Source: Terriglobia bacterium (GTDB taxonomy: Bacteria > Acidobacteriota > Terriglobia > Acidiferrales > UBA7541). From it: a stretch of 64,000 nucleotides of DNA. The stretch is from contig JAIQGG010000003.1 of NCBI GenBank assembly GCA_020072785.1, positions 62,001-126,000 on the forward strand, in the 5' to 3' direction. Positions 1-64,000 of the stretch are shown here, in pieces. A program made the position numbers and the translations under genes. The notes beneath the pieces are model-generated. The model ran no database searches. It was not told where the DNA came from and worked only from the letters and a program-made list of their open reading frames with translations. Positions within the stretch are counted from its first letter, which is position 1, and each line of letters opens with the position of its first letter.

Positions 1-1110
1 ATCAGTGGCTGCGGGCCAGGGGTTGAGCGCCAGGAGATTGGCGATGACCGGATTGACGGAGCCTTCGTTGTTGGCGATGGCGGTCGCGATATCCGCGGCG
101 GTGGGGACGCAGGCCGGGCTGCTCTGCGCGCCCTTTTCGCGGGTGCCTTCGTAGTCGGCAAAGAAGAACGTCTTATTCTTGATGATCGGGCCGCCCAGCG
201 AACCGCCGAACTGGTTGTTGTGAAAAGGCTGCTGGGGACCCACGGAAGCGTCGTCGAAGTAGTTGCGCGCGTTCAGAACCGTGTTGCGGAAGTACTCCAG
301 CGCCGAGCCGTGAAAATCGTTGGTGCCGCTCTTGGTGACGGTGTTGATGACCCCGCCGGCGCTGCGGCCATATTCGGGCTCGAAGTTGGAAAGAACGCGC
401 AATTCGGCAATCGCTTCGACCGGGAGGATCGTCGCCGGGGTGCCGAAAACGCCGGCTTCGTTGATGGCCGGGTCGTTGCGGTAGCCGTCGTTCATGTCCG
501 TGCCGTCGAGCAGGAAGTTGTTGGAGCGGCCGCGCGCGCCGTTCATGGAAAAGATGCCGTAGGAACCCGGAGAATCGGTGATCTGGTCCGGGGAGCCGGC
601 CACGCCGGGAACGAGGAAAATCAGTTTCTGGTAATCGCGGCCGTTGACCGGGAGATTAGTCACGGTGCTGGCCTGAACGACGCCGCCAAGCGTATTGGAG
701 GTGGTCTCGACCTGGGGCAGGGATTCGCCTGTGACTTCCACTTTCTGGGTGACCTCGCCGGGCTGCAGGGTCACATCGGCGCGGACCTGGGAGGAGACTT
801 CGACGCGGATGCCGGTCACAACACCCATACGGAATCCGGCCTTTTCCACGGTCACGCTGTAGTTGCCGATGGGCAGCTCGGGCACGTTGTAGCTGCCGTC
901 ATCGCTGGTGGTCACTACGCGCGTCAGACCGGTATCCACGTTCTTCACCGTGACGTTGGCGCCGCTCACGGAGCCGCCGGAAGAATCCATGACCGTGCCC
1001 AGAATTGAGCCGCGGAAGGTTTGGGCCTCCGCGCTGAAAGTCAGTAGAAGCAGAAGCACCGCGGCACACACTACGGCCAGGCCGCGCAGCAAGCGAGCAG
1101 AACTCTTCAT
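1..1110 (-). CDS. TonB-dependent receptor, Oar-like, N-terminal part (runs off the window)
   Basis: An open frame on the minus strand begins at ATG 1110 and is still open at base 1, so only the first 370 codons are present. It starts with a signal peptide (MKSSARLL, then a hydrophobic run ending in AEAQ). Next comes a carboxypeptidase-regulatory-like beta-sandwich (about residues 32-115, with GTVMDSSGGSVSGANVTV), then a plug-like domain with NGRDYQ and the SMNGARGRSNNFLLDG stretch seen in Oar-type receptors. Such proteins are outer-membrane beta-barrels expanded in Acidobacteriota and thought to import large or unknown substrates; the substrate cannot be told here. It is transcribed divergently from der, and 1111-1369 would hold both promoters. 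Confidence 0.9.
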   Translation of the reverse strand, partial: MKSSARLLRGLAVVCAAVLLLLLTFSAEAQTFRGSILGTVMDSSGGSVSGANVTVKNVDTGLTRVVTTSDDGSYNVPELPIGNYSVTVEKAGFRMGVVTGIRVEVSSQVRADVTLQPGEVTQKVEVTGESLPQVETTSNTLGGVVQASTVTNLPVNGRDYQKLIFLVPGVAGSPDQITDSPGSYGIFSMNGARGRSNNFLLDGTDMNDGYRNDPAINEAGVFGTPATILPVEAIAELRVLSNFEPEYGRSAGGVINTVTKSGTNDFHGSALEYFRNTVLNARNYFDDASVGPQQPFHNNQFGGSLGGPIIKNKTFFFADYEGTREKGAQSSPACVPTAADIATAIANNEGSVNPVIANLLALNPWPAATD

Positions 1111-1369
1111 TGCAGTCTCCTTCGTATTTTGCGAACTCATGCGCCTCCCCCCGAGGAAGCGCCCAACTGGAAATGGCCAACGCCCGCCAGATTCGCCCGT
1201 GAGGCACGGCATGGCGCAGCACCCAGACTAGTGCTGAATACACTACCCGCCTCTTCCCGGGCCGTCAAGCGCGAGCGGCAGACCCTTGGGGCCATCGCCG
1301 GGTCCGGCCCGTCAGGCCGGAAAACCTCCCGGTAGAGCCGCAGATGCGGTACATTGAATAATTAGCTTT

Positions 1370-2806
1370 ATGGCAACGAAACTTCCATCACTGGTCATTG
1401 TGGGGCGGCCGAACGTCGGCAAATCCACGCTTTTCAACCGCCTGACGGGGACGCGGCGCGCGATCGTCACCGACGAGCCGGGCATTACCCGCGACCGCAT
1501 CTACGGGCAGGCGGAGTGGCGCGGGCGGGCCATCGAGATCGTGGATACCGGGGGCATCATCCCGGACGACAAAGCCTTGATTCCACGAGAGATCTTCCGC
1601 CAGGCCAAGGTGGCTATCGAGAAGGCCGGGATGCTGGTGCTGGTGGTGGACAGCCACGCCGGGCTCACCCCGCTGGATGCGGAATTGGCGCGGCTGCTGC
1701 GCGCCACCGGCAAGCCCTTCGTGGTGGCGGCGAACAAGGTGGACGCGCCGCGGCAGGAGATTCAGACCGGCGTGTTTCACGAGCTGGGCGCGCCGGTCTT
1801 TCCCATTGCCGCGGAACACGGCACGGGCGTGGACGACCTGCTGGACGCGGCGCTGGAGACGCTCTCGGCGGCCGCGGCCCCCGAGGAAAAGCCGCTCGAA
1901 GCCGAGAAAGAGATCGAGGTGGCCATCATCGGGCGGCCCAACGTGGGCAAGTCCACGCTGCTGAACCGCCTGGTGGGGGAAGAGCGAGTGATTGTCTCGC
2001 CGGAGGCGGGCACGACGCGGGACACGGTGGACATCGAAGTGCGCCACAACGGGCAACTCTTCCGCTTCGTGGATACCGCGGGCATCCGCAAGAAGGGCAA
2101 GACCAAACTGGTAGCGGAAAAGCTGAGCGTGGTGATGGCCAAGCGCAGCCTGGAGCGCTGCGACGTGGCCCTGCTGGTGGTGGACGCGGAGCACGGGGTG
2201 ACCCAGGGCGACGCCACCATCGCCAGCTACGCCGACCAGTCCGGCCGCTCGATCATCATCGTGATGAACAAGTGGGATTTGGCGGTGGAGGCGGCGCGCA
2301 AGGCCGGCGAAGAGGGCGCGGCCGCGGCCAACAAGTCCCGGAAAGGCGTGGAGGGCCGGCGTCAGCCCCCTCCGTTCGACAAGGGCCGGCTGCTGGTGGA
2401 GTACGAAGAGATGGTTCGGGAAAAGCTGAAGTTCCTGAGCTACGCCCCGGTGCTCTTTCTCTCGGCCCTGTCCGGCGAGCGCACCGACAAGCTCTTTCCG
2501 CTGATCCAGAAGGTGGCCGATGCGCGCCGCCGGCGCATTCCCACGCCGGAGCTGAATCGCTGGCTGGAACAGGTGGACCTGAGCCGCGGCACGACGCCCA
2601 AGGCGCGCCCGGTGAAGATCTTCTACATCACGCAGGCCAAGGCCTCGCCGCCGACGTTCCTGATCTTCACTAACCAGAAGACGCCGCTGCACTTCAGCTA
2701 CGAGCGCTTCCTGGAGAACCAGCTGCGCGCGACGTTCGATTTCCTCGGCACGCCGGTGCGCTTCGTGCAGCGCATGCGCAAGCGCGACAAGAGAGACTCC
2801 GGCTGA
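1370..2806 (+). CDS. der: GTPase Der (EngA), ribosome assembly
   Basis: Der is a tandem-GTPase protein that assists assembly of the 50S ribosomal subunit. The protein has 478 residues. GTPase domain 1 shows GRPNVGKS near residue 12, DTGG near 58 and NKVD near 121. Domain 2 shows GRPNVGKS near 188, DTAG near 236 and NKWD near 300. A KH-like C-terminal domain occupies about 390-478. An unusual stretch of roughly 33 residues rich in Ala, Gly, Lys and Arg follows NKWD in domain 2, where Der proteins normally continue directly into the next helix. ATG 1370 immediately precedes the first beta strand, so the start is safe, although no strong ribosome-binding site is visible. Confidence 0.97.
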
Positions 2807-2873
2807 AACGGCTGCGCGTTGACAGGCTGCGGATTTGGAATAGGATGAAGGGGTCCCCGCGGCAGCGTTTCCC

Positions 2874-3260
2874 ATGGCCAACAACGGACAAGCCGCACAA
2901 CCCGCGTCCGAGAACGAGCTCTATCGCATCGGCGAAGTGAGCCGCCTGACGGAAATCAAGCCCTTCGTCCTGCGCTACTGGGAAACGGAGTTTCCCATGC
3001 TGCAGCCGGTGAAAAGCCCGCGCGGCCACCGCCTCTATCGGCGGCACGATGTTGAGATGGTGCGGAGGATCAAGCGCCTGCTCTACGACGAGGGCTTCAC
3101 CATTGCCGGGGCGCGGCGGCATCTGCGCGAGCAGAATGGCCACGGCGGAGGGGAAAGCGGCGGCGAAGCGGACGGGCCGCCGCAGATGCTGAGCCGGAAG
3201 ATGCTGCTGGACCTCCGGGACACGCTGCGGGCTTTCTTGACGCTGCTGGAACGGCGGTGA
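2874..3260 (+). CDS. MerR family transcriptional regulator
   Basis: This is a 128-residue DNA-binding protein. A MerR-type winged helix-turn-helix lies at about residues 17-86 (YRIGEVSRLTEIKPFVLRYW, then the wing RGHRLYRRHDVEMV). A short Gly/Glu-rich linker and a C-terminal helix, probably for dimerisation, follow. No cysteines are placed for metal sensing, so it is not a typical metal-responsive MerR. The gene lies 67 bases downstream of der and just ahead of tRNA-Pro. Small MerR proteins of this size next to translation genes are common in this group, but the target is unknown. Confidence 0.88.
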   Translation: MANNGQAAQPASENELYRIGEVSRLTEIKPFVLRYWETEFPMLQPVKSPRGHRLYRRHDVEMVRRIKRLLYDEGFTIAGARRHLREQNGHGGGESGGEADGPPQMLSRKMLLDLRDTLRAFLTLLERR

Positions 3261-3324
3261 TAGCCTAGATTTGCCCGGTTGGAGAACGTCTTCGGACGTA
3301 CCTGGCTCCAGCCGCTGCAGCGGT

Positions 3325-3401
3325 CGGGACGTAGCGCAGCCTGGTAGCGCGCACGCTTGGGGTGCGTGAGGTCGCTGGTTCAAATCCAGTCGTCCCGACC
3401 A
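3325..3401 (+). tRNA. tRNA-Pro (anticodon GGG)
   Basis: The 77-base cloverleaf is complete. The acceptor stem CGGGACG pairs with CGTCCCG. The anticodon stem CACGC/GCGTG holds loop TTGGGGT with anticodon GGG at 3359-3361. The T arm contains GGTTCAAATCC, and the CCA end is encoded at 3399-3401. The product is charged with proline and reads CCC and probably CCU codons. Confidence 0.95.
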
Positions 3402-3415
3402 TTCTTTTCTATGAG

Positions 3416-3458
3416 TGACCGCAAAGCGGTCAAATTACTTGTGACCGCGAAGCGGTCA
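3416..3458. repeat. Two tandem identical-arm hairpins
   Basis: TGACCGC-AAA-GCGGTCA (3416-3432) and TGACCGC-GAA-GCGGTCA (3442-3458) are two copies of the same 7-bp stem with a three-base loop, nine bases apart, between tRNA-Pro and surE. There is no T run after either copy, so they are not a standard terminator. They could act in tRNA 3' processing, or be a pair of small REP-like repeats. Confidence 0.75.
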
Positions 3459-3558
3459 ACTTCTTTCGGAAACGCCACCCGCGCAGCATCTGCCCCGCTG
3501 GACCAAGTTCGCGTAAACTGGATCTGTCGTGCTGGATGTATCTCCGGATCTGTTTGTG

Positions 3559-4329
3559 ATGACCACGAAGACGCCGCACATACTGCTGACGAACGACGAT
3601 GGGATCGAGGCCGCCGGACTGCGCGCGCTGGCCGCGGCTCTGGAAGGCTGGGCCACCGTCAGCATCGTGGCGCCTAGCCGGGAGCAAAGCGGTGCGGCGC
3701 AGTCGCTGACGCTGCGCACCCCCATCATCTGCCACCCGGTGGCCCCGCGGCAGTGGGCCATCGACGGCACGCCGGCGGACTGCGTGATCGTGGCGCTGCA
3801 CAAGCTGCTCTCCGAGCCGCCGGACCTGGTGCTCTCGGGGATCAACTTCGGCGCGAACCTCGGGGAAAACGCCTACTACTCCGGAACGGTGGGAGCGGCG
3901 CGCGAAGCAGCGCTGCACCACATCCCCTCCTGCGCGATGTCGTTGTGTTCCAAAAGCCCCGCGGTGAGCTTCGACGGCGCGGCGCGCCTGGCGCGCACCA
4001 TGGCCGAGCTGATCCTGCGCGAGGGCCTGCCCGACCAGGTGCTGCTCAACGTGAACGTGCCGCAACCGTGGGACGGCGCGGTGAAGTTCACGCGGCAGTC
4101 GCGGAAGATCACGCGCAACCAGTTGAAGGAAGGCCAGGACCCCAAGGGGCGCACGTATTACTGGCTGTTCGAGCAGAAGATCGACAAGGATTTCGAGCCG
4201 GACACGGACTACGCCGCGATCTCCGCGCGCGCCGCATCCGTCACCCCGCTGCACCTCGACCCCACACACGGCGAGTCGCTCAGCGATCTCTCGCGCTGGA
4301 CCGAAGCGCTGCAGGGCGCCTTCCGCTGA
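3559..4329 (+). CDS. surE: 5'/3'-nucleotidase SurE
   Basis: SurE is a metal-dependent nucleoside monophosphate phosphatase linked to stationary-phase survival. The signature ILLTNDDGIEAAG sits at the extreme N-terminus and supplies the metal-binding Asp-Asp. Further family blocks are SIVAPSREQSGAAQSLT, DGTPADCV and LVLSGINFGANLGENAYYSGTVGAA. The ATG at 3559 (MTTKTPHILL) is chosen because it places the first beta strand at the N-terminus, as in the family; an in-frame GTG at 3529 would add ten residues. The length of 256 residues is normal. Confidence 0.95.
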   Translation: MTTKTPHILLTNDDGIEAAGLRALAAALEGWATVSIVAPSREQSGAAQSLTLRTPIICHPVAPRQWAIDGTPADCVIVALHKLLSEPPDLVLSGINFGANLGENAYYSGTVGAAREAALHHIPSCAMSLCSKSPAVSFDGAARLARTMAELILREGLPDQVLLNVNVPQPWDGAVKFTRQSRKITRNQLKEGQDPKGRTYYWLFEQKIDKDFEPDTDYAAISARAASVTPLHLDPTHGESLSDLSRWTEALQGAFR

Positions 4330-4458
4330 GGATGGCTGTAGCCCCGGTCGGAATTTAACCCGGCCTGTTCAGGAAACCGCGTTTCTTTTTCGCACAACCA
4401 AACCGTCTTGCAGGTCAGAAAGAAAACCCCGCCCTCTAAAAAGCGCGGCTGCAGGATT

Positions 4459-7400
4459 TCAGTGGCTGCCTGCCGCGACCAGCGGTACGTTGGCCTTGCG
4501 CATCTCCTCGTTCAGCGCGGGCACGTCCTTGGCCAGAACTTCCCGCCAGCGGACCAGATACGGTTCGAGTTGCTGGTCGAAATGGACGAAGATGGCCGCC
4601 TCCGCCGCCGTTGGCGCGGCGTCGGCGCTGTCCACAGCTTCCTGCAGATAGCCGATCTTGCTGTTCAGCTTCGTCGGGTAATTCAGCTCATCTTCGGAGG
4701 CCTTGGACTGCACCTGAATCAGTTCTTCCTCGATCGCGGCTGCTTTCTTGCGCAGCGCGCCGGAAGCCGCGACGATGCTCTTCGCCGCTTCGTTCGCGGC
4801 GAACCGCTTTTCGATGGCTTCGAGCTGCGCGCGCAGGTCGCGGATCCCCAGTACGGCCTTGTTCAATTCATCCTGGCGGTCGCGTAATTTGAGCATCAGG
4901 TCGAACTGCTTGCGCAAATCCTCGGCTGAGGTCTTCACGCGGGGATCGAGCTTCACTTCGAGCGGCGCCATGTAGCTCTTGCCTCCGGCGGTGAGCCGCG
5001 CCTGATACGCACCGGGCAGGACGAGCGGGCCGGTGGGCTTGCCTTCGTCGTAGATCGCCTTGGGAATCTTCACCGGCGGTTCATAGCGCAGGTCCCAGGC
5101 GAAGCGGTTGAGTCCCGCCTCGGCGGGAATGTACTCGGCTTCCTCGTCCCGTTCCCACTCCTCGGGGGCTTCCTCCTTTTTCTTGACCTCGCTCGTGAAC
5201 GTGCGCAGCACCTTGCCCTGGGCGTCGAGCAGCTCGAGCTTGGCCGGCTCCTTCGGCGCTTCCTTCAAGTAGTAGTAAAGAACTGCCCCGTCCGGCGGGT
5301 TTTCGCCGGCGGGATTGCGGCGCACAGTCGCGTGGCCCCTGCGCGTGCGGACGGCAACCGATGGCGTAAAGAGATGCGCCTCTTCTCCGGCAATGGAAGC
5401 GGTCATCTGGCGCAGCGGGCTGAGGTCGTCGAGCACCCAGAAGGAACGGCCGTGGGTGGCCACCGCCAGGTCGTCGCCGTGCACCAGCAGGTCGTGGACC
5501 GGCGTGGTGGGCAGGTTGAGCTGCAGCGGCTGCCAGTGGCCGCCGTCGTCAAACGAGACCCACACGCCCGTCTCCGTGCCGGCATAGAGCAGGCCCTTGC
5601 GCTTGGGATCCTCGCGCACCGCGTGGACGTAGGATTTGTCGGGAAGGCCGGTGACGAGCTTCGTCCAGGTCTTGCCGAAGTCGGTGGTCTTGAAGATATA
5701 GGGATGGAAATTGTCGAGCTTGTGGGCGTCCACGGCGGCGTAGGCCGTGCCGGCATCGAAGGGCGAGGCCTCGATCAGGCTGACCAGCGCCCACTCCGGC
5801 ATCTCTTTCGGTGTGACGTTGTTCCAGCTCTTGCCGCCATCGCGCGTGAGCTGGATCAGGCCGTCATCCGTGCCGGCCCAGATCACGCCGGCCTGCTTCG
5901 GCGATTCCGCGACGCTGAAAATGACGTCGTAGAACTCCACGCTGGCCTGATCCTTGGTGATGGGTCCGCCGGAATCCTGCTGCTTGGATTTGTCGTTGCG
6001 CGTCAGGTCCGGGCTAATGATGGTCCAGCTCTGTCCGCCATCGGCGGAGCGGAAGAGCACATCGGCCGACTGGTACAGCACATTGGGATCGTGCGGCGAA
6101 AACAGGATCGGCGAGGTCCAGGTGAAGCGGTACTTCTGCTCCGCGGCGTTGTGGCCGTCGGCGTCGTCGGGCCACTGCTGGATGTTCTGCGCCTGGCCGG
6201 TGCGGCGGTCGAAGCGGGTGATAATGCCGAAATAGGAGCCGGCATAGACGATGTTGGAGTCGCGCGGGTCCACCGCGATGTAGCCGCTCTCCCCGCCGCC
6301 GACGGCATCCCAGTCGCCGCGCTCGATGGCGCCGTGGTCGCTGCTGGTCAGGATGCCCACGGTGGAGTTGTCCTGCTGCGCGCCGTAGAGGCGGTAGGGA
6401 AAATCGTTGTCCGCGGCGACGTGATAGAACTGCGCGGTGGGCTGGTTGCCCTGCGTGGTCCAGTTCTTGCCGCCATCCACGGTGATGGTTGCGCCTCCGT
6501 CATTGCCGTTGATCATGCGCAGCGGATTCTGCGGGTCGATCCACAGGCCGTGATGGTCGCCATGCGGCGCGCGAAGCCGTTCGAAGGTCTTGCCGCCGTC
6601 GATCGAGCGGTAGAGACCGGTATTGGCGATGTACACCGTGGAAGCGCTCTTGGGGTCGGCCCACACGTGAGTGAAATACCAGGCGCGCTGGCGGAAGCGG
6701 TGGTCGTCGTTGATCAGCGACCAGTGCTCGCCGCCATCGTCGCTGCGGTACAGCCCGCCCTTCTTCGCTTCGATGAGCGCGTAGACCACATTCGAATCGC
6801 CGCCGGAGACGGCCACGCCGATCTTTCCCAGCGGGCCTTCCGGCAGGCCGTTACCCTCAATGCGCTTCCAGGTGGTGCCGCCATCGGCGGAGCGGTACAG
6901 GCCGTCTTTGGCTCCGCCGCTGTTCAGCGACCACGGCGTGCGGTAGCCCTCCCACATGGCGGCGAAGAGGATGCGCGGATTCGCGGGGTCGAAGACGATG
7001 TCGGCGCCGCCGGTGCGCTCGTCAAGGTAGAGAACCTTTTCCCAGGTCTTGCCGCCGTCGCGCGTGCGGAAGATGCCGCGCTCGGCGTTGGCGCCGTAGG
7101 CGTGGCCCAGCGCCGCGACGTAGGCGATGTCCGGATCGTTGGGATGAACGATCACCGTGCCGATGTGCTGGCTGTCCTTGAGGCCAACGTTGGCCCAGGT
7201 CTTGCCGGCGTCGGTGGATTTGTAGACCCCGTCGCCGAAGGAGATATTGCCGCGGATGCAGGCTTCGCCGGTGCCGGCGTAAATCACATTGGGGTCGGAG
7301 GGGGCCACGGCGATGCTGCCGATGGACGAGACGCTCTGCTTATCAAAGAGCGGATCCCAGGTGTTGCCGCCGTCCGTGGTCTTCCAGACGCCGCCGGCCA

Positions 7401-7605
7401 CCGCGCCGAAATAATAGGTGTTCGGCTGGCCGGGCACACCCGTCACGGCGAGCGCGCGGCCGCCGCGGAAGGGCCCTATGAGCCGCCACTTCATGCCCGC
7501 AAGGGCTTTGGGCTCGATCTGCTGCGCGCCGGCGGCGAACGCGGCGGCAAGAATCAGACAGCAAGCGAAAAGAACGGATAGCACGAACAGGCGAGACGTT
7601 TTCAC
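4459..7605 (-). CDS. Secreted Asp-box (sortilin/VPS10-like) beta-propeller protein
   Basis: This is a 1048-residue secreted protein. A signal peptide is followed by about eleven Asp-box repeats (for example TDGGNTW, DAGKTW, RDGGKTW, DDGGEHW, VDGGKNW, ADGGQSW, DFGKTW) that build one or two large beta-propellers over residues 30-720. The C-terminal 300 residues hold a beta domain and Lys/Glu-rich helices that may coil. Related proteins are annotated as glycosyl hydrolases or VPS10/sortilin-like, but no catalytic residues can be assigned. The GTG at 7605, preceded by GGGGGTG, is preferred over ATG 7731 because the upstream segment is not signal-like and would overlap the divergent neighbour. Confidence 0.88.
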   Translation of the reverse strand: MKTSRLFVLSVLFACCLILAAAFAAGAQQIEPKALAGMKWRLIGPFRGGRALAVTGVPGQPNTYYFGAVAGGVWKTTDGGNTWDPLFDKQSVSSIGSIAVAPSDPNVIYAGTGEACIRGNISFGDGVYKSTDAGKTWANVGLKDSQHIGTVIVHPNDPDIAYVAALGHAYGANAERGIFRTRDGGKTWEKVLYLDERTGGADIVFDPANPRILFAAMWEGYRTPWSLNSGGAKDGLYRSADGGTTWKRIEGNGLPEGPLGKIGVAVSGGDSNVVYALIEAKKGGLYRSDDGGEHWSLINDDHRFRQRAWYFTHVWADPKSASTVYIANTGLYRSIDGGKTFERLRAPHGDHHGLWIDPQNPLRMINGNDGGATITVDGGKNWTTQGNQPTAQFYHVAADNDFPYRLYGAQQDNSTVGILTSSDHGAIERGDWDAVGGGESGYIAVDPRDSNIVYAGSYFGIITRFDRRTGQAQNIQQWPDDADGHNAAEQKYRFTWTSPILFSPHDPNVLYQSADVLFRSADGGQSWTIISPDLTRNDKSKQQDSGGPITKDQASVEFYDVIFSVAESPKQAGVIWAGTDDGLIQLTRDGGKSWNNVTPKEMPEWALVSLIEASPFDAGTAYAAVDAHKLDNFHPYIFKTTDFGKTWTKLVTGLPDKSYVHAVREDPKRKGLLYAGTETGVWVSFDDGGHWQPLQLNLPTTPVHDLLVHGDDLAVATHGRSFWVLDDLSPLRQMTASIAGEEAHLFTPSVAVRTRRGHATVRRNPAGENPPDGAVLYYYLKEAPKEPAKLELLDAQGKVLRTFTSEVKKKEEAPEEWERDEEAEYIPAEAGLNRFAWDLRYEPPVKIPKAIYDEGKPTGPLVLPGAYQARLTAGGKSYMAPLEVKLDPRVKTSAEDLRKQFDLMLKLRDRQDELNKAVLGIRDLRAQLEAIEKRFAANEAAKSIVAASGALRKKAAAIEEELIQVQSKASEDELNYPTKLNSKIGYLQEAVDSADAAPTAAEAAIFVHFDQQLEPYLVRWREVLAKDVPALNEEMRKANVPLVAAGSH

Positions 7606-7717
7606 AAACACCCCCGGCAGAGAAACCCCAAACGCGCATGCTACAGCGGCAGCGCGGCAAACGAAAGGGATTTTTCCAATTCCTGCGCCGCAAGAGGTGC
7701 GATAGGATGGCGCACCA

Positions 7718-8872
7718 ATGGGATCCGGCAAGCGATACGACGTCGCGGTGATCGGCGCAGGAGTGTTCGGCGCGTGGACGGCGTGGCATCTGGCGCGGCG
7801 CGGCCGGCGCGTGCTGCTGCTGGAGGCCTACGGCCCGGCGCACACACGCGCCAGCTCCGGCGGCGAATCGCGCATCATCCGCATGGGCTATGGCCCGGAC
7901 GAACTGTACACGCGCTGGTCGCTGCGCTCGCTGGCGCAGTGGAAAGAGTTTTTCGCAGCGACCCAGCAGCCGCTGTTCCAGGAGTCCGGCGTGCTGTGGC
8001 TGGCCGGCGAAGACACCGCCTATCTGCTGCAGACCGAAGAGACGCTGCGGCGCTGCGGGGTGCCGATCGAACACTTGGACTGCGCGGCACTGGAACGGCG
8101 CTACCCGCAGATAGCATTCGACAATGTGGGCGCGGGATTTCTCGAGCCGCAGAGCGGGCTGCTGCTGGCGCGGCGGGCGGTCGCGGCGGTGGTCGCGGAC
8201 GCGGTGAAGCGCGGCGCGGAGTACCGGCTGGCGGCCGTGGAAACGCCGCGCGGTGCGGGGCGCCTGGACGTCATCGAGGCCTTCAGCGGCGAGCATTTTT
8301 CGGCCGGCGCCTATATCTTCGCCTGCGGCCCGTGGCTCGGCAAACTCTTTCCGGAAATTCTCGGCCCGCGCATCTTTCCCAGCCGCCAGGAAGTCTTTTT
8401 CTTCGGCGTTCCGGCGGGCGACGCGCGCTTTGCCGTGCCGGCCATGCCCACGTGGCTCTTCCAGGCCGACGAGGTCTACGGCATGCCGGACCTCGAGAGC
8501 CGCGGATTCAAGATCGCGCTGGACCATCACGGCGAGCGCGTGGACCCGGACACGCAGTCGCGCATGGTCACGCCCGAAGTGGCCGACTGGGTGCGCGGCT
8601 ACGTGGCGCGGCGCTTCCCGGCCCTGGCCGGCGCGCCGATCATCGAGACGCGCGTCTGCCAGTACGAAAACACGTCCAACGGCGATTTCCTGATCGACCG
8701 TCACCCGGAGCTGGACAATGTATGGTTCGCCGGCGGCGGCTCGGGCCACGGCTTCAAACACGGCCCGGCGCTCGGCGAATATGTCGCGGCGCAGCTCGAA
8801 GGCAGCGCCAAGCCCGAGCCCCGTTTCTCCCTGGCCACCAAGCGCACCGTCCAGCACCGCTCTGTCCACTAA
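7718..8872 (+). CDS. FAD-dependent oxidoreductase, monomeric sarcosine oxidase family
   Basis: A 384-residue amine oxidase-type flavoprotein. The dinucleotide-binding motif VIGAGVFGAWTAWHLARRG opens the protein and is followed by LLLEAYGPAHTRASSGGESR, where the Ser-Ser-Gly-Glu-Ser-Arg block is typical of sarcosine, N-methyltryptophan and pipecolate oxidases. The C-terminal FAD contact GGGSGHGFKHGPALGEYVA is also family-typical. It probably oxidises an N-methyl or secondary amino acid to release hydrogen peroxide; the substrate is not predictable. It is transcribed divergently from the Asp-box protein with about 110 bases between them. Confidence 0.92.
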   Translation: MGSGKRYDVAVIGAGVFGAWTAWHLARRGRRVLLLEAYGPAHTRASSGGESRIIRMGYGPDELYTRWSLRSLAQWKEFFAATQQPLFQESGVLWLAGEDTAYLLQTEETLRRCGVPIEHLDCAALERRYPQIAFDNVGAGFLEPQSGLLLARRAVAAVVADAVKRGAEYRLAAVETPRGAGRLDVIEAFSGEHFSAGAYIFACGPWLGKLFPEILGPRIFPSRQEVFFFGVPAGDARFAVPAMPTWLFQADEVYGMPDLESRGFKIALDHHGERVDPDTQSRMVTPEVADWVRGYVARRFPALAGAPIIETRVCQYENTSNGDFLIDRHPELDNVWFAGGGSGHGFKHGPALGEYVAAQLEGSAKPEPRFSLATKRTVQHRSVH

Positions 8873-8943
8873 GACAAGTGCCCCTGCAAGTCTTTAGGCG
8901 TTTTCTCTGCTTGGGACACTTTGACGGTCAAGGCGGTGTCTAA

Positions 8944-10071
8944 TTGGATGTGAGTGGTCGCAACCCACAGCAACCACGGTCAGCATTTTGCCTTGTTCTG
9001 CGGACGTTGATGATCTCTTGCCTCGTGGGCGTTGTCTTGACCCTTTCCTATCTTGCGATCTACAGCTTCAGCCTCCAGCGCAACGCTCGCGCCCTTCTCC
9101 GGGACATGCGAACCATTACCGTGGGCAAGAGCACAGGCGAAGAGGCCGTCCAAATCGCCAGGAAATGGCGCGGAATGATTTACATAGAGAAAGAAACCGC
9201 TGGCGCGTCATCCCTTGAGAACCCCGCTCATTATGAAGAAGCCCCGTTGAGCAATTGCATCGCGGATGACTGCAACCTCACGTTATATGTCCAGAACAAG
9301 TGGTCCCAGTGGCACTTCTCTTACTTGGACCAGCGTCCGATGCTTCGTCGCTGGCTGCCCCTCAAGGGCATGGTCGCCTCACTCAAGGTCAGAAAAGGAA
9401 TTGTTACGGAAGAGTATGTAACCCTTGGTCTCGAGGAAGAAGAGCTCTCATACGAGGCGGACACGCAGATCAGCAGCGATCCGTCAATTCGCTCCACTTG
9501 GAACATCACACACCATACAGCCCACAATTCAGGCAGATCTGGCGGCACCCGGATGACAGATCACATCCGCGTACAGGCCACGCCTCTTGCGACTCCGGAA
9601 CAACTTGCCATGGCCCTCGATTTTGATCTTCGCTGCATGCGTCTGGGCGTTCACTGCACCGAATGCCAGTTGCTGCCCAAGATTTGTGAGTACGAAAAGC
9701 ATGGGGACTGGTATTACTTCACCATGCCGCCGGATCTGTTTGTGGCCTTTCAAAAGGCGGTAAACAGCCTGCCCCTCGGAATCACAAGCAAGGCTTTGCA
9801 TACAAGGATCGGAGATGAGAACCCATTCAGAAATTCCGCGGCTCGGATAGACGATGGCAGCCGCCATAGGGGCGGTATCCTGCCTTTCGATTTCCCCGAC
9901 TCTACGGTATTTGCGGACCTGGAACCTGCTCGTTTGACGTACTACCTGAAGAAATGGCGCGAAATCCGCCAGGAACCCCTCCGCGACCGCCGCGTCACCT
10001 TTGTCTTCGACAAAAATGACCGGCTCGCACAGATCGAATCCCACGCCGAAGGAATCCCCAGTCGCCCCTAA
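8944..10071 (+). CDS. Membrane-anchored protein of unknown function
   Basis: Up to 375 residues; I do not recognise the family. The start is uncertain: TTG 8944, GTG 8950 and ATG 9010 are all in frame. A single hydrophobic segment (ISCLVGVVLTLSYLAIYSF) lies near residues 24-42, followed by a long extracytoplasmic region of mixed alpha/beta character. It contains NCIADDC and a HCTECQ...KICEY cluster whose cysteines could form disulfides. The codon use is visibly less GC-biased than in neighbouring genes, which hints at a different history. No partner gene is evident on either side. Confidence 0.72.
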   Translation: MDVSGRNPQQPRSAFCLVLRTLMISCLVGVVLTLSYLAIYSFSLQRNARALLRDMRTITVGKSTGEEAVQIARKWRGMIYIEKETAGASSLENPAHYEEAPLSNCIADDCNLTLYVQNKWSQWHFSYLDQRPMLRRWLPLKGMVASLKVRKGIVTEEYVTLGLEEEELSYEADTQISSDPSIRSTWNITHHTAHNSGRSGGTRMTDHIRVQATPLATPEQLAMALDFDLRCMRLGVHCTECQLLPKICEYEKHGDWYYFTMPPDLFVAFQKAVNSLPLGITSKALHTRIGDENPFRNSAARIDDGSRHRGGILPFDFPDSTVFADLEPARLTYYLKKWREIRQEPLRDRRVTFVFDKNDRLAQIESHAEGIPSRP

Positions 10072-10602
10072 CGCCGGCCTTCCCCGCTCCCCCGCCGCCT
10101 CTTCCGCAATCCCAAGTACCACCGCAAACCATTCGAAACTAGTACCACTCAGTAATAAGTATAGACACGCCATCAACGCCATGCTACCCTGCGCCATGTC
10201 GCTCGCACCTCACCCCCGCCAACTCTCCCCTCGCCGCCCACCCCCTCTCCTTACCTCGTTACCTCATTACCTCTTTTCCTCCCCTCGCTTTATCTCCTGC
10301 ATTCTCAATAACCTGCGCACTCTTTCGCCCCACGGCCACCACGCAACTCCTTTGCAATCAAGCACAACCGCACTCTTTCTGTCGCAACGGCGCCGGTACA
10401 CTCCCTCCCCCTCCGCCCCCCTCACAATGAGACAAAAAAATGCAGCATCCATCCCCATCGGCATGCTCTCCTCTGTCACGACTCTGCAAACCGTGAAACT
10501 TCCCCCCGGCTTATGCGTCTTTACCAAAAGGGTGCTATTTTTGTGTCTCCAGGTCCCGCCCGAATCACCGGCCATACCCGATCGTCCGTTCGTGGAGGAA
10601 AC
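10072..10602. other. Intergenic stretch without a recognisable gene
   Basis: About 530 bases with no convincing coding signal. The + strand is strongly pyrimidine-rich in the middle (TTACCTC occurs three times at about 10253-10280) and an A7 run lies at about 10434. The last hundred bases lead into the first M16 peptidase, whose ribosome-binding site GGAGGA is at about 10592. No RNA gene, terminator or dyad was recognised. Confidence 0.5.
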
Positions 10603-12063
10603 ATGTACGTTCTGAAAGACAATCTTCTCCGTGGCTTCGCGGCCTTCGCCGCGTTCTTGATTTTCCTGCCCTCTCTGGCCCCGCCGGCCGCGGCCGCCCC
10701 GCCTGCCCCACCTGCCCCACCTGCCAAAGACGAGTTCCGCGTTCCGGTCGAGTATTTCAAGCTCCCCAACGGCCTGCGCGTGGTGCTCTCCCCGGACCAC
10801 ACCGCTCCTACCGTCTGCGTCGCCGTCTATTACCGCATCGGATTCCGCATCGAGCCGAAAGACCGCACCGGCTTCGCGCACCTCTTCGAACACATGATGT
10901 TCCAGGGCTCGCAGAACCTGGGCAAGATGGAGTTCATCAAGCTGGTGCAGCAGAACGGCGGGATCCTGAACGGCTCGACGCGCTTCGACTTCACCAACTA
11001 TTTCGAAGTGCTCCCGGCAAACAAGCTGGAAACCGCGCTGTGGGCCGAGGCCGACCGCATGGGCGGGCTGGCCGTGACCGAAGAAAACCTGAAGAACCAG
11101 CAGGGCGTGGTGAGCAACGAAGTGAAGGTGAACGTGCTGAACCGGCCCTACGGCGGCTTCCCCTGGCTGGACATGCCCCAGTACGCCAATTCCAACTGGT
11201 ATAACGCGCACAATTTTTACGGCGACCTGAAAGACATCGAGGCGGCCACGCTGGTGGACGTGCAGTCCTTCTTCAAGACCTACTACGCGCCGAATAACGC
11301 GGCGCTGGCGATCGTCGGGGACTTCGATCCGGCGGAGGCCAGGCGCTTCGTCGAGAAATATTTCGGCGCCCTCAAGCCCTCGCAGCTCCCCGCGCAGCCC
11401 GACCTGACCGAGCCCAAGCAGATCAAGGAAAAGCGCGCGACGAAGACCGACCGCATGGCCAACCGCCCCGCGCTGGCTTTCGCCTATCACATGCCGGAGC
11501 GCAACACCCCGGAATACTACGCCATGGGCGTGATCGACCAGCTGCTGCTGCAGGGCGACGACAGCCTGCTGCACCAGGAACTGGTGCAGAAGCGCGGGCT
11601 GACCGGCGATGTGAGCGGCGGCATCAACATGCTGGGTAACCTCTACGACTACAATGGGCCGATGCTGTGGATCGCCAGCCTCTTCTACGACCCTGCAACC
11701 AATCCCGACACGATCCTGGCCGCCACGGACAGCGCCATCGAGACGCTGCGCAGCAAGCCCGTGGACCAGAAGACGCTGGACCGCGCACGGGTCAAGCTGC
11801 GCTCCGACCTCTACGACAACATGGGCTACCTCGGCGGCTTCGGCCTGGCCGACCTGCTGGCGAGCTTCGCGCTGTTTGACGACAACCCGGCGCGGGTGAA
11901 CTCGCTCGCCGCGGAATTCCAGAAAGTCACTCCGGCGCTGATTCAGAAGACGGCTCAGGAATATCTGACCCCGGCGAACCGCACCGTACTGATCGTCGAA
12001 CCGCAGGCCAAACCGGCGGAGTCTCCCGCCAAAACCCCGGCCGCGCCGGCAACGAACCAGTAG
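10603..12063 (+). CDS. M16 family zinc metallopeptidase, catalytic partner
   Basis: A 486-residue secreted or periplasmic peptidase. The signal peptide (MYVLKDNLLRGFAAFAAFLIF...) is followed by an Ala/Pro-rich linker and two M16 domains. The inverted zinc-binding motif HLFEHMMFQG is intact near residue 90, with the downstream glutamate expected in the NNGVVSNEVK-like block (QQGVVSNEVK). The start at 10603 is supported by GGAGGA eight bases upstream. The gene is followed after 17 bases by a second M16 gene without the motif; together they resemble the two-chain M16B arrangement that degrades peptides inside a closed chamber. Confidence 0.94.
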   Translation: MYVLKDNLLRGFAAFAAFLIFLPSLAPPAAAAPPAPPAPPAKDEFRVPVEYFKLPNGLRVVLSPDHTAPTVCVAVYYRIGFRIEPKDRTGFAHLFEHMMFQGSQNLGKMEFIKLVQQNGGILNGSTRFDFTNYFEVLPANKLETALWAEADRMGGLAVTEENLKNQQGVVSNEVKVNVLNRPYGGFPWLDMPQYANSNWYNAHNFYGDLKDIEAATLVDVQSFFKTYYAPNNAALAIVGDFDPAEARRFVEKYFGALKPSQLPAQPDLTEPKQIKEKRATKTDRMANRPALAFAYHMPERNTPEYYAMGVIDQLLLQGDDSLLHQELVQKRGLTGDVSGGINMLGNLYDYNGPMLWIASLFYDPATNPDTILAATDSAIETLRSKPVDQKTLDRARVKLRSDLYDNMGYLGGFGLADLLASFALFDDNPARVNSLAAEFQKVTPALIQKTAQEYLTPANRTVLIVEPQAKPAESPAKTPAAPATNQ

Positions 12064-12080
12064 GAAGAGGAGAACCGATC

Positions 12081-13496
12081 ATGAAGCGCACTCGCACACC
12101 AAACGGATTGCTGGTTCTGGCTGCATTCTTTTTCGCCATTCCCCTCTTTGCGCAGGCGCCTGCCGCGCCAAAGCAGACGCCGCCGGCGGGCGGTCCGCCG
12201 AAAGCCTTTACCGTGCCGGCGCACGAAAGCTACGCGCTGCCGAACGGCATGCAGGTCACCCTGGTGCCCTACGGCAATCTGCCGAAGGTCACGGTCAGCC
12301 TGGTTCTGCGCGCCGGCCAGGCCAACCAGCCCGCGGAGAAGCTCGGCGTGGCCAGCCTGACCGGCGAGTTGCTGAAAGAGGGCACCGCCACGCGCAGCGC
12401 CAAACAGGTGGCCGAGGAAGCGGCGCAGATGGGCGGGGCGATGGAAATCGGCATGGGCGAGGACGAAAGCTCGATCGCCACGGACGTGCTCTCGGAATAC
12501 GGCCCGGAGGCGGCGCGGCTGGTGGCGGACGTGGCCCGCCACGCCCTGCTGCCCGAGTCGGAACTACCGCGGCTGAAGAACGACGCCCTGCGGCACCTGG
12601 CGATTGCGCGCACCCAGCCGCAGCAAATCGCCTACGAACGCTTCCGCAAAATTCTCTACCCCGATCATCCTTACGGACGGGTGCTGCCGGAGGCGGAAAC
12701 CCTCGAGAAACTGACCATCGCCGATGCCAAACAGTTCTACGCGGAGAATTTCGGCGCGGCCCGCGCGCACCTTTATGTGGCGGGGCGCTTCGACTCCGCA
12801 GCGATGAAGAAAGCCATCGCCGAGAGCTTCGGCGACTGGGCGCGCGGGCCGGCGTCCTCCGTGGCCGTACCGAAGCCGGCGCCGGAGCGCGTGCTGGACG
12901 TTACCGATCGCCCGGGCGCGGCGCAGTCCACGCTGTATGTGGGCCTGCCGGTGCCCCCGGCGGCCAGCCCCGACAATATCCCCCTGGTGGTGACCAACGC
13001 GCTGCTGGGCGGCTCGTTCGGCTCGCGCATCACTTCCAACATCCGCGAGCAGAAGGGCTATACCTACTCGCCGCACAGCGAAATTTCGCGCCGCTACCGG
13101 GACGCCTACTGGGTGGAGACCGCCGACGTCACCACGGGGGTGACCGGCCCGGCGCTCAAGGAGATCTTCGGCGAGATCGAGCGGCTGCAGAAGGAAGCGC
13201 CGCCCGCCGATGAATTGACCGGAATCCAGCGCTATCTCTCCGGGATCTTCGTCATCCAGAACTCCTCGCGGGGGGCGCTGATCAGCCAGTTGCGCTATGT
13301 GAACCTCCAGGGGCTGGGCGAGGAGTACCTGAAAACCTACGTGCAGAAGGTCAACGCCGTGACGCCGGCGGAAGTGCAGCACATCACCGCGCAGTACATC
13401 AAGCCGGAACAGATGACCATCGTGGTCGTGGGGGACAAGGCCAGGATCGGCGAACAGTTGGCGCCGTTCGCCCCGGCCGCACCCGCGGCCAGGTAG
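12081..13496 (+). CDS. M16 family peptidase-like protein, non-catalytic partner
   Basis: A 471-residue secreted M16 protein starting at ATG 12081 behind GAGGAGAA. A signal peptide ends near FAQAPAA. At the position where the zinc motif should be, the sequence reads LGVASLTGELLKEGT, so His, Glu and His are all missing and it should not be catalytic. The substrate-binding block GGSFGSRITSNIREQKGYTYS, with the conserved Arg and Tyr, is intact. This matches the inactive chain of paired M16B enzymes. It is probably co-transcribed and co-folded with the upstream catalytic chain. Confidence 0.94.
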   Translation: MKRTRTPNGLLVLAAFFFAIPLFAQAPAAPKQTPPAGGPPKAFTVPAHESYALPNGMQVTLVPYGNLPKVTVSLVLRAGQANQPAEKLGVASLTGELLKEGTATRSAKQVAEEAAQMGGAMEIGMGEDESSIATDVLSEYGPEAARLVADVARHALLPESELPRLKNDALRHLAIARTQPQQIAYERFRKILYPDHPYGRVLPEAETLEKLTIADAKQFYAENFGAARAHLYVAGRFDSAAMKKAIAESFGDWARGPASSVAVPKPAPERVLDVTDRPGAAQSTLYVGLPVPPAASPDNIPLVVTNALLGGSFGSRITSNIREQKGYTYSPHSEISRRYRDAYWVETADVTTGVTGPALKEIFGEIERLQKEAPPADELTGIQRYLSGIFVIQNSSRGALISQLRYVNLQGLGEEYLKTYVQKVNAVTPAEVQHITAQYIKPEQMTIVVVGDKARIGEQLAPFAPAAPAAR

Positions 13497-13517
13497 GGGC
13501 ATCGCGCTCCCCGGGAT

Positions 13518-15083
13518 TTACGGGATGCGCGGCGTGCGCCGCCGGTTCGCCGGGGCGGGAGGAGCGCCGCGCTTCTTGCGCTGCGCTTTTTCCGAATAGA
13601 GTTTTTCGTCGGCCTGCGAGAGCAGCTTTTGAATGCGCTCGCCGTCTCCCTGATAGACGCTGACGCCGATACTCGCGGAGATGGGTGGCTGCTCCGTGCC
13701 GCCGGCCATCACCGCGCGGATGCGCTCGACCACCCGCCGCGCTTCTTCCTCGCCCGTTTCCGGAAGTACCAGGGCAAATTCGTCGCCGCCGTAGCGCGCG
13801 GCCGTGTCCACGGCGCGGCAGTGCACGCGCAGGATGTCCGAGACGCGGACGATGGCGCGCGTGCCGGTCAGATGCCCGAACGTGTCGTTGATCTGCTTGA
13901 GGCCATCCAGGTCCAGGAGGAGGACGGAGAAAGGCCGGCCGCTGCGGTTGGTGCGCTCGGTCTCGGCCTCCAGGACGTCGAGCAGGCGGCGGTAGTTAGC
14001 CAGACCGGTGAGGGGATCGCTGGTGGCGAGATGGCGCACCTGCTGGAACAGGCGCGCGTTGTCGAGCAGCGCGCCGCCGAGCGCTACGGCGTAGCTGGTC
14101 ACCTGCAGACCCTGGGCCAGCAGGAACGGCCCGTCCAGCAGGCGCACAGACTGCGAGGCCGCAAGCTGCGCGGCAAGGCACAGCCAGACTGCGGCGTAGA
14201 TCGTGCGGTCGAAGGCGGAATCGGCGTAGAACAGGCGTCCGCGATAGCCGAACAGGGCCAGGAAAAACAGCGCTGCGGGAAGCAACTGCAGCGGATTGGG
14301 GACGAGCGCGCCGGGCTGCGCCGAAATTTCCGCGGGAAGATGCGGCAGCGCGGCAGTGATCAGATAAGTGAGACCCACGACGCTCAGAAGCGCGGCGGCG
14401 GTCTCTCCCTTGGGATGCCGCGATTTCGGAAGGAACCAGTCCACCAGATAGGCGGCGACGAAGAGCAGGCAAAGCAGCAGGCGGTTCACCCACCAGGACA
14501 CCGGAGCCCAGAAAAGGTGCACCGCGGACTCGCGCGAAAACTGGAAAAAGAAGACGCTGGAGGCTATGAGGATGGCGCCCGAGAGCAGGAAGCCCGCGCC
14601 GAGGAGCAGCGAGACACGGTCCTGCGTGCCGTAAAAACGCACGATGGCCACGGCGGCGAAAACCACCGCCAGCAGCCCGGCAATGACCTGTATGTAGCCG
14701 TGCAGATCGGAATCGGGCTGCAGCGGCGTGTGGCGCAGCCACAAGGCCAGTCCGAGAATTGCCAGGAATCCGCCGGTGTGAAACAGAAATACCGAGAGCG
14801 TGGAAGGGCCCGCCGCCGGACGTTCCTCCCCCACGCTACGTGCGTCCGGGTTGGGTGGGCGTGCAGGTTTCGTATGCAGCGGAATCTCCTCCAGGACCGA
14901 GGGACCACTACCAGCATGCGCGAAACGCCAAGCTCTTGGAAACTGGTCGAAAGAACAGGTGTGGCCGGAGAGCGACCTCTGCCAGCCTCCGGCGGCTTGC
15001 GGCCTGAGCAGCACGTGCCGCAAAGTACATGCTTCGCAGGGCGTCCAGCGAGACGCGGGGTGGCTTCCACGCAAATTCCGCAA
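13518..15083 (-). CDS. Membrane diguanylate cyclase (GGDEF) with intact I-site
   Basis: The C-terminal domain carries [19 protein letters not shown], the catalytic motif for making cyclic di-GMP from two GTP. The RAVD at exactly five residues before GGDEF is an inhibitory I-site (RxxD), so product feedback is expected. Ahead of it are about seven hydrophobic segments (from [19 protein letters not shown] onward) that form a membrane sensor of unknown input. The first 80-odd residues of the longest frame are not convincing and overlap the divergent permease, so the true start is probably near 14880; no in-frame ATG there settles it. Confidence 0.9.
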
Positions 15084-15121
15084 TCTTGGCCTGGCAAAGA
15101 AGGGGCGCAGGAGAAACGTTC

Positions 15122-16465
15122 GTGACGGCCGAACCGAAATCCGGCGGAGGGCCGCGCCTGCGGCGCACGCTAACGCTGGGGGACCTGATCCTCTACGGCG
15201 TGATCGTGATCCAGCCGGTGGCGCCCATGTCCGTCTTCGGGGTGCTGAGCGAGCGCGGCCGCGGCCACGTGGTCACCGCGCTGCTCATCGCCATGGTGGC
15301 CATGCTCTTCACCGGCATCAGCTACGGGCGCATGGCGCGAGCCTACCCCAGCGCGGGCTCGGCCTTCACCTACGTGGCGCAGGAGATTCATCCTGGGGCG
15401 GGCTACGTCACCGGCTGGAGCATGGTGATGGACTACATACTGAACCCGTTGATCTGCACGATCTGGTGCGCGCAGCAGGCCCATCAGTTCGCCCCCGGCG
15501 TACCGGTCTTCGCCTGGAAGATTTTCTTCGCCGTAGTTTTTACGCTGCTGAACATCCGCGGGGTCAAGACCTCCGCGCGCATCAACGCCGGCATGGCCGC
15601 GGGAATGGGTGCGGTGATCGCGGTGATCTTCGTGGCCGCAGTGCGCTTCCTCTTCAGCCATCCGCACAGCGACCCGGCCTTTTTCACGCGGCCCTTCTAC
15701 GACCCGCAGACGTTCAGCTACGGGGGCCTGTTCGGGTGCACTTCTATCGCCGTGCTCACCTACATCGGTTTCGACGGCATCTCCACGCTTTCCGAAGAGG
15801 CGGAAAATCCGCGGCGCAACATCCTGCTGGCCACGGTGCTCACCTGCGTGGTCATCGGCCTGCTTTCCGCCGTGGAAGTTTACGCGGCGCAACTGGTCTG
15901 GCCGGCTGCACAGCCCTTTCCGGATGTGGACACGGCGTATGTGCACGTGGCGGGGCGCATGTGGGCGCCGCTGTTCGGCGTGGTGGGCTTCACGCTGTTG
16001 CTGGCGAATTTCGGCTCGGGCATGGGCGCGCAACTGGGCGCGGCGCGGCTGCTCTACGGCATGGGCCGCAGCAACGCCCTGCCGAAATCATTTTTCGGCG
16101 CGGTGGACGCCAAGCACCGCGTTCCGCGAAACAACGTCTTCTTCATCGGCGCGATCGTGCTGCTCGGCTCGTTCAGGCTCTCCTACGGCCTAGGCGCGGA
16201 GATGCTCAATTTCGGCGCGCTGATCGCCTTCATGGGCGTCAACGCCGCGGCCTTCCTGCGCTATTACGTGCGCGAGCCGGAGAAGAAGCTGGCCCATCTG
16301 CTTCCGCCGGTGCTCGGTTTCCTCATCTGCCTGGGGTTGTGGCTGAACCTGAGCCGCCCGGCGATGATTGCGGGCTCGGTGTGGATGGCGCTAGGGATCG
16401 CCTTCGGGGTCTGGAAGACACGCGGGTTCCGCAATCCGCTGTCGTTCGAAATCCCCGAAGAATAA
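15122..16465 (+). CDS. Amino acid permease, APC superfamily
   Basis: A 447-residue inner-membrane transporter with about twelve hydrophobic helices. The N-terminal [22 protein letters not shown] and the [21 protein letters not shown] block are typical of APC-family amino acid/polyamine transporters; the latter corresponds to the substrate-lining region of helices 2-3. The GTG at 15122 is chosen because AGGAGA lies about nine bases upstream and the preceding in-frame residues are not membrane-like. Substrate not predictable. It is divergent from the diguanylate cyclase and is followed by glpK. Confidence 0.9.
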
Positions 16466-16593
16466 TGCTCGCCGCCGGTCTTTCCCTCTGGGTAAGCAGG
16501 AAACCTTCGCTGGCGTTTTCGCGGAATTTTGCGTATGACGGAAGCTTGCTTCCGGCACCCGTTACCTGCCGGATGCGCGCCAGGATAGCAACC

Positions 16594-18096
16594 GTGACGC
16601 AGAACTACATCGCAGCGCTCGACCAGGGCACCACCAGCACCCGCTGCATGATCTTTGACCGCGCCGCACGGATCGTCGCCGTGGCCCAGAAAGAACACGA
16701 GCAGATCTTCCCCAAGCCCGGCTGGGTCGAACACGATCCGCTGGAGATCGTGCGCCGCACTCAGGAAGTGATCGCGGAAGCCCTGGAGCAGCGCGGCCTG
16801 CGCGCCACGGATCTCGCCGCCATTGGCATCACCAACCAGCGCGAAACCTCCATCGTCTGGGAGCGCCAGACCGGGCGGCCGGTCTATAACGCCATCGTCT
16901 GGCAGGACATGCGCGTCGCCGAGGACGTGGCGCGCTACTCCGCCGCGGGCGGGCAGGACCGCTTCCGTGCGCAGACGGGCCTGCCACTGAGCACCTATTT
17001 CAGCGGGCTGAAGTTGCGCTGGATCCTCCAAAATGTGCCGGGGGCACGAGCCCGCGCGGAAGCCGGCGAGCTGCTCTTTGGCACCGTGGACAGCTACCTG
17101 GCCTGGCACCTTACCGGCGGCCCGAATGGCGGCATGCACCTCACCGACGTAACCAACGCCAGCCGCACCCAGCTCCTGAACCTGGCCACGCTCGATTGGG
17201 ACGAGGCCATCCTCGCCGCGTTCGAAATTCCCCGCGCCATCCTCCCGCGGGTCCGCTCGAGCAGCGAGGTCTACGGCACGGCCACGTTAGCGGAGATCGC
17301 CGGCGTGCCCGTGGCGGGCATTCTCGGCGACCAGCAGGCCGCCCTGGTGGGGCAAGCCTGCTTCCAGCCGGGCGATGTGAAAAACACCTACGGCACAGGC
17401 TGCTTCCTGCTGATGAACACCGGGGAGCGTATCGTGCCCTCGAAGTCCGGCCTGCTGACCACCGTGGCCTACCAGTTCGGCCAGGAGAAGCCACGCTATG
17501 CGCTGGAAGGCAGCGTGGCCATCACCGGCGCACTGGTGCAGTGGCTGCGCGACAATCTCGGACTCATCGAAAAAAGCAGCGACATCGAGGCCCTGGCTCG
17601 CACGGTTCCGGACAACGGTGGCGTCTATTTTGTGCCGGCTTTTTCCGGGCTCTACGCCCCCTACTGGAAGGCCAGCGCGCGCGGAGTTATCGCCGGGCTG
17701 ACGCGCTACGCCAACCGCGGGCACCTGGCACGCGCGGCCCTGGAAGCCACCGCCTTCCAGACCCGCGAAGTCGTGGAAGCCATGGAGCAGGATTCGGGTA
17801 TCGCGCTCGATTCCCTGCGCGTGGATGGCGGCATGGTCCGCAATGATCTGCTGATGCAGTTTCAGGCGGACATCCTCAATCGCGAAGTCCTGCGTCCGGC
17901 GATTCAGGAGACCACGGCGCTGGGCGCGGCCTACGCCGCGGGCCTGGCCGTGAAGTTTTTTGCGGATACGAAAGAACTGCGCGCCCACTGGGCCGTGGAC
18001 CACACCTGGAAGCCGCAACTCGCGGAAGCGCGGCGCGCGGAAATGTACCGCCAGTGGAAGAAGGCGGTGACGCGCTCATTCGACTGGGTGGACTGA
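16594..18096 (+). CDS. glpK: Glycerol kinase
   Basis: This enzyme phosphorylates glycerol to sn-glycerol 3-phosphate with ATP. The FGGY-family blocks are clear: [16 protein letters not shown] at the N-terminus, [40 protein letters not shown] and [14 protein letters not shown], ending with [18 protein letters not shown]. The GTG 16594 ([12 protein letters not shown]) with AGGA upstream is preferred; an in-frame ATG at 16573 would add seven residues. The length of 500 residues is normal. glpF follows after 19 bases, so the two form a glycerol uptake and activation operon. Confidence 0.97.
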
Positions 18097-18115
18097 TGCG
18101 AGGAGGAGTAGAACG

Positions 18116-18844
18116 ATGACATCCCCGTTGGTGGGCGAATTCCTGGGCACCATGATGCTGATTCTGCTGGGCGACGGCGCGGTGGCCGGCGTTCTGCTGA
18201 AACGCTCGAAAGGGGAAGGCTCGGGCTGGATGGTGATCACCACCGGATGGGCGCTGGCGGTAATGACCGGCGTTTTTACGGCCATCGCCTGCGGCAGCGC
18301 CGACGCCCACCTGAATCCCGCGGTGACCCTGGGCATGGCCGTGCGCTCCGCCAATTTTGCGAAGTTCGCGCCGTATCTTGCGGCGCAACTGCTCGGCGCG
18401 CTGGCTGGCAGCGCCCTTGTCTGGCTGCACTATCTTCCGCACTGGAAAGAGACGCCGGATGCCGAACGGAAGCTGGCCTGCTTCTGCACCACGCCGGCGA
18501 TCCGCAACTTCGCGGCGAATCTCTTGAGCGAAATCGTCGCCACGTTCGTCCTGGTATTCGTGGCGGGCGCGATCTTTTCGAAGGCCGTGGCCGCGGCGGG
18601 ACCTGCTGCCGGACTCGGGCCGTATCTGGTGGGCAGCCTGGTCTGGGGTATCGGACTCTCGCTCGGCGGAACGACAGGCTATGCCATCAACCCCGCGCGC
18701 GATTTCGGCCCCCGCCTGGCGCACGCGCTTCTGCCCATCGCCGGCAAGGGGGGCTCGGACTGGGGCTATGCGCCGGTGCCGGTGCTGGGCCCTCTCGTGG
18801 GTGGCGCGCTCGCCGGCGTGCTGATGCGCTTCCTCGCGTTCTGA
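18116..18844 (+). CDS. glpF: Glycerol uptake facilitator (MIP/aquaglyceroporin)
   Basis: A 242-residue inner-membrane channel with six hydrophobic helices and the two half-helix NPA motifs: DAHLNPAVTLGMAV near residue 63 and GYAINPARDFGPRL near 190. The Asp after the second NPA (NPARD) and a Gly/Leu-rich filter favour glycerol over water. A strong AGGAGG site precedes ATG 18116. Position directly behind glpK supports glycerol as substrate, because entering glycerol would be trapped by phosphorylation. Confidence 0.95.
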   Translation: MTSPLVGEFLGTMMLILLGDGAVAGVLLKRSKGEGSGWMVITTGWALAVMTGVFTAIACGSADAHLNPAVTLGMAVRSANFAKFAPYLAAQLLGALAGSALVWLHYLPHWKETPDAERKLACFCTTPAIRNFAANLLSEIVATFVLVFVAGAIFSKAVAAAGPAAGLGPYLVGSLVWGIGLSLGGTTGYAINPARDFGPRLAHALLPIAGKGGSDWGYAPVPVLGPLVGGALAGVLMRFLAF

Positions 18845-18929
18845 GCAAACACTGCGAGGAGACGGGGCGGAGGATATGCTGCGCAAACGGGGGCGCGGAA
18901 AGCACCGCGAATGACAAAGAGGTACGGGC

Positions 18930-19379
18930 TCAGGTCCGCGAAGTCTTCTTCAGATCCCGCAGCAATTCTTTCTTGCGTACCACGGTGCGCGCCATCACAT
19001 CCAGCGTGGTGTCCTGGAGATACTCCAGAAAGCCCGCGCGCAAATCCTTCCACTGGTCGTGCAGCGGACAGGGGGCATCGTCCGAACAGCGCTCCAACCC
19101 CACAGCGCACTCCTGAAACTGATCAAGCCCGTCGGTCGCCGCCACCACGTCACGCAGGGTGATGAGTTCCGCGCGGCGCGCCAGTTGGAAGCCGCCGCCG
19201 GGCCCGCGCCGCGACTTGAGCAGCCCCTTTCGCACCAGTTCCTGCAGAATCTTGCTGAGCACCGGAGCCGGGAGGCTTTCCGCCGTGGCAATCTCATCGG
19301 CACGTGCCGTCCCGTCCTTGGCAGACGCCAGATTGGACAGGGCCCGGATTGCGTACTCACAAGGTTTTGAATAGATCAT
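18930..19379 (-). CDS. Rrf2 family transcriptional regulator, Fe-S type (first of a divergent pair)
   Basis: A 149-residue winged-helix regulator beginning MIYSKPCEYAIRALSNLA, the Rrf2 N-terminal helix. The recognition helix region is LPAPVLSKILQELVRKGLL, with RRGPGGGFQLAR as the wing. Three cysteines in ECAVGLERCSDDAPCPLHD match the cluster-binding spacing of IscR/NsrR-type Rrf2 proteins, so it likely holds an iron-sulfur cluster and senses oxygen, nitric oxide or iron status. It is divergent from a second Rrf2 gene with about 200 bases between them. A good promoter lies at 19399-19427. Confidence 0.92.
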   Translation of the reverse strand: MIYSKPCEYAIRALSNLASAKDGTARADEIATAESLPAPVLSKILQELVRKGLLKSRRGPGGGFQLARRAELITLRDVVAATDGLDQFQECAVGLERCSDDAPCPLHDQWKDLRAGFLEYLQDTTLDVMARTVVRKKELLRDLKKTSRT

Positions 19380-19398
19380 GGATGGGGCCCCGCTCGCG

Positions 19399-19427
19399 AT
19401 TATTGCCTACCCGCCACGGCTCGTCAA
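19399..19427 (-). promoter_or_regulatory. Sigma-70-type promoter of the minus-strand Rrf2 gene
   Basis: On the minus strand, TTGACG (19427-19422) and AATAAT (19404-19399) are separated by exactly 17 bases, each one mismatch from consensus. The start codon is 20 bases further down at 19379. Confidence 0.6.
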
Positions 19428-19524
19428 TACGGCTTTAACTGTCCTTCTGGTTATTACTTTTCAATTCGCCAGTGGGTCATCTCCGAAATCCGCAGCTGGC
19501 TGCGAGCAAGACGAAGATTTGGAC

Positions 19525-19562
19525 TTGACATTTACTCTATTACAGAATATACGGTCTGTAAT
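19525..19562 (+). promoter_or_regulatory. Promoter with overlapping Rrf2-type dyad operator
   Basis: TTGACA at 19525-19530 and TATACG at 19548-19553 are 17 bases apart. Lying across the -10 element is a perfect dyad: arm ATTACAGA (19539-19546), eight-base spacer, arm TCTGTAAT (19555-19562). The dyad size and position suit repression by a dimeric Rrf2 protein, most simply autorepression by the downstream regulator, which starts at 19583. Confidence 0.65.
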
Positions 19563-19582
19563 TCCTTTGTAGGGTGCTGCCG

Positions 19583-20071
19583 ATGGTTTTCCAACACGCC
19601 TCGGAGCTCGCGGTCAGAGCCTCGCTGTTTCTCGCCAAACAGCCTCCCGGAAAACTGACCCCCGTGCATGAGATTGCCGCGCAGACCGGCGCCTCCGAAG
19701 CGTACTTGGCGAAAATCCTGCAACGGCTGACCAGCGGCGGCCTGTTGCGCTCCTTCCGCGGCCCCGGCAAGGGCATGGAGCTGGGCCGCGCGCCAGAGGC
19801 GATCACCCTTGCCGATCTGGTGCGCGTCGTTGAAGGTTCGCGGCTCTCCGACAACTGCATTTTCGGGCTGGGGGACTGCTCGCCCGAGCATCCCTGTCCT
19901 CTCCACAATGACTGGCTTCCCCTGCGCACGGCCATTTTCGACCTCATGGAAAAGACCACGCTGGCGGACCTGATTCGTGCCGCACCCGGGTGGCCAGCAC
20001 CCGAAGGCGCTCGGCCGCTCGGAGTTGCGGCTCCTCCGATGGCGACAGACACCCGGCAGGAGAGGAAATAG
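19583..20071 (+). CDS. Rrf2 family transcriptional regulator, Fe-S type (second of a divergent pair)
   Basis: A 162-residue Rrf2 protein, MVFQHASELAVRASLFLAKQ, with recognition-helix region ASEAYLAKILQRLTSGGLL and wing RGPGKGMELGR. The cysteines in NCIFGLGDCSPEHPCPLHND have the same spacing as in its divergent neighbour, so a cluster is likely here too. ATG 19583 is preferred to the in-frame GTG 19574 because the promoter and dyad end at 19562 and AGGG lies about nine bases before it. The next gene on the same strand, 180 bases on, encodes a multihaem cytochrome, a plausible target. Confidence 0.9.
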   Translation: MVFQHASELAVRASLFLAKQPPGKLTPVHEIAAQTGASEAYLAKILQRLTSGGLLRSFRGPGKGMELGRAPEAITLADLVRVVEGSRLSDNCIFGLGDCSPEHPCPLHNDWLPLRTAIFDLMEKTTLADLIRAAPGWPAPEGARPLGVAAPPMATDTRQERK

Positions 20072-20169
20072 CCCACATGCGTTAGGGCATTCCTGTGGTG
20101 CCCGGGGCGCTGCCTCGCGATGTGCCGGCGCAGCGCCGCGCCCGCCACGTGGATGCAGTTTCTTGGCGG

Positions 20170-20198
20170 TTGACATTATCCTCTAGAATTCAGAGAAT
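20170..20198 (+). promoter_or_regulatory. Putative promoter/operator of the cytochrome operon
   Basis: TTGACA (20170-20175) and a weak GAGAAT (20193-20198) are 17 bases apart. Between them CTCT-A-GAATTC-AGAG (20181-20195) is a palindrome apart from one extra A. It differs in sequence from the Rrf2 dyad upstream, so a shared regulator is possible but not shown. Confidence 0.4.
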
Positions 20199-20251
20199 CA
20201 CTTTTCTCTCCGTAGCAGGGTCAAACTATTATCCTCTTCGAACGGGGCCAG

Positions 20252-23029
20252 ATGAAGCGTCAGAGATCTCTCACCGTGTGGCTGCTGGCCGCCACAGGTC
20301 TCTATCTCTACGCCTTTCCGTCCCCCACCATCTTCTATTTCGGTATTGTTCTGCTGCACACCGCCATCGGCCTATTGCTCGCCGCCCTCCTCCTGCCGCT
20401 CCTCGCGCGTCTCACCACCATCGAGAGCCTCGCCGCGCGCCTCGCCTGGATCCTCCTCGCCGCGGGCGCGGCCATCGGCGTCGCCTTCCTCTTTGTGGGA
20501 ACCCCGCACCGCCTGCATGCCTGGCTCCTGGCGCACATTGTTCTGTCCGTTGCCGGTACGCTGCTCCTAGCGGCCTCCTGGCTCGCTGCGCGCGGACAAC
20601 CCGCCGGCGCGAGCCAATTCGCGCTTCGTTTCGCAAGCTTGCTGCTGTTCACGGCCGCCGTCGCCTACGGCGCCTGGTGGGCTCGCGAAATCCGCTGGCG
20701 CGACTCCAATCGCATCATCAATCCCCCCATCGCTCCCGCGACGATGGACCAGGAAGGCGATGGCTCCCAGGGCCCCTTCTTCCCCAGTTCCGCGCAGACC
20801 CTCCACGGCGGCACCATCCCCGCCCAATATTTCATGCAGTCCGAAGCCTGCCAGCGCTGCCACAAGGACATCTACGACCAGTGGAACAGCTCCGCGCACC
20901 ACTTTTCTTCCTTCAACAATCAGTGGTACCGCAAGAGCGTCGAGTACATGCAGGACGTCAATGGCGTAAAGCCCTCGAAGTGGTGCGCCGGCTGCCATGA
21001 TCCCGCCCTGCTCTTCAGCGGCGAGTTCGACAAGCCCATCAACCAGATCATCGACCTCCCCGAATCCAAGGCCGGCTTGAGCTGCCTGATGTGCCACAGC
21101 ATCGTCCGGGTAAAAAGCACCATGGGCCAGGGCGATTTCGTCCTCGAATACCCGAAACTCCACAAACTCGCGGCCAGCAAGAATCCGCTTTTGCGCACCG
21201 TCCACGATTTCCTCGTCCGCCTGAATCCCGAGCCCCACCGCCGCACCTTCCTCAAGCCCTTCATGCAAACCCAGACCCCGGAGTTTTGCGCGAGCTGCCA
21301 CAAGGTGCATCTCGACGTCCCGGTGAACAACTACCGCTGGCTGCGCGGCTTCAACGAGTACGACAACTGGCAGGCCAGCGGCGTTTCCGGCGAAGGCGCG
21401 CGCTCCTTCTACTATCCCACCGCTCCTCTGAAATGCCCCGATTGCCACATGCCGCTCGTTCCCTCCCAAGACGACGGCAACATCAACGGCTTCGTCCACT
21501 CCCACCGCTTTCCCGGCGCGAACACCGCCCTGCCCTTCGCCAACCAGGACCAGACGCAGCTCGACCTGAGCCGCGAATTCCTGCAGAACGGCAACCTTTC
21601 CGTGGATATCTTCGCGGTCTCCCCCGCAGGGCCGCAGCAGGCCGGCGGTGAAGCCCCCGGCCCCGAACTGGCCACCACTTTCGCTGTCGGCGAGGAAGCC
21701 GAACAGCCCCGCCTCGCCGGACCCGCCGGAGAAGCGCGCCCGCTCACCGCGCCGCTCGGCCGCGTCGACGCCGCCGTCCGCCGTGACGACGACGTGCGCG
21801 TGGATGTCGTCGTGCGCACCAAGAAAGTCGGCCACTTCTTCCCCGGCGGCACCGTGGACGCCTTCGACGTCTGGCTCGAGTTGCAAGCCACCGATGAAAA
21901 AGGCCAGACTCTCTTCTGGAGCGGCAAGGTCGAAGACGGCGGCAAGGGCCCCGTCGATCCCGGGGCGCATTTCTACCGCTCCCTGCAAATCGACGCTCAC
22001 GGCAACCCCATCAACAAGCGCAATGCCTGGGCCACGCGTTCCGTCGTCTACGTCCACCTCATCCCACCCGGCGCCGCGGACACCGTTCACTACCGGCTGC
22101 ATATCCCGGAGAACTCCGGCGAAAAAATCACGCTCCACGCCAAGCTCAACTACCGCAAGTTCGCCTGGTGGAACACGCAGTTTTCCTACGCCGGGGTCCG
22201 CGACCCCGGCGGTGCACATTCCGGCGTGACCAAGGATTATGATGACGGCAAGTGGGTCTTCACCGGCGACACCTCACACGTTTCCGGAAACCTCCACCAG
22301 GTCCCCGATCTCCCCATCATCACCCTCGCCGAAGACACCAAGTCGCTCCGCGTCCTCCCTCGCACCGCGCCCGCACCGCCGCCGCAACTCGCGCTCGCCA
22401 AGGAGGACTGGGTGCGCTGGAACGACTACGGCATCGGACTCTTCCTGCAGGGCGATCTCCGCGGCGCGGAATCCGCCTTCGAAACGCTGACCCAGCTGGA
22501 CCCGCGGAATCCCGACGGCTGGGTAAACATTGGCCGCGTCCGCGTGCAGGAAGGCGCGATCCCCGGCGCACGCGCCGCGCTCGAAAAAGCGCTGGCCCTG
22601 CAGCCCGGCCTGGCCCGTGCCAACTACTTCTACGCCCGCGTTCTCAAGAGTGAGAGCCGCTTCGACGATGCCGCCGCACGCCTGCGCTCCGTCCTCGCGC
22701 AATACCCGCGCGACCGCGTCGTGCGCAACGAGCTTGGACGCGTCCTCTTCATCCAGAAGCGCTACGCCGGCGCCGTGCAGGAATTCCTGCAGGTTTTGCA
22801 GATCGATCCCGAAGACCTGCAAGCCAATTACAATCTGATGCTCTGCTATAACGGCCTCGGCGACGAACAACGCGCCAACGAGTACAAGGCGCTCTATCTC
22901 CGCTTCAAGGCCGATGAATCCGCACAGGCCATTACCGGCCCCTATCGCCAGGCGCATCCCCAGGACAACAACGAGCGCCAGCCGGTCCACGAACACGTTT
23001 CCGTGGCCCTGGGTCCCGCCCGCCAATGA
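20252..23029 (+). CDS. Membrane-anchored penta-haem c-type cytochrome with TPR domain
   Basis: A 925-residue protein with three regions. Residues 1-160 contain about four hydrophobic segments. Residues 195-420 hold five CxxCH haem sites: CQRCH (about 200), CAGCH (245), CLMCH (278), CASCH (347) and CPDCH (395). A beta-rich segment with VGHFFPGGTVDAFDVWLEL follows. The last 200 residues are TPR repeats (AWVRWNDYGIGLFLQGDL-like and later helices). The haems should face the periplasm and carry electrons. The stop codon overlaps the start of the next gene (ATGA), so the two are translationally coupled. Function beyond electron transfer is unknown. Confidence 0.9.
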   Translation: MKRQRSLTVWLLAATGLYLYAFPSPTIFYFGIVLLHTAIGLLLAALLLPLLARLTTIESLAARLAWILLAAGAAIGVAFLFVGTPHRLHAWLLAHIVLSVAGTLLLAASWLAARGQPAGASQFALRFASLLLFTAAVAYGAWWAREIRWRDSNRIINPPIAPATMDQEGDGSQGPFFPSSAQTLHGGTIPAQYFMQSEACQRCHKDIYDQWNSSAHHFSSFNNQWYRKSVEYMQDVNGVKPSKWCAGCHDPALLFSGEFDKPINQIIDLPESKAGLSCLMCHSIVRVKSTMGQGDFVLEYPKLHKLAASKNPLLRTVHDFLVRLNPEPHRRTFLKPFMQTQTPEFCASCHKVHLDVPVNNYRWLRGFNEYDNWQASGVSGEGARSFYYPTAPLKCPDCHMPLVPSQDDGNINGFVHSHRFPGANTALPFANQDQTQLDLSREFLQNGNLSVDIFAVSPAGPQQAGGEAPGPELATTFAVGEEAEQPRLAGPAGEARPLTAPLGRVDAAVRRDDDVRVDVVVRTKKVGHFFPGGTVDAFDVWLELQATDEKGQTLFWSGKVEDGGKGPVDPGAHFYRSLQIDAHGNPINKRNAWATRSVVYVHLIPPGAADTVHYRLHIPENSGEKITLHAKLNYRKFAWWNTQFSYAGVRDPGGAHSGVTKDYDDGKWVFTGDTSHVSGNLHQVPDLPIITLAEDTKSLRVLPRTAPAPPPQLALAKEDWVRWNDYGIGLFLQGDLRGAESAFETLTQLDPRNPDGWVNIGRVRVQEGAIPGARAALEKALALQPGLARANYFYARVLKSESRFDDAAARLRSVLAQYPRDRVVRNELGRVLFIQKRYAGAVQEFLQVLQIDPEDLQANYNLMLCYNGLGDEQRANEYKALYLRFKADESAQAITGPYRQAHPQDNNERQPVHEHVSVALGPARQ

Positions 23030-24738
23030 AAAGAGGCCGCGTGAAAACGTTCCTTGCAGCGGTCCTCGTCTGGACCCTTGCTGCGTTTCTGCTCCTCCAA
23101 GCCGGGCAGGGTGCTACTTCCCTGTCCTCTCCGGTGGCCTTTCGCGACGTCACCCAGCAGGCCAGCATTCACTTTGTCCACAACACCGGAGCCTTCGGGA
23201 AAAAATTTCTCCCCGAAACGCTCGGCCCCGGCGTGGCCTTCCTCGACTACGACAACGACGGCTGGCCCGACATTTTCCTCGCCAACGGAATGGACTGGCC
23301 CGGCCATGTCCGGCAGCGCTCCACCCCGCGCCTCTACCACAACAATCACGACGGCACCTTCACCGACGTCACCCGCAAGGCCGGTCTGGCCATCGCGATG
23401 TACGGCATGGGAGTAACCGTCGGCGATTTCGACAACGACGGCTTCGACGATCTCTTCCTCACCGCCTTCGGCCAGAGCCGGCTCTTCCACAACAATGGCA
23501 ACGGCACTTTCACCGATGTCACCCAGAAGGCCGGACTCGGCGGCATCAAGGAGTTCAGCACCAGCGCCGCCTGGGTCGATTACGACAAGGACGGGCACCT
23601 CGATCTCGTCGTCGCCAATTACGTCCAATGGTCCCCGGAGACCGACTTGTACTGCACGCTCACTGGAAAAACGAAGTCCTACTGCACGCCGGAATCCTAC
23701 CAAGGCGTTTCCGTGCGCCTCTGGCGCAATCGCGGCAACGGCACCTTCGAAGACGCGACCCAGAAAGCCGGCCTCGCCGATCCCACCGCGAAAACCCTGG
23801 GCGTCACCGTTCTCGACTACGACAACGACGGCTGGCCCGATCTGCTCTTCGCCAACGACACCCAGCCCAACAAGCTCTACCGCAATAACGGCAACGGCAC
23901 CTTCACCGAAAAAGGCGTCATCGCCGGCATCGCCTTCAGCGAAGACGGCGTGGCCCGCGCGGGCATGGGCATCGACGCCGCCGACTACGACCGCTCCGGC
24001 CATTCCAGCATCCTCATCAGCAATTTCTCCAATCAGATGCTCGCCCTCTATCACAACGAGGGCAACGGCCTCTTCGTCGACGTCGCTCCCGCCTCCGAGA
24101 TCGGCCGCGCTTCCCTCCTCTCCCTCGGCTTCGCTTGCTTTTTCTTCGATTACGATCTTGACGGCTGGCCGGATATTTTCGTTGCCAACGGCCACCTGGA
24201 CCCGGACATTCAGCGCGTCCAGGCCGACGTCCGCTACGCGCAGCCGCCGCATCTTTTCCGCAATCTCGGCAACGGGCAATTTCAGGAAGCCGCGCGTACC
24301 ATGGGCGCCGCCTTCAACCGGCCCCGCGTCGCCCGCGGCGCCGCCTACGCCGACATCAATAATGACGGCCGGCTCGACCTCCTCGTCGCCACCAACGGCG
24401 GCTCTCCCGCCCTTTTCCTCAACCAGGGCGGCGGCAACAACAGCCTTCGCGTGAAGCTCGTGGGCACAAAATCCAATCGCGACGGGATCGGCGCCGTCGT
24501 CCGCCTCACCTCCGGCAGCGCTGTGCAGTCCCAGATGCTGCGCAGCGGCTCCAGTTATCTTTCCGCGAGCGAACTCGTTCTCACCTTTGGTCTCGGCACG
24601 CTGTCCCGGGCCGACGCCATCGAAATCCGCTGGCCCAGCGGCCAGACCGACAAACTCAGCAACATCGCCGCGGGACAGACCATCACCGTCACCGAAGAAA
24701 AAGGCATCACCGCGTCGCGGGCCTACGCCAGGAGATAG
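23026..24738 (+). CDS. CRTAC1-type protein: VCBS/FG-GAP repeats plus ASPIC/UnbV domain
   Basis: A 570-residue secreted protein. A signal peptide (KTFLAAVLVWTLAAFLLLQ) is followed by a beta-propeller of FG-GAP/VCBS repeats, visible as recurring YDNDGWPDIFLANG, FDNDGFDDLFLTAFG, YDKDGHLDLVVANY and similar calcium-binding DxDxDG loops. The C-terminal ASPIC/UnbV domain (about 480-560) has NNSLRVKLVGTKSNRDGIGA and IRWPSGQTDKL. Such proteins are exported and bind ligands; the enzymatic role is unproven. The ATG overlaps the cytochrome stop by four bases, implying a stoichiometric partner. Confidence 0.92.
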   Translation: MKRGRVKTFLAAVLVWTLAAFLLLQAGQGATSLSSPVAFRDVTQQASIHFVHNTGAFGKKFLPETLGPGVAFLDYDNDGWPDIFLANGMDWPGHVRQRSTPRLYHNNHDGTFTDVTRKAGLAIAMYGMGVTVGDFDNDGFDDLFLTAFGQSRLFHNNGNGTFTDVTQKAGLGGIKEFSTSAAWVDYDKDGHLDLVVANYVQWSPETDLYCTLTGKTKSYCTPESYQGVSVRLWRNRGNGTFEDATQKAGLADPTAKTLGVTVLDYDNDGWPDLLFANDTQPNKLYRNNGNGTFTEKGVIAGIAFSEDGVARAGMGIDAADYDRSGHSSILISNFSNQMLALYHNEGNGLFVDVAPASEIGRASLLSLGFACFFFDYDLDGWPDIFVANGHLDPDIQRVQADVRYAQPPHLFRNLGNGQFQEAARTMGAAFNRPRVARGAAYADINNDGRLDLLVATNGGSPALFLNQGGGNNSLRVKLVGTKSNRDGIGAVVRLTSGSAVQSQMLRSGSSYLSASELVLTFGLGTLSRADAIEIRWPSGQTDKLSNIAAGQTITVTEEKGITASRAYARR

Positions 24739-24850
24739 CTTGCGGCGCGGCGGTCCGCTTCGCAAGCGGCAGGCCCATCCCGCGCGCGGGAATCTCGTCT
24801 AGAATGGGGATGGTTCCGGCGCAAACAGGCCGCACTTTAACTGCAGGGAG

Positions 24851-25792
24851 ATGGAGAACCTTATGAGTCTCATGCGTTCGCTGCTGCTGGCGGCTTCGCA
24901 AAATAGTTCGCTCCGCGAGCGCGCCTCGCGTTACCGTTTCGTCCGCCGCAGCGTCTCCCGCTTCATGCCCGGTGAAACCCTCGACGACGCCCTGCTGGCC
25001 GCACAGGCCCTGGGCCTCCGCAAGATCGGCGCGGTCTTCACGCATCTCGGCGAAAACATCAACGATGCGGGCGAAGCCAAGCAAGTCACCGAACACTACC
25101 TGGGCGCGCTCGAGCGCATCCACGGGCAGAACCTCCGTGCGGAGATTTCCGTCAAGCTCACCCAGCTCGGCTTGGACCTTTCTCCCGACCTCTGCTTCGC
25201 CAACCTGCAAGGGATCATCGCCCGCGAAAACAAAAACTCCACCGTGTGGATCGATATGGAAGCCAGCAACTATGTGGATGTGACGCTGGATCTCTACCGC
25301 CGCGCCCTCGCGGCCTTCCCCAACGTCGGCATCTGCCTGCAGGCCTATCTCTACCGCACCAAAGACGACCTCGCGAAGCTTCTGCCCCTGCGCCCCTCCA
25401 TCCGCCTGGTCAAAGGCGCCTACAGCGAGCCGCCGGAGGTCGCTTTCCCCCGCAAGCGCGACGTCGACGAAAACTATTTCGCCCTGGCCCAGGAAATGCT
25501 CGGCGCCCAGGCCGCCAGGCAGTGCCTCCGCGCCGCCTTCGGCACCCATGACGTTACCCTCATCCGCCGCATCGCCGCTTTTGCCGCGCAGCAAGGCTTC
25601 CCCAAAGACGCCCTCGAAGTCCAGATGCTCTTCGGAATCCAGCGCGCCGAGCAGGAGCGTCTGGCCAGCGAAGGTTACCGCTCCATCGTTTTGGTTGCCT
25701 ACGGTACCTACTGGTACGCCTGGTTCATGCGCCGCCTCGCCGAACGCCCCGCCAATCTGTGGTTTTTGATCCGCAACGTTTTTGCAGGTTGA
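24851..25792 (+). CDS. Proline dehydrogenase (monofunctional PRODH)
   Basis: A 313-residue FAD enzyme that oxidises L-proline to pyrroline-5-carboxylate and feeds electrons to the quinone pool. PRODH blocks are present in order: FTHLGENI, EISVKLTQLGLDLS, VWIDMEASNYVD, GICLQAYLYRTKDDL, IRLVKGAYSEP, FGTHD and the C-terminal YWYAWFMRRLAERPAN. There is no P5C dehydrogenase domain, so it is the short type found alone in many Gram-negative and Gram-positive groups. Start ATG 24851 follows GGGAGATGG. No transporter or P5C dehydrogenase gene lies beside it. Confidence 0.95.
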   Translation: MENLMSLMRSLLLAASQNSSLRERASRYRFVRRSVSRFMPGETLDDALLAAQALGLRKIGAVFTHLGENINDAGEAKQVTEHYLGALERIHGQNLRAEISVKLTQLGLDLSPDLCFANLQGIIARENKNSTVWIDMEASNYVDVTLDLYRRALAAFPNVGICLQAYLYRTKDDLAKLLPLRPSIRLVKGAYSEPPEVAFPRKRDVDENYFALAQEMLGAQAARQCLRAAFGTHDVTLIRRIAAFAAQQGFPKDALEVQMLFGIQRAEQERLASEGYRSIVLVAYGTYWYAWFMRRLAERPANLWFLIRNVFAG

Positions 25793-25820
25793 CCGATACC
25801 CAGAAATTTAGGAAGGACTC

Positions 25821-25864
25821 GTCGAGGCGAAAAGATTTGAACCTTCGGCCTCCTGTTCCCGAAC
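25821..25864. repeat. Degenerate tRNA-Pro 3'-half copy (attachment-site-like, left)
   Basis: The 44 bases match 57305-57348, the 3' part of tRNA-Pro(CGG), at 40 positions and in the same orientation. Mismatches are at 25825, 25833, 25838 and 25856. The match stops inside the anticodon stem, and the rest of the tRNA is absent. This is the pattern left when an element integrates into the 3' end of a tRNA gene. Confidence 0.75.
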
Positions 25865-25979
25865 AACAAAGCAACTTCACAAGCCGTTGTACGGGCGTCA
25901 CTTACGGATCAGGAACCCTTCCAGTTGGGCTACTTGGGCAACCGCTCGCCCCGCAGACGAGAGCGCCAGAAAACACCAA

Positions 25980-26013
25980 GGGCTCCGAGACTGCATCTCG
26001 GAGCCCTTTCTTT
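25980..26013 (+). terminator. Intrinsic terminator
   Basis: An 11-bp perfect stem, GGGCTCCGAGA (25980-25990) with TCTCGGAGCCC (25996-26006) around loop CTGCA, is followed by TTTCTTT. It terminates + strand transcription roughly 190 bases after proline dehydrogenase. Confidence 0.85.
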
Positions 26014-26240
26014 GTGACCAGTGCGGACTGCCGTGATCTCCGTCTCCGCCCGCGCAACGCCGGGGACGACCTGCAGTGACATCTATTTACCCATGTGCGG
26101 TACGAGAACCTGGCAGGAAGGAATTACTGAGGGCGTTCGCGAGGCACGTGGGCGAAAGACGATTGGGCCCACAATTTACCATTGCTGGCAGGATGAAGCA
26201 GGGCAGGCGAAGATCTGCGTGGGAGTCGCGCCGCGAACCT

Positions 26241-26852
26241 TCAGGCCTTAGCGGCAGACTGCAGGGATTCCCATTTCATCTCCGCGACTCTCAGTTTCGG
26301 GTGGGAGACCAGGAGATGCCAAATCATCGCCTGAAAAGATTCCGTGTGCGGAGTCACCGTGGAGGAATTGACGACGGGAACAAGCACGCAGGCATTCGCC
26401 ACCTGAGCCGTGTAGCCTCCGTCGCGGCCGACGACGCCGCAAATCGTGGCGCGCACCTCCCGCGCGTAGTCGAGCGCCCGCACCAGGTTCGCGCTGACAT
26501 TCTTCTTGGCATCTCCGCCGCCGACGGAGATCACGAAGATCATGTCTTTTTCGTTCAACCGGCTCCCGCGCAGCCAATTGGCGTAGCACGTATCCCAGCC
26601 CTCGTCGTTCACCCGCGCTGTCAGTTCCGATACGTTGTCCGAGGGCGCGTACGCCTCGATCTGCGCGATCTTGCGGAAATCGCAGACCGCGTGGGACGCA
26701 TGGCCCGCTCCGCCGCCCACGCCAAGCACAAAAAGCCGCCCCCCTCGCTGCCGTAATTCCACGAGCAGATCCACGGCCTCCTCAATGGCCCGCTGATCCA
26801 CCTGCCGGAGAATCATTGTGGCTTCTTCGATATATTGCCTGACGTAACCCAT
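26241..26852 (-). CDS. SIS-domain sugar isomerase, GmhA-like (sedoheptulose-7-phosphate isomerase)
   Basis: A 203-residue single SIS domain. The phosphosugar loop is LFVLGVGGGAGHASHAVCDF, close to the GNGGSAxDAxHxAxE block of GmhA, and the C-terminal VTPHTESFQAMIWHLL resembles the GmhA tail helix. In heptose synthesis GmhA converts sedoheptulose 7-phosphate to D-glycero-D-manno-heptose 7-phosphate. The assignment is strengthened by HddA-like kinase and GmhB-like phosphatase genes upstream in the same unit. Some family residues differ, so another phosphosugar isomerase is possible. It is the last gene of the minus-strand polysaccharide locus. Confidence 0.8.
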   Translation of the reverse strand: MGYVRQYIEEATMILRQVDQRAIEEAVDLLVELRQRGGRLFVLGVGGGAGHASHAVCDFRKIAQIEAYAPSDNVSELTARVNDEGWDTCYANWLRGSRLNEKDMIFVISVGGGDAKKNVSANLVRALDYAREVRATICGVVGRDGGYTAQVANACVLVPVVNSSTVTPHTESFQAMIWHLLVSHPKLRVAEMKWESLQSAAKA

Positions 26853-26876
26853 CGCGATTGTCCTCCCCGAGTGACG

Positions 26877-27782
26877 TTAGTCCTGCTCTTTCCGCGCCAG
26901 CACCAGTGTGGAGTAGCCAACCAAAACTCGCCCCAAGGTGCCGTAATACAAAGCTTGCGACACCCAGCGCACCAGCATCTTCCCGAGATTCCGGCGCAAC
27001 TCGGCGTTGAAGATGAGCGGGGCGTTTTCCAGCGCAACAATTCGGAACCCGCCGTGCTGCAATAAAGCGGCGATGGTGCACGGTTGAAATGAGCACAGGT
27101 GGTCCGGCAGCTTGAACCCGGCGAGGACACTCTTGGGCTGTTCCAGCCAATAGGGATTCCGCAGTCCGAGCCTGCGCCGCAGCCGTCCGAGCAAATCGTG
27201 AAAGCGCGCATCCGGGACCACGACGGCAAGAACGCCTCCGGGCGCCAGAATTTGCCGAAGCTGTTCAAGGGTGCGTGCCGGATCCGGGAGGTGTTCGAGC
27301 ACGTTTAACAGGCTGATGACATCGAACTGCCGGCCGCCGCGGACCGCGAGGTATTCTTCAATCATTCCGTGATAGATCTCGATCCCGTGCTCCTCCCGCG
27401 CGAATTCCGAGCCGCTTTCCGACGGCTCAATGCCGAAGACGGAAAATCCTGCCTCTTTCATGCACCGCAGAAAATTCCCCGATCCGCACCCGATGTCAAG
27501 GACCGTCCCCGATCGCCTGATCCGCAGGATTGCCCGGCGCACCCCGCGATTGAAGTGCTCTTCCCTCTTCCGCCACTGCTCCCCGTCATCGTAGCTGGCG
27601 TAGAACTCGCGCAACTCTTCCGGCGCCGGTTGCGGATTCACGTACCAGAGCCCGCACTCCCGGCATTGCGCGATGCGGTATCCCCGCGCTTCCAGATACG
27701 GAACATGCTCGGTGCTTGAACAAACATGGCACGCTACTGTCTTGCGCACGCTGAGGGCACGACTTGTCGCATGAGTCGCCAT
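26877..27782 (-). CDS. Class I SAM-dependent methyltransferase with N-terminal zinc-ribbon-like motif
   Basis: A 301-residue enzyme. Near the N-terminus, CHVCSSTEHV...CRECGLWYVNPQP forms a two-knuckle Cys motif common in sugar methyltransferases of polysaccharide loci. The AdoMet site is TVLDIGCGSGNFLRCMKEAG with the acidic GIEPSESG block, and VISLLNVLEHLPDP is the usual motif after it. ATG 27782 is chosen because the longer frame (from 27866) would overlap gmhB and because GGGA lies just upstream. It probably methylates a sugar in the exported polysaccharide. Confidence 0.85.
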   Translation of the reverse strand: MATHATSRALSVRKTVACHVCSSTEHVPYLEARGYRIAQCRECGLWYVNPQPAPEELREFYASYDDGEQWRKREEHFNRGVRRAILRIRRSGTVLDIGCGSGNFLRCMKEAGFSVFGIEPSESGSEFAREEHGIEIYHGMIEEYLAVRGGRQFDVISLLNVLEHLPDPARTLEQLRQILAPGGVLAVVVPDARFHDLLGRLRRRLGLRNPYWLEQPKSVLAGFKLPDHLCSFQPCTIAALLQHGGFRIVALENAPLIFNAELRRNLGKMLVRWVSQALYYGTLGRVLVGYSTLVLARKEQD

Positions 27783-27828
27783 TCCCCGTAGCTCCCAGAA
27801 GTCAAGATACGTTCCTGCTGCGCGCAGG

Positions 27829-28467
27829 CTAACAACCCGCCGCCGGGCATCTCCGCGGCAAAACACTCTTCAGACAATCGCTCCCCACTTCCGACTGGAT
27901 AATCTGGCACGCTTCCCACAGATCCTTTGCTACCAGGTGAGGACGCACCTCGGGCCCCTCCGTAAACTGGCAGATCTCGCATTTCCAGCGGCCCGCAAAG
28001 ATCGTGCGGCAGCCGGCGCGCAATCCCGCGACCAAGTCGGGAATCCCGTCGCCGATCATGTAGCATTCATCGAGTCCGACCTTCAGGCTCTGCGCGGCCT
28101 GTTCCAGCATTCCAATTTCCGGCTTACGGCACCGGCAGCGCTGCCGCAACTCTGGAACGCGCCCTTCCGGGTGATGCAGGCAATAATAGATCCGATCGAC
28201 GCGCCCCCCGGCCTCGCCAATGCCCTCCAGCATCCTGCGTTCAAAAAGCTTCAGGGTATCCAGCTGGAGATGTCCCTTGGCGATTCCCGGCTGATTCGAC
28301 ACGATGGCGATTTTCATGCCTATGTCGTTCAGGACACGGATCGCCTCGGGAACACGAGGAAGCAGGGTGAATTGTGACGCGGTGAATGGCGCATCGATCA
28401 CGCCGGCGTCCTGGTGATAGACGAGGGCATTGATCACACCATCGCGATCGAGAAGAACTGCTTTCAT
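27829..28467 (-). CDS. gmhB: HAD phosphatase, D-glycero-D-manno-heptose-1,7-bisphosphate phosphatase type
   Basis: A 212-residue HAD-superfamily hydrolase. The nucleophile motif LLDRDGVIN opens the protein. SNQPGIAKG is motif 2, and YMIGDGIPDLVAG is the acidic motif. The zinc loop CLHH...RCRC (around residues 95-115) is diagnostic for GmhB-type histidinol/heptose phosphatases. GmhB removes the C7 phosphate from heptose 1,7-bisphosphate. It lies between a GHMP kinase and a methyltransferase in the same transcription direction. The C-terminus (RRCPAAGC) is longer than usual. Confidence 0.9.
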   Translation of the reverse strand: MKAVLLDRDGVINALVYHQDAGVIDAPFTASQFTLLPRVPEAIRVLNDIGMKIAIVSNQPGIAKGHLQLDTLKLFERRMLEGIGEAGGRVDRIYYCLHHPEGRVPELRQRCRCRKPEIGMLEQAAQSLKVGLDECYMIGDGIPDLVAGLRAGCRTIFAGRWKCEICQFTEGPEVRPHLVAKDLWEACQIIQSEVGSDCLKSVLPRRCPAAGC

Positions 28468-28597
28468 GTTTTGATTGCCTATGTGCCGGGCGATTTACCG
28501 CCTGCAACAATCGCTCGCAGCAGGTTCCGGCCCCGCAGGCACCCATGACCGCGGGAAAACTGGGGGATGAACAAGCAGAACTCTCCAACACGAATCG

Positions 28598-29668
28598 CTA
28601 GCCAGACGATTTTGCGGCCAGAACTAATCCGTTTTCGTGGTTGTTCTGCCGCTGGATATGCGCGAGACGCCCGTCGCGCGAAACGGCATCGAAAATGACC
28701 TTACTGCCTTCAAAATCGAACCGGAAGTTCAGTTCCCGCAAACCGGCATTTCGCATGGCCTCGCGCAATTGCGACTTCTTCTCCTCGCAGTAAAACATGA
28801 GAAATCCCCCGCCGCCGGCCCCAGAGATTTTCCCCCCGATGGCCCCGTTCTTCTTGGCCAGCTCATACCACGCGTCAATCTGCGGATTGGTAATCCCCGC
28901 GGAGAGCCGTTTCTTCGATTCCCAGTGCAGGTCCATTAATTCCCCAAAACGCCGCAGATTGCCCTTCGTGATTGCGCTGCAAATTTCGATCCCGACGTCC
29001 TTGATCTCGCGCAGGCTGCTTACGACGATCTGATCGTTGCCCCGGGTGGCCGCGTCCTGTTTCTGAAGAATCTTCGTGGCATCCCGTACGTCGTGAGTGT
29101 AGAAGAGCACAATATTCTGTTCCAGCCCCTCCAGCAGCTCCACGTTTAAGTTCATGCGCGCAACATCCACTTTGCCATCGTGGTCGATATTGAGCACCGT
29201 CAAGCCGCCGAAGGCCGCCATGTACTGGTCCTGCTTGCCAATAGGCTTTTGCAGCACTTCCAGTTCGAGGTAACACGCCTCTTCCGCTAGCTTCTGCGGG
29301 GTGGCCTGGTCCTGCCGCAGGACGTGCAGGGCATTGAGCAGCCCCACCAGGTACGAGCTCGAAGAACCCAGTCCGGTTCCCGCGGGTATGTCGGCGATCG
29401 AGACGATTTCCAGCCCGTTGGGGATGCCGAAGTAGCGCAACGCCTCGCGCGCCAGCGTGTGCTGCACTTCGTCCACATGGTCGACCATCTCGGATGTGCT
29501 GTAACGCACCCGAATCTTATCGTCCAGGATGGGCGTGTTCACGCTCAGAAACATGTACTTGTCGAGTGCCACCGCCAGAATCAGACCGCCATGCTCGCGG
29601 TAAAATGACGGGAGATCGGTGCCTCCCCCGCCAAGTGTGATCCGGAACGGCGTTCGTGTAATGATCAT
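28598..29668 (-). CDS. hddA: GHMP kinase, D-glycero-alpha-D-manno-heptose-7-phosphate kinase type
   Basis: A 356-residue sugar kinase. MIITRTPFRITLGGGGTDLPSF is the N-terminal block typical of HddA and related heptose kinases. The GHMP ATP loop is IPAGTGLGSSSSYLVGLLNA, and the third motif is GGKISGAGGGGFLMFY. HddA phosphorylates C1 of heptose 7-phosphate on the way to GDP-heptose. The start at 29668, behind a run of eight G residues, is preferred over 29698 because the protein then begins at the first beta strand. Co-location with gmhB and a gmhA-like gene supports the role. Confidence 0.88.
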   Translation of the reverse strand: MIITRTPFRITLGGGGTDLPSFYREHGGLILAVALDKYMFLSVNTPILDDKIRVRYSTSEMVDHVDEVQHTLAREALRYFGIPNGLEIVSIADIPAGTGLGSSSSYLVGLLNALHVLRQDQATPQKLAEEACYLELEVLQKPIGKQDQYMAAFGGLTVLNIDHDGKVDVARMNLNVELLEGLEQNIVLFYTHDVRDATKILQKQDAATRGNDQIVVSSLREIKDVGIEICSAITKGNLRRFGELMDLHWESKKRLSAGITNPQIDAWYELAKKNGAIGGKISGAGGGGFLMFYCEEKKSQLREAMRNAGLRELNFRFDFEGSKVIFDAVSRDGRLAHIQRQNNHENGLVLAAKSSG

Positions 29669-29737
29669 GCCCCCCCCTAACCGGATGAATTGCTGCAACT
29701 CTCATTGCCCGCAGAAACGTATTTCCGCTTGGTTTGG

Positions 29738-30697
29738 CTATGGCCTGGCGTGGGCCGCGGAAACATTTGCTAGCTCCGCTTCCCTCTGGAAGTAAGCCAC
29801 CGTCATGCCTGCTCCTTCGGAAAGGGTTACTTGCGGCTCCCACTGGAGAATGGCTTTCGCCTTCGCGATGTCGAGACAGATCCTGTCGATTTCCCCCGGC
29901 CGTCGCGGAACAAAGTGCGGCTCGACCCGTTTGCCCAGGAGGTCGCGCACGCGCTCGAATACTTCCCGGTCCCTAGTCTCCACGCCGCTGCCGATATTGA
30001 ATATCTCGTTGCTTCCCCGCTCCAGGGCCGCGACGTTCGCGGCGACGACATCAGAGATGTAGACATAGTCCCGTACTTTGTTTCCGTCTCCATAGATGAC
30101 CGGCTGGACTCCCCCCAGCATCTGCTCGGAGAAGATGGCGAATACCCCGGCCTCGCCCTGCGAGCTCTGTCGCGGCCCATATACGTTTCCGTACCGCAAA
30201 ACGGCATATTGCAGTCCGTAGAGAAACTGGAAGGTGAACAGGTAATGCTCTACGGTGTGTTTGCTGATGCCGTAGGGCGTGATGGGATTCATAGGGTAGC
30301 CTTCGGGAACGGGCGTCTTTTTGGGTTCTCCGTATCCTGCTCCCGCAGTGGCGGCATAGATAAACCTCTTTGTTCCGTGAGCCACAGCCGTTTCCAGTAA
30401 ATTGATGGAGCCGAGAATGTTGACCTGGGCGTCGAAGAGAGGCTCCCGAACGCCGCGCCGCACGTCCATCTGCGCTGCATGGTGATTGACGATCGTCGGC
30501 TTTTCCGCGCGGAAGATCCTCTCCATAGCTTCCCGGTCCCGGATGTCGCATTCATAGAACCGGCACTTTGGATTCACATTTCTCTTCGAGCCCCGGGACA
30601 GATCGTCGACAACCACAACCTCGTGGCCTGCTTGCACGTAGGCGTCGGCGACGTGCGAGGCAATGAATCCTGCGGCTCCCGTGACCAGTATTTTCAC
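29738..30697 (-). CDS. NAD-dependent nucleotide-sugar epimerase/dehydratase
   Basis: A 319-residue extended short-chain dehydrogenase. The Rossmann motif KILVTGAAGFIASHVADAY is at the N-terminus and the catalytic YGISKHTVEHYL supplies Tyr-x-x-x-Lys. ARYGNVYGPRQ-like (LRYGNVYGPRQ) and the C-terminal DIAKAKAILQWEP block place it among UDP-glucose/UDP-glucuronate 4-epimerases. The GTG at 30697 is the start because the preceding open frame overlaps the next gene and is not protein-like. It should supply an epimerised sugar nucleotide for the polysaccharide. Confidence 0.9.
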   Translation of the reverse strand: MKILVTGAAGFIASHVADAYVQAGHEVVVVDDLSRGSKRNVNPKCRFYECDIRDREAMERIFRAEKPTIVNHHAAQMDVRRGVREPLFDAQVNILGSINLLETAVAHGTKRFIYAATAGAGYGEPKKTPVPEGYPMNPITPYGISKHTVEHYLFTFQFLYGLQYAVLRYGNVYGPRQSSQGEAGVFAIFSEQMLGGVQPVIYGDGNKVRDYVYISDVVAANVAALERGSNEIFNIGSGVETRDREVFERVRDLLGKRVEPHFVPRRPGEIDRICLDIAKAKAILQWEPQVTLSEGAGMTVAYFQREAELANVSAAHARP

Positions 30698-30711
30698 ACT
30701 TCCCCCTTCAC

Positions 30712-32214
30712 TCAGTACGCCCCTTCGGCTTTCAGCACTTTCCAGAACGTTTTGGCGATGATCACCAGATCCAGCCAGATCGACCATTTGTCGATGTAGA
30801 ACATGTCCATCTGCACCCGCTCCGCATAGGTGGTCGTTTGCCGGCCCATGACTTGCCAGAATCCAGTTACGCCGGGTTTGACGGAGAGCAACTTTTCCAG
30901 CAGCGGCCCGTAGTGCACCGCCTCCTCCTCGCGAATGGTTCGGGGGCCCACGAACGTCAGATCCCCTTTCAGGATGCTGAAGAATTGTGGAAATTCGTCC
31001 AGGCTGGACCGGCGCAACAAACGGCCGATTCGCGTGACCCGCGGATCGTCGATCAGCTTCTGCTTTTCGCGGAAACGAGAGCGCAGCGCTGCGTCCTGCT
31101 CCAATATCCGGTCGGCGTCCACATGCATGGTCCGGAATTTCAGGTAATAGCGGATGCTGCCGTCCTGCCCCAAATACGCGCTTCGGTAGAACAGCGGCCC
31201 GCGCTCTTCCAGATTCACGAGCACGAAGATAACGGGGGTGAGCAGCAGCGTCACCGCGCTGCCGATGAGCCCAATCACCAGGTCCAGCCCGCGCTTGATC
31301 ACCCGCTGTACTGCGAGCGACCATTCCGGCTTGGCATAGAAACGGAAGCAGCCGGAGAATTCATCGTGTTCGTAGTTCAAATTGGCAGTGGCCAGAACGC
31401 TCGAATAGAGTTCCACGTCCACGCGCAGTTGCTTGCAGCGGAGCACGAGTTCCCGCAGCCATTCCTCGCCATCGGGAGCGGTAGGATAGGCCACGATAAG
31501 CAAGTTCGCTCCCGTACCTACCAGGGAGGCCTCCCAATCGTCTAGCGATCCCAGCACTGGAAGCGCGCGCATTTCCGCCGGGAGCGGCTCCGCCGCCGCG
31601 TCGAGCAGGATCCCGGCCACGTCGTAGCCTTGATGCCGCTGGATCGCAAGCAGCTGCTGGTATCCGCGCAGCCCGGCCGGAGAACCGATGAGCAGCGCGC
31701 GCCACCGGCACAGACCCGCCTTCCAAAGCTTTTCGTAGAGGGTTCGCAGCGTGAAGCGCAGCGCCAGCAACAGAAAACAAGCCAGCGCAAACCACATCAG
31801 CAGGAGGTACCGCGAAAACGCTTCCGCCCGGAAAACCACGAAGTTGAACAGCACCAGCCCCAGGAAACTCACCGTCAAGGCCTTGCAGCTCCGTTCCAGT
31901 TCCTGCTCCGGCCGGCGCAACTCCGGGCTCTTGTACCCTTCGAACAGGTACAGCACCACCGCGAAGAAGGGGATGTAGAAACGGTGGTACTCGGGGGGGT
32001 TGAGCCCGCTCAGGGGAATCTGCAGATAGTACTGCACAATGCGGACCGCAGCTATGTGCGCCAGCGTGATGGCCAGGACATCGCTCCCCAGATACGTCAG
32101 CTTGTGCAGTAGCGGCCATGCCAGTGGCCCGTAGGCAGGCCGCGCTTCGGCAGCTTCCGGCGCAAGCGTCAGCACTCCACTTTCCCGGTGCGCCATGGAT
32201 TCGCGTGTGGACAT
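30712..32214 (-). CDS. Polyprenyl glycosylphosphotransferase (WbaP/WcaJ-like), initiating sugar transferase
   Basis: A 500-residue inner-membrane enzyme that starts the repeat unit by moving a sugar-1-phosphate from a nucleotide sugar to undecaprenyl phosphate. The N-terminal half has four hydrophobic segments and a CoA-binding-like fold. A membrane re-entrant helix (about 310-335) precedes the catalytic domain, recognised by LKFRTMHVDAD, RVTRIGRLLRRSSLDEFPQ, LKGDLTFVGPRTIREEE and KPGVTGFWQVMGRQ. Position in the locus fits a single initiating transferase. The sugar could be glucose, galactose or another hexose. Confidence 0.93.
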   Translation of the reverse strand: MSTRESMAHRESGVLTLAPEAAEARPAYGPLAWPLLHKLTYLGSDVLAITLAHIAAVRIVQYYLQIPLSGLNPPEYHRFYIPFFAVVLYLFEGYKSPELRRPEQELERSCKALTVSFLGLVLFNFVVFRAEAFSRYLLLMWFALACFLLLALRFTLRTLYEKLWKAGLCRWRALLIGSPAGLRGYQQLLAIQRHQGYDVAGILLDAAAEPLPAEMRALPVLGSLDDWEASLVGTGANLLIVAYPTAPDGEEWLRELVLRCKQLRVDVELYSSVLATANLNYEHDEFSGCFRFYAKPEWSLAVQRVIKRGLDLVIGLIGSAVTLLLTPVIFVLVNLEERGPLFYRSAYLGQDGSIRYYLKFRTMHVDADRILEQDAALRSRFREKQKLIDDPRVTRIGRLLRRSSLDEFPQFFSILKGDLTFVGPRTIREEEAVHYGPLLEKLLSVKPGVTGFWQVMGRQTTTYAERVQMDMFYIDKWSIWLDLVIIAKTFWKVLKAEGAY

Positions 32215-32241
32215 GAACGACTCGCAGAACTGCGCGGGCTC

Positions 32242-32949
32242 CTAGCGGGCTCCCGTTGTCGCCACCTGGACTTTTGCTTTGCTCATTTGCGCCAGTGTTT
32301 TCTCCGCGTCCTGCACGAACTGGCGGACCGTCTCGCGGGTGTAGCGGTGATCCACCATCTTGGGCAGAAATTGCGGGGGAATCGTGATGATATGCGCCCC
32401 GGCCAGCGCCGCGTTCTGGATGTCCATGACCGTGCGGATGCTGCCCACGATGATGCGCGCCGGAAACTTCCACTCCTCCAGCCAGCTGCGCACGTTGCGG
32501 ATTACCACCGCCGGGTCATTCCCTTCGTCGGCGACGCGACCGGCGAAAATACTCACATAGGTCGCTCCCGCCTTGGCGGCCAGAATCGCCTGGTTGAACG
32601 ACAGAATCGCTGTGGCGTTGATCGCAATGCCTTCTTCCGTCAGCCGGTGCATGACCCCGAGGCAGGATTCCCCGTGTTCGTTGACCACGGGAATCTTCAC
32701 CACGATGTTGCGGGCCCAGGTGGCAAATGTGCGTGCCTCCTGGAGCATGGTTTCGCGGTCATTGGTAGTGACTTCCACGCTGAGCGGGCGTTCCTGCAGC
32801 AGTGCCGCGAGTCTCCGCGCGCCTTCCTCGATGTCCGGCACGCCATCCTTAAACATGATGCTGGGATTCGTTGTCGCCCCGTCCACGACTCCCTCTTCCA
32901 GCCAGTGCTCGATTTGCTTGTAATCTGCGGAATCCACGAAGATTTGCAT
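32242..32949 (-). CDS. Transaldolase-family protein (TalC/FSA-like)
   Basis: A 235-residue (beta/alpha)8 aldolase. MQIFVDSADYKQIEHWL and GATTNPSIMFKDG are the transaldolase N-terminal blocks; the Schiff-base lysine lies in NIVVKIPVVNEHG, and GITINATAILSFNQ-like (GIAINATAILSFNQAILA) and IIVGSIRTVMDI follow. The ATG at 32949 sits behind AAGGAGAAGCAGGA, so the longer frame to 33153 is rejected. The size suits the short TalC/fructose-6-phosphate aldolase subfamily. Inside a heptose-type polysaccharide locus it may make sedoheptulose 7-phosphate, the substrate of GmhA; that link is inference. Confidence 0.9.
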   Translation of the reverse strand: MQIFVDSADYKQIEHWLEEGVVDGATTNPSIMFKDGVPDIEEGARRLAALLQERPLSVEVTTNDRETMLQEARTFATWARNIVVKIPVVNEHGESCLGVMHRLTEEGIAINATAILSFNQAILAAKAGATYVSIFAGRVADEGNDPAVVIRNVRSWLEEWKFPARIIVGSIRTVMDIQNAALAGAHIITIPPQFLPKMVDHRYTRETVRQFVQDAEKTLAQMSKAKVQVATTGAR

Positions 32950-33156
32950 GTCCTGCTTCTCCTTTTCCAGAAATGGGCCTTCCACGAAGGGGGCCAGCAC
33001 AACCGCACCGTGCCGGCGGATCTCCTGGCATTCTCCCCTGCGCTGCCGGACCGCAAGGGATCGCACCCGCACGAACGGTCTGCAATGCATCTCTCCCGCC
33101 ACATCATGCGCCCAGCAGGGGGCCACCTCTTCCCCCAGACAGCGCCCCGGCAACGA

Positions 33157-34353
33157 TCAGGATTTCGCTAATTGCTGGTAGGCACGCAGGCAGTTCTCCA
33201 GAGCCGCGCCGTCCCACGAGAACTGCTCCTGGATACGCTGCCGGGCATTGCGCCCCAGCCGTTCCCGCAAGGGCTCATTCTGCAGCAATCTTTCCAGTTC
33301 CTGCACAAACCGCATTTCATCCCCCGGCGGAGTCAGGATTCCACTCTCTCCATTCACAATGTAGTCCGTGTTCTGCCCCACGGCGGTGGTCAGCACCGCC
33401 TTTCCCATGGCCATGTAGTCGATGATGCGCACCGAGCACTTCGCGCGGTAGATCTCATTGTCCGGGTACGGAAAGGCGGCAACATCCGCCGCGGCAACGA
33501 GCCGCACGAACTTTTCATAGGGTAGCCGCGGGAAAAAGCGCACCGTTACCCCTGTCTCGCCGGAGAAAAACTCCCTCACCTGCACTAACTCCGGCCCCTC
33601 GCCGACAAACACGATCGTCGCCCCCGTGCGCCGCGCTACCGGCGCCGCACCCCGGCAAAAGAGCATGATGTCGTCCCCTGGCTCGAAGTGTCCGCTGTAC
33701 AAAATCACGAGCGCATCGGAAAGCCCCAACGATTGTTTGGCACCGTTGCCGCTCGCAGCACGGATCCGTTCCTGCGCCGCAACGTTCGTTCGCGAGACCC
33801 CGCAGTTGGGTACATAAAAAACGCCGTTCGCCGACCCCCGCAGGGCCGCGGCTCTACGCGCCAGCACCTGGCTGGCCGCGGTTACTACCGGCGCTCGGCG
33901 CAGGAGCCATTTCTCCTGCCAGTCGATATACTCTTTCAGCAGCCAGGGATAGTCCTTGACCTCGTTCCACCCTCCCCATCCTTCCCAGTCGTCGCAGTCC
34001 AGCGCCACCGCGCGGCAGCCCCGCAGCAGCAGCCAGGTGCACGCCGCGCCCGCATACCCTTTTGGCTTGAACACGTGCACCACATCGGGCGCATACTTGC
34101 GAATCGCGAGACACAGCCTTCTCGCTATCAGCGGCGCGTGCCGTAACCCAGGCCTCGCCCCGACCTTCACGTTCACGATGTGCACACCTTCGAGTTCACG
34201 CTTCTGACTCGATTCGGCCGGGTTGTCGTAGGGTGCCAGGAAAATTGCAACTTCATGCCCTTTGTTTACAAGTTCTACGGCCAGCGGGAAAGCGCGCGCG
34301 CGGGCAGTCCCCTTCGGCTCCCAGGCAAATCCGCAAACAAAAGCAACCTTCAT
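33157..34353 (-). CDS. Glycosyltransferase, GT4-like
   Basis: A 398-residue GT-B enzyme. The N-terminal domain begins MKVAFVCGFAWEPKGTARAR with the glycine-containing loop of GT4 proteins. The C-terminal donor-binding half contains LVILYSGHFEPGDDIMLFCRGA, TIVFVGEGPEL and EIYRAKCSVRIIDYMAMGKAVLTT, where the E/D-rich block contacts the nucleotide sugar. It probably adds one sugar to the lipid-linked repeat at the cytoplasmic face. The gene lies directly downstream (7 bases) of another GT4 gene. Confidence 0.9.
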   Translation of the reverse strand: MKVAFVCGFAWEPKGTARARAFPLAVELVNKGHEVAIFLAPYDNPAESSQKRELEGVHIVNVKVGARPGLRHAPLIARRLCLAIRKYAPDVVHVFKPKGYAGAACTWLLLRGCRAVALDCDDWEGWGGWNEVKDYPWLLKEYIDWQEKWLLRRAPVVTAASQVLARRAAALRGSANGVFYVPNCGVSRTNVAAQERIRAASGNGAKQSLGLSDALVILYSGHFEPGDDIMLFCRGAAPVARRTGATIVFVGEGPELVQVREFFSGETGVTVRFFPRLPYEKFVRLVAAADVAAFPYPDNEIYRAKCSVRIIDYMAMGKAVLTTAVGQNTDYIVNGESGILTPPGDEMRFVQELERLLQNEPLRERLGRNARQRIQEQFSWDGAALENCLRAYQQLAKS

Positions 34354-34360
34354 TCGTTTT

Positions 34361-35491
34361 TCAATCGGCCGCGCTGGCGGTTACGCGGTGCACTGCGGGA
34401 ACATTGCCGGTCAAAACGTCATCCAGCAGGTCAACGAAGCGCGGCGCCCACACCTGCAATGAGTAGTGGGATTCGACGGTTTTGCGTCCTTCTTCGGCAA
34501 ACCGCTGCCGCAGGTGTGCGTCCTTTACCAAATGATTCAACGCTTCAAACCAATCCTCGGGCATCCGCGCCCAGAGCCCGTTCACATTGTGCTGCACGAC
34601 TTCCGTGGCCATGCCCACCGGCGAAGTCACCACGGGAATGCCCAGCGCCATGTACTGGATCGCCTTGAACGCGCACTTGCCTCGCGTCCAGTCGTTGTCC
34701 GGCATGGGCATGATGCCGATATCCAGGCTGCGGATGTCTTCGACTTCCGTAGCGAGGGAAAATGGCAGCGATTCGAAATTCGGTAAGTTCAATTTGCGTT
34801 GTGGGTGCCCGTAGAGCCGGAATCGGATCTTGCCCGGATACGCTTCGCTCAGCCGCCGCAATGCCGGTTCGATTTCCAGCAAGTACGGGCTGGTTGACCG
34901 GCTGCCCACCCAGCCAATCGTCAGGCAATCACCCGAGGTTGCCGGAGGACGGTACCTATATCGCTCTGTGTCCACAACCGTCGGAATTACGCTCACCCGC
35001 GAATTGAACCGCCGCGCATATCCCGCCAGTTTTTGGTTCCCGGCAATCACACGCGCGCTCTTGGCCAGCACTTCGTTTACGCCGGAACCGTACTTCAGCT
35101 TGTAAATCCAGGGGTATTTCTCCTTCTGCGTATCCCGGTGGCCAATGTAAATCGCGTCGTCGAAACTGAATATCACCTTGGAGTGGCGCCACTGAACCAT
35201 CTTCTCAACGACCGGACAAAAGAATGGGAAGGCCTCTCGGTGTATTACCACGGCGTCGTAGCGCGGAATCAATGCCAAGTCGAGCGCCCGCAGCAGACAG
35301 GACAACGGTGTCAGAAGAAGTTTGGGCGCAAGTCGTTCATTCTGGATGGCGCGAAATAACTTGGGAGAAGCGAATGGACGAACCGTGCAAGCGTATCCCA
35401 CTCGCTCCAGCTCCGGTAGAAACTGGTAGATCCTGTACCGCTCGCTTGCACTTTCTATCGGATTCGGCGTGATAAAGAGCAGTCTTTTCAT
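34361..35491 (-). CDS. Glycosyltransferase, GT4-like
   Basis: A 376-residue GT-B enzyme starting MKRLLFITPNPIESASERYRIYQFLPELE. The acceptor domain is followed by the donor domain, with TIGWVGSRSTSPYLLEIEPALR, DIGIMPMPDNDWTRGKCAFK and IQYMALGIPVVTSPVGMATEVV, typical of GT4. The KCAFKAIQYMALG block is the conserved E-x7-E-like region. One of four glycosyltransferase-type genes here, so the repeat unit probably has at least four sugars counting the initiating transferase. Sugar specificity unknown. Confidence 0.9.
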   Translation of the reverse strand: MKRLLFITPNPIESASERYRIYQFLPELERVGYACTVRPFASPKLFRAIQNERLAPKLLLTPLSCLLRALDLALIPRYDAVVIHREAFPFFCPVVEKMVQWRHSKVIFSFDDAIYIGHRDTQKEKYPWIYKLKYGSGVNEVLAKSARVIAGNQKLAGYARRFNSRVSVIPTVVDTERYRYRPPATSGDCLTIGWVGSRSTSPYLLEIEPALRRLSEAYPGKIRFRLYGHPQRKLNLPNFESLPFSLATEVEDIRSLDIGIMPMPDNDWTRGKCAFKAIQYMALGIPVVTSPVGMATEVVQHNVNGLWARMPEDWFEALNHLVKDAHLRQRFAEEGRKTVESHYSLQVWAPRFVDLLDDVLTGNVPAVHRVTASAAD

Positions 35492-35546
35492 TTAACGCCA
35501 AGTTGGAGGTGGCTGGTTTTGCGATCGCTGCCCAACGCTCAAAGGG

Positions 35547-36557
35547 TTAGACACGAGCAGTAATAACTTTGGCCCAGCTTGGAGGAAGATTCTTCGCAAC
35601 TTCAATCCCTTGGAAGATACTGCTTTCCCTCGCGCCATGTTTTTTCACCCATTCTGCCATTGCGCGAAGCCCCCTTTTCAAGGAGGTCTTTTCGTCTCTT
35701 CCGAATATGGCCTCGGCCTTGCGATGGTCCGAAAAGGCAACCTTCGCTTCTTTCCGCGCGTCCAGGTAGGCCACTCGACACTTCTTGCCCATTGCATCTG
35801 CAACCATTTGCGCAAGATCGTTGACTGTATATGGGAGATCGGCACCTATGTTGAAAACTTGGTTCCGCGCAGAGGGGTAGTCCACGGATTTAGCAATGAT
35901 GGGCGCGATGTCGTTGATGTGCGTGAACGCCCGCATCTGACTACCGTCGCCGAAAATCGTCATCGGTTCGCCTCGAAGCAGCTGGTTCATGAAAATGCCA
36001 ACCACATTGCGGTATCGGTCTCCAATGTTCTGTTTTTCTCCGTAGACATTGTGTGGCCGAAAAACTACATAGTCTAATCCGAACATTTCGTGGCTTACCT
36101 TTAGCTCCTGCTCCACAGCCAGCTTTGCAATGCCATAAGAGTCTTCAGGGACGGGCGTCATCTCTTCCGTCATCGGAGACTGCCCTGCGCCGTACACTGC
36201 GATAGACGAGGTAAACACAAAGCGCTCGACGCCATGATTTATCGCTGCATTGATGAGATTAACGGAACCAATAAGATTATTTTGGTAGTTAAATCGCTTA
36301 ATGAAATGGCTCAACCCTTCGGCGGCGTACGCTGCCAAGTGATAGACATAAAGAAATTTGTGTTTGTCGAACAGGCGCTCAATCACATCCTCTTCCAGAA
36401 TGGACGCCTTGACGAAACCTGCGCCTTCGGGGATGTTGTCCACGAATCCGCCGCTTAGATCATCCAAGATGACGACCTCGTGGCCCTGTTTCAGCAAGTG
36501 TTCGGCAACATGGGAGCCCACAAACCCTGCACCACCGGTTACTAACGAAACAGGCAT
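35547..36557 (-). CDS. NAD-dependent nucleotide-sugar epimerase/dehydratase (second)
   Basis: A 336-residue extended SDR. VSLVTGGAGFVGSHVAEHLL binds NAD and SYGIAKLAVEQEL carries the catalytic Tyr and Lys; VFRPHNVYGEKQN is the substrate-loop block of GalE-type epimerases. The ATG at 36557 with GAGGAG nine bases upstream is the start; the longer frame to 36668 is not protein-like. The region is visibly less GC-rich than the flanking housekeeping genes, as is common for imported polysaccharide genes. Confidence 0.9.
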   Translation of the reverse strand: MPVSLVTGGAGFVGSHVAEHLLKQGHEVVILDDLSGGFVDNIPEGAGFVKASILEEDVIERLFDKHKFLYVYHLAAYAAEGLSHFIKRFNYQNNLIGSVNLINAAINHGVERFVFTSSIAVYGAGQSPMTEEMTPVPEDSYGIAKLAVEQELKVSHEMFGLDYVVFRPHNVYGEKQNIGDRYRNVVGIFMNQLLRGEPMTIFGDGSQMRAFTHINDIAPIIAKSVDYPSARNQVFNIGADLPYTVNDLAQMVADAMGKKCRVAYLDARKEAKVAFSDHRKAEAIFGRDEKTSLKRGLRAMAEWVKKHGARESSIFQGIEVAKNLPPSWAKVITARV

Positions 36558-36825
36558 TTCACTACTCCTCTGGTTTTTCGAGAACTTGTTCTGAGCCAAC
36601 TGACTGCGACTCCGAGACTGAGCGCTTCGACAAGCTCCAGCGACGGTCCCAGGATCCCTGAGAATCAAAGCTCCGACAGTTGTTGGGATACAGCGCGAGT
36701 AAAGCAGCCGACTATCTCTTACTCTCTCTTGCCGACGTTTCTTGGAGCCACGGTATATGTTTGGTACAAGAAGTCTTGCGCGCGCACGCCACGGGTGATT
36801 TGTGAGATTCTGGAGACGCTATCCT

Positions 36826-37785
36826 CTAGACACTGGCAGATGCCGCTTGACGTCCCGGTTGTCGCTGCTCCTTGCGTGGGGGGCCATACACGCCGAGAAA
36901 AAAATCTCGAATGCCCGCCCAAACCGCGGCCGCCAAGTTATGTCTACGGAACGAATATATTAATATCTTTGCCACCTTTCTCCCCAATGTAAAAGCCAGT
37001 GTAAACGGCTTGTACGGAAAGGGAACATGTTTGGCGATCCACGCCAGTTGATTCCTCGTGGAAAGATAGAGGGTAAAGCTGGATTCCAGGCCACAAGTCC
37101 GGGAAATCTTGTGCCATACGTGCGCCGCAGGCACGAAAACACGTCGGTAGCCCGCATTCCGCGCTCTCATGCAAAAGTCATTATCCTCCCAGTAGATGAA
37201 AAGCCTGCTGTCTAACAAGCCTATCTTTAGAAGAACTTCGGCTCTAATCATCATGGCGCAGCCGGTTATGAAAGCTGTGTCTTGTGTGTGGGAAAACTTA
37301 CCATCTTGATCGAACTGATCCTTGCCAACGTGGTCGCAGGAACCTTTTCCATATCTCACGTTACCGCCGGCAAACCAAATCCGCGTCGGTTCGGATGCAT
37401 AGAAAATCTTGGGGCCCAGGATGCCGATCCTTGGGTCAGTTTCCCCCATCTGAACGAGGTGCGAAAGAAAGCCGGGATCAACTAGAGTGTCGTTATTCAG
37501 CAATAGGACGTAAGCGGCGCCATGGTTCAACGCGTATTCGATCCCGAGGTTGTTTCCTCCCGCAAACCCGATATTCTCCTCGCTTCTAAGCAACGTAAAG
37601 CCGGGAAACTTCCCCTGAATACGCGCAGGGGAATCATCGGAGGACCCGTTGTCCACCACAATGACGTCAAAATTGGGATAGTGCACCTGTTGCAGTGAGT
37701 CCGAGCAATCTCGCGTATCCTCGTACGCATTCAGGTTTAAAAGAATTATGGAAACCTTAGGCGTGGCGTCGTTTGGCATTTCCAT
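36826..37785 (-). CDS. Glycosyltransferase family 2 (rhamnosyltransferase-like)
   Basis: A 319-residue GT-A enzyme: VSIILLNLNAYEDTRDCSDSL, DVIVVDNGSSDDSP (nucleotide binding) and YVLLLNNDTLVDPGFL (DxD-like NND), followed by FITGCAMMIRAEVL and FIYWEDNDFCMRARNAGYR. This pattern is typical of the rhamnosyltransferase-like GT2 group of O-antigen loci. The start may be ATG 37785 or ATG 37779; the AGGAAG box fits the second better. About 270 bases separate it from the downstream epimerase gene, the largest gap within the locus. Confidence 0.9.
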   Translation of the reverse strand: MEMPNDATPKVSIILLNLNAYEDTRDCSDSLQQVHYPNFDVIVVDNGSSDDSPARIQGKFPGFTLLRSEENIGFAGGNNLGIEYALNHGAAYVLLLNNDTLVDPGFLSHLVQMGETDPRIGILGPKIFYASEPTRIWFAGGNVRYGKGSCDHVGKDQFDQDGKFSHTQDTAFITGCAMMIRAEVLLKIGLLDSRLFIYWEDNDFCMRARNAGYRRVFVPAAHVWHKISRTCGLESSFTLYLSTRNQLAWIAKHVPFPYKPFTLAFTLGRKVAKILIYSFRRHNLAAAVWAGIRDFFLGVYGPPRKEQRQPGRQAASASV

Positions 37786-37859
37786 CTTCCTTTTCTATCC
37801 TGCGATCCCCTCACAAAAGACATTGACCGCAGGGAAAGCCTCTCACTTGGCGAGATCAC

Positions 37860-39419
37860 TTACCCGGCGGGAACTATTCTCCTGGCTACTCGGGCGATCG
37901 GAAACACGCTCTCGATCTTGCTCCAGTCGTACTGATCGAAGAACTTTGTGGATACCAAGACTCCAGCATAAACAAGTCCAAAAACGCATCCCTGTAGGAA
38001 CAACCCGAACCAAGAAAGACCAGCCGCCGGGCTGATCCGAAACTCTAATATCAGCAATGTCAGCGAATAGAATACTGGCTTGAAATAAGCCTCTCGGAGA
38101 AGTCTTGCGACTGAAGCTCGCTCTTGCCTATGAAACAAATAAAGGAAGAGTGCAGCCCCTGCCGTAAGCGACACGGACGTACCAGCGACAGCTCCTTGAA
38201 ATCCGAAGAGACGGATCAATATGTAGCTCAGCGGAACGTTAATAGCGATGCCAACGAGGGCCGAATACATGCCGGGCCGTAAAATGCCCTTCCCTGCGAG
38301 GATCATGTACCCCGGGCCGGTCGTCAAATTGAAGATATTGATCAGAAGCAGGATTGCCAAGGGAAGAGCTACAACCTTGAAACTTGGCCCGATCCAGAGC
38401 TCAACAAAGCGCGCGGATACCGCAACGAGAAAAAAGACTACGGGCACGCTAACGAAGGCGAGATATTTATGTGCCCGGTAATAAAGTTCGACGAGTTTGT
38501 CGTGTTCCCCGAGAGCATCCAATTCTGCGGCTGCGGGCAGAACCGGCCCAAGCAATAACCCTGGGGCGCCGCGCACCTTCAGCGCGACATCACTTGCAAT
38601 GTCATACCATCCGACACTTGTCACGCCAACAAAAAAAGCGAGGAATATTTTCTCGATATGGTTGTGAATTGCTACCGCGGCCTGCGTCAGGTATATCTGC
38701 AGGCTGAACGCAAAAATCTTCCTCACTTCGTCGAGGTCGGCAAGGAGCGGATTCATACTGACCTCGGGAAGAAGTTTTCGAAGCAGGCAGAAGTAAACCA
38801 GCAGGGTCAGCAACCCCGAGCCAATATTCGCGTAGAGAAGTCCTTGAATCCCCAATCCCTTGAGCAGAAGCGCTGCTCCAGCGAGCGCCGCGCACACAAT
38901 GCTGAACGCCGTCATGACGTTCGTCAGATCAAGCCGTTGCAGGCCTGAAGTAACGGAAGAAAAAAGAAACGTCATAATATTGATCCAGACGAGCACCAAA
39001 GCGCAGTGGAAAAAGTGAAGGAGTTCGCCGTCCGTGAAAGGACTCCCTCGAAATAGCTGTTCGACGACCGTGTGCGAGGCAACCCACAAAATCGCAATTA
39101 TTGTAGAGGCCAACAATCCGAAAACAACCAGGCCTGTGCTAAGCAACCGGCTCAGTTTGAGATAGTCTCGATGCGCATAGTATTCAGCCACATATTTACT
39201 CAGTGTGCCGAGCAGGCCCAGGTCAGCCAGAGAAGTCAAACTGTTAATCGTGACAAATAGAGCCCAAGTCCCGTAACCCCGGAGGCCGATCTTGCTTAAG
39301 ATAAGCGGGGTCAATAGAAATGGAACTGGTAATACCAACAAAGCACGTAAGCCTCCGAATCCCACGTTGCGGATCATCCTGGTGCTCAGCGGTTTGTCGT
39401 CTTGGCTGAGGCGGATCAT
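37860..39419 (-). CDS. Polysaccharide flippase, Wzx-like
   Basis: A 519-residue inner-membrane protein with about fourteen hydrophobic helices and the MOP/PST-family N-terminus (MIRNVGFGGLRALLVLPVPFLLTPLILSK in two parts). It should flip the completed undecaprenyl-linked repeat unit to the periplasmic side. Its start overlaps the stop of the polymerase gene by four bases (ATGA), so Wzy and Wzx are translationally coupled. Like other flippases it is conserved in topology and not in sequence, so the substrate cannot be read from it. Confidence 0.88.
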   Translation of the reverse strand: MIRLSQDDKPLSTRMIRNVGFGGLRALLVLPVPFLLTPLILSKIGLRGYGTWALFVTINSLTSLADLGLLGTLSKYVAEYYAHRDYLKLSRLLSTGLVVFGLLASTIIAILWVASHTVVEQLFRGSPFTDGELLHFFHCALVLVWINIMTFLFSSVTSGLQRLDLTNVMTAFSIVCAALAGAALLLKGLGIQGLLYANIGSGLLTLLVYFCLLRKLLPEVSMNPLLADLDEVRKIFAFSLQIYLTQAAVAIHNHIEKIFLAFFVGVTSVGWYDIASDVALKVRGAPGLLLGPVLPAAAELDALGEHDKLVELYYRAHKYLAFVSVPVVFFLVAVSARFVELWIGPSFKVVALPLAILLLINIFNLTTGPGYMILAGKGILRPGMYSALVGIAINVPLSYILIRLFGFQGAVAGTSVSLTAGAALFLYLFHRQERASVARLLREAYFKPVFYSLTLLILEFRISPAAGLSWFGLFLQGCVFGLVYAGVLVSTKFFDQYDWSKIESVFPIARVARRIVPAG

Positions 39420-40873
39420 ATCGAATTTTCACGCGCAGGGATCTGAGCGGTGATACTGCCACGGACGATAGCTAGATTGCATATCACTTCGCTTAAACCT
39501 ACGAACAACCACACAAGGTAACTGGCATGTGGGCCAAAGAAAGATGAATCGTCCGAGAACCAACCGAACATGTTCGCCGATAGCGCAAAGGCCAGTGCCA
39601 AACCAATCAGCCCTAGCTCCCGATTAGTTTTCAAGTTCAGATTGTTCTTGATGCTTACCAGTATGACTATAAGGATGCTGACAAATCCAACCATACCCAA
39701 CTGCACCAGCAGATAGAGATAGGTTTGGTGAGGAGAGCTTCCGGTGGGCGCCCACTCCGAATGGAGGAAATCATGGTCGAATTGGAGAAGCTGAAAACTC
39801 CCTATACCCACGCCCAGTAGAGGGTGAGTCCACCAGACCTGTAGTGCGAATAGCCATGCGTCCAAACGAAACACTATGTCCCACGCAAGGCTTCCAATGC
39901 CCGTCGTTCCTATCTTCTGCCCCATAAATGTGTGAAGTGGGCCGAGGACCAGCACTGCAGCGACCAGCGTGAAGATCAGGTTTCCTGCCAAGACCGTTTT
40001 CCATCGCTGTTCTCTCTTGAAAAGAAGAATGAACAAGACGGTTGTCACCGTTAGAGCCAGCCAGGCTCCAAAAGTGAACGTGAGCACCAGTCCGGCGAAC
40101 ATGGCAACCGTCGCCCACAGCCAACGGGACCCGAGGCGCTTGCGACCTTCTGTCAGCCAGAGAACAAACCCTATAGGGAGGCACAAATTAAAGTAGTGCC
40201 CTAATTCGAGTTCCGATGTCAGCACCGACGTGATGCGATTCCGCCATTCCCAGAAAGTGTCACGGCCGGGAGCCAGGCTGGTGTCAAGGCGAGCATTTAC
40301 GATCCAGAACAACGACCCGTAATTCTGAATCGCAAACTGATAAAAACCGTAGCAGGCTACGAAGAAAGTCGAAAAAACTAGAATCCGGAATATTTGGAAT
40401 ATCTTTTCCCTGCTATCGACCAAGTTCAGAACCAGGTAACACAATCCGATGTTGGATCCGAGCCGCACGGACTCCTTAATAGTGAAGGGCAGATCGTTCG
40501 AACGAAAAAGCGATAAAAATAGGAGCCCGCCTAATACCGCAAAACACCAATTGTACTTACTTGTCTTGAAGGGCTGCTTTCGAGCGCTGAGATAGACGAG
40601 AACAGGAATCCACGCGAAAACCTTGAGCAGTTCTGCGGCTAGGGGAATTGGTCCGATGCGGAACACAAAGTTGAACGGAATCAGAAAAACCATCAAGAGC
40701 AGTAGTTCATAAGGTCGCGAGATAAAGTAGAAGAATGCCGGGAACGCGACCAGTACTACCAAGGGGATAGGGGTGTATAGCAGAGAGGCTGCCAGAATCG
40801 CACCCAGCAGAGCAATTGCTAATGCCAGGCGGCTATCTCCCCAAGCATTCCAACTTATTGTTGATGCCTGCAA
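39416..40873 (-). CDS. O-antigen polymerase/ligase family protein, Wzy-like
   Basis: A 485-residue inner-membrane protein with about twelve hydrophobic helices and one large periplasmic loop. The Wzy_C/O-antigen-ligase block is visible as HPLLGVGIGSFQLL...SSPHQTYLYLLVQLGMVGF. In a locus that also has Wzx and Wzz, polymerisation of repeat units is the likeliest role; a ligase role cannot be excluded by sequence. It overlaps wzx by four bases. Confidence 0.88.
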   Translation of the reverse strand: MQASTISWNAWGDSRLALAIALLGAILAASLLYTPIPLVVLVAFPAFFYFISRPYELLLLMVFLIPFNFVFRIGPIPLAAELLKVFAWIPVLVYLSARKQPFKTSKYNWCFAVLGGLLFLSLFRSNDLPFTIKESVRLGSNIGLCYLVLNLVDSREKIFQIFRILVFSTFFVACYGFYQFAIQNYGSLFWIVNARLDTSLAPGRDTFWEWRNRITSVLTSELELGHYFNLCLPIGFVLWLTEGRKRLGSRWLWATVAMFAGLVLTFTFGAWLALTVTTVLFILLFKREQRWKTVLAGNLIFTLVAAVLVLGPLHTFMGQKIGTTGIGSLAWDIVFRLDAWLFALQVWWTHPLLGVGIGSFQLLQFDHDFLHSEWAPTGSSPHQTYLYLLVQLGMVGFVSILIVILVSIKNNLNLKTNRELGLIGLALAFALSANMFGWFSDDSSFFGPHASYLVWLFVGLSEVICNLAIVRGSITAQIPARENSI

Positions 40874-40959
40874 TTCGCTTCCCTCAGCTGCAGTTATCCG
40901 GTTGTTGTCTTCCTTAAATAAACTGAAGATCGCTGCTCAATTGTCAGAACAAGGAATCG

Positions 40960-41517
40960 CTAGCGAACCGGCTCCAATTCGGCCACGTCGATCTCGGCGG
41001 CCACCGAACGCATGATGAGGTCCAGCGAAATCACAAATCGCGATTCGTTCTTCTTGCGCACGAGGATGCCCTCCAGGCCTTGCAAGGGACCGCTCCTGAC
41101 GCGCACGCGGTGGCCAACTTTCAGGTACGGGTGCGGCTGGAGGCACATTTCGCGCGCAAGTCCCTGGCGAAGCGCTTCCATTTCCTGATCCGGCAGGGCG
41201 GCCGGCTGGCCGCTAAATCCGACTAGCCGCACTACGCTGGGAGTCTGCAACACTCGTAACCGGTCGCGCAGCGCCAGGTGCACGAAAACGTAGCCCGGAA
41301 AGAGCGGCAGCTGTAGATGCACGCGCCGATCCTTCCAGCGACGCACGGACACATACAAGGGCAGATAAGCTTCGACGCTTCGCTGGCCCAACTGCTCCAA
41401 CACGCGCTTTTCGTGATTTGCGCAAGTTTGCACAGCGTACCAGAGGGGCTGCAGGTACTCCGCCGGTGAGGCCGTAGCTTGCGCAAAGGTTGTGCCGCTA
41501 ATCATCGTCGCAACCAA
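40960..41517 (-). CDS. NusG-family transcription factor (RfaH/UpxY-like)
   Basis: A 185-residue NusG paralogue. The NGN domain is clear: WYAVQTCANHEKRVLEQLGQ, EAYLPLYVSVRRWKDRR and LPLFPGYVFVHLAL. A KOW segment follows (GHRVRVRSGPLQGLEGILVRKKN). Specialised NusG proteins inside capsule loci (RfaH, UpxY) bind the elongating polymerase and prevent premature termination over long operons. This one sits between wzz and wzy, matching that role for the roughly 15 kb downstream. No ops-type recruitment element was recognised. Confidence 0.9.
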   Translation of the reverse strand: MVATMISGTTFAQATASPAEYLQPLWYAVQTCANHEKRVLEQLGQRSVEAYLPLYVSVRRWKDRRVHLQLPLFPGYVFVHLALRDRLRVLQTPSVVRLVGFSGQPAALPDQEMEALRQGLAREMCLQPHPYLKVGHRVRVRSGPLQGLEGILVRKKNESRFVISLDLIMRSVAAEIDVAELEPVR

Positions 41518-41628
41518 GTCGTTCCGCTCCTCAACAAGTGCAGAGCTGGCTCCGCCCCGTCACTTACAGGGCAATTTGTGACCTAACCCGTTTAATTACA
41601 AAACGTTACCGACAAACAATCTGCGGTC

Positions 41629-43122
41629 TTATTGCTCTTGCCGGGACCCACTCTGCTTGCCCAACTTCTTCCAAATTCGGACCTTCACGCCCCCGGGCCC
41701 GGAACCATTCGTTGTGTTCCAGGGAGCGTGCGCTTTCAGATCAACCCAAACTTCCGTCGCGAACCGTTTTCCAGGGTCCTGCGGATCGATTGCTTTCCAG
41801 CTCGCGGAGCCAAGCACAAAAAGCATTCCGAAGGAGCAGGCGAGAAACGTTCCCAGTAAAACGATAAGCGTCCGGGGTGGAAATGATTTCTTATCCGGAA
41901 TATTGGCCACATCCAGCACTTTCACCGCCGGAATCTCTTTCACTTCCTGGACTTTTGCCATCTCGTACTCTTTCGTGAGGGTCTCGAGAACCGCTTCCTG
42001 AATCTTTGTCCGGCGGTACAGGTCTGCATACGTGACGCCGAGCAGCGGCAGTTTCCGGATGGAGGGATACATGGAGTCGCCTGGCTGGCTGGAGACACTA
42101 GCCGCACTCTCGCCTTTCCCTGCCAGTCTTTCGAGTTGGTGTTGCAGTTCGTTGACGCGGGCCTTCACGGACCGTACACGCACGTTGTTGTCGGTGTAGA
42201 TCTGCTTGAGTCCCTCATATTCCGATTGAGCGGCAATGAGCTGACCTTGGAGCGTCGCCGCTGCTTCGACCATCGCCCTGCCTTGCTCCTTGATATCGAT
42301 CGCCGTGTTCCTGCTTGCGAATTGACTGAAGTCTTTCTCCGCCGCTTCCAAATCCTGATTGACGGCTTGCAAACGCCCTTCGAGGAAGATCCGTTCGCGC
42401 CGTGCCGAGGACGTACTCAATTCGGCCACCAAGTGGTTCAGTTCTTCCACGTAGGCCTGAGACATTGCGGCCGCCCTTTGTGGACTCTTGTCCGTTACAG
42501 TGATCGCGATGATCTGGCTTTTGCGATCCACGGAAATGGCGGTATGTTCTGCCAGGTCCTTCCGCGCATCTTCCATGCGGCGGTCCCCATAGAGTTTCTT
42601 CAAGTCGAACTGCTGGATCAGCTTGTCTTGCACGGTGCGGCTGGTCAGGATGCCCACAAAGACGTCGCTATTGCTCTTGAGGCCCAAGAAATCACTGGCC
42701 ATACCCCCAAGCCCGCCAGCGCTGCCCGACATCGCGGCAGCCGCCATGGCGAGGCCGGAACCAGACTGATTATCCGGCGGCATCAGGCGCGCCGTGGATT
42801 CGTATCGTGTGGGGATAAGAAAAGCGAGGAGCGCGCTGGCGAGCATCGCGTACAGCCCAGTGCGGGACAACAGCCCGCGATGTCCCCAGAGCAGCCGGAG
42901 GTACGCGACAGTTTTCTCGCTTCCTTGCGGCCTCTCCGGTGCCGCGGATTTTCCGGGAAAGTCGTTCTCCGGCAGCTCGGGTGCAGTCTGACGAGCGGCA
43001 GCGCTACTGGAGTAATTCACGAGCGCCCTCCGTTGCCGAACGCGCCCGTCGCGGTGCTGGAAACCTCCGGCTGATCGCCAAGCCTGGCTTCCGGATTGGA
43101 CACTTTCTGCATCACTTTTCAA
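41629..43122 (-). CDS. Polysaccharide co-polymerase, Wzz/GumC-like, without kinase domain
   Basis: A 497-residue inner-membrane protein that sets chain length and bridges to the export protein. An atypical cytoplasmic N-terminus of about 85 residues leads to the first membrane helix (TGLYAMLASALLAFLIPT). A Wzz domain with a Gly/Ala/Met-rich insertion (SGLAMAAAAMSGSAGGLGG) follows, then long coiled coil, and a second helix (TLIVLLGTFLACSFGMLFVL) with a short tail. There is no Walker-motif tyrosine kinase domain and no separate kinase gene in the locus, so it resembles the GumC type without BY-kinase. Confidence 0.9.
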   Translation of the reverse strand: MKSDAESVQSGSQAWRSAGGFQHRDGRVRQRRALVNYSSSAAARQTAPELPENDFPGKSAAPERPQGSEKTVAYLRLLWGHRGLLSRTGLYAMLASALLAFLIPTRYESTARLMPPDNQSGSGLAMAAAAMSGSAGGLGGMASDFLGLKSNSDVFVGILTSRTVQDKLIQQFDLKKLYGDRRMEDARKDLAEHTAISVDRKSQIIAITVTDKSPQRAAAMSQAYVEELNHLVAELSTSSARRERIFLEGRLQAVNQDLEAAEKDFSQFASRNTAIDIKEQGRAMVEAAATLQGQLIAAQSEYEGLKQIYTDNNVRVRSVKARVNELQHQLERLAGKGESAASVSSQPGDSMYPSIRKLPLLGVTYADLYRRTKIQEAVLETLTKEYEMAKVQEVKEIPAVKVLDVANIPDKKSFPPRTLIVLLGTFLACSFGMLFVLGSASWKAIDPQDPGKRFATEVWVDLKAHAPWNTTNGSGPGGVKVRIWKKLGKQSGSRQEQ

Positions 43123-43149
43123 ACACCTCTGTCGTGCTTCGTGCGCTCC

Positions 43150-45633
43150 TCATTTGCTCCACGACCGGGGCCAAAACGCGATCTCGACGGAAGATGTCCA
43201 GTTCGTCTGTGGAGTCGGCGCCAAGATCGGTGCGGTCCATTTCTCGTATTGAACGAACGTGGAAAGACTCATATCGTGGCGCACCCACCAATCCAGCTTT
43301 ACGGAACCGTCGTTCACCGTCTCTCCGCCGGGGATAAAGTCACCATCGACTTTCGCGTGCCGGTATCCGAACTGCAGGCTATTCCGCGGACTAAACCGGT
43401 ACGTGCTCCACGCCTGGTATCCCACGCCTTCTCTTCCGATCCAGCTTCCGATGAGGTTGTTCTTGTTCAGGTACAGGTTGTGGTAAAAGAAAATCTCCCA
43501 GTAAATAAATTTTCCACCCACGCTTCGGGAAGTCGAGGTGTCGGTGTATCCGGCCTCGACGCGCAAGTCCAATTTAGGCAAGCTCGGAAGCCGTGGCATG
43601 TAGAAGCCGGAAGTTATGGCCGCCCGCCGGGGAGCTGCAAGCGGCGATGGGTCGTCCGTGGAGATGGAATCGGCGTACACGGTCAGCCAATTGCGCACAA
43701 AGGGGACGCGATAGGAAAAATCGAAGCCGCCGGTGCGTTTTCCGGGATTGTCGTTCGCCCCATAATTTCCAGAGGATACGAAACTCACATAGCTATTTAA
43801 GATAGCGGCGGCAGTCAGCGGCCGGCCGACTCCGCCCATCTCGCTCGTCCGGCTGAAACCTAGTTCTAAGTTCGGTGTCGGCTTGAAACTAATTTTTTCC
43901 CCGTGAAGCACAGGCCGCGGGGGGAACTCATTCCCGGAGAGCTTGCCGAACAACAGATCCACTTTCACGGGGCCGAGCCGGCAAAAGATCCACGGGAGGC
44001 GGAACGGCGTAATCCGGCTGGCACGCGCCATGTACATAGGTTCCGCATTGTCACTGAGTATCAATGCTCCGCCTTCTCCCGGTCCCCACCACAGACTCTC
44101 CTTGCCGAAGGACAAATTCCAACCCGCGACATTGGCCGCCACATAAGTGTCCAGCAGGCGAAAGTGATTTTTGGCAGATACCGCTGTTGCGGGTTGAAGA
44201 GGAGTGCCGTCCACTGCGGCAATCCAGTTTTGAACCGAAGTTGAATTGCCGGGCGCCCACGGAGCGTGCTGGTATTCTCCCCGGACATAGATGGTAAAGG
44301 GTCCTTTGGTGCCCCAACCGGAAAAACCTTCGATTGCGTTGAATCCGCGCTGATAGGGCCGGCCATAATCGTTAATGATGCTTTGTCCGAAATGATAACT
44401 GTCATTTAATGGCGGGCCGGTAATCTGCATCGTGCGTGCGTAGAGTGACTCCATATGCAGGGAACGCTCGCGCCCGCTGGACGACGCTTCCCGCTCCCCG
44501 GCAAATTCCTTCGATAACTCATCGATCAGACGATTCGCTTCTCGCGAATCCGTCACTCCGTCCCTCATTTGGTCGCCAGCCTCATCTAATAAACGGGCGC
44601 ATTCGACCCGAGTCCACGGGCGCATTCCAAGAAATCCGCTATTGATGTATCCGAGCGCCGCGAGCCGTTCGAACGCCGGGTAGATCCAACTGTCGAGCGG
44701 CACATACGGCGAACCCTGATTCGCTGGAGAGGAACTTCCCTCGCCGCGAAAGAATTCACCGATCGATCTCCACTCCCCGCCACCCAGATCAGGGTCGTGG
44801 TGCCGGCTATACACGCGCTGCGCGACGAGATTGCCGATCATGCTGCCGATGAATACGTCGGAGAGGAAATGCTGCCGGGAGCGCACGCGCGAAAAGCTCA
44901 CTGCGGACGCCAGGCCGTAGGCCATCAGTTTCGTCAGCGGGCCGGGATACTCGTGCGCGATGACCCCGGCTATGGACCACGCCGCTGCGGCATGCTCGGA
45001 GGGAAAAGACGTGCCGCCACCCTGGAAAAACTGTCCGCTGCCATTCCCCTGGAAAGGACGCTCGCGCCGTAGCGAATACTTCGCCGTTTCCACTAACAGA
45101 AGGCTGTTTATCGCCGCCTCACCCGCCAGATAGCCCGTCTCGCGCCAGTGCGCATTGTGCGAGCGAAAGCTCCACAGCGACAGCCCGCCGGCCACGCCAA
45201 TGAGCCCCGCCACGCCGGCGTTGGCAACGTTGTTGTAGCGGCGGATCGTCTGCGGATTCCGGGAGAGATGCCCGCTGCTGTCGCGATCCGTCACCAGCAG
45301 TCCGGCCGCGAAGCCGCCCACAGGCACGAGCCATTGCAGATCCGCAAAGCGCAGCCGCGCCGGGCTCGTCCAGATCTCCCGCTGATCGCGGGCGATGTTT
45401 TGCAGCAGAGAGAGCCCCAGCCGGGTCTCGCGGAACTCGCGCCCATCGAGAGATCCGTCGGTGCCTTCGCTCTTTTTTGCGCGAATCGTATCCGGCTTCC
45501 GGCTTACCTCCGGAGCCTTCGCCGCGGTGACGGACGCCGGCCGCAGCGCCGCTTCCTGCCCCGCCCAGACAGAATCAGGCATCGCGCTCAGCAGCACGAA
45601 GAGCAACGCCGAATTGAACCGCTCTGCCTTCAT
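43150..45633 (-). CDS. PAP2 phosphatase fused to Wzi-like capsule-assembly barrel
   Basis: An 827-residue exported protein with a signal peptide (MKAERFNSALLFVLLSAMPD). Residues about 85-270 form a PAP2 (type 2 phosphatidic acid phosphatase) domain with the three motifs KYSLRRERP, TSFPSEHAAAAW and SFSRVRSRQHFLSDVF. In motif 2 the usual PSGH reads PSEH. The C-terminal 500 residues are beta-rich and resemble Wzi, the outer-membrane protein that holds capsule at the surface (for example WWGPGEGGALILSDNAEPM). A PAP2 domain could recycle undecaprenyl pyrophosphate in the periplasm. Starts 12 bases after the export gene ends. Confidence 0.85.
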   Translation of the reverse strand: MKAERFNSALLFVLLSAMPDSVWAGQEAALRPASVTAAKAPEVSRKPDTIRAKKSEGTDGSLDGREFRETRLGLSLLQNIARDQREIWTSPARLRFADLQWLVPVGGFAAGLLVTDRDSSGHLSRNPQTIRRYNNVANAGVAGLIGVAGGLSLWSFRSHNAHWRETGYLAGEAAINSLLLVETAKYSLRRERPFQGNGSGQFFQGGGTSFPSEHAAAAWSIAGVIAHEYPGPLTKLMAYGLASAVSFSRVRSRQHFLSDVFIGSMIGNLVAQRVYSRHHDPDLGGGEWRSIGEFFRGEGSSSPANQGSPYVPLDSWIYPAFERLAALGYINSGFLGMRPWTRVECARLLDEAGDQMRDGVTDSREANRLIDELSKEFAGEREASSSGRERSLHMESLYARTMQITGPPLNDSYHFGQSIINDYGRPYQRGFNAIEGFSGWGTKGPFTIYVRGEYQHAPWAPGNSTSVQNWIAAVDGTPLQPATAVSAKNHFRLLDTYVAANVAGWNLSFGKESLWWGPGEGGALILSDNAEPMYMARASRITPFRLPWIFCRLGPVKVDLLFGKLSGNEFPPRPVLHGEKISFKPTPNLELGFSRTSEMGGVGRPLTAAAILNSYVSFVSSGNYGANDNPGKRTGGFDFSYRVPFVRNWLTVYADSISTDDPSPLAAPRRAAITSGFYMPRLPSLPKLDLRVEAGYTDTSTSRSVGGKFIYWEIFFYHNLYLNKNNLIGSWIGREGVGYQAWSTYRFSPRNSLQFGYRHAKVDGDFIPGGETVNDGSVKLDWWVRHDMSLSTFVQYEKWTAPILAPTPQTNWTSSVEIAFWPRSWSK

Positions 45634-45645
45634 CCTCTCGTTCCT

Positions 45646-48600
45646 CTACCGCATCGCCAGGAGCGCAGTCAGCGCGCCACTTTGCGCAATCTGCGCGATC
45701 GCGAGCGTGTTCTTCCAGACCACCCCGCCGCCGATGGCCTTCTCCGGCACGACGATCGTGTCCCCGGGCCCCATCGGACGCGACAGCACCCCGCCGCTCC
45801 ACAGGCTGCCGTGTCCGCTTTCCACGCTGCCGTTAGCGCGAATGATGAAAATGGCGCCGCGGTCGGCCATGTTCGTGGGGCCGCCCGCGCGCCGCAGGAA
45901 CCACCCGGCGTTCTTGTGCGGCTGATAGGTGATGGCGTTCGAGTTGTAGACCTGCCCGACCACCAGGACGAATCCCGGCCGCTTGGGAATTTCGACGCTG
46001 TCCCCGGCGCGCACCTCGATGTCGCCGGAAGACTTCGCAAGAGCGCGCAGGTCGTTCGGCACATTCACCACCAGCCGCCCCGTCGCCGGCGCACTGCGCA
46101 CGCCTTCCACCGCGCGCTCGCGCTGCTGATACGCCGCCTGCTGCAGAGCCGCCTGTTCGCTTGCCGATGCACCAACAGCGGATTTGGCGCTCGCGGCCTC
46201 CCGCTCGAGCCGCTGGATCAGCTCCTGCCGGGACTTCTCCTGCAGCTGCCGCACTTCGATCCGTTCGAACAGCGTGGCTCCGGGATACGCCGTCGGCAGG
46301 AGTCCCCCCGCGCGCTGCAATACCGAACTCAGCCGTTCGCCGGGCCGGATGCCGTATACCCCGGGATTCCGCACCTCCCCGCGCACGGTGATCGTCGCGC
46401 CGACGTCGTTCCATCCGGCAATCTGTGGAACGCTCAGCACGTCGCCGTCGCGCAACGGCAGATCCTGCGCGGTATCCCCGGCCAGCGCTGCCGCCAGGTT
46501 CACCGCGTGGTGCTCCCCCGCCACGGGTCCGGACTCCGAAAGCGGATAGCGCGTCAGGTCAACCGTCTCCGTGGCCGCGCTGCGCTTCACGCCGCCCGCC
46601 GAGCGGATCAGGTCCGACACGCGCATGTTCTCCGCCCAGGGATAGCGCCCCGGCTTGTCCACCTCGCCCTTGATCAGCACCGTCGGCGGATCCACGCGCT
46701 TCGCGTTGCGGTGCACCAGGATGCGGTCGCGCGGCTGCAGCAGAATGTTCTGCACCGGATCGCCCGCCAACGCCTCGCTCAGGTTCACACTCAGAATCTT
46801 CATCGTGCCGTCGGGCAGCGAGCGGAAAAGCTGCGCGGAATCCAGCAGCGCATCCGGCGTCACGCCGCCCGCCAGATAGATGGCGTCGCGCAGGTGGGCC
46901 TGCCCCGAGGTCCGGTACGGACCCGGCGCGCGCACTTCCCCGCCTACCCACACCGCCGGCGCGGGCTCGAAATCGAAGCGGCTGAAGATGCGCACGGTGT
47001 CCCGCGGCTCGAGTTTCGGCGCCGCGGCCGGATTGGCCAGCGCCGCCGCCAGGTCGAAGCTCTCCACACTGGGGTGGTTGTCCGGCGCGTTCAGCCGCAC
47101 GATCTCCGCGTAATGCGGTGCGGGCTCGGGCAGCAGGTCGTTGTAGGAAGCGACCAGGTCCGTCAGCTTCATCCCCGCCTTGTAGGAGTAACGCCCGGGG
47201 CGCAGCACGTGGCCCTCGAGGTAGATCGTGTCTGCGTTGTACGGCGCGATGGGAAAGATGTGCACTTCGTCGCCGTCGTGCACCATGAAGCTGCTCAATT
47301 GCCCGGCAATCGCTTCCGCGTTGCTCCCCGCGGAGATGTCCAGGCTCAGCATGCTGCGCTTTTCGTGGGCGTCCAGCCGCTGCACTTCGATGTGTCGCAG
47401 CGCCGCCGCCGGCAGGATTCCTCCCGCCAGCTCCAGCACCTCCGCCAGCGATTTTTCTCCGTGCAGCTCGTACACCGCCGGACGCCGCACCATGCCCTCC
47501 ACGGTTACCTGCGCGCCCAGCGGCGGCACCAGCAGCGTGTCACCGTTCTCCAGCCGCTTCGCGTCCCCGCGCACCCCGTGCAGCAGCAGGTCGTAGGCGT
47601 CCACTTCCTCCACCAGTTGTTTGCCGCGGTAATGCTTCAGCGCGCGCAGCGACCCGCGCTCCGTCACGCCCCCTGCCGCAACCAGCGCGTTCAGCGGTGT
47701 CGAGAGCGAGCTGATGTCGTAAGCCCCCGGCTCGGTCACGTCTCCCACCACATACACCCGGATCGTGCGCAGCCGCGACAGCGACACATCGGCGGAAACG
47801 TCGCGGAACTGCGAACGCAGCGCGTGCTGCACTGCATCCTGCACTTCCCCGAGCGTTCGCCCGCTCACCAGCAGCGGCCCCGCCTCCGGCAGCGACAGCC
47901 GCCCCTCGCGGTCCACCGTGCGCACCAGCCGCTGCGAGACTCCGCCCCACAAATCGATCGCCAGGCCGTCGCCCGGCCCGACCACGTAATCCGGCCCGAC
48001 CGGAAGGTCCATCGGCACCGCATCCGTCTCGCGCGTCCCGGTGCGGAATATCTCCAGCCCAAAACGCTCCGGCGGCCGCTGCCGCGCCGACGCCTGCACG
48101 TACATGTCGTAAAGCGACGGAATGTCCGCGTACGGATTCGGCTGGTGCACCATCGCCACAGGCTGCAGCTCCGCTTCCGTCCGCCTTTCTGTGCGTACGC
48201 GATTTGCAGGAACCGTGCGCTCCATTCCTGCGTCGGGTCTTGCGGAGGACTCGCGTGCATACAGCTCGCTCCGTTCCATCGGCCCCCCGAGCGGCGCCAG
48301 CCCGTCCATCTCCGGAGCGCGTTTCCCCGTGCTCGAAGCCATTTCCAGGCCTGGCGGTCCGTTCAACCATCCGCGTAAGTCCGGCTCTGCTTCTCCGCCG
48401 CCGGCCTGCAGCGTCCGCGCGGTTCCTCCGGCGGGCGGAAATTCCGGCGATGCCGGGGGATTCCCTTCCGGACGCGGCGCCTCGCCGCCCGGCGCAACTC
48501 TCCGCAGCGGCATCCGCGGCGCTTGCGGCTCCCCGCAATCCGAATCGCGCCGCCCGTCGCACGCACGCGCCCGCTCCAGCGGCTCATTACTTTTTCCCCT

Positions 48601-49107
48601 GCTCAGCCCCTCGGCATCCTCTTGCGTTTCGATCTGCACCAGCCGCCGCGCGCGTTCCCTCCGCAGCAATTCCTGGTCCTTGGCAAACTCCGAGTTCGGA
48701 TTCACGCTCGGTGTCAGGTAGCCGTAACGCTGCAGCAGCCGCGTGGCCACCGCGCGAAACGCCACGTCCCGCTGCAGCCGGTCGAAGATCGCCTCGTCGG
48801 TCAGATCTCCGTCTTCCACGATCTGCCCGTTGTCCGTCGCCTCCTTCGCCACCCAGCGCTTCAGTTCCACGAGCAGCCCCGCGTCCCGCCGCAACACTTC
48901 GGAGATCTCCGCGGCCCCCGCCGCTACGCGGTTCAAATTCTCAACCGCCAGCACCGACGGCGGGGCCTGCCGCACTTGTGAACCTTCCTCGCGCACGCTC
49001 TTGCGCTTCTCGTCCTGCCGCGCCGGCAAAGGCGCGCACAGCAGCAAGCTGAGAAAAAGAACGGCCGCTCTTCTTCCCCACACGCGAGCTTCCCGGATGA
49101 CGTACAT
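45646..49107 (-). CDS. Large SLBB-domain polysaccharide export protein (Wza-like)
   Basis: A 1153-residue exported protein. ATG 49107, behind AGGGGGGAAG, gives a clean signal peptide (MYVIREARVWGRRAAVLFLS). After about 330 residues of low-complexity Pro/Arg/Glu sequence comes a poly-export domain (PDYVVGPGDGLAIDLWGGVS). Then there are about seven SLBB repeats, recognisable by VxGxVxxPGxY and LxxAGG (for example VYVVGDVTEPGAYDI, VLIKGEVDKPGRYPW, ITVRGEVRNPGVYGI). It should form the periplasmic and outer-membrane export channel. Classical Wza has about 380 residues and two or three SLBB units, so this is far larger. Confidence 0.9.
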   Translation of the reverse strand: MYVIREARVWGRRAAVLFLSLLLCAPLPARQDEKRKSVREEGSQVRQAPPSVLAVENLNRVAAGAAEISEVLRRDAGLLVELKRWVAKEATDNGQIVEDGDLTDEAIFDRLQRDVAFRAVATRLLQRYGYLTPSVNPNSEFAKDQELLRRERARRLVQIETQEDAEGLSRGKSNEPLERARACDGRRDSDCGEPQAPRMPLRRVAPGGEAPRPEGNPPASPEFPPAGGTARTLQAGGGEAEPDLRGWLNGPPGLEMASSTGKRAPEMDGLAPLGGPMERSELYARESSARPDAGMERTVPANRVRTERRTEAELQPVAMVHQPNPYADIPSLYDMYVQASARQRPPERFGLEIFRTGTRETDAVPMDLPVGPDYVVGPGDGLAIDLWGGVSQRLVRTVDREGRLSLPEAGPLLVSGRTLGEVQDAVQHALRSQFRDVSADVSLSRLRTIRVYVVGDVTEPGAYDISSLSTPLNALVAAGGVTERGSLRALKHYRGKQLVEEVDAYDLLLHGVRGDAKRLENGDTLLVPPLGAQVTVEGMVRRPAVYELHGEKSLAEVLELAGGILPAAALRHIEVQRLDAHEKRSMLSLDISAGSNAEAIAGQLSSFMVHDGDEVHIFPIAPYNADTIYLEGHVLRPGRYSYKAGMKLTDLVASYNDLLPEPAPHYAEIVRLNAPDNHPSVESFDLAAALANPAAAPKLEPRDTVRIFSRFDFEPAPAVWVGGEVRAPGPYRTSGQAHLRDAIYLAGGVTPDALLDSAQLFRSLPDGTMKILSVNLSEALAGDPVQNILLQPRDRILVHRNAKRVDPPTVLIKGEVDKPGRYPWAENMRVSDLIRSAGGVKRSAATETVDLTRYPLSESGPVAGEHHAVNLAAALAGDTAQDLPLRDGDVLSVPQIAGWNDVGATITVRGEVRNPGVYGIRPGERLSSVLQRAGGLLPTAYPGATLFERIEVRQLQEKSRQELIQRLEREAASAKSAVGASASEQAALQQAAYQQRERAVEGVRSAPATGRLVVNVPNDLRALAKSSGDIEVRAGDSVEIPKRPGFVLVVGQVYNSNAITYQPHKNAGWFLRRAGGPTNMADRGAIFIIRANGSVESGHGSLWSGGVLSRPMGPGDTIVVPEKAIGGGVVWKNTLAIAQIAQSGALTALLAMR

Positions 49108-49133
49108 CGCTCTTCCCCCCTGCCAATCGACCT

Positions 49134-49514
49134 TCACGAAGGGCCCCCGGCAGAACGACTCTTGTCGCGCACCGTGCTCAAGATGCTCTCTTCCGACGCT
49201 TCCACGTCGTGGGAATGGATCTTCAATGACGCCCAGTAATAGACCGAATACTTATGATTCGGCGCCACCGCGATAATCCGCATCTCCGGATGCTGGTGCA
49301 GCACGGTGTCGCAGATGGCCGGCCGCCGCCCCGGATTCTCCAGCGCAATCACCACGAAGTCCGGGTGCGTGCGTTCCACCGCCGGGAGAATCTCCGCATC
49401 CTCCGCGACTTCGCCCACAATCTCGATGTCCGGCTGCCCGGCAAACGCTTCCAGAACCAGCTCGCGCATCAGCCGGGGACGGTTGGCCACCAACACCCGA
49501 ATATTTTTTTCCAT
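49134..49514 (-). CDS. Receiver-like domain protein lacking the phospho-acceptor Asp
   Basis: A 126-residue protein with the fold signature of a response-regulator receiver: MEKNIRVLVANRPRLMRELV, then VGEVAEDAEILPAVERTHPDFVVIALENPGR and MRIIAVAPN. The acidic pair after strand 1 (normally DD or DE) reads NR, and the phosphorylation site that should be Asp in PDxVxxDLxMP reads Ala (PDFVVIALENP). It therefore cannot be phosphorylated in the usual way. There is no output domain. It is the first gene of the polysaccharide locus, 26 bases before the export gene. ATG 49514 is preferred over 49559. Confidence 0.8.
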   Translation of the reverse strand: MEKNIRVLVANRPRLMRELVLEAFAGQPDIEIVGEVAEDAEILPAVERTHPDFVVIALENPGRRPAICDTVLHQHPEMRIIAVAPNHKYSVYYWASLKIHSHDVEASEESILSTVRDKSRSAGGPS

Positions 49515-49587
49515 GATGCACTCCAAGCGACACGTGAGTATCGAAGGCGGCGGCGGCAAACGGTAGGCTCAAAGAGGAGTGGTTCTA

Positions 49588-49630
49588 GTACAGTACGAAG
49601 TACCGGGTTGGCGTACTCATTTTTTGGTAC
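49588..49630. promoter_or_regulatory. Cluster of five GTAC sites upstream of the polysaccharide locus
   Basis: GTAC occurs at 49588, 49593, 49600, 49613 and 49627, mostly as AGTAC or GTACT, in 43 bases about 75 bases upstream of the first polysaccharide gene. A cluster this dense suggests repeated binding sites for a regulator. No clear -35/-10 pair is visible. Confidence 0.35.
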
Positions 49631-49693
49631 TCTTAATGGGGATACACAGTCCCAGGCATCCCCGCAGTACCTATTCCACGACAAACCAGCCGC

Positions 49694-49864
49694 CTATAAG
49701 GAAAAATCGCAGTTGCGCACCGTCTCCACGATTTCAGAGCGGCTGTGCGCGTGTACCTGCCGCGAGATCCGGTGAACGTGGTTCTTGACGGTCTGTTCTG
49801 AAAGATGCAGATGGCTGGCACTTTCTTTGTTTGTATTAGCTATTTTTCGCCGGGATCGGAAACG
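49694..49864 (-). pseudogene. Remnant of a LuxR/NarL-type response regulator (HTH tail)
   Basis: On the minus strand the frame ending at TAG 49694-49696 reads IANTNKESASHLHL and then SEQTVKNHVHRISRQ. This is the recognition helix of a LuxR-type helix-turn-helix, with TNKE-x-A-x-x-L-x-L-SExTVKNH intact. It ends VHAHSRSEIVETVRNCDFSL. There is no start codon, receiver domain or full HTH upstream, so only the last 55 or so codons survive. It sits immediately upstream of the polysaccharide locus it may once have regulated. Confidence 0.75.
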
Positions 49865-49892
49865 CAACGAATCGAGGAGATGAGGGAGTCGG

Positions 49893-49923
49893 AAACAGAG
49901 AAGCCACCTCGTGAGGCGGCTTC
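49893..49923 (-). terminator. Intrinsic terminator after the PEP-CTERM gene
   Basis: GAAGCC (49900-49905) pairs with GGCTTC (49918-49923), extended by CCTC/GAGG across one A-C mismatch. On the minus strand it is followed by TCTGTTT. It lies 23 bases after the stop of the PEP-CTERM gene. Confidence 0.6.
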
Positions 49924-49946
49924 TTTGCTATCCAATGTTCAACAGT

Positions 49947-50603
49947 CTAGCTCGCGAATTGACGACGAGTTGTCAGAGCGAGACCGGCGAGCCCGCAACC
50001 GAGCAAGATGATCGTGCCCGGCTCGGGAACTGTGGTTGTCGTGAACGCACCGGCATAATCCAGACCGTAGGAGCTGCCGGCTTTTTGGTAGACCGTGAAA
50101 GAAATCGTATTGGAGCCATTCGAGTTGAGGTAAGGCTGCAACTGTGACAGGTTGAAAATCCCCGCCGTGCTCGTCAAGCAGCCAATGGCTACGGACGAAC
50201 AGGTGGGGTAGGAACCGCCCATGTTAGCCCAGAAGATTGGCGTTCCATTCACGGCGACCGAGGCCGTATCGTCAGCCAGGACCGTCAGTGTGGCGGCTGT
50301 GATGGGACCAGACAGGCTGAAAGTATCAAAAAACGTGACGCCGGTCTCGTTGGGCACGGTGTAGAAATCCGGATCAGAAGGATTGCCGGTGTTTGTGAAT
50401 GATACCCAATTAGACCCGGGTAGTGGCCCGGACCAGGCTGGATGTGGAGCAATGTCTTGGGTAGGACCAGCATTGGGAATACCCAAGGTGATCGAGTTGT
50501 TGGTTGTGTTGGCGGCAGAGCTGGCAATCTGAGTGACTGTATCTGCATTCACGGTCATCAGAGAACCACTCATGACCAAGATCAAAGCGAGTTTCTTTAA
50601 CAT
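49947..50603 (-). CDS. PEP-CTERM sorting-domain protein
   Basis: A 218-residue exported protein. It has a signal peptide (MLKKLALILVMSGSLMTVNA), a Thr/Ser/Asn-rich beta domain, and the tripartite C-terminus VPEPGTIILLGCGLAGLALTTRRQ: the PEP motif, a hydrophobic helix and a basic tail. Such proteins are cut and anchored by an exosortase and are associated with exopolysaccharide production. No exosortase gene is in the window. It lies next to the polysaccharide locus in the same direction, but a terminator and a broken regulator separate them. The body resembles small PEP-CTERM surface proteins with a jelly-roll fold. Confidence 0.9.
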   Translation of the reverse strand: MLKKLALILVMSGSLMTVNADTVTQIASSAANTTNNSITLGIPNAGPTQDIAPHPAWSGPLPGSNWVSFTNTGNPSDPDFYTVPNETGVTFFDTFSLSGPITAATLTVLADDTASVAVNGTPIFWANMGGSYPTCSSVAIGCLTSTAGIFNLSQLQPYLNSNGSNTISFTVYQKAGSSYGLDYAGAFTTTTVPEPGTIILLGCGLAGLALTTRRQFAS

Positions 50604-51082
50604 TTTCTAATCTTTCTACAATTACAATTTCACGCGCCCACAATGCGAACAGATTGCGAGCCTGTAGCTAAACATCCGCTTAAGATAATGTGCAACTTCT
50701 TCGCCAGTTTATCCGAGTTAGAAACAAAAGACTTGGGGTGCAGGGCCACATAATGGCTGCAAGTAATTTTGCTCGTTCCGGAAAATCTTTTCTGAATTAG
50801 AGGAAATTGCTTGTGCAGTTTCATCAGTCAGGCAACTTGGGCAACCGGAAGGAACAACAAAAGCGGCGTAACTCGTTGAAGAAAATGGTCGGGGCGAAAG
50901 GATTTGAACCTCCGGCCTCCTGGTCCCGAACTATGAACACCAAATCCCATGAACGCTTTCTCTGGCGCCGCTTACCGGACGAAGGGCGTTATTTTTCCTT
51001 TCTTAGTTGTACCTAACTTGTCTCTAACGCATCATCTTATTACCATCGGTGTTGGACAGTGGACTTCTCCCCGTTCGCCTCT
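50604..51082. other. Gene-free junction between the PEP-CTERM gene and the efflux module
   Basis: About 480 bases, more AT-rich than the surroundings. The only recognisable element is the truncated tRNA-Pro copy at 50884-50931. A short in-frame reading across it (GAKGFEPPASWSRT) is just translated tRNA sequence. No promoter, terminator or integrase remnant was recognised. Confidence 0.6.
50884..50931. repeat. Truncated tRNA-Pro copy (attachment-site-like, middle)
   Basis: 48 bases match 57301-57348 at 46 positions (mismatches at 50905 and 50912), same orientation. They cover the 3' CCA, acceptor strand, T arm, variable loop and half the anticodon loop of tRNA-Pro(CGG). Beyond it the sequence is unrelated. 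It and the intact tRNA bound the efflux module as direct repeats. Confidence 0.85.
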
Positions 51083-54000
51083 CTAAAGTTCGCGTTCCAG
51101 CCTCTCAAACCGGCCATAACGCAATGACAAGCTCGGTAGAACCAGCAAGTTCAGCGCGGTCGACGTCAATAAACCGCCAAGAATCACAATGGCCATCGGA
51201 CCCTCGATCTCGCGGCCCGGTGCGCCACTGCCAAGCGCCAAAGGAAGCAGCCCCAAGCCGGTAACGAGCGCGGTCATCAGGATCGGTGCGAGGCGCTCAC
51301 TTGCGCCCCGAAGTGCAGTTTTCAAGCCCCAATCCATTCCTTCCGCGCCCACAAGATGCTCATAATGAGAAATCATCATGATGGAATTTCGCAGCGTGAT
51401 TCCAAAGAGGGTTACAAAACCGATGAGCGATCCGAGCGATAACGTCCCGCCCGTGGCTACGACAGCCAGGACGCCTCCCACAAGCGCAAAGGGCAGGTTC
51501 GCAAGGACCAGTAGCAGATTGCGGTAGTTCCCCATGACCACCGAGAGGAGCAGCACGATCCCCAGTCCCGCCAGCAGCGCGTGGACCAACAGATCATGGC
51601 GGGATTGAGACTGGGCGGCTGCCGTGCCAGCGAATTCCACATAAGTCCCGGGTGGAAATGATAGTTTGGAAATGTGGTTCCGGGCTTCGGTTACGAACGA
51701 AGTCGGGTCACGTCCCTGCACATTGCACGTCACTGTCTGCACTCGGCGTGCGCCTTGGTGCAGGACCATGTAGCGCCCGGAGGTTTCGTAGATGTCAGCA
51801 AGCTGCCGAAGTGGCACATAGTTCCCGTCAGGTCCTCGCAGCGGAAGGGCGCCTATTTCCTGCACGCTATTGCGTTCAGACGGCGCGAGAATTACGGAGA
51901 CGTCGAACACTCGATTATCTTGATAGACTTGGCCAACGATGTCTCCGCCAAAGGAGGTTTGCACCACATCAAGGACATGCACTGCGTCGAAGCCCCAGCG
52001 TGCAAGATCATCCTTCCGCAAGCGGACGACAACCTGCGGCATTCCCGGCGGCGACTGAAGCTGAACTCCGGTAGCACCTTTAATACGGCTCAACGTGCGA
52101 GTGACTTCTCGTGCTTCGTGGTCAAGCCGGTCGAGATCGTTGCCAAAGATATTGATCACGATTCCGCCGGTGTAGCCGGAGAGTGTCTCGTTAATGCGTT
52201 CCGTGAGGAAGCTGTTCGCCGAGAAGGTCGCGCCGGCAAACTTTGAGAGCGCGCTCCTGATGTCCTTCTGTGCGGCTGCCATTCGCGTTCCGTTGAGAGC
52301 GTTAAGACTCACGTCAAACTCGCTTGAGTGGGTTCCGGCAACATCATCGGCAAGTTCAGCCCTTCCCACCCGCTGAGCTACCGAGCGCACACCAGGAATA
52401 CCCAAGAGCGCGTGAGTGACGCGGTCGCCCAAACGCGATGATTCTTCAACGGAAGTCCCCGGAACCGTCGTCATATGCACCGTGAGGTTTCCCTCTTGTA
52501 GACGCGGAAGGAAGGAACCTTCCAGAAAAGGCAGAATGGCAACGCCGAGAACAATCATAACGGCAACGACCGCAATCACGAGTCGCGGCGACTTTTCGAC
52601 TCCTAGCAACAGCTTTTGATATCTAGCCCTTGACCAGCGAACGATGGGCGGCTCCTGAGGCGGAAGATCACGATCACCTAACAAAAGAAAACAAAGAGCA
52701 GGCGTCACGGTCAAAGCCACCACCAAAGAGGCCAAGATTGCCAAGATGTAGGCTGTGCCAAGAGGAGCAAAAATGCGGCCCGCGAGGCCCGACATCGTGA
52801 GCACCGGGAAGAAAACAAGAATCACCGCGAAAGTGGCATAAACGACGGCGCTGCGTACTTCGAGTGAAGCATCGAACACGACCTGTAACACGGATCGGGG
52901 AGATTCGGATGCGCGATTTTCGCGCAGTCGCCGATAGATGTTCTCCACGTCGATAACAGCGTCGTCCACGACCTCTCCGATGGCGATCACCAATCCACCC
53001 AGAGTCATGGTGTTCAGGCTGAAACCGAGCTTTTCGAGCACGATCACCGCCGCCAGCAGCGAAAGGGGAATGGCAGTGCAGGAGATCGCCGCCGTACGCA
53101 GGTTGAAGAGGAACAAGAACAACACCACGACAATCAGCGCGGCCCCGATGAGCAAGGATGATCGGACGTTGCGCAGCGCCGTCTCGATGAAGTCAGCCGG
53201 ACGAAAAATATCGGGATGTACGACGATTCCCTGTTTCGAAAGAGCGGGACGAAGCTCCGCGAGCGCCTGGTCGAGTCCCCGCGTAACTTCGAGCATGTTG
53301 GCTCCGTACTGCGAGGAAACCATCAATATGAGGCCGCGCTCGGCTCGGATCGAGGCTGCGCCAATAGGCGGCGCAGGAGCGTCAACCACGTGACAGACAT
53401 CCCCCAAGGTGACGTTCGCTCCGTTGCGGTGGAGAAGAACGACGCGGGAGATTTGCTCCGCTGTGCTCGACTGACCCTCGGTCTGTAGCACAATCCGCTG
53501 ATTGGGCGTGTCTACGAAACCGGACCCGCGAATGCCGGTTGCCTGACGCGCGGCAGCGATGACGTCATCGACCGTCAATCCGTACCGAATAAGCTGCTGG
53601 GGGATAAATTGAAGTTGGATTTGGCGGGCCTCTTCTCCGAAGATCGCGATTTTGGCCACTCCCGGCACGGCCAAGAGCCGTTGCTTGAGTGTCCAGTCTG
53701 CAACCGTAGTCAGGTCCATCAGGGGATGGTTAGGCCACGTGAGTCCCACGGCCATCACAATACTCGTCGAAGAAGTGAGCGGGGTCATCACTGGCGGACT
53801 GACTCCAGTTGGTAGCCGCCCGGTGAGCGTGGACAGTCGTTCGCCAACGACCTGTCGGTCAAGGTAAATGCTGCTGCTCGGACGAAAGACCACAGTGATC
53901 AAGGAGAGTCCCTGGACGGAGCCGGATCGGAGGGAATCGATTCCCGAAACCCCGATGACCGCGTTTTCAATCGGCTGCGTGACCAGGACTTCGACCTGTT

Positions 54001-54175
54001 CAGGAGCCAGTCCCGGCGCCTCGGTCTGAATTACGACCTGCGGCGGTGCGAACTCCGGGAAGACGTCGTACCGCGCCTGCGTCAGCGAGTAAACACCATA
54101 GCCGAACAGCGCACAGGCGAGCGCGATAACAATGCCGCGAAAGCGAAGCGAGAACCGAACGATGGATGAGAGCAT
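51083..54175 (-). CDS. RND efflux permease, CusA/CzcA-like
   Basis: A 1030-residue inner-membrane proton-driven pump subunit with twelve hydrophobic helices and two large periplasmic loops. FPEFAPPQVVIQTEAPGLAPEQVE is family-typical (given here in parts: FPEFAPPQVV and APGLAPEQVE). Helix 4 carries GGLVIAIGEVVDDAVIDVEN, whose acidic residues form the proton relay. Sequence features favour the heavy-metal (HME) branch, but the ion or drug is not predictable. It is last in the order outer membrane factor, adaptor, permease on the minus strand. Confidence 0.93.
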   Translation of the reverse strand: MLSSIVRFSLRFRGIVIALACALFGYGVYSLTQARYDVFPEFAPPQVVIQTEAPGLAPEQVEVLVTQPIENAVIGVSGIDSLRSGSVQGLSLITVVFRPSSSIYLDRQVVGERLSTLTGRLPTGVSPPVMTPLTSSTSIVMAVGLTWPNHPLMDLTTVADWTLKQRLLAVPGVAKIAIFGEEARQIQLQFIPQQLIRYGLTVDDVIAAARQATGIRGSGFVDTPNQRIVLQTEGQSSTAEQISRVVLLHRNGANVTLGDVCHVVDAPAPPIGAASIRAERGLILMVSSQYGANMLEVTRGLDQALAELRPALSKQGIVVHPDIFRPADFIETALRNVRSSLLIGAALIVVVLFLFLFNLRTAAISCTAIPLSLLAAVIVLEKLGFSLNTMTLGGLVIAIGEVVDDAVIDVENIYRRLRENRASESPRSVLQVVFDASLEVRSAVVYATFAVILVFFPVLTMSGLAGRIFAPLGTAYILAILASLVVALTVTPALCFLLLGDRDLPPQEPPIVRWSRARYQKLLLGVEKSPRLVIAVVAVMIVLGVAILPFLEGSFLPRLQEGNLTVHMTTVPGTSVEESSRLGDRVTHALLGIPGVRSVAQRVGRAELADDVAGTHSSEFDVSLNALNGTRMAAAQKDIRSALSKFAGATFSANSFLTERINETLSGYTGGIVINIFGNDLDRLDHEAREVTRTLSRIKGATGVQLQSPPGMPQVVVRLRKDDLARWGFDAVHVLDVVQTSFGGDIVGQVYQDNRVFDVSVILAPSERNSVQEIGALPLRGPDGNYVPLRQLADIYETSGRYMVLHQGARRVQTVTCNVQGRDPTSFVTEARNHISKLSFPPGTYVEFAGTAAAQSQSRHDLLVHALLAGLGIVLLLSVVMGNYRNLLLVLANLPFALVGGVLAVVATGGTLSLGSLIGFVTLFGITLRNSIMMISHYEHLVGAEGMDWGLKTALRGASERLAPILMTALVTGLGLLPLALGSGAPGREIEGPMAIVILGGLLTSTALNLLVLPSLSLRYGRFERLEREL

Positions 54176-54184
54176 GGGGGGCAG

Positions 54185-55240
54185 TTAGTCCTCCGCTTGG
54201 ATTTGCGAACGGAACTCCGCGGACAGGAGCGCCTGCGCTCCCCGGACGACGATCTCGTCTCCGGGTGAAAAGCCCCTTGCAACGAAGAGTCCGTTCGCGA
54301 GCGGCGTCTCAGCGGGAACCAGGCGACGGACAAAGCGACCGGGTGCGTTCTGCTGATACACCCAGGCGCTCCCCCGCCACCATACGATCGCCGATTGTGG
54401 AATCAGCACTCCGCGCATCGGCCGGCCGACCGTCAAGCGAGCGATTAGGTTTAGCCCCGGCGCGAGACCAGGATGATCACGAGTAATACAAAGGAGGCTG
54501 AGGCCCTGAATTCGCGGATCGACTCTGGGAAAAGGTGAAATCAGCTTCGCCTCGATTTGGGTCGATTCCGCGATTTCGAGTGAGATCGTTCTGGGAGCCG
54601 TCCAGCCTACGCCTGTAGGCAACGTCACCTGCACCAGAAACGCATGTTGGGCGAGAATGCCACCCAGCGCAGGCGCGTCGTCGACGACCCACTTTGCGAC
54701 CACGTCGCCCCAACTCTGGCGCACCGCTGCCGCTTGCAACGACAAATCCTGCATAGCAGCCTCAGCGTCCGCTTGGTCCGAGCGCAAGACGCCCTGCACA
54801 GCCTGTAAATCCTTCTGTGAGGCGTTCTGCTGGTCTTGGTACAAAGTCTTCAGGCGGTCATACTCCAGTTGTGTCACCTCCATGTTCGCCCGCACCTTCT
54901 CTAGATTGGCTGTAGCGGCCACGTATTTAGCGCGTGCAGTGACCAGTTCCTGGCCTGATAAGACGATTGCGGGGGCAGTCACCTGCTCGCGTGAAGTGAG
55001 CGCTTGGAGAGGAGTCACGGTGATTCCCGTTTGGGATTGCGTATCGGCATCGAGGGTGAGGATCGTTTGTCCGTTCTGGATGGAAATCTTTGACGGCGTC
55101 TTGTTCGCCTCTTCTGTGTCGCCTTCATCCCCTTGATCGGCTGCCACTTTCCGGCCCGGAACGAGAGTGAGAGTCAAAATGAGCGCCAGAATCAGCGCAA
55201 GGCCTGCTCCGAATAGCCACTTCCCGTTTGTCTTCATCAC
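54185..55240 (-). CDS. RND periplasmic adaptor (HlyD/CusB family)
   Basis: A 351-residue membrane-fusion protein. A signal anchor (WLFGAGLALILALILTLTLV) is followed by a lipoyl-like beta segment (ILTLDADTQSQTGITVTPL), an alpha-hairpin (YVAATANLEKVRANMEVTQLE...), and a C-terminal beta domain ending GDEIVVRGAQALLSAEFRSQIQ. It links the permease to the outer-membrane channel. It overlaps the upstream TolC-type gene by four bases and ends nine bases before the permease, so all three are one transcription unit. Confidence 0.92.
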   Translation of the reverse strand: MMKTNGKWLFGAGLALILALILTLTLVPGRKVAADQGDEGDTEEANKTPSKISIQNGQTILTLDADTQSQTGITVTPLQALTSREQVTAPAIVLSGQELVTARAKYVAATANLEKVRANMEVTQLEYDRLKTLYQDQQNASQKDLQAVQGVLRSDQADAEAAMQDLSLQAAAVRQSWGDVVAKWVVDDAPALGGILAQHAFLVQVTLPTGVGWTAPRTISLEIAESTQIEAKLISPFPRVDPRIQGLSLLCITRDHPGLAPGLNLIARLTVGRPMRGVLIPQSAIVWWRGSAWVYQQNAPGRFVRRLVPAETPLANGLFVARGFSPGDEIVVRGAQALLSAEFRSQIQAED

Positions 55241-56652
55241 TTTTTCTCCTTCGCGTGATTCTTCACAACAGGGGATTGTGGGCCGAGTGGCGGAATGTCG
55301 CCGGGTTCCAGTGGACGCTGGATAGCGTCCTCCAGGCTTCCCAGAGCAATTTGGGTGCGATAGAGTGCAGCCACTTCCGCACCCGCCGCTAGAGCGCCCT
55401 GGAGAAGCTCGCCGCTGAGCGGAAGCGGCCCTGACTCACCAGCCTTAAACGCCTTCTCCGTTAACTGAATTCGCGCCCTATGAAGCTTCTGCAATGCTTT
55501 CGTTTCCGCAAGCTCTTTCCACGCTCCGCTGTAACTTGCCGCTGCCGCTTCGGTCTCCGCTATCACACGGGCTTGCGTCGCGAGGAAATTGGCTGCGGCT
55601 CCTCTGCGCCGAGCCTCCGCCTCGGCAATCGGTCCCGCGTTGCGGTTGAAGATCGGAAGGGTGACCGAGAGTCCGACCGTGAAGAAGTTGTGGCTTTCTT
55701 CATAATGGTAGCCCGGCCCGATTTGAACATCGGGATATTGCCGGGCGATTTCGAGTTGAAGGCTGGCTTCCGCAGCGCCATATTGAGCAAGAGCCTGTCG
55801 AACGTCCAAGCGGTTTAGCACTGCTTCCCGCGGGATTCCCCCGGAAGCGAGAGAGTCGAGGCTGGGCGGGTTCTCAAAGGTTGGCCACGTAAACTCCAGA
55901 CCATTCAGAGCCGCAACGGGGATGCCAATCGCAGCGGCTAGCGCCGCCCGAGTCTGCGTTATTTGGCTTTCGGCGCGAAGAACCGCCAAATGTGTGTTTG
56001 CTAGATCGATCCGCGCCAAATCCACTCCTGGACGAGAGATTTCGCCAACAGCAAGCCTTTTTTCCAACAGTTGCACGCGGTCAGACAGAATGCTCTCTTG
56101 CGAACGCAACTGGTCCGCACTTCGAACAGCGACAAGGTAATTAAGCAGGGCCGTGCGAACTTTGCTTCGAACCGTCCACGCAGTATTGGCCAGCTTAAAC
56201 CGGGCCGCTTCACTCCAGTTTTTCGCTTGAAGTATTTGATAGCCGCGCTTCCCTGCTGTTTGGATCGGGATCGCGAAATCTAGTCCGAACAAATACGGAC
56301 TAGGCACTCCAGGAGTTACACTCAAGGTGGGATTGGGACGCGCTCCTGCTGTGATAACAGCGGCCGCCGCCACGTTGGTTTGCGCCCGAGCCATTTCCAT
56401 TTCGGGGCTGAAATAGAAGGCCGCAAACGTCAGCGAACCGAGGTCCCAGCTCTTCGGTGGCCACGAGCTTAGCTGATGGCCAAGATTCCTTTCCAAAAAC
56501 TCCCGCAGACCGGCATCCTGAAGGTTTCTGGATTCCAGACTTGCGGCGCTTTCAGCGGGCGATATGGGTGCTTTGCGATACTTCTGCATCGCACACCCCG
56601 CCATCAAGAGAGAGACGACCAGCGACAAACTCAATGCTCTGACAGAATTCAT
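55237..56652 (-). CDS. Outer-membrane efflux channel, TolC/CusC family lipoprotein
   Basis: A 471-residue outer membrane factor. The lipobox LLMAGCAMQ near residue 20 predicts lipidation. The body shows the two-fold repeat of long helices with Ala/Arg/Glu heptads, and LPIFNRNAGPIAEAEARR in the second repeat is typical of CusC/CzcC proteins. It forms the channel of the tripartite pump. The start codon lies 80 bases downstream of a small membrane protein gene that probably belongs to the same operon. Confidence 0.92.
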   Translation of the reverse strand: MNSVRALSLSLVVSLLMAGCAMQKYRKAPISPAESAASLESRNLQDAGLREFLERNLGHQLSSWPPKSWDLGSLTFAAFYFSPEMEMARAQTNVAAAAVITAGARPNPTLSVTPGVPSPYLFGLDFAIPIQTAGKRGYQILQAKNWSEAARFKLANTAWTVRSKVRTALLNYLVAVRSADQLRSQESILSDRVQLLEKRLAVGEISRPGVDLARIDLANTHLAVLRAESQITQTRAALAAAIGIPVAALNGLEFTWPTFENPPSLDSLASGGIPREAVLNRLDVRQALAQYGAAEASLQLEIARQYPDVQIGPGYHYEESHNFFTVGLSVTLPIFNRNAGPIAEAEARRRGAAANFLATQARVIAETEAAAASYSGAWKELAETKALQKLHRARIQLTEKAFKAGESGPLPLSGELLQGALAAGAEVAALYRTQIALGSLEDAIQRPLEPGDIPPLGPQSPVVKNHAKEKK

Positions 56653-56732
56653 AAGGACTCCCGCGCAACAGTAATGGGGAACGACTGCTCAGGCCATCGG
56701 GGACAGCCAGTACAGCCAGCGCGAGGATTGTT

Positions 56733-57038
56733 CTAGATGCGGAGAGGGGGCGGAGATAACCCAAGGAACGGACGTGAGCAGGCTGAATATGAAAATTCTT
56801 CCAACAAGGGAGCAGGCGGCAGAGCGGATTCTTTGCGTGGCCTGCGAATTATGCCGCGCAGAAGATGCGACAGCGCGGCCACAGCACCGAGAGAGACGGC
56901 AACAACAACTAAGTTGAGGACGATATCCTTTCCACTCTGGGGAAAATGATCCCAGTGGTCTACCCTCTCGAACGCAGGGCCACACAAATACGTGACCAGC
57001 AGAAGCACGACCGCGACTTGGCAAAGCCTTTTCTGCAT
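56733..57038 (-). CDS. Small membrane protein at the head of the efflux operon
   Basis: A 101-residue protein with two hydrophobic stretches (VAVVLLLVTYLCGPAF and IVLNLVVVAVSLGAVAALSHLL) separated by a short loop containing His and Asp residues (ERVDHWDHFPQSG). I do not recognise a named family. The His/Asp-rich loop could touch metal, which would suit a metal-efflux operon, but this is inference. It is preceded by a good -10 element. Confidence 0.7.
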   Translation of the reverse strand: MQKRLCQVAVVLLLVTYLCGPAFERVDHWDHFPQSGKDIVLNLVVVAVSLGAVAALSHLLRGIIRRPRKESALPPAPLLEEFSYSACSRPFLGLSPPPLRI

Positions 57039-57047
57039 CCTTTAGTC

Positions 57048-57077
57048 AGTATAGGCACTTCCAGCATCACGTTGCAA
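57048..57077 (-). promoter_or_regulatory. Putative promoter of the efflux operon
   Basis: On the minus strand TTGCAA (57077-57072) and TATACT (57053-57048) are 18 bases apart. The -10 element is one mismatch from consensus. It is only nine bases before ATG 57038, so the transcript would be almost leaderless, or the true start is further in. Confidence 0.4.
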
Positions 57078-57251
57078 CAATGACCGGGTAGGTTGGTCCC
57101 TTTCGTTGCAAAACACGAATCCTGCTCCCAAAACCTTGACAAAAAACTCGCGGCCAAGCTGAATTGGGAGAGTACGGCCCTGATTTTATGGGACAATTGG
57201 GAGGCGAATCGGACCGATACCAATCAATGAGTGCCTTGTAGGGAAAAAGAC

Positions 57252-57265
57252 TTGCGTGCACGCAA
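57252..57265. repeat. 14-bp perfect palindrome beside the tRNA 3' end
   Basis: TTGCGTGCACGCAA is a perfect palindrome 37 bases from the 3' end of tRNA-Pro(CGG), inside the proposed island edge. It could be an operator or a recombinase arm site. A similar half, TTTGCGCGG, follows directly. Confidence 0.5.
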
Positions 57266-57302
57266 AATTTGCGCGGTAACACAATGATTTGATAGAAGGG
57301 AA

Positions 57303-57379
57303 TGGTCGGGGCGAAAGGATTCGAACCTTCGGCCTCCTGGTCCCGAACCAGGCGCGCTACCAGGCTGCGCTACGCCCCG
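57303..57379 (-). tRNA. tRNA-Pro (anticodon CGG)
   Basis: Read on the minus strand, acceptor CGGGGCG pairs with CGCCCCG. The anticodon stem CCTGG/CCAGG encloses loop TTCGGGA with anticodon CGG at 57345-57343. The T arm contains GGTTCGAATCC and CCA is encoded. It reads CCG codons. Its 3' part recurs at 50884 and 25821 in the same orientation, which marks it as an integration site. Confidence 0.96.
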
Positions 57380-57505
57380 ACAGTCCTGCCCAGACCCTTT
57401 CCACTGGCCTGTGCAGATATTAAAGACTAACATAGCTGGAGGGCGGCGGCTAGACGCGCCCGGCAATATCCCGCGAGGCGCCCTGCGCCCGTTCCCCGCA
57501 CGGCC

Positions 57506-58978
57506 ATGCCCATTCCACGCAGCGCGCTGCAGAAGCTCGACGACTTGCGCTGGCTCGTTCCACGCAACACCCGCGAAGGCATGCGCACCGACGCGCTCAT
57601 CTACGCCGACGAAAAGCTCCTCGCGCAGATCCTCGGCGATCTCTCCATCGACCAGGCCATCAACGTCGCTTTTCTCCCCGGCATCGTCGGCCGCTCCCTG
57701 GCCATGCCCGATATGCACCAAGGCTACGGCTTCCCCATCGGCGGGGTGGCCGCCACGCGCCTCAGCGATGGCGTGGTCTCCCCCGGCGGCGTGGGCTTCG
57801 ACATCAACTGCGGCGTGCGCCTGCTCGCCAGCAATCTCGAGCGTGACGCCCTCCTGGCCCGCGACGACTACGAAAAGAACGTCCCCAAACTGCGCACCCT
57901 CGTCAATCAACTCTTCCGCGACATCCCCTCCGGCACCGGCGCCGAGGGCCCCATCCCCGTCACTTTCCCCGAACTCGACGACGTCCTCGCGCGCGGCGCC
58001 GCCTGGGCTGTCGACCACGGCTACGGCGAAGAATCTGACACCGAATACTGCGAGGAGCACGGCGCCCTGTCCAGCGCCGACCCCTCCATGGTCTCCCACC
58101 TCGCCAAGAAGCGCGGCCGCACCCAACTCGGCACACTCGGCAGCGGCAACCATTTCCTCGAAGTGCAGTACGTCGAAAAAATCTACGAACCGGCCACCGC
58201 CGATGTCTTCGGCCTGCACGAAGGCCAGGTCGTCGTGCTCATCCACTGCGGTTCGCGCGGCCTCGGCCACCAGGTCTGCACCGACTTCCTCAAAACCATG
58301 AACGAGGCCATGCGCAAGTACAACATCACCCTGCCCGACCGCCAGCTCGCCTGCGTCCCCTCGCAATCCCCCGAGGGGCAGGCCTACCTCGGCGCCATGG
58401 CCGCCGCCGCAAATTTCGCCTGGGCCAACCGCCAGGTCATCACCCACTTCACCCGCCGCGCCTTCCAGCGCATCCTCGGCGACGCCGTGCGCCTGCGCCT
58501 CGTCTACGACGTGGCCCACAACATGGCCAAGACCGAACACCACCGCTTCGACCACAGCGAGGCCGACATCTTAGTGCACCGCAAAGGTGCCACCCGCTGT
58601 TTCCCCCCCGGCTCACTATTCATCCCCGCCGCGTACCGCAGCGTGGGCCAGCCCGTGATCATTCCCGGCTCGATGGGCACCGCCAGCTACGTCCTCGTCG
58701 GTACCCAGCGCGCCATGGATGAAACCTTCGGCACCGTCTGCCACGGCGCCGGCCGCGCCATGTCCCGCACCGCCGCCAAGCGCGGCCGCAACGTCCGCGA
58801 CGAAACCCAGAAACTCGAAGCCCAGGGCGTCCTCCTGCGCTCGGAAACCCGCGACGGCGTCCTCGAAGAAGTCCCCGAAGCTTACAAGGACATTGACGCC
58901 GTCATCGACGTCGTCCACCGCGCCGGCCTCGCGCGCCGCGTCGCCCGCCTCAAGCCCATGGGCGTCATCAAGGGTTAG
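57506..58978 (+). CDS. rtcB: RNA-splicing ligase RtcB
   Basis: RtcB joins RNA ends bearing 2',3'-cyclic phosphate or 3'-phosphate to 5'-OH with GTP and manganese. The family blocks are all present: MPDMHQGYGFPIGGVAATR, GGVGFDINCGVRLLASNL (metal-binding Asp and Cys), LGSGNHFLEVQ, LIHCGSRGLGHQVC, and CHGAGRAMSRTAAKR, where the His becomes guanylylated. The length of 490 residues is normal. No archease or rtcA gene is adjacent. It is divergent from tRNA-Pro(CGG). Confidence 0.97.
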   Translation: MPIPRSALQKLDDLRWLVPRNTREGMRTDALIYADEKLLAQILGDLSIDQAINVAFLPGIVGRSLAMPDMHQGYGFPIGGVAATRLSDGVVSPGGVGFDINCGVRLLASNLERDALLARDDYEKNVPKLRTLVNQLFRDIPSGTGAEGPIPVTFPELDDVLARGAAWAVDHGYGEESDTEYCEEHGALSSADPSMVSHLAKKRGRTQLGTLGSGNHFLEVQYVEKIYEPATADVFGLHEGQVVVLIHCGSRGLGHQVCTDFLKTMNEAMRKYNITLPDRQLACVPSQSPEGQAYLGAMAAAANFAWANRQVITHFTRRAFQRILGDAVRLRLVYDVAHNMAKTEHHRFDHSEADILVHRKGATRCFPPGSLFIPAAYRSVGQPVIIPGSMGTASYVLVGTQRAMDETFGTVCHGAGRAMSRTAAKRGRNVRDETQKLEAQGVLLRSETRDGVLEEVPEAYKDIDAVIDVVHRAGLARRVARLKPMGVIKG

Positions 58979-59068
58979 CCTGCAAGTCTCTCGCCTCTGT
59001 AGCTGCGGGCTTGCCTTGGCCCGGACAGCAGTCGCGGTGCGCCCACTGCTGTGTCGGCAATCATTCGA

Positions 59069-59107
59069 GAAAAACAAAACCGCCGGGAAGCTTGCGCTTC
59101 CCGGCGG
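59069..59107 (-). terminator. Intrinsic terminator of the large receptor gene (copy 1)
   Basis: A 12-bp stem, CCGCCGGGAAGC (59080-59091) with GCTTCCCGGCGG (59096-59107), loop TTGC. On the minus strand it is followed by TTTTGTTTTT. It lies 25 bases after the receptor stop at 59132. A 67-bp stretch containing it (59041-59107) recurs with one mismatch at 63607-63673. Confidence 0.85.
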
Positions 59108-59131
59108 GCTGAATTCGCTCCGATGTCCGGC

Positions 59132-62100
59132 TTAGAAGATCAGCCGCAGCGTGGCCTGCATCTGGCGCGAGGAACCAAGCGTGCTGTGATAGTCGCCAAA
59201 CGTTGCCGAGTCTTCGATGCTGGAGCTCACCGGATTGTTTCCGCCCGTATCGAAGTACGCCGAGTTGGTCAGGTTGAAGATCTCCCACCGGAAGTTCAGG
59301 CTCATGCCCTCGCGGGGCAGCTTGAACTTCTTGCTGATGCCCATGTCCGTGCTGAAATACTTGTCCCCCCGGATAACGTTGCGCTGGCCGCGGAAGCCCG
59401 GTGCTGTGAAGCGGAACATGGCCAGTGCCGCACTCGGATTGGCGAACATGTTCGGCTTCGGTCCATGCACGTTTTGTGTCGCCGGGCACGGGCCGGTGGC
59501 CAGCCCGAAGGGATATGCCCCGGCGGGCGCGCAGGTGGCGTTCCCTTGGAGATCCCAGTTCGTGGGCCACGTCCGCCCGTTGACGATATTCGCCGGTAGT
59601 CCGCTGTTGGCGTGCACGATCCCGGAGATCTGCCAGTCGCCGATGATCTGGTTCAGCCAGCCCGCAGCCGACCCGCCCAGCCTCTTCCCGCTGCCGAACG
59701 GCAGATCAACGATGTAGTACCCGTTCAACTGGTGCCGCGAATCGAAGTCCGAGTAGGAATACTCCTGCGCGATATCCCAGGCATTAATGGTGGTTCCCGT
59801 GTACCCGCCCGTCCAGGCCCCGCCAATAATGTCCTGGCGCTCCGGAGTCGAGGATGTATCCAGCGACTTCGAGAACGTGTAGTTCAGGACGAAGGAAATG
59901 CCGTGGGTGGTCTGCTTGCGCAGGTTCAGCTGCAAGGCATGATATTCCGACCATCCGATGGTCGTCCACGTGTGCAGGTTTACGTATTGGGCTGGGAAAT
60001 AGCTGTTGGGGCAGTCCTTGAATCCGTCGCCATTCAGATCTGTCCCGGAGGCGCAGGTCGGATAAGCTGGCATTCCCGAATTTGCTATATAAAGCCCGCC
60101 GTAGTCCACATCCTGCCAGAACGTGCTGGCGCCGAAACCCGACCCGCCTGCGGCCGTTCCGTGATAGCCGATCATGTAGTCATAAGCCACCTGCGTTGCC
60201 GAGTAGCCGCAGGGCAGCCCCCCCGACCCGACGGGAGAACTGTCCGCATTGGTCGTGAGGCCGAAGACATTAAATTGCAGACAGCCCCCATTGATCCCAG
60301 TGGGGCCAAAGGCCGGGAAGATATCCTGCCAATAGGGAATAGAGCCGATGGTCAGCAGCCCCTGGTACGGATCGTTGGCGTGCTGTTCGGCATAGCCAAC
60401 CAAACCGCGGGCAGCTTGCAAGGCACTGACACCCGTGGCGGGATCCTTCATATCCGCGGGCATGCCGTAATCGCGAATCATGCTCAACTTGCGTCCGCGG
60501 CGGCCCACATAGGCTGCTTCGAGCGTCATGTTCCAGGGCATCTGCCGCGCAATCGAAAAATCAAACGTGTGCGCGTACGGCGTGCGAATCTTGTCATCCA
60601 GACCCGCGGTCACGGTCAGCAATCCCGAGGGCGGGGTGGTGGGGAATCCTCCGCCGGGAGAGGGCTGCAGACTTTGCGCCTTGGCCGCGGCTGTGTCAAA
60701 AGGACCGCTGTAGCGGGCACAGGCAACTCCCCCGGTCGAGGAAGAGTCCGTGGCACTAAAACCGCATCCGCCCAGCTGACTGTCGATGTTGGTCGAAAGC
60801 CCGAACGATCCGGTCTGGTCGAAAGAAGTCGCAAGGCCGTTTCCGATGCGGTCGTATACCAGTCCATAGCCGCCCCGGATGGACATCTTGCCATCCGCGA
60901 AGATTTTGCCCAGCAACCCGTCCTTGAACCTGGGCGTCCAGGCAAAGGCGGCCCGCGGCGAGAAATTATTTTTGTCCCAGCTGTAATATCCGGGCTTGCC
61001 GTTGGCGGGTCCCCCCAGATCAAGGGAGATAAGCCCGCACGAAGAGGTCGGCAGGCCCTTGTTCATGGCCTGTTCGCGGCAGGTCATCCATGTGTTCAGG
61101 CTGGGTGTGGGAACAACCTGATTGCCATTAGTCTCCCACGGCGGCGAAGGGAGGTAGTAGCGCAGCCCAAACGTCAGGGTCAGGTCAGATCGCATACGCC
61201 AGCGGTCCTGCGCATAGAGTTCGTATTCGTTTACCGCAAACCTTCTCTCTACCGGTTGTCCCTCCGGCAGCGTGGCTCCCGTCTTGTCGAAATTGTAGGA
61301 GGCGGTGATCTCCGTAATGGGCCCGAGCAACTGAGTCAGGGCGTCGCGGAACGAACGGCCACTTGCGTTGGCGGGAACCGCGAAGCATCCGGCCCGGTCG
61401 CAGTTCCCATTCCCCGGTTCGATGGCCCGCGCCCCGTCCGCCATCCAGGATGGGTTGATCAGGAACTGGTGGTAGGAATTCGAGTTGTTGAACGTAGCGT
61501 TGCGCGTGAAGCGCATCTCCCCGCCGAAGCTGAATTCGTGCACTCCCCTTGTCCAGCTCACGTCGTCGCGGAAATGGTGCTGCGGCAGGATGCGCCCGTT
61601 GGTCTTATTATAGACTTCACCCGTCTCATATCCCTGGAGGTCGTCTATGAACCGAAAGTTTACAAACTCTTGATTTCGGATGCCGCTGGACTTGTCGCTG
61701 ATGCGCGTGAGTCCGTAGCGGAAGTTGTTCACGATCCGCGGCGTTAGGATCGCCGTATATCCGATCGCGTATCCTTTGTTGTTGTTCAGCAGCGTCTGCC
61801 TCGATGACTCCCCTGGAAATTGCGGATCCGTGCTCACCGTGTCATGCATCAGAGACCCGCGCCAGAACAGCGTATGCTTGTCCGCCCGGTCCAGATGCAC
61901 GTCCACGCGCACGAAGGCGGTGTTGAAGCGGTTTTCCACGGGGGCCCCAAAGCGGTAGCCGAGAATGTTCAACGCGTCAAAGCTCCCGCTCGAATTGGGA
62001 TCGGGAAACAGGGCATCCTGCTGGAGGACGGCTGGGTTGACTCCAATTCCCGCCGGGTCAATGGCCTGGATCTCCGCCGGGCTCAGCGCGTAATACCCCG

Positions 62101-63271
62101 CCGGAATGGCCCCGCAACCCGCCGCGGCGGAGCGGCAGGGCTGCAAGTTTGCGTCCATTCCATAGGAAGCACCGCTGACGCCCTGTACAAACCCGCCGGC
62201 AGGCGGCACGCAAGGGGCATTGCCGGGCACGTCGGTACACTGATAAAAGAAGACTCCATCGCGAAAGGCCACGGAGGGAACACTGCGTTCGGCGGAGGTA
62301 AACAGCGATTCCTTCAACCGCTCGTAATTGCCGAAGATGAACACCCGGTCCTTGATCACCGGTCCACCCGCGGACCCGCCGAAGAGGTGGTGGCGGAATT
62401 TCGGCTCCTTGATACCGGCCTGGTTGAGGAAAAAGTCGTTGGCGTTAAACGCTTCGTTGCGGTGAGCGTAGTAGGCCGTACCGTGGATATTGTTCGTGCC
62501 GCTCTTGGTCACCAGTTGCACCTGCGCCGCCGAGGAGCGTCCTCCGGAGTCCGCGTCATAACTCGTGGTGGTGGTCCGGAATTCCGCCAGCGAGTCTTGC
62601 GGTACGCGCAGCACGGTCGTGAACGCATAGCCCTTCTGCGGGTCGTTCGCGTCCACTCCGTCCAGCGTCACGTTGGTCTGGTCGCTGCGCGCCCCGTTCA
62701 CCGACCCGCTGCGCCCGTCCTGGTCGTTCGTCCCTCCGTAACCGCCCGGCAAGTCCGATTTCGTAGGGATGAAGGCCACACCGGTCTGCAAGCTGAGCAG
62801 CCCCGCCGGATTCATGTCCAGTTGCGGCAGCGAGGACACTTCCTTTCCGGAAATAGGTGTTCCGATGCTGGCGTCCGTCGTGTTCAGCGCCGCCACCATC
62901 TCCGTCACCACCATCGTTTCGGTGACCGCACCGACCGCAAGGTGGATATCGAGCGTACTGGTGATGCCGACGAGAACCTCGACATGTTCGCGAGCCGCGG
63001 TCTTGAATCCCTGCGCCTTCACTTCGATCTTGTATTTTCCCGGAGGCAATTGCGCGAACACGTATCTTCCATCCGCCTCTGTTGCCGTCGTGCGCGTCAG
63101 CCCCGTGCCTTCCTGCGCGATCGTCACTTGGGCGCCCGCAACGCTGGCGTTCGCCGGGTCCAGCACCGTGCCCGACAGAGAAGCCGTCTGTGACCACACC
63201 GGGCTGGCACTGAACAACACCCCCAGCGCCAGAACACACGCCCACCCTGCTCCTTTAAAAGTTTTCGTCAT
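59132..63271 (-). CDS. TonB-dependent receptor, Oar-like, complete
   Basis: A 1379-residue outer-membrane receptor. ATG 63271 with AGGGGGAGG upstream is preferred over 63289. The order is signal peptide (ACVLALGVLFSASPVWSQ), carboxypeptidase-regulatory-like domain (SLSGTVLDPANASVAGAQVT, about 30-110), plug with SVNGARSDQTNVTLDGVDAND and SGTNNIHGTAYY, and a long beta-barrel ending in the aromatic LRLIF. It is the same architecture as the partial receptor at the left end of the window. Substrate unknown; relatives are linked to polysaccharide or peptide uptake. Confidence 0.94.
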   Translation of the reverse strand: MTKTFKGAGWACVLALGVLFSASPVWSQTASLSGTVLDPANASVAGAQVTIAQEGTGLTRTTATEADGRYVFAQLPPGKYKIEVKAQGFKTAAREHVEVLVGITSTLDIHLAVGAVTETMVVTEMVAALNTTDASIGTPISGKEVSSLPQLDMNPAGLLSLQTGVAFIPTKSDLPGGYGGTNDQDGRSGSVNGARSDQTNVTLDGVDANDPQKGYAFTTVLRVPQDSLAEFRTTTTSYDADSGGRSSAAQVQLVTKSGTNNIHGTAYYAHRNEAFNANDFFLNQAGIKEPKFRHHLFGGSAGGPVIKDRVFIFGNYERLKESLFTSAERSVPSVAFRDGVFFYQCTDVPGNAPCVPPAGGFVQGVSGASYGMDANLQPCRSAAAGCGAIPAGYYALSPAEIQAIDPAGIGVNPAVLQQDALFPDPNSSGSFDALNILGYRFGAPVENRFNTAFVRVDVHLDRADKHTLFWRGSLMHDTVSTDPQFPGESSRQTLLNNNKGYAIGYTAILTPRIVNNFRYGLTRISDKSSGIRNQEFVNFRFIDDLQGYETGEVYNKTNGRILPQHHFRDDVSWTRGVHEFSFGGEMRFTRNATFNNSNSYHQFLINPSWMADGARAIEPGNGNCDRAGCFAVPANASGRSFRDALTQLLGPITEITASYNFDKTGATLPEGQPVERRFAVNEYELYAQDRWRMRSDLTLTFGLRYYLPSPPWETNGNQVVPTPSLNTWMTCREQAMNKGLPTSSCGLISLDLGGPANGKPGYYSWDKNNFSPRAAFAWTPRFKDGLLGKIFADGKMSIRGGYGLVYDRIGNGLATSFDQTGSFGLSTNIDSQLGGCGFSATDSSSTGGVACARYSGPFDTAAAKAQSLQPSPGGGFPTTPPSGLLTVTAGLDDKIRTPYAHTFDFSIARQMPWNMTLEAAYVGRRGRKLSMIRDYGMPADMKDPATGVSALQAARGLVGYAEQHANDPYQGLLTIGSIPYWQDIFPAFGPTGINGGCLQFNVFGLTTNADSSPVGSGGLPCGYSATQVAYDYMIGYHGTAAGGSGFGASTFWQDVDYGGLYIANSGMPAYPTCASGTDLNGDGFKDCPNSYFPAQYVNLHTWTTIGWSEYHALQLNLRKQTTHGISFVLNYTFSKSLDTSSTPERQDIIGGAWTGGYTGTTINAWDIAQEYSYSDFDSRHQLNGYYIVDLPFGSGKRLGGSAAGWLNQIIGDWQISGIVHANSGLPANIVNGRTWPTNWDLQGNATCAPAGAYPFGLATGPCPATQNVHGPKPNMFANPSAALAMFRFTAPGFRGQRNVIRGDKYFSTDMGISKKFKLPREGMSLNFRWEIFNLTNSAYFDTGGNNPVSSSIEDSATFGDYHSTLGSSRQMQATLRLIF

Positions 63272-63473
63272 AAGCCTCCCCCTAAACACTTGAGCGGCAA
63301 TATAAAGCCACGAGTCCCCAAAAACCCATGCTTTCCCGGTGCACGAAGAAAGATCAGTCTGTTCCGGAACCCGGCTGGCTAACTGCTGAGCCTTCTAACT
63401 CATGCTGCGGGAGATTGTCAAGAACAAGTAAAAGCAAGCGTAAGCCTGAGTCATTCCTCGCCAAACATGCGAC
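63272..63473. other. Upstream region of the large receptor gene
   Basis: About 200 bases with no gene. A possible minus-strand promoter is TTGACA (63421-63416) with TAGAAG (63397-63392) at an 18-base spacing, giving a leader of about 110 bases. The -10 match is weak. Confidence 0.35.
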
Positions 63474-63606
63474 TCAGCCGTTGGTAAGATGGATGAGTTT
63501 CGCCGCCGTCACAGCGGCGAGTTTGCGGATCGGCTCCACGCAGTTTCCCGCACGTCGCCGTCCAGCCGCACCAGCGACACCGCTTCCGCTCCGCGCGTCG
63601 CGTCCC
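63474..63606 (-). pseudogene. Duplicated, frameshifted 3' end of a serA-like gene
   Basis: This stretch aligns with the 3' end of the serA-like gene at 63853-64000 over more than 120 bases, nearly identical in the part encoding EAVSLVRLDGDV. One base is missing around 63545, which breaks the frame before VEPIRKL. After correction the tail reads KLIHLTNG then TGA at 63474-63476. Everything upstream of the tail is gone; the copy abuts the duplicated terminator at 63607. Confidence 0.75.
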
Positions 63607-63635
63607 GCCCACTGCTGTGTCGGCAATCATTCGAG

Positions 63636-63673
63636 AAAAACAAAACCGCCGGGAAGCTTGCGCTTCCCAGCGG
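63636..63673 (-). terminator. Intrinsic terminator (copy 2)
   Basis: Same hairpin as at 59069-59107 with one mismatch in the stem (A at 63669). The stem is 63646-63657 with 63662-63673, with T-rich sequence after it on the minus strand. It follows the broken receptor tail, 23 bases from its stop. Confidence 0.8.
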
Positions 63674-63695
63674 CTCTGCAAAGAGTGGAACTCCG

Positions 63696-63824
63696 TTAGA
63701 ACTCGTAGCGCAGCGCGAACTGCATCACCCGCGGGTTGGTGAGCATCCCGGTGTAGTTGCCGAACGAGCCGCCCACGTCCAAACTATCGGACACGCCTTG
63801 CACATCGAACCGTGAGAAGTTGAT
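63696..63824 (-). pseudogene. Remnant of a second TonB-dependent receptor (C-terminal 42 codons)
   Basis: The minus strand reads INFSRFDVQGVSDSLDVGG, then FGNYTGMLTNPRVMQFALRYEF and TAA at 63698-63696. This is the last strand and aromatic C-terminus of an Oar-like receptor. An in-frame TAA at 63833-63831 lies just upstream, so nothing more is coding. The serA-like gene ends only 20 bases further on. The copy differs clearly in sequence from the complete receptor's C-terminus (LGSSRQMQATLRLIF). Confidence 0.8.
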
Positions 63825-63852
63825 GGAAGGTTACAAGGCGCCGCCGCCCGCC

Positions 63853-64000
63853 TCAGCTCTTGCCCAGGTGCACCAGCTTCGCTTCGGTCACCGCGGGCAG
63901 CTTGCGGATCGGCTCCACGGCGGATTCCGGCACGTCGCCGTCCAGCCGCACCAGCGACACCGCTTCCGCTCCGCGCGTCGCATCCCGCCGCCCCAGCGCG
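63853..64000 (-). CDS. serA: D-3-phosphoglycerate dehydrogenase-like protein, C-terminal ACT region (runs off the window)
   Basis: Only the last 48 codons are inside the window. They read RDATRGAEAVSLVRLDG, then DVPESAVEPIRKLPAVTEAKL and VHLGKS, matching the end of a C-terminal ACT domain of SerA, where serine feedback acts. Stop TGA at 63855-63853. The gene symbol rests on this short piece alone, so another ACT-domain protein is possible. Confidence 0.6.
   Translation of the reverse strand, partial: ALGRRDATRGAEAVSLVRLDGDVPESAVEPIRKLPAVTEAKLVHLGKS

Follow-up and report, generated by a model that had tools for sequence, protein, structure and literature searches.

The window, i.e. the whole stretch of 64,000 nucleotides analysed, derives from a soil bacterium and carries a two-gene unit formed by a cytochrome gene (P1) and a CRTAC1-type gene (P2), the features of which are listed in Table 1. 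An overlap of the P1 stop with the P2 start had been read from the letters alone in an earlier note, and is borne out: coordinates and frames are right, and ATGA is common to both genes. The five haem sites and the TPR domain assigned by the same note to one chain are also there, as five CXXCH motifs and a TPR match above the Pfam cut-off. The roughly four membrane helices counted in P1 become five in the AlphaFold2 model.

Table 1. Features of the P1/P2 locus (positions in the window; aa, amino acid residues)
Feature	Position	Strand	Remarks
Second Rrf2-family regulator	18930..19379	-	opposite strand; three spaced Cys
Rrf2-family regulator directly upstream of P1	19574..20071	+	three Cys, C-x6-C-x5-C spacing; possible regulator
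P1 (gene 1)	20252..23029	+	925 aa; membrane-anchored pentahaem cytochrome with beta-sandwich and TPR domain
P1 membrane module	20252..20707	+	aa 1-152; five predicted helices; predicted b-haem site
Codon of invariant His36, helix 2	20357..20359	+
Codon of invariant His95, helix 4	20534..20536	+
Haem motif 1, CQRCH	20849..20863	+	P1 aa 200-204
Haem motif 2, CAGCH	20984..20998	+	P1 aa 245-249
Haem motif 3, CLMCH	21083..21097	+	P1 aa 278-282
Haem motif 4, CASCH	21287..21301	+	P1 aa 346-350
Haem motif 5, CPDCH	21434..21448	+	P1 aa 395-399
P1 beta-sandwich domain	21596..22357	+	aa 449-702; invariant H528; with haem domain matches 5ze8
P1 TPR domain	22400..22954	+	aa 717-901; Pfam match above cut-off, and model
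P1 C-terminal motif NNERQxxHEH	22964..22996	+	aa 905-915; H913 and H915 conserved 98% in 41 orthologues
P1 stop/P2 start overlap, ATGA	23026..23029	+	4 bp common to both frames
P2 (gene 2)	23026..24738	+	570 aa; exported CRTAC1-type FG-GAP propeller with UnbV/ASPIC domain
P2 export signal or anchor, N-terminal	23026..23124	+	hydrophobic aa 6-24
P2 UnbV/ASPIC domain	24484..24687	+	aa 487-554

Among the loci clustered, the pair of Rrf2-family genes upstream of P1 is found in the window and in one close relative; two-component regulators adjoin the unit in other lineages. A proline dehydrogenase gene (24851-25792) follows on the same strand about 110 bases after P2, and is the same neighbour in the clustered loci L065 and L066. 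The outer neighbours (amidase, pseudouridine synthase, sugar and amino-acid transporters, carbon-nitrogen hydrolase) differ by lineage and are taken here as general chromosomal surroundings. As regulators and outer neighbours vary, no hint of a substrate comes from the neighbourhood.

The AlphaFold2 model of P1 (mean pLDDT 83.7) is made up of membrane helices, haem domain, beta-sandwich and TPR domain. The ten cysteines and five histidines of the haem motifs are invariant in sets of 41 and of 50 orthologues, the first motif being CX4CH in 8 of the 50; motifs, motif invariance and the coupling of the two genes are established at the level of sequence. P1 matches Cytochrome_C554 (PF13435; 36.6 bits, gathering cut-off 20.8). 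Beyond the histidines of the motifs and of the membrane module, H216, H329, H353, H418 and H528 are invariant in the 50 orthologues, a pattern compatible with five bis-His haems. In the wide family only the distal histidines H216, H329, H418 and H528 are invariant, and H353 varies. The active-site haem of the nitrite reductase NrfA has a CXXCK motif; no such motif occurs in P1, in which all five are CXXCH. The CXXCK motif of NrfA is also mentioned in the available text of PMC6976685.

The fold of the haem domain is supported by the model, in which the haem and beta part has the pentahaem cytochrome c552 fold (5ze8; PHC/ExtKL family). The cytochrome of Thermochromatium tepidum, 5ze8, is the first-ranking Foldseek match, aligns with this part in structure comparison (Z 14.2, rmsd 3.8, 338 residues), and is recovered also by a sequence profile (E 1.4e-6). 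It shares with P1 the fold of a pentahaem and a beta domain, but its chain covers residues 189-699 of P1 only, the five-helix membrane module, the TPR domain and the coupled CRTAC1 gene being additions of P1. In the available text of PMC11976967, cytochrome c552 is placed near Geobacter ExtKL and the PHC family of cable bacteria. Five c-haems and an Ig-like or beta domain, in a related fold, link P1 to ExtKL, Gsu2801 and the cable-bacteria proteins sPHC and lPHC (same text). PHC proteins are described there as having signal peptides, some being fused to truncated haemoglobin; sPHC and lPHC are classed as potentially catalytic, with a pentacoordinate haem, and extracellular electron transfer is proposed for the related proteins. 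In contrast to P1, with its predicted b-haem, a b-haem membrane module, a TPR domain and a CRTAC1 partner go unmentioned for PHC in that available text.

A fold search with the whole of P1 returned mostly TPR matches, and the membrane module was consequently predicted alone. Its helices span residues 2-21, 27-53, 60-82, 86-113 and 120-152; with five helices and the N-terminus inside, the haem domain would lie outside the cytoplasm. Mean column identity in the module is 36% over 50 orthologues, and H36, G40 and H95 are the only invariant residues. Distant relatives that possess the membrane domain keep both H36 and H95; relatives without it have neither. The best structural matches include bundles that bind haem, namely the designed proteins 4D2/m4D2, the cytochrome b of E. 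coli Hyd-1 and superoxide oxidase, with Wolinella FrdC lower down; TRP channels are mixed into the list, and Z scores of 8-10 are weak for helical bundles. Pfam gave no reliable family for the window's own module, cytochrome b not being recognised; PF01292 (cytochrome b561 / Ni_hydr_CYTB) matched weakly 5 of the 50 modules (best E 0.16), that of the window not among them. The module resembles cytochrome b561-type proteins and hydrogenase cytochrome b subunits in being a helical membrane bundle with conserved histidines, but differs from them in its single invariant histidine pair and in having no Pfam match. From the three invariant residues, the module is predicted to hold a b-haem at H36/H95; given the weak and mixed structural neighbours, the b-haem is a prediction rather than a finding. 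That P1 is a quinone-linked b-haem cytochrome is slightly favoured. Some cytochrome relatives devoid of the membrane module still adjoin CRTAC1 genes, so that quinone linkage cannot hold for the whole family.

The TPR domain of P1 matches the CcmH-type family PF23914. In the distant relatives L198 and L202 the cytochrome is devoid of TPRs and the CRTAC1 partner features a TPR domain at the C-terminus; the TPR module thus belongs to the pair, and either partner can carry it. A further TPR-FG-GAP-ASPIC (TPR-CRTAC1) protein is encoded in 38 of the neighbourhoods clustered. An apparent fusion of P1 to P2 in L079 was rejected, as the single frame crosses unknown bases and a frameshifted TPR region.

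P2 matches FG-GAP repeats (213.3 bits, E 5e-64) and UnbV_ASPIC (71.9 bits, E 4e-20), both above the Pfam cut-offs, and carries seven calcium-type Dx[DN]x[DS]G loops; it is a propeller-shaped, exported protein that probably binds calcium. Among solved structures, the nearest to P2 in sequence is that of human CRTAC1 (PDB 9etn, E 6e-21), an FG-GAP propeller as well, but an animal extracellular protein. We know of no cytochrome partner for human CRTAC1. No lipobox was found at the N-terminus of P2 in 50 orthologues; Tat-like signals are present in two orthologues, and some distant relatives start with an uncleaved-looking membrane anchor, from which partner and cytochrome domain are predicted to sit on the same, periplasmic side. 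P2 contains three cysteines in all, with one conserved pair, C210/C220, invariant, and no haem motif. The transfer of electrons to or from the CRTAC1 protein proposed by the earlier note is thus unsupported, and nothing points to the secretion role suggested for the pair. What is supported of the note's reading is the conserved functional unit.

Of 396 sampled genomes of the phylum, about 40 encode a full-length P1 orthologue with an identity of roughly 50% or higher, and 126 any relative at E 1e-10. In the genus of the window's bacterium, 29 of 36 genomes have a P1 copy (near full-length, split or partial). Scanning named genomes returned at least 584 P1 relatives, the best 80 of which are mostly from Acidobacteriota and include records labelled Poribacteria, KSB1 and Calditrichia. 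The pairing extends well beyond this genome, a P2 orthologue adjoining P1 in 63 of 72 assessable named loci. Among 50 loci with an assigned P2 start, 29 have a -4 or -1 base overlap with the P1 stop. Of the 9 genomes in which P1 is unlinked or its neighbour unreadable, 8 have a P2 relative (48-60% identity) at another place. The strict coupling claimed from the window holds there, but is relaxed elsewhere: in same-genus relatives an additional gene separates P1 from P2, and in some genomes the two are unlinked. Twenty distant relatives, 33-44% identical in the haem part, were also inspected: 16 adjoin a CRTAC1 gene, located upstream or downstream.

Within the genus, 28 of the 29 genomes that have P1 also encode a P2 of at least 74% identity, and none of the 7 genomes lacking P1 does so. 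In the lone exception, P1 is present just as a fragment at the edge of a contig. The co-occurrence has a hypergeometric p of about 1e-6 (calculated by hand), a value inflated by shared operon descent; a Fisher test used 28/0/0/7, leaving out the contig-edge exception. The pairwise distances of P1 are correlated with those of P2 (r 0.80 over 32 loci), which is what co-inheritance would give. For both proteins the predicted site of action lies outside the cytoplasm. The two outcomes named by the earlier note as refuting its reading, a pairing confined to this genome and proteins in different compartments, are thus not what is seen or predicted. It is near certain that P1 and P2 are a conserved functional unit, and quite probable that they form a physical complex.

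The P1 surroundings differ between loci. In the same-genus loci L107-L112 and L068, another CRTAC1 gene with about 55% identity to P2 lies upstream of P1, as does, in several of them, a histidine kinase/response regulator pair; both are absent in the window. Between P1 and P2, same-genus relatives have an AhpD-like, peroxidase-related gene (L107:7748-8311; also L105, L108-L112 and L068), which is absent between the two genes in the window; a further copy is found elsewhere on its locus in L128 (16150-16716, minus strand), with the motif NKCWY-TGA. An in-frame TGA is present in 9 of 9 copies read (L128 included); in the gene between P1 and P2 it stands in a motif NRCxY-TGA followed by a conserved hairpin. 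All 8 genomes tested for selA carry it, that of the window among them. The AhpD-like protein is, on these grounds, probably a selenoprotein. In L177 (7384-15654) the P1 orthologue is overlapped by a PQQ dehydrogenase gene instead of P2, and another PQQ dehydrogenase and a YNCE/NHL-type propeller protein are encoded next.

Three UnbV_ASPIC genes are present in the window's genome, two of them overlapped by a cytochrome gene. The second CRTAC1 gene, C2 (L224:6016-9899), has a 4 bp overlap with a gene for a fused propeller and di-haem protein, which resembles two subunits of hydrazine synthase, beta at E 6e-33 and gamma at E 1.5e-24. The third, C3 (L223:5834-11643), has downstream of it, on the same strand, a gene for an outer-membrane beta-barrel protein with a carboxypeptidase-regulatory domain. 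The HZS-like alpha / beta-gamma clusters contain a CRTAC1 gene (PMC12758564), and the C2 arrangement echoes this linkage. As in P1/P2, the CRTAC1 gene is linked in those clusters to c-type cytochrome genes, some with c554 domains (PMC12758564), but their haem protein appears to be of a different family: hydrazine synthase chains are missing among the matches listed in a single-sequence PDB search with P1, which are mostly TPR chains, as in a profile search with the haem and beta part, for which the matches listed are 5ze8 and MccSep only. No description of the pair was found in the literature; P1/P2 is undescribed in the papers found, and its component parts are known families. No paper was found that assigns a function to UnbV/ASPIC-CRTAC1 proteins in bacteria.

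Acidobacteriota abound in CRTAC1 genes, one genome of the genus having as many as 34 of the CRTAC1 type, and such genes might adjoin P1 incidentally. This reading is already contradicted and has hardly any chance of being right: even with 34 such genes in a total of several thousand, chance adjacency would be about 1%, against the 63 of 72 loci, the orthologue-level co-occurrence and the paired distant relatives, and the window's genome has three such genes only. P1 could itself be a catalytic reductase or oxidase, with an open site at one of the five haems, P2 only stabilising it or recruiting the substrate. The four distal histidines of the wide family argue for this, as does the classing of sPHC and lPHC (PMC11976967, available text), but H353, the fifth candidate ligand, is invariant in close orthologues, as five bis-His haems would have it, and CXXCK is not seen; we regard a catalytic P1 as unlikely.

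Since the pentahaem c552/ExtKL family is the one to which its haem domain is related, and related proteins have been proposed to serve extracellular electron transfer (PMC11976967, available text), P1 might act in such a chain, as proposed for Geobacter ExtKL, with P2 as a surface or outer-membrane adaptor. The predicted anchoring of P1 is however in the inner membrane, the uncleaved-looking anchor is found at the start of some distant P2 relatives, and a porin-cytochrome conduit was not recognised among the annotated neighbours of P1, which makes an extracellular route rather improbable. TPR domains often serve assembly, and the CcmH-type match in P1, together with the Tat-like signals of two P2 orthologues, would suit an assembly or export device, the 'secretion pair' of the earlier note, made up by the TPR domain and P2 with the cytochrome as client or redox sensor. 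Invariant haem and membrane histidines favour electron transfer over chaperoning, and no secretion machinery was recognised among the annotated linked genes, and we hold this device to be highly improbable.

The reading preferred here, with a probability of roughly 0.55, is that P1 and P2 make up an inner-membrane, periplasm-facing redox complex combining a b-haem, a quinone link, five c-haems and a TPR-docked propeller. In such a complex one b-haem would be held between His36 (helix 2) and His95 (helix 4) of the P1 membrane module, which would exchange electrons with the quinone pool. Electrons would run along the five c-haems, predicted from the motifs, of the pentahaem c552/ExtKL-type domain. 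The exported calcium propeller P2 may dock, on the periplasmic side, on the C-terminal TPR arm of P1, as suggested by the conserved coupling, the co-occurrence and the movement of the TPR domain between partners. P2 would be a structural or partner-binding subunit presenting a donor or acceptor, and not an electron carrier.

The P1/P2 unit looks like an unrecognised respiratory complex. More tentatively, and with the odds somewhat against it, CRTAC1 propellers may generally serve as accessory subunits of multihaem complexes in the bacterial periplasm, and P1/P2 the prototype of an unrecognised quinone-linked respiratory complex spread across Acidobacteriota and genomes labelled Poribacteria, KSB1 and Calditrichia. 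The module yields testable predictions, a b-haem at H36/H95 and the docking of TPR domain and propeller. The conserved link of a CRTAC1 protein to a defined haem protein provides a direct handle on the function of the UnbV/ASPIC-CRTAC1 proteins of bacteria, heavily duplicated in these soil organisms; if P1 is quinone-linked, Acidobacteriota would own an extra, unannotated respiratory branch.

Follow-up and report, generated by a model that had tools for sequence, protein, structure and literature searches.

Two stacked and decayed genomic islands probably occupy a proline tRNA gene that serves as an integration hotspot in a genus of Acidobacteriota

Integration that regenerates the target tRNA gene, crossover at a subsite in the anticodon loop and the formation of tandem arrays are all established by Islander (PMC4383910), in which 125 tandems of two or more islands and 4 of three or more occur among 3919 islands. 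These islands carry a regenerated tRNA gene at one end and a same-orientation 3' fragment of it at the other, and the region described here resembles them in both respects, as well as in its anticodon-loop crossover and its tandem arrangement. Islander, however, demands an integrase gene for each island, whereas the two islands in our window (the whole 64,000-nucleotide stretch of DNA that was analysed) have none left. Their cargo also has familiar counterparts. The larger island shares Wzx, Wzy, Wzz, Wzi, an SLBB export protein, glycosyltransferases and heptose-precursor enzymes with surface-polysaccharide (Wzx/Wzy) loci, but the locus in the window, instead of holding a fixed housekeeping position, is enclosed by two att sites of a tRNA hotspot. 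The smaller island resembles CusA/CzcA-type heavy-metal RND systems (TIGR00914) in its three-gene pump and in the best family match of its permease, which falls just under the curated NCBIfam subfamily cut-off (662 vs 701 bits). The type of event is ordinary and known; the contribution here is a well-documented case, and a hotspot, in a little-studied phylum (Acidobacteriota subdivision 2).

The intact tRNA-Pro(CGG) gene, identified by ARAGORN and Rfam (67.7 bits), lies on the minus strand at 57303-57379. Both displaced copies of its 3' half are on the same strand, on its 3' (downstream) side. The nearer, at 50886-50931, matches tRNA positions 32-77 at 44 of 46 bases (96%, E 6.6e-15 in a search of the source genome), and the farther, at 25821-25864 (start about 25819), matches positions 32-75 at 40 of 44 (91%, E 4.1e-11) and begins about 27 bp past the stop codon of a proline dehydrogenase (ProDH) gene. 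BLAST within the window returned them as 50878-50931 (54 bp, 92.6%) and 25809-25864 (56 bp, 85.7%), again in the same orientation. The original prediction, made from the letters of the window, was that three same-orientation 3' parts of this tRNA all break in the anticodon loop; these searches bear it out, with the break at position 32, just ahead of the anticodon (35-37). Fragments scattered through the genome would have spoken against islands, and these two are the only 3'-half copies of tRNA-Pro(CGG) in the 3.73-Mb genome at E<=0.001. Four other matches are other tRNA genes (Pro-TGG, Pro-GGG and two Ala), another, at C6:103377, derives from part of tRNA-Pro(TGG), and a hit of 31 bp at C1:341820, the weakest of all, was set aside. 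Read antisense, the tRNA 3' half at 50884-50930 (plus strand) gives GAKGFEPPASWSRT, a spurious reading-frame motif that may carry a hypothetical-protein annotation elsewhere.

The region is bounded on the left by the backbone gene for ProDH (24851-25792, plus strand) and on the right by that for an RtcB ligase (57506-58978, plus strand), which are 93% and 96% identical, respectively, in the closest relative, G007. G007 and the window align collinearly on both sides at about 89-94%, over 959-25795 with few gaps and over 57301-59107, where the alignment (91%) takes in the G007 tRNA and its other flank. Some 4.8 kb is inserted in G007 at window position 16464-16500 of the otherwise collinear left flank. 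Window 50827-50931 also aligns to the G007 tRNA plus flank (92%), the tRNA running straight into it. As the G007 tRNA continues directly into the sequence beyond the copy at 50.9 kb, the 6.4 kb that separate this copy from the tRNA in the window, missing from G007 at that exact point, are an insertion in the tRNA 3' half. The polysaccharide block is present in both G007 and the window while the efflux block is found in the window only, and the polysaccharide island is therefore the older of the two. The greater divergence of its displaced copy, and that copy's greater distance from the tRNA, agree with this order, as had been anticipated from the older look of the farther copy.

We conclude, with a probability of about 0.92, that the 31.5 kb between ProDH and tRNA-Pro(CGG) consist of two stacked genomic islands that were inserted by tyrosine integrases and have since decayed. 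Each island would have been integrated by a tyrosine integrase that recombines within the tRNA gene, at the anticodon loop; the incoming element's own tRNA 3' half would complete the gene, and the 3' half already there would be displaced from it together with all that lay farther out. The polysaccharide island (25.07 kb) would have come first, before the split from G007, and only a tail of 14 codons would be left of its integrase after decay; the efflux island (6.42 kb) would have arrived later, in this lineage only, and would have lost its integrase and left arm. The intact tRNA thus marks the attL side of the youngest island, which supplied its 3' half (57303-57348); the copy at 50886-50931 is the attR of the efflux island and the former attL of the polysaccharide island, and the copy at 25821-25864 is the attR of the latter. 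That both elements were inserted by integrases of the kind present in relatives, the order of losses and the present immobility are what we infer from these comparisons.

The polysaccharide island occupies 25865-50885 (unit length 25,067 bp). It encodes a heptose pathway with GmhA-, GmhB- and HddA-like enzymes, together with glycosyltransferases, epimerases, Wzx, Wzy, a NusG-like protein, Wzz, Wzi, an SLBB export protein, a regulator remnant and a PEP-CTERM protein. Its tRNA-side end retains the last 14 codons and stop of a lost tyrosine integrase (VRQLGQPEGTTKAA, 50827-50871, plus strand), with some 15 bp between it and the 3' end of the displaced tRNA copy. The differences between this VRQLGQPEGTTKAA-stop tail and its counterpart in G007 are all synonymous. 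G007 itself has an internally deleted integrase between the tRNA and the polysaccharide genes, recognised as two separate blocks that match a profile built without G007, and this relic ends in the same C-terminal tail as window 50827-50871. The earlier remark that no recombinase is visible therefore holds for integrase genes, none of which is left, but not for this tail. Arm repeats are also retained at both ends of the island: GGCAACTTGGGCAACC on the L side (50831-50846, plus strand) and GGCTACTTGGGCAACC on the R side (25928-25943, plus strand), which agree at 15 of 16 bases, and the arm CGGTTGCCCAAGTWGCC is found at both ends with 16 of 17 bases. The pair scores 15, compared with at most 11 for non-cognate pairings, bar one artefact of overlapping sites.

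The efflux island (50932-57302; unit length, copy to copy, 6,417 bp) carries three minus-strand genes, encoding an RND efflux permease (CusA/CzcA-like, 51083-54175), the periplasmic adaptor of the pump (54185-55240) and an outer membrane efflux protein of the TolC/OEP family (55237-56652). Among the 36 genomes of the genus, the pump is present in this genome alone (E<=1e-200). The distal (R-side) att arm of the island lies at 50932-51022 (minus strand). Compared in register over the 90 bases by the crossover, it agrees at 61-68/90 with arms in five genomes (G002, G010, G015, G016 and G018), which gives z-scores of 12-14 relative to shuffled sequences. This att-arm family is visible only by in-register comparison; a plain genome-wide search with the arm alone returned a single relative at E<=0.01. 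The tRNA end of the island has no counterpart to this arm, i.e., there is no matching arm pair, and neither tblastn with three tRNA-adjacent integrases nor inspection of the six-frame translations of 56600-57303 revealed an integrase remnant. Several other islands included in the arm test likewise have no matching arm pair, and with the efflux island among them we regard the test as supportive rather than decisive.

To place the window in its genus we used a sample of 36 genomes, with relatives found through the ProDH gene next to the distal copy; these are metagenome-assembled genomes of Acidobacteriota/Terriglobia, many of them named 'gp2' (subdivision 2). Displaced 3' halves starting at positions 26-33 number 31 in 18 of the 36 genomes (E<=1e-9; counted by hand from the listing), and two further genomes of the genus have weaker ones. 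Wherever the tRNA and a copy lie on one contig, the copy is on the same strand and downstream (twice each in the source genome, G015 and G009, and once each in G013, G048 and G038, the last from another family). The interval from tRNA-Pro to ProDH spans 13.4 kb in G050, 14.0 kb in G009, 25.4 kb in G004, 28.8 kb in G007, 31.5 kb in the window and 68.3 kb in G048, and its contents have essentially nothing in common with the window except for the polysaccharide genes of G007. The proposal to look for tRNA-Pro copies with other cargo is thus answered by at least 18 of the 36 genomes, with intervals of 13-68 kb and unrelated contents. In G022 a displaced copy is directly behind a backbone block that adjoins ProDH, much as the distal copy in the window is directly behind ProDH itself. 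The island-side sequence by the displaced copies is conserved between genomes, and a GTAAG-type motif lies about 43 bases from the crossover in about half of 27 sites, both window sites included. RtcB was tried as a genus-wide marker of the site and failed, being accessory: close homologues beside tRNA-Pro(CGG) are found only in the source genome, G007, G009 and G005, at the same place in the last two as in the window.

In six relatives (G005, G006, G015, G017, G022 and G042) tRNA-Pro(CGG) is adjoined, in antisense orientation, by a full-length tyrosine integrase whose stop is 17-32 bp from the tRNA 3' end, and truncated integrases are found at the same spot in G013 and G011. The other neighbour of the tRNA in G005 is RtcB, so that it has the rtcB-tRNA flank in common with the window. 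These tRNA-adjacent integrases match Pfam Phage_integrase and are pairwise 23-67% identical. The elements of the six relatives have the same target gene and crossover region as the window, and that of G015 also belongs to the att-arm family of the efflux island; they differ from the window islands in having full-length integrase frames (roughly 300-490 codons) and other cargo. Within the window, the Pfam search of the source genome gave no integrase match and tblastn none better than E 6.6. Since neither island has its own integrase left, both look fixed, as had been proposed; a Pfam search finds integrases elsewhere in the source genome, and these may mobilise the islands in trans. The Pfam matches of the scanned ORFs include neither conjugation genes (relaxase, type IV secretion), which an integrative and conjugative element would carry, nor phage structural genes, which a prophage would carry. 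Both islands have a regenerated tRNA at one end, a same-orientation 3' fragment at the other, a break at the known crossover subsite and, in relatives, variable cargo at the same site. We file them as decayed islands rather than active elements.

The most serious alternative is that the polysaccharide locus belongs to the resident chromosome and is not one island, with only small elements having inserted at the tRNA; the copy at 25.8 kb would then stem from an older and unrelated insertion, the rest of which recombination has replaced. The locus is common to G007 at the same place, where only its tRNA-side part is highly similar (89%), its middle being 67-70% similar and its left part replaced by what reads as a different set of glycan genes; G+C ranges from 0.50 to 0.70 across the locus, and no tRNA fragment is detectable beside ProDH in G007. 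All of this would suit a resident locus, but both of its ends bear the arm repeat GGTTGCCCAAGTWGCC, with one of the two copies inside the integrase tail, and the locus is missing from the interval in G009, G004, G050 and G048, as well as from the examined parts of it in G043 and G022. We therefore consider a resident locus unlikely. Replaced glycan-gene sets are usual for such polysaccharide loci. The different left part of G007 and its lack of a ProDH-side fragment do mean that rearrangement of the 25-kb block may have followed its insertion; the block is a mosaic whose ProDH-side end was not kept in G007.

Two other histories fare much worse. Had the whole 31.5 kb moved together as one composite island, the copy at 50.9 kb would be an internal remnant, consistent with the same tRNA repeat flanking both parts; in G007, however, the polysaccharide part occurs with no efflux part and the junction falls exactly at that copy, and we regard a composite as very improbable. 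Segmental duplication through homologous or illegitimate recombination between proline tRNA genes, with no site-specific recombinase, has nothing specific in its favour: tRNA-Pro (GGG) does lie 54 kb from tRNA-Pro(CGG), in the opposite orientation, but the 5' breakpoint recurs at positions 26-33 in many genomes, integrases adjoin the tRNA and conserved att arms lie beside the break, so that this reading is in practice refuted. Stacked integration into the tRNA 3' end, which the original prediction had suggested, is instead supported by the empty site of G007, the integrases of six relatives, the genomes with fragments (at least 18 of 36), the att arms and the matching arms of the 25-kb island. 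The proposed comparison with relatives yielded an uninterrupted site for the efflux island, in G007, and none for the polysaccharide island among relatives of the genus. In none of the 36 genomes is tRNA-Pro joined directly to ProDH, and the fully empty site is for that reason one that we infer.

A further observation runs against two stacked islands as the best explanation. The T-stem allele of the G007 tRNA is GTTGG/CCAAT, which differs from that of the window's displaced copy, all three window copies being GAAGG/CCTTT or one change away; insertion followed by loss, or compensatory change, could account for the G007 allele. Across tRNA genes and displaced copies we found the alleles GAAGG/CCTTT, GATGG/CCATT, GTTGG/CCAAT and GGTGG/CCACT, and in G015, G009 and G024 paired T-stem changes likewise separate the tRNA from its displaced copies, which would be expected of islands that each bring a 3' half of their own. 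We tentatively propose, as an idea that we hold at somewhat less than even odds, that several divergent integrase lineages have converged on the 3' half of tRNA-Pro(CGG) as a dock in this genus, that large polysaccharide loci come and go there and that each tenant replaces the tRNA 3' half. If so, the T-stem alleles would record the sequence of past tenants.

Overall, these data assign a complete surface-polysaccharide locus, along with a pump operon, to what are probably decayed mobile elements in an uncultured acidobacterium from soil, and they identify a genus-wide integration hotspot together with the anatomy of its att sites. Islands without an integrase escape tools that require one. Here the genomes of relatives made it possible to recognise both islands, to tell which of them arrived first and to find the relic of one integrase.

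Several further observations concern att sites and tRNA genes. At several att sites (L050, L014 and G015 C19 near 7977) a degenerate second tRNA-Pro-like copy lies 45-90 bases beyond the first; these may be what remains of very short insertions that were stacked there, or else belong to the att site itself. At G018:C141:66866-66907, the 5' half of tRNA-Pro(CGG) (positions 1-41), with its normal upstream flank, is joined to an apparent reversed att arm near the contig end, which looks like an assembly variant or an unusual junction. Elsewhere in the source genome, an integrase relic related to the G005/G015 type lies beside tRNA-Arg(TCT) (G000:C2, about 604.8 kb) and another integrase beside tRNA-Cys (G000:C2, 342.7 kb). 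Finally, tRNA-Pro(TGG) of the same genome (G000:C6:117523-117599) has a displaced 3' fragment (53/57) on its own strand, 14.1 kb downstream at 103377-103433; the two probably delimit another island.
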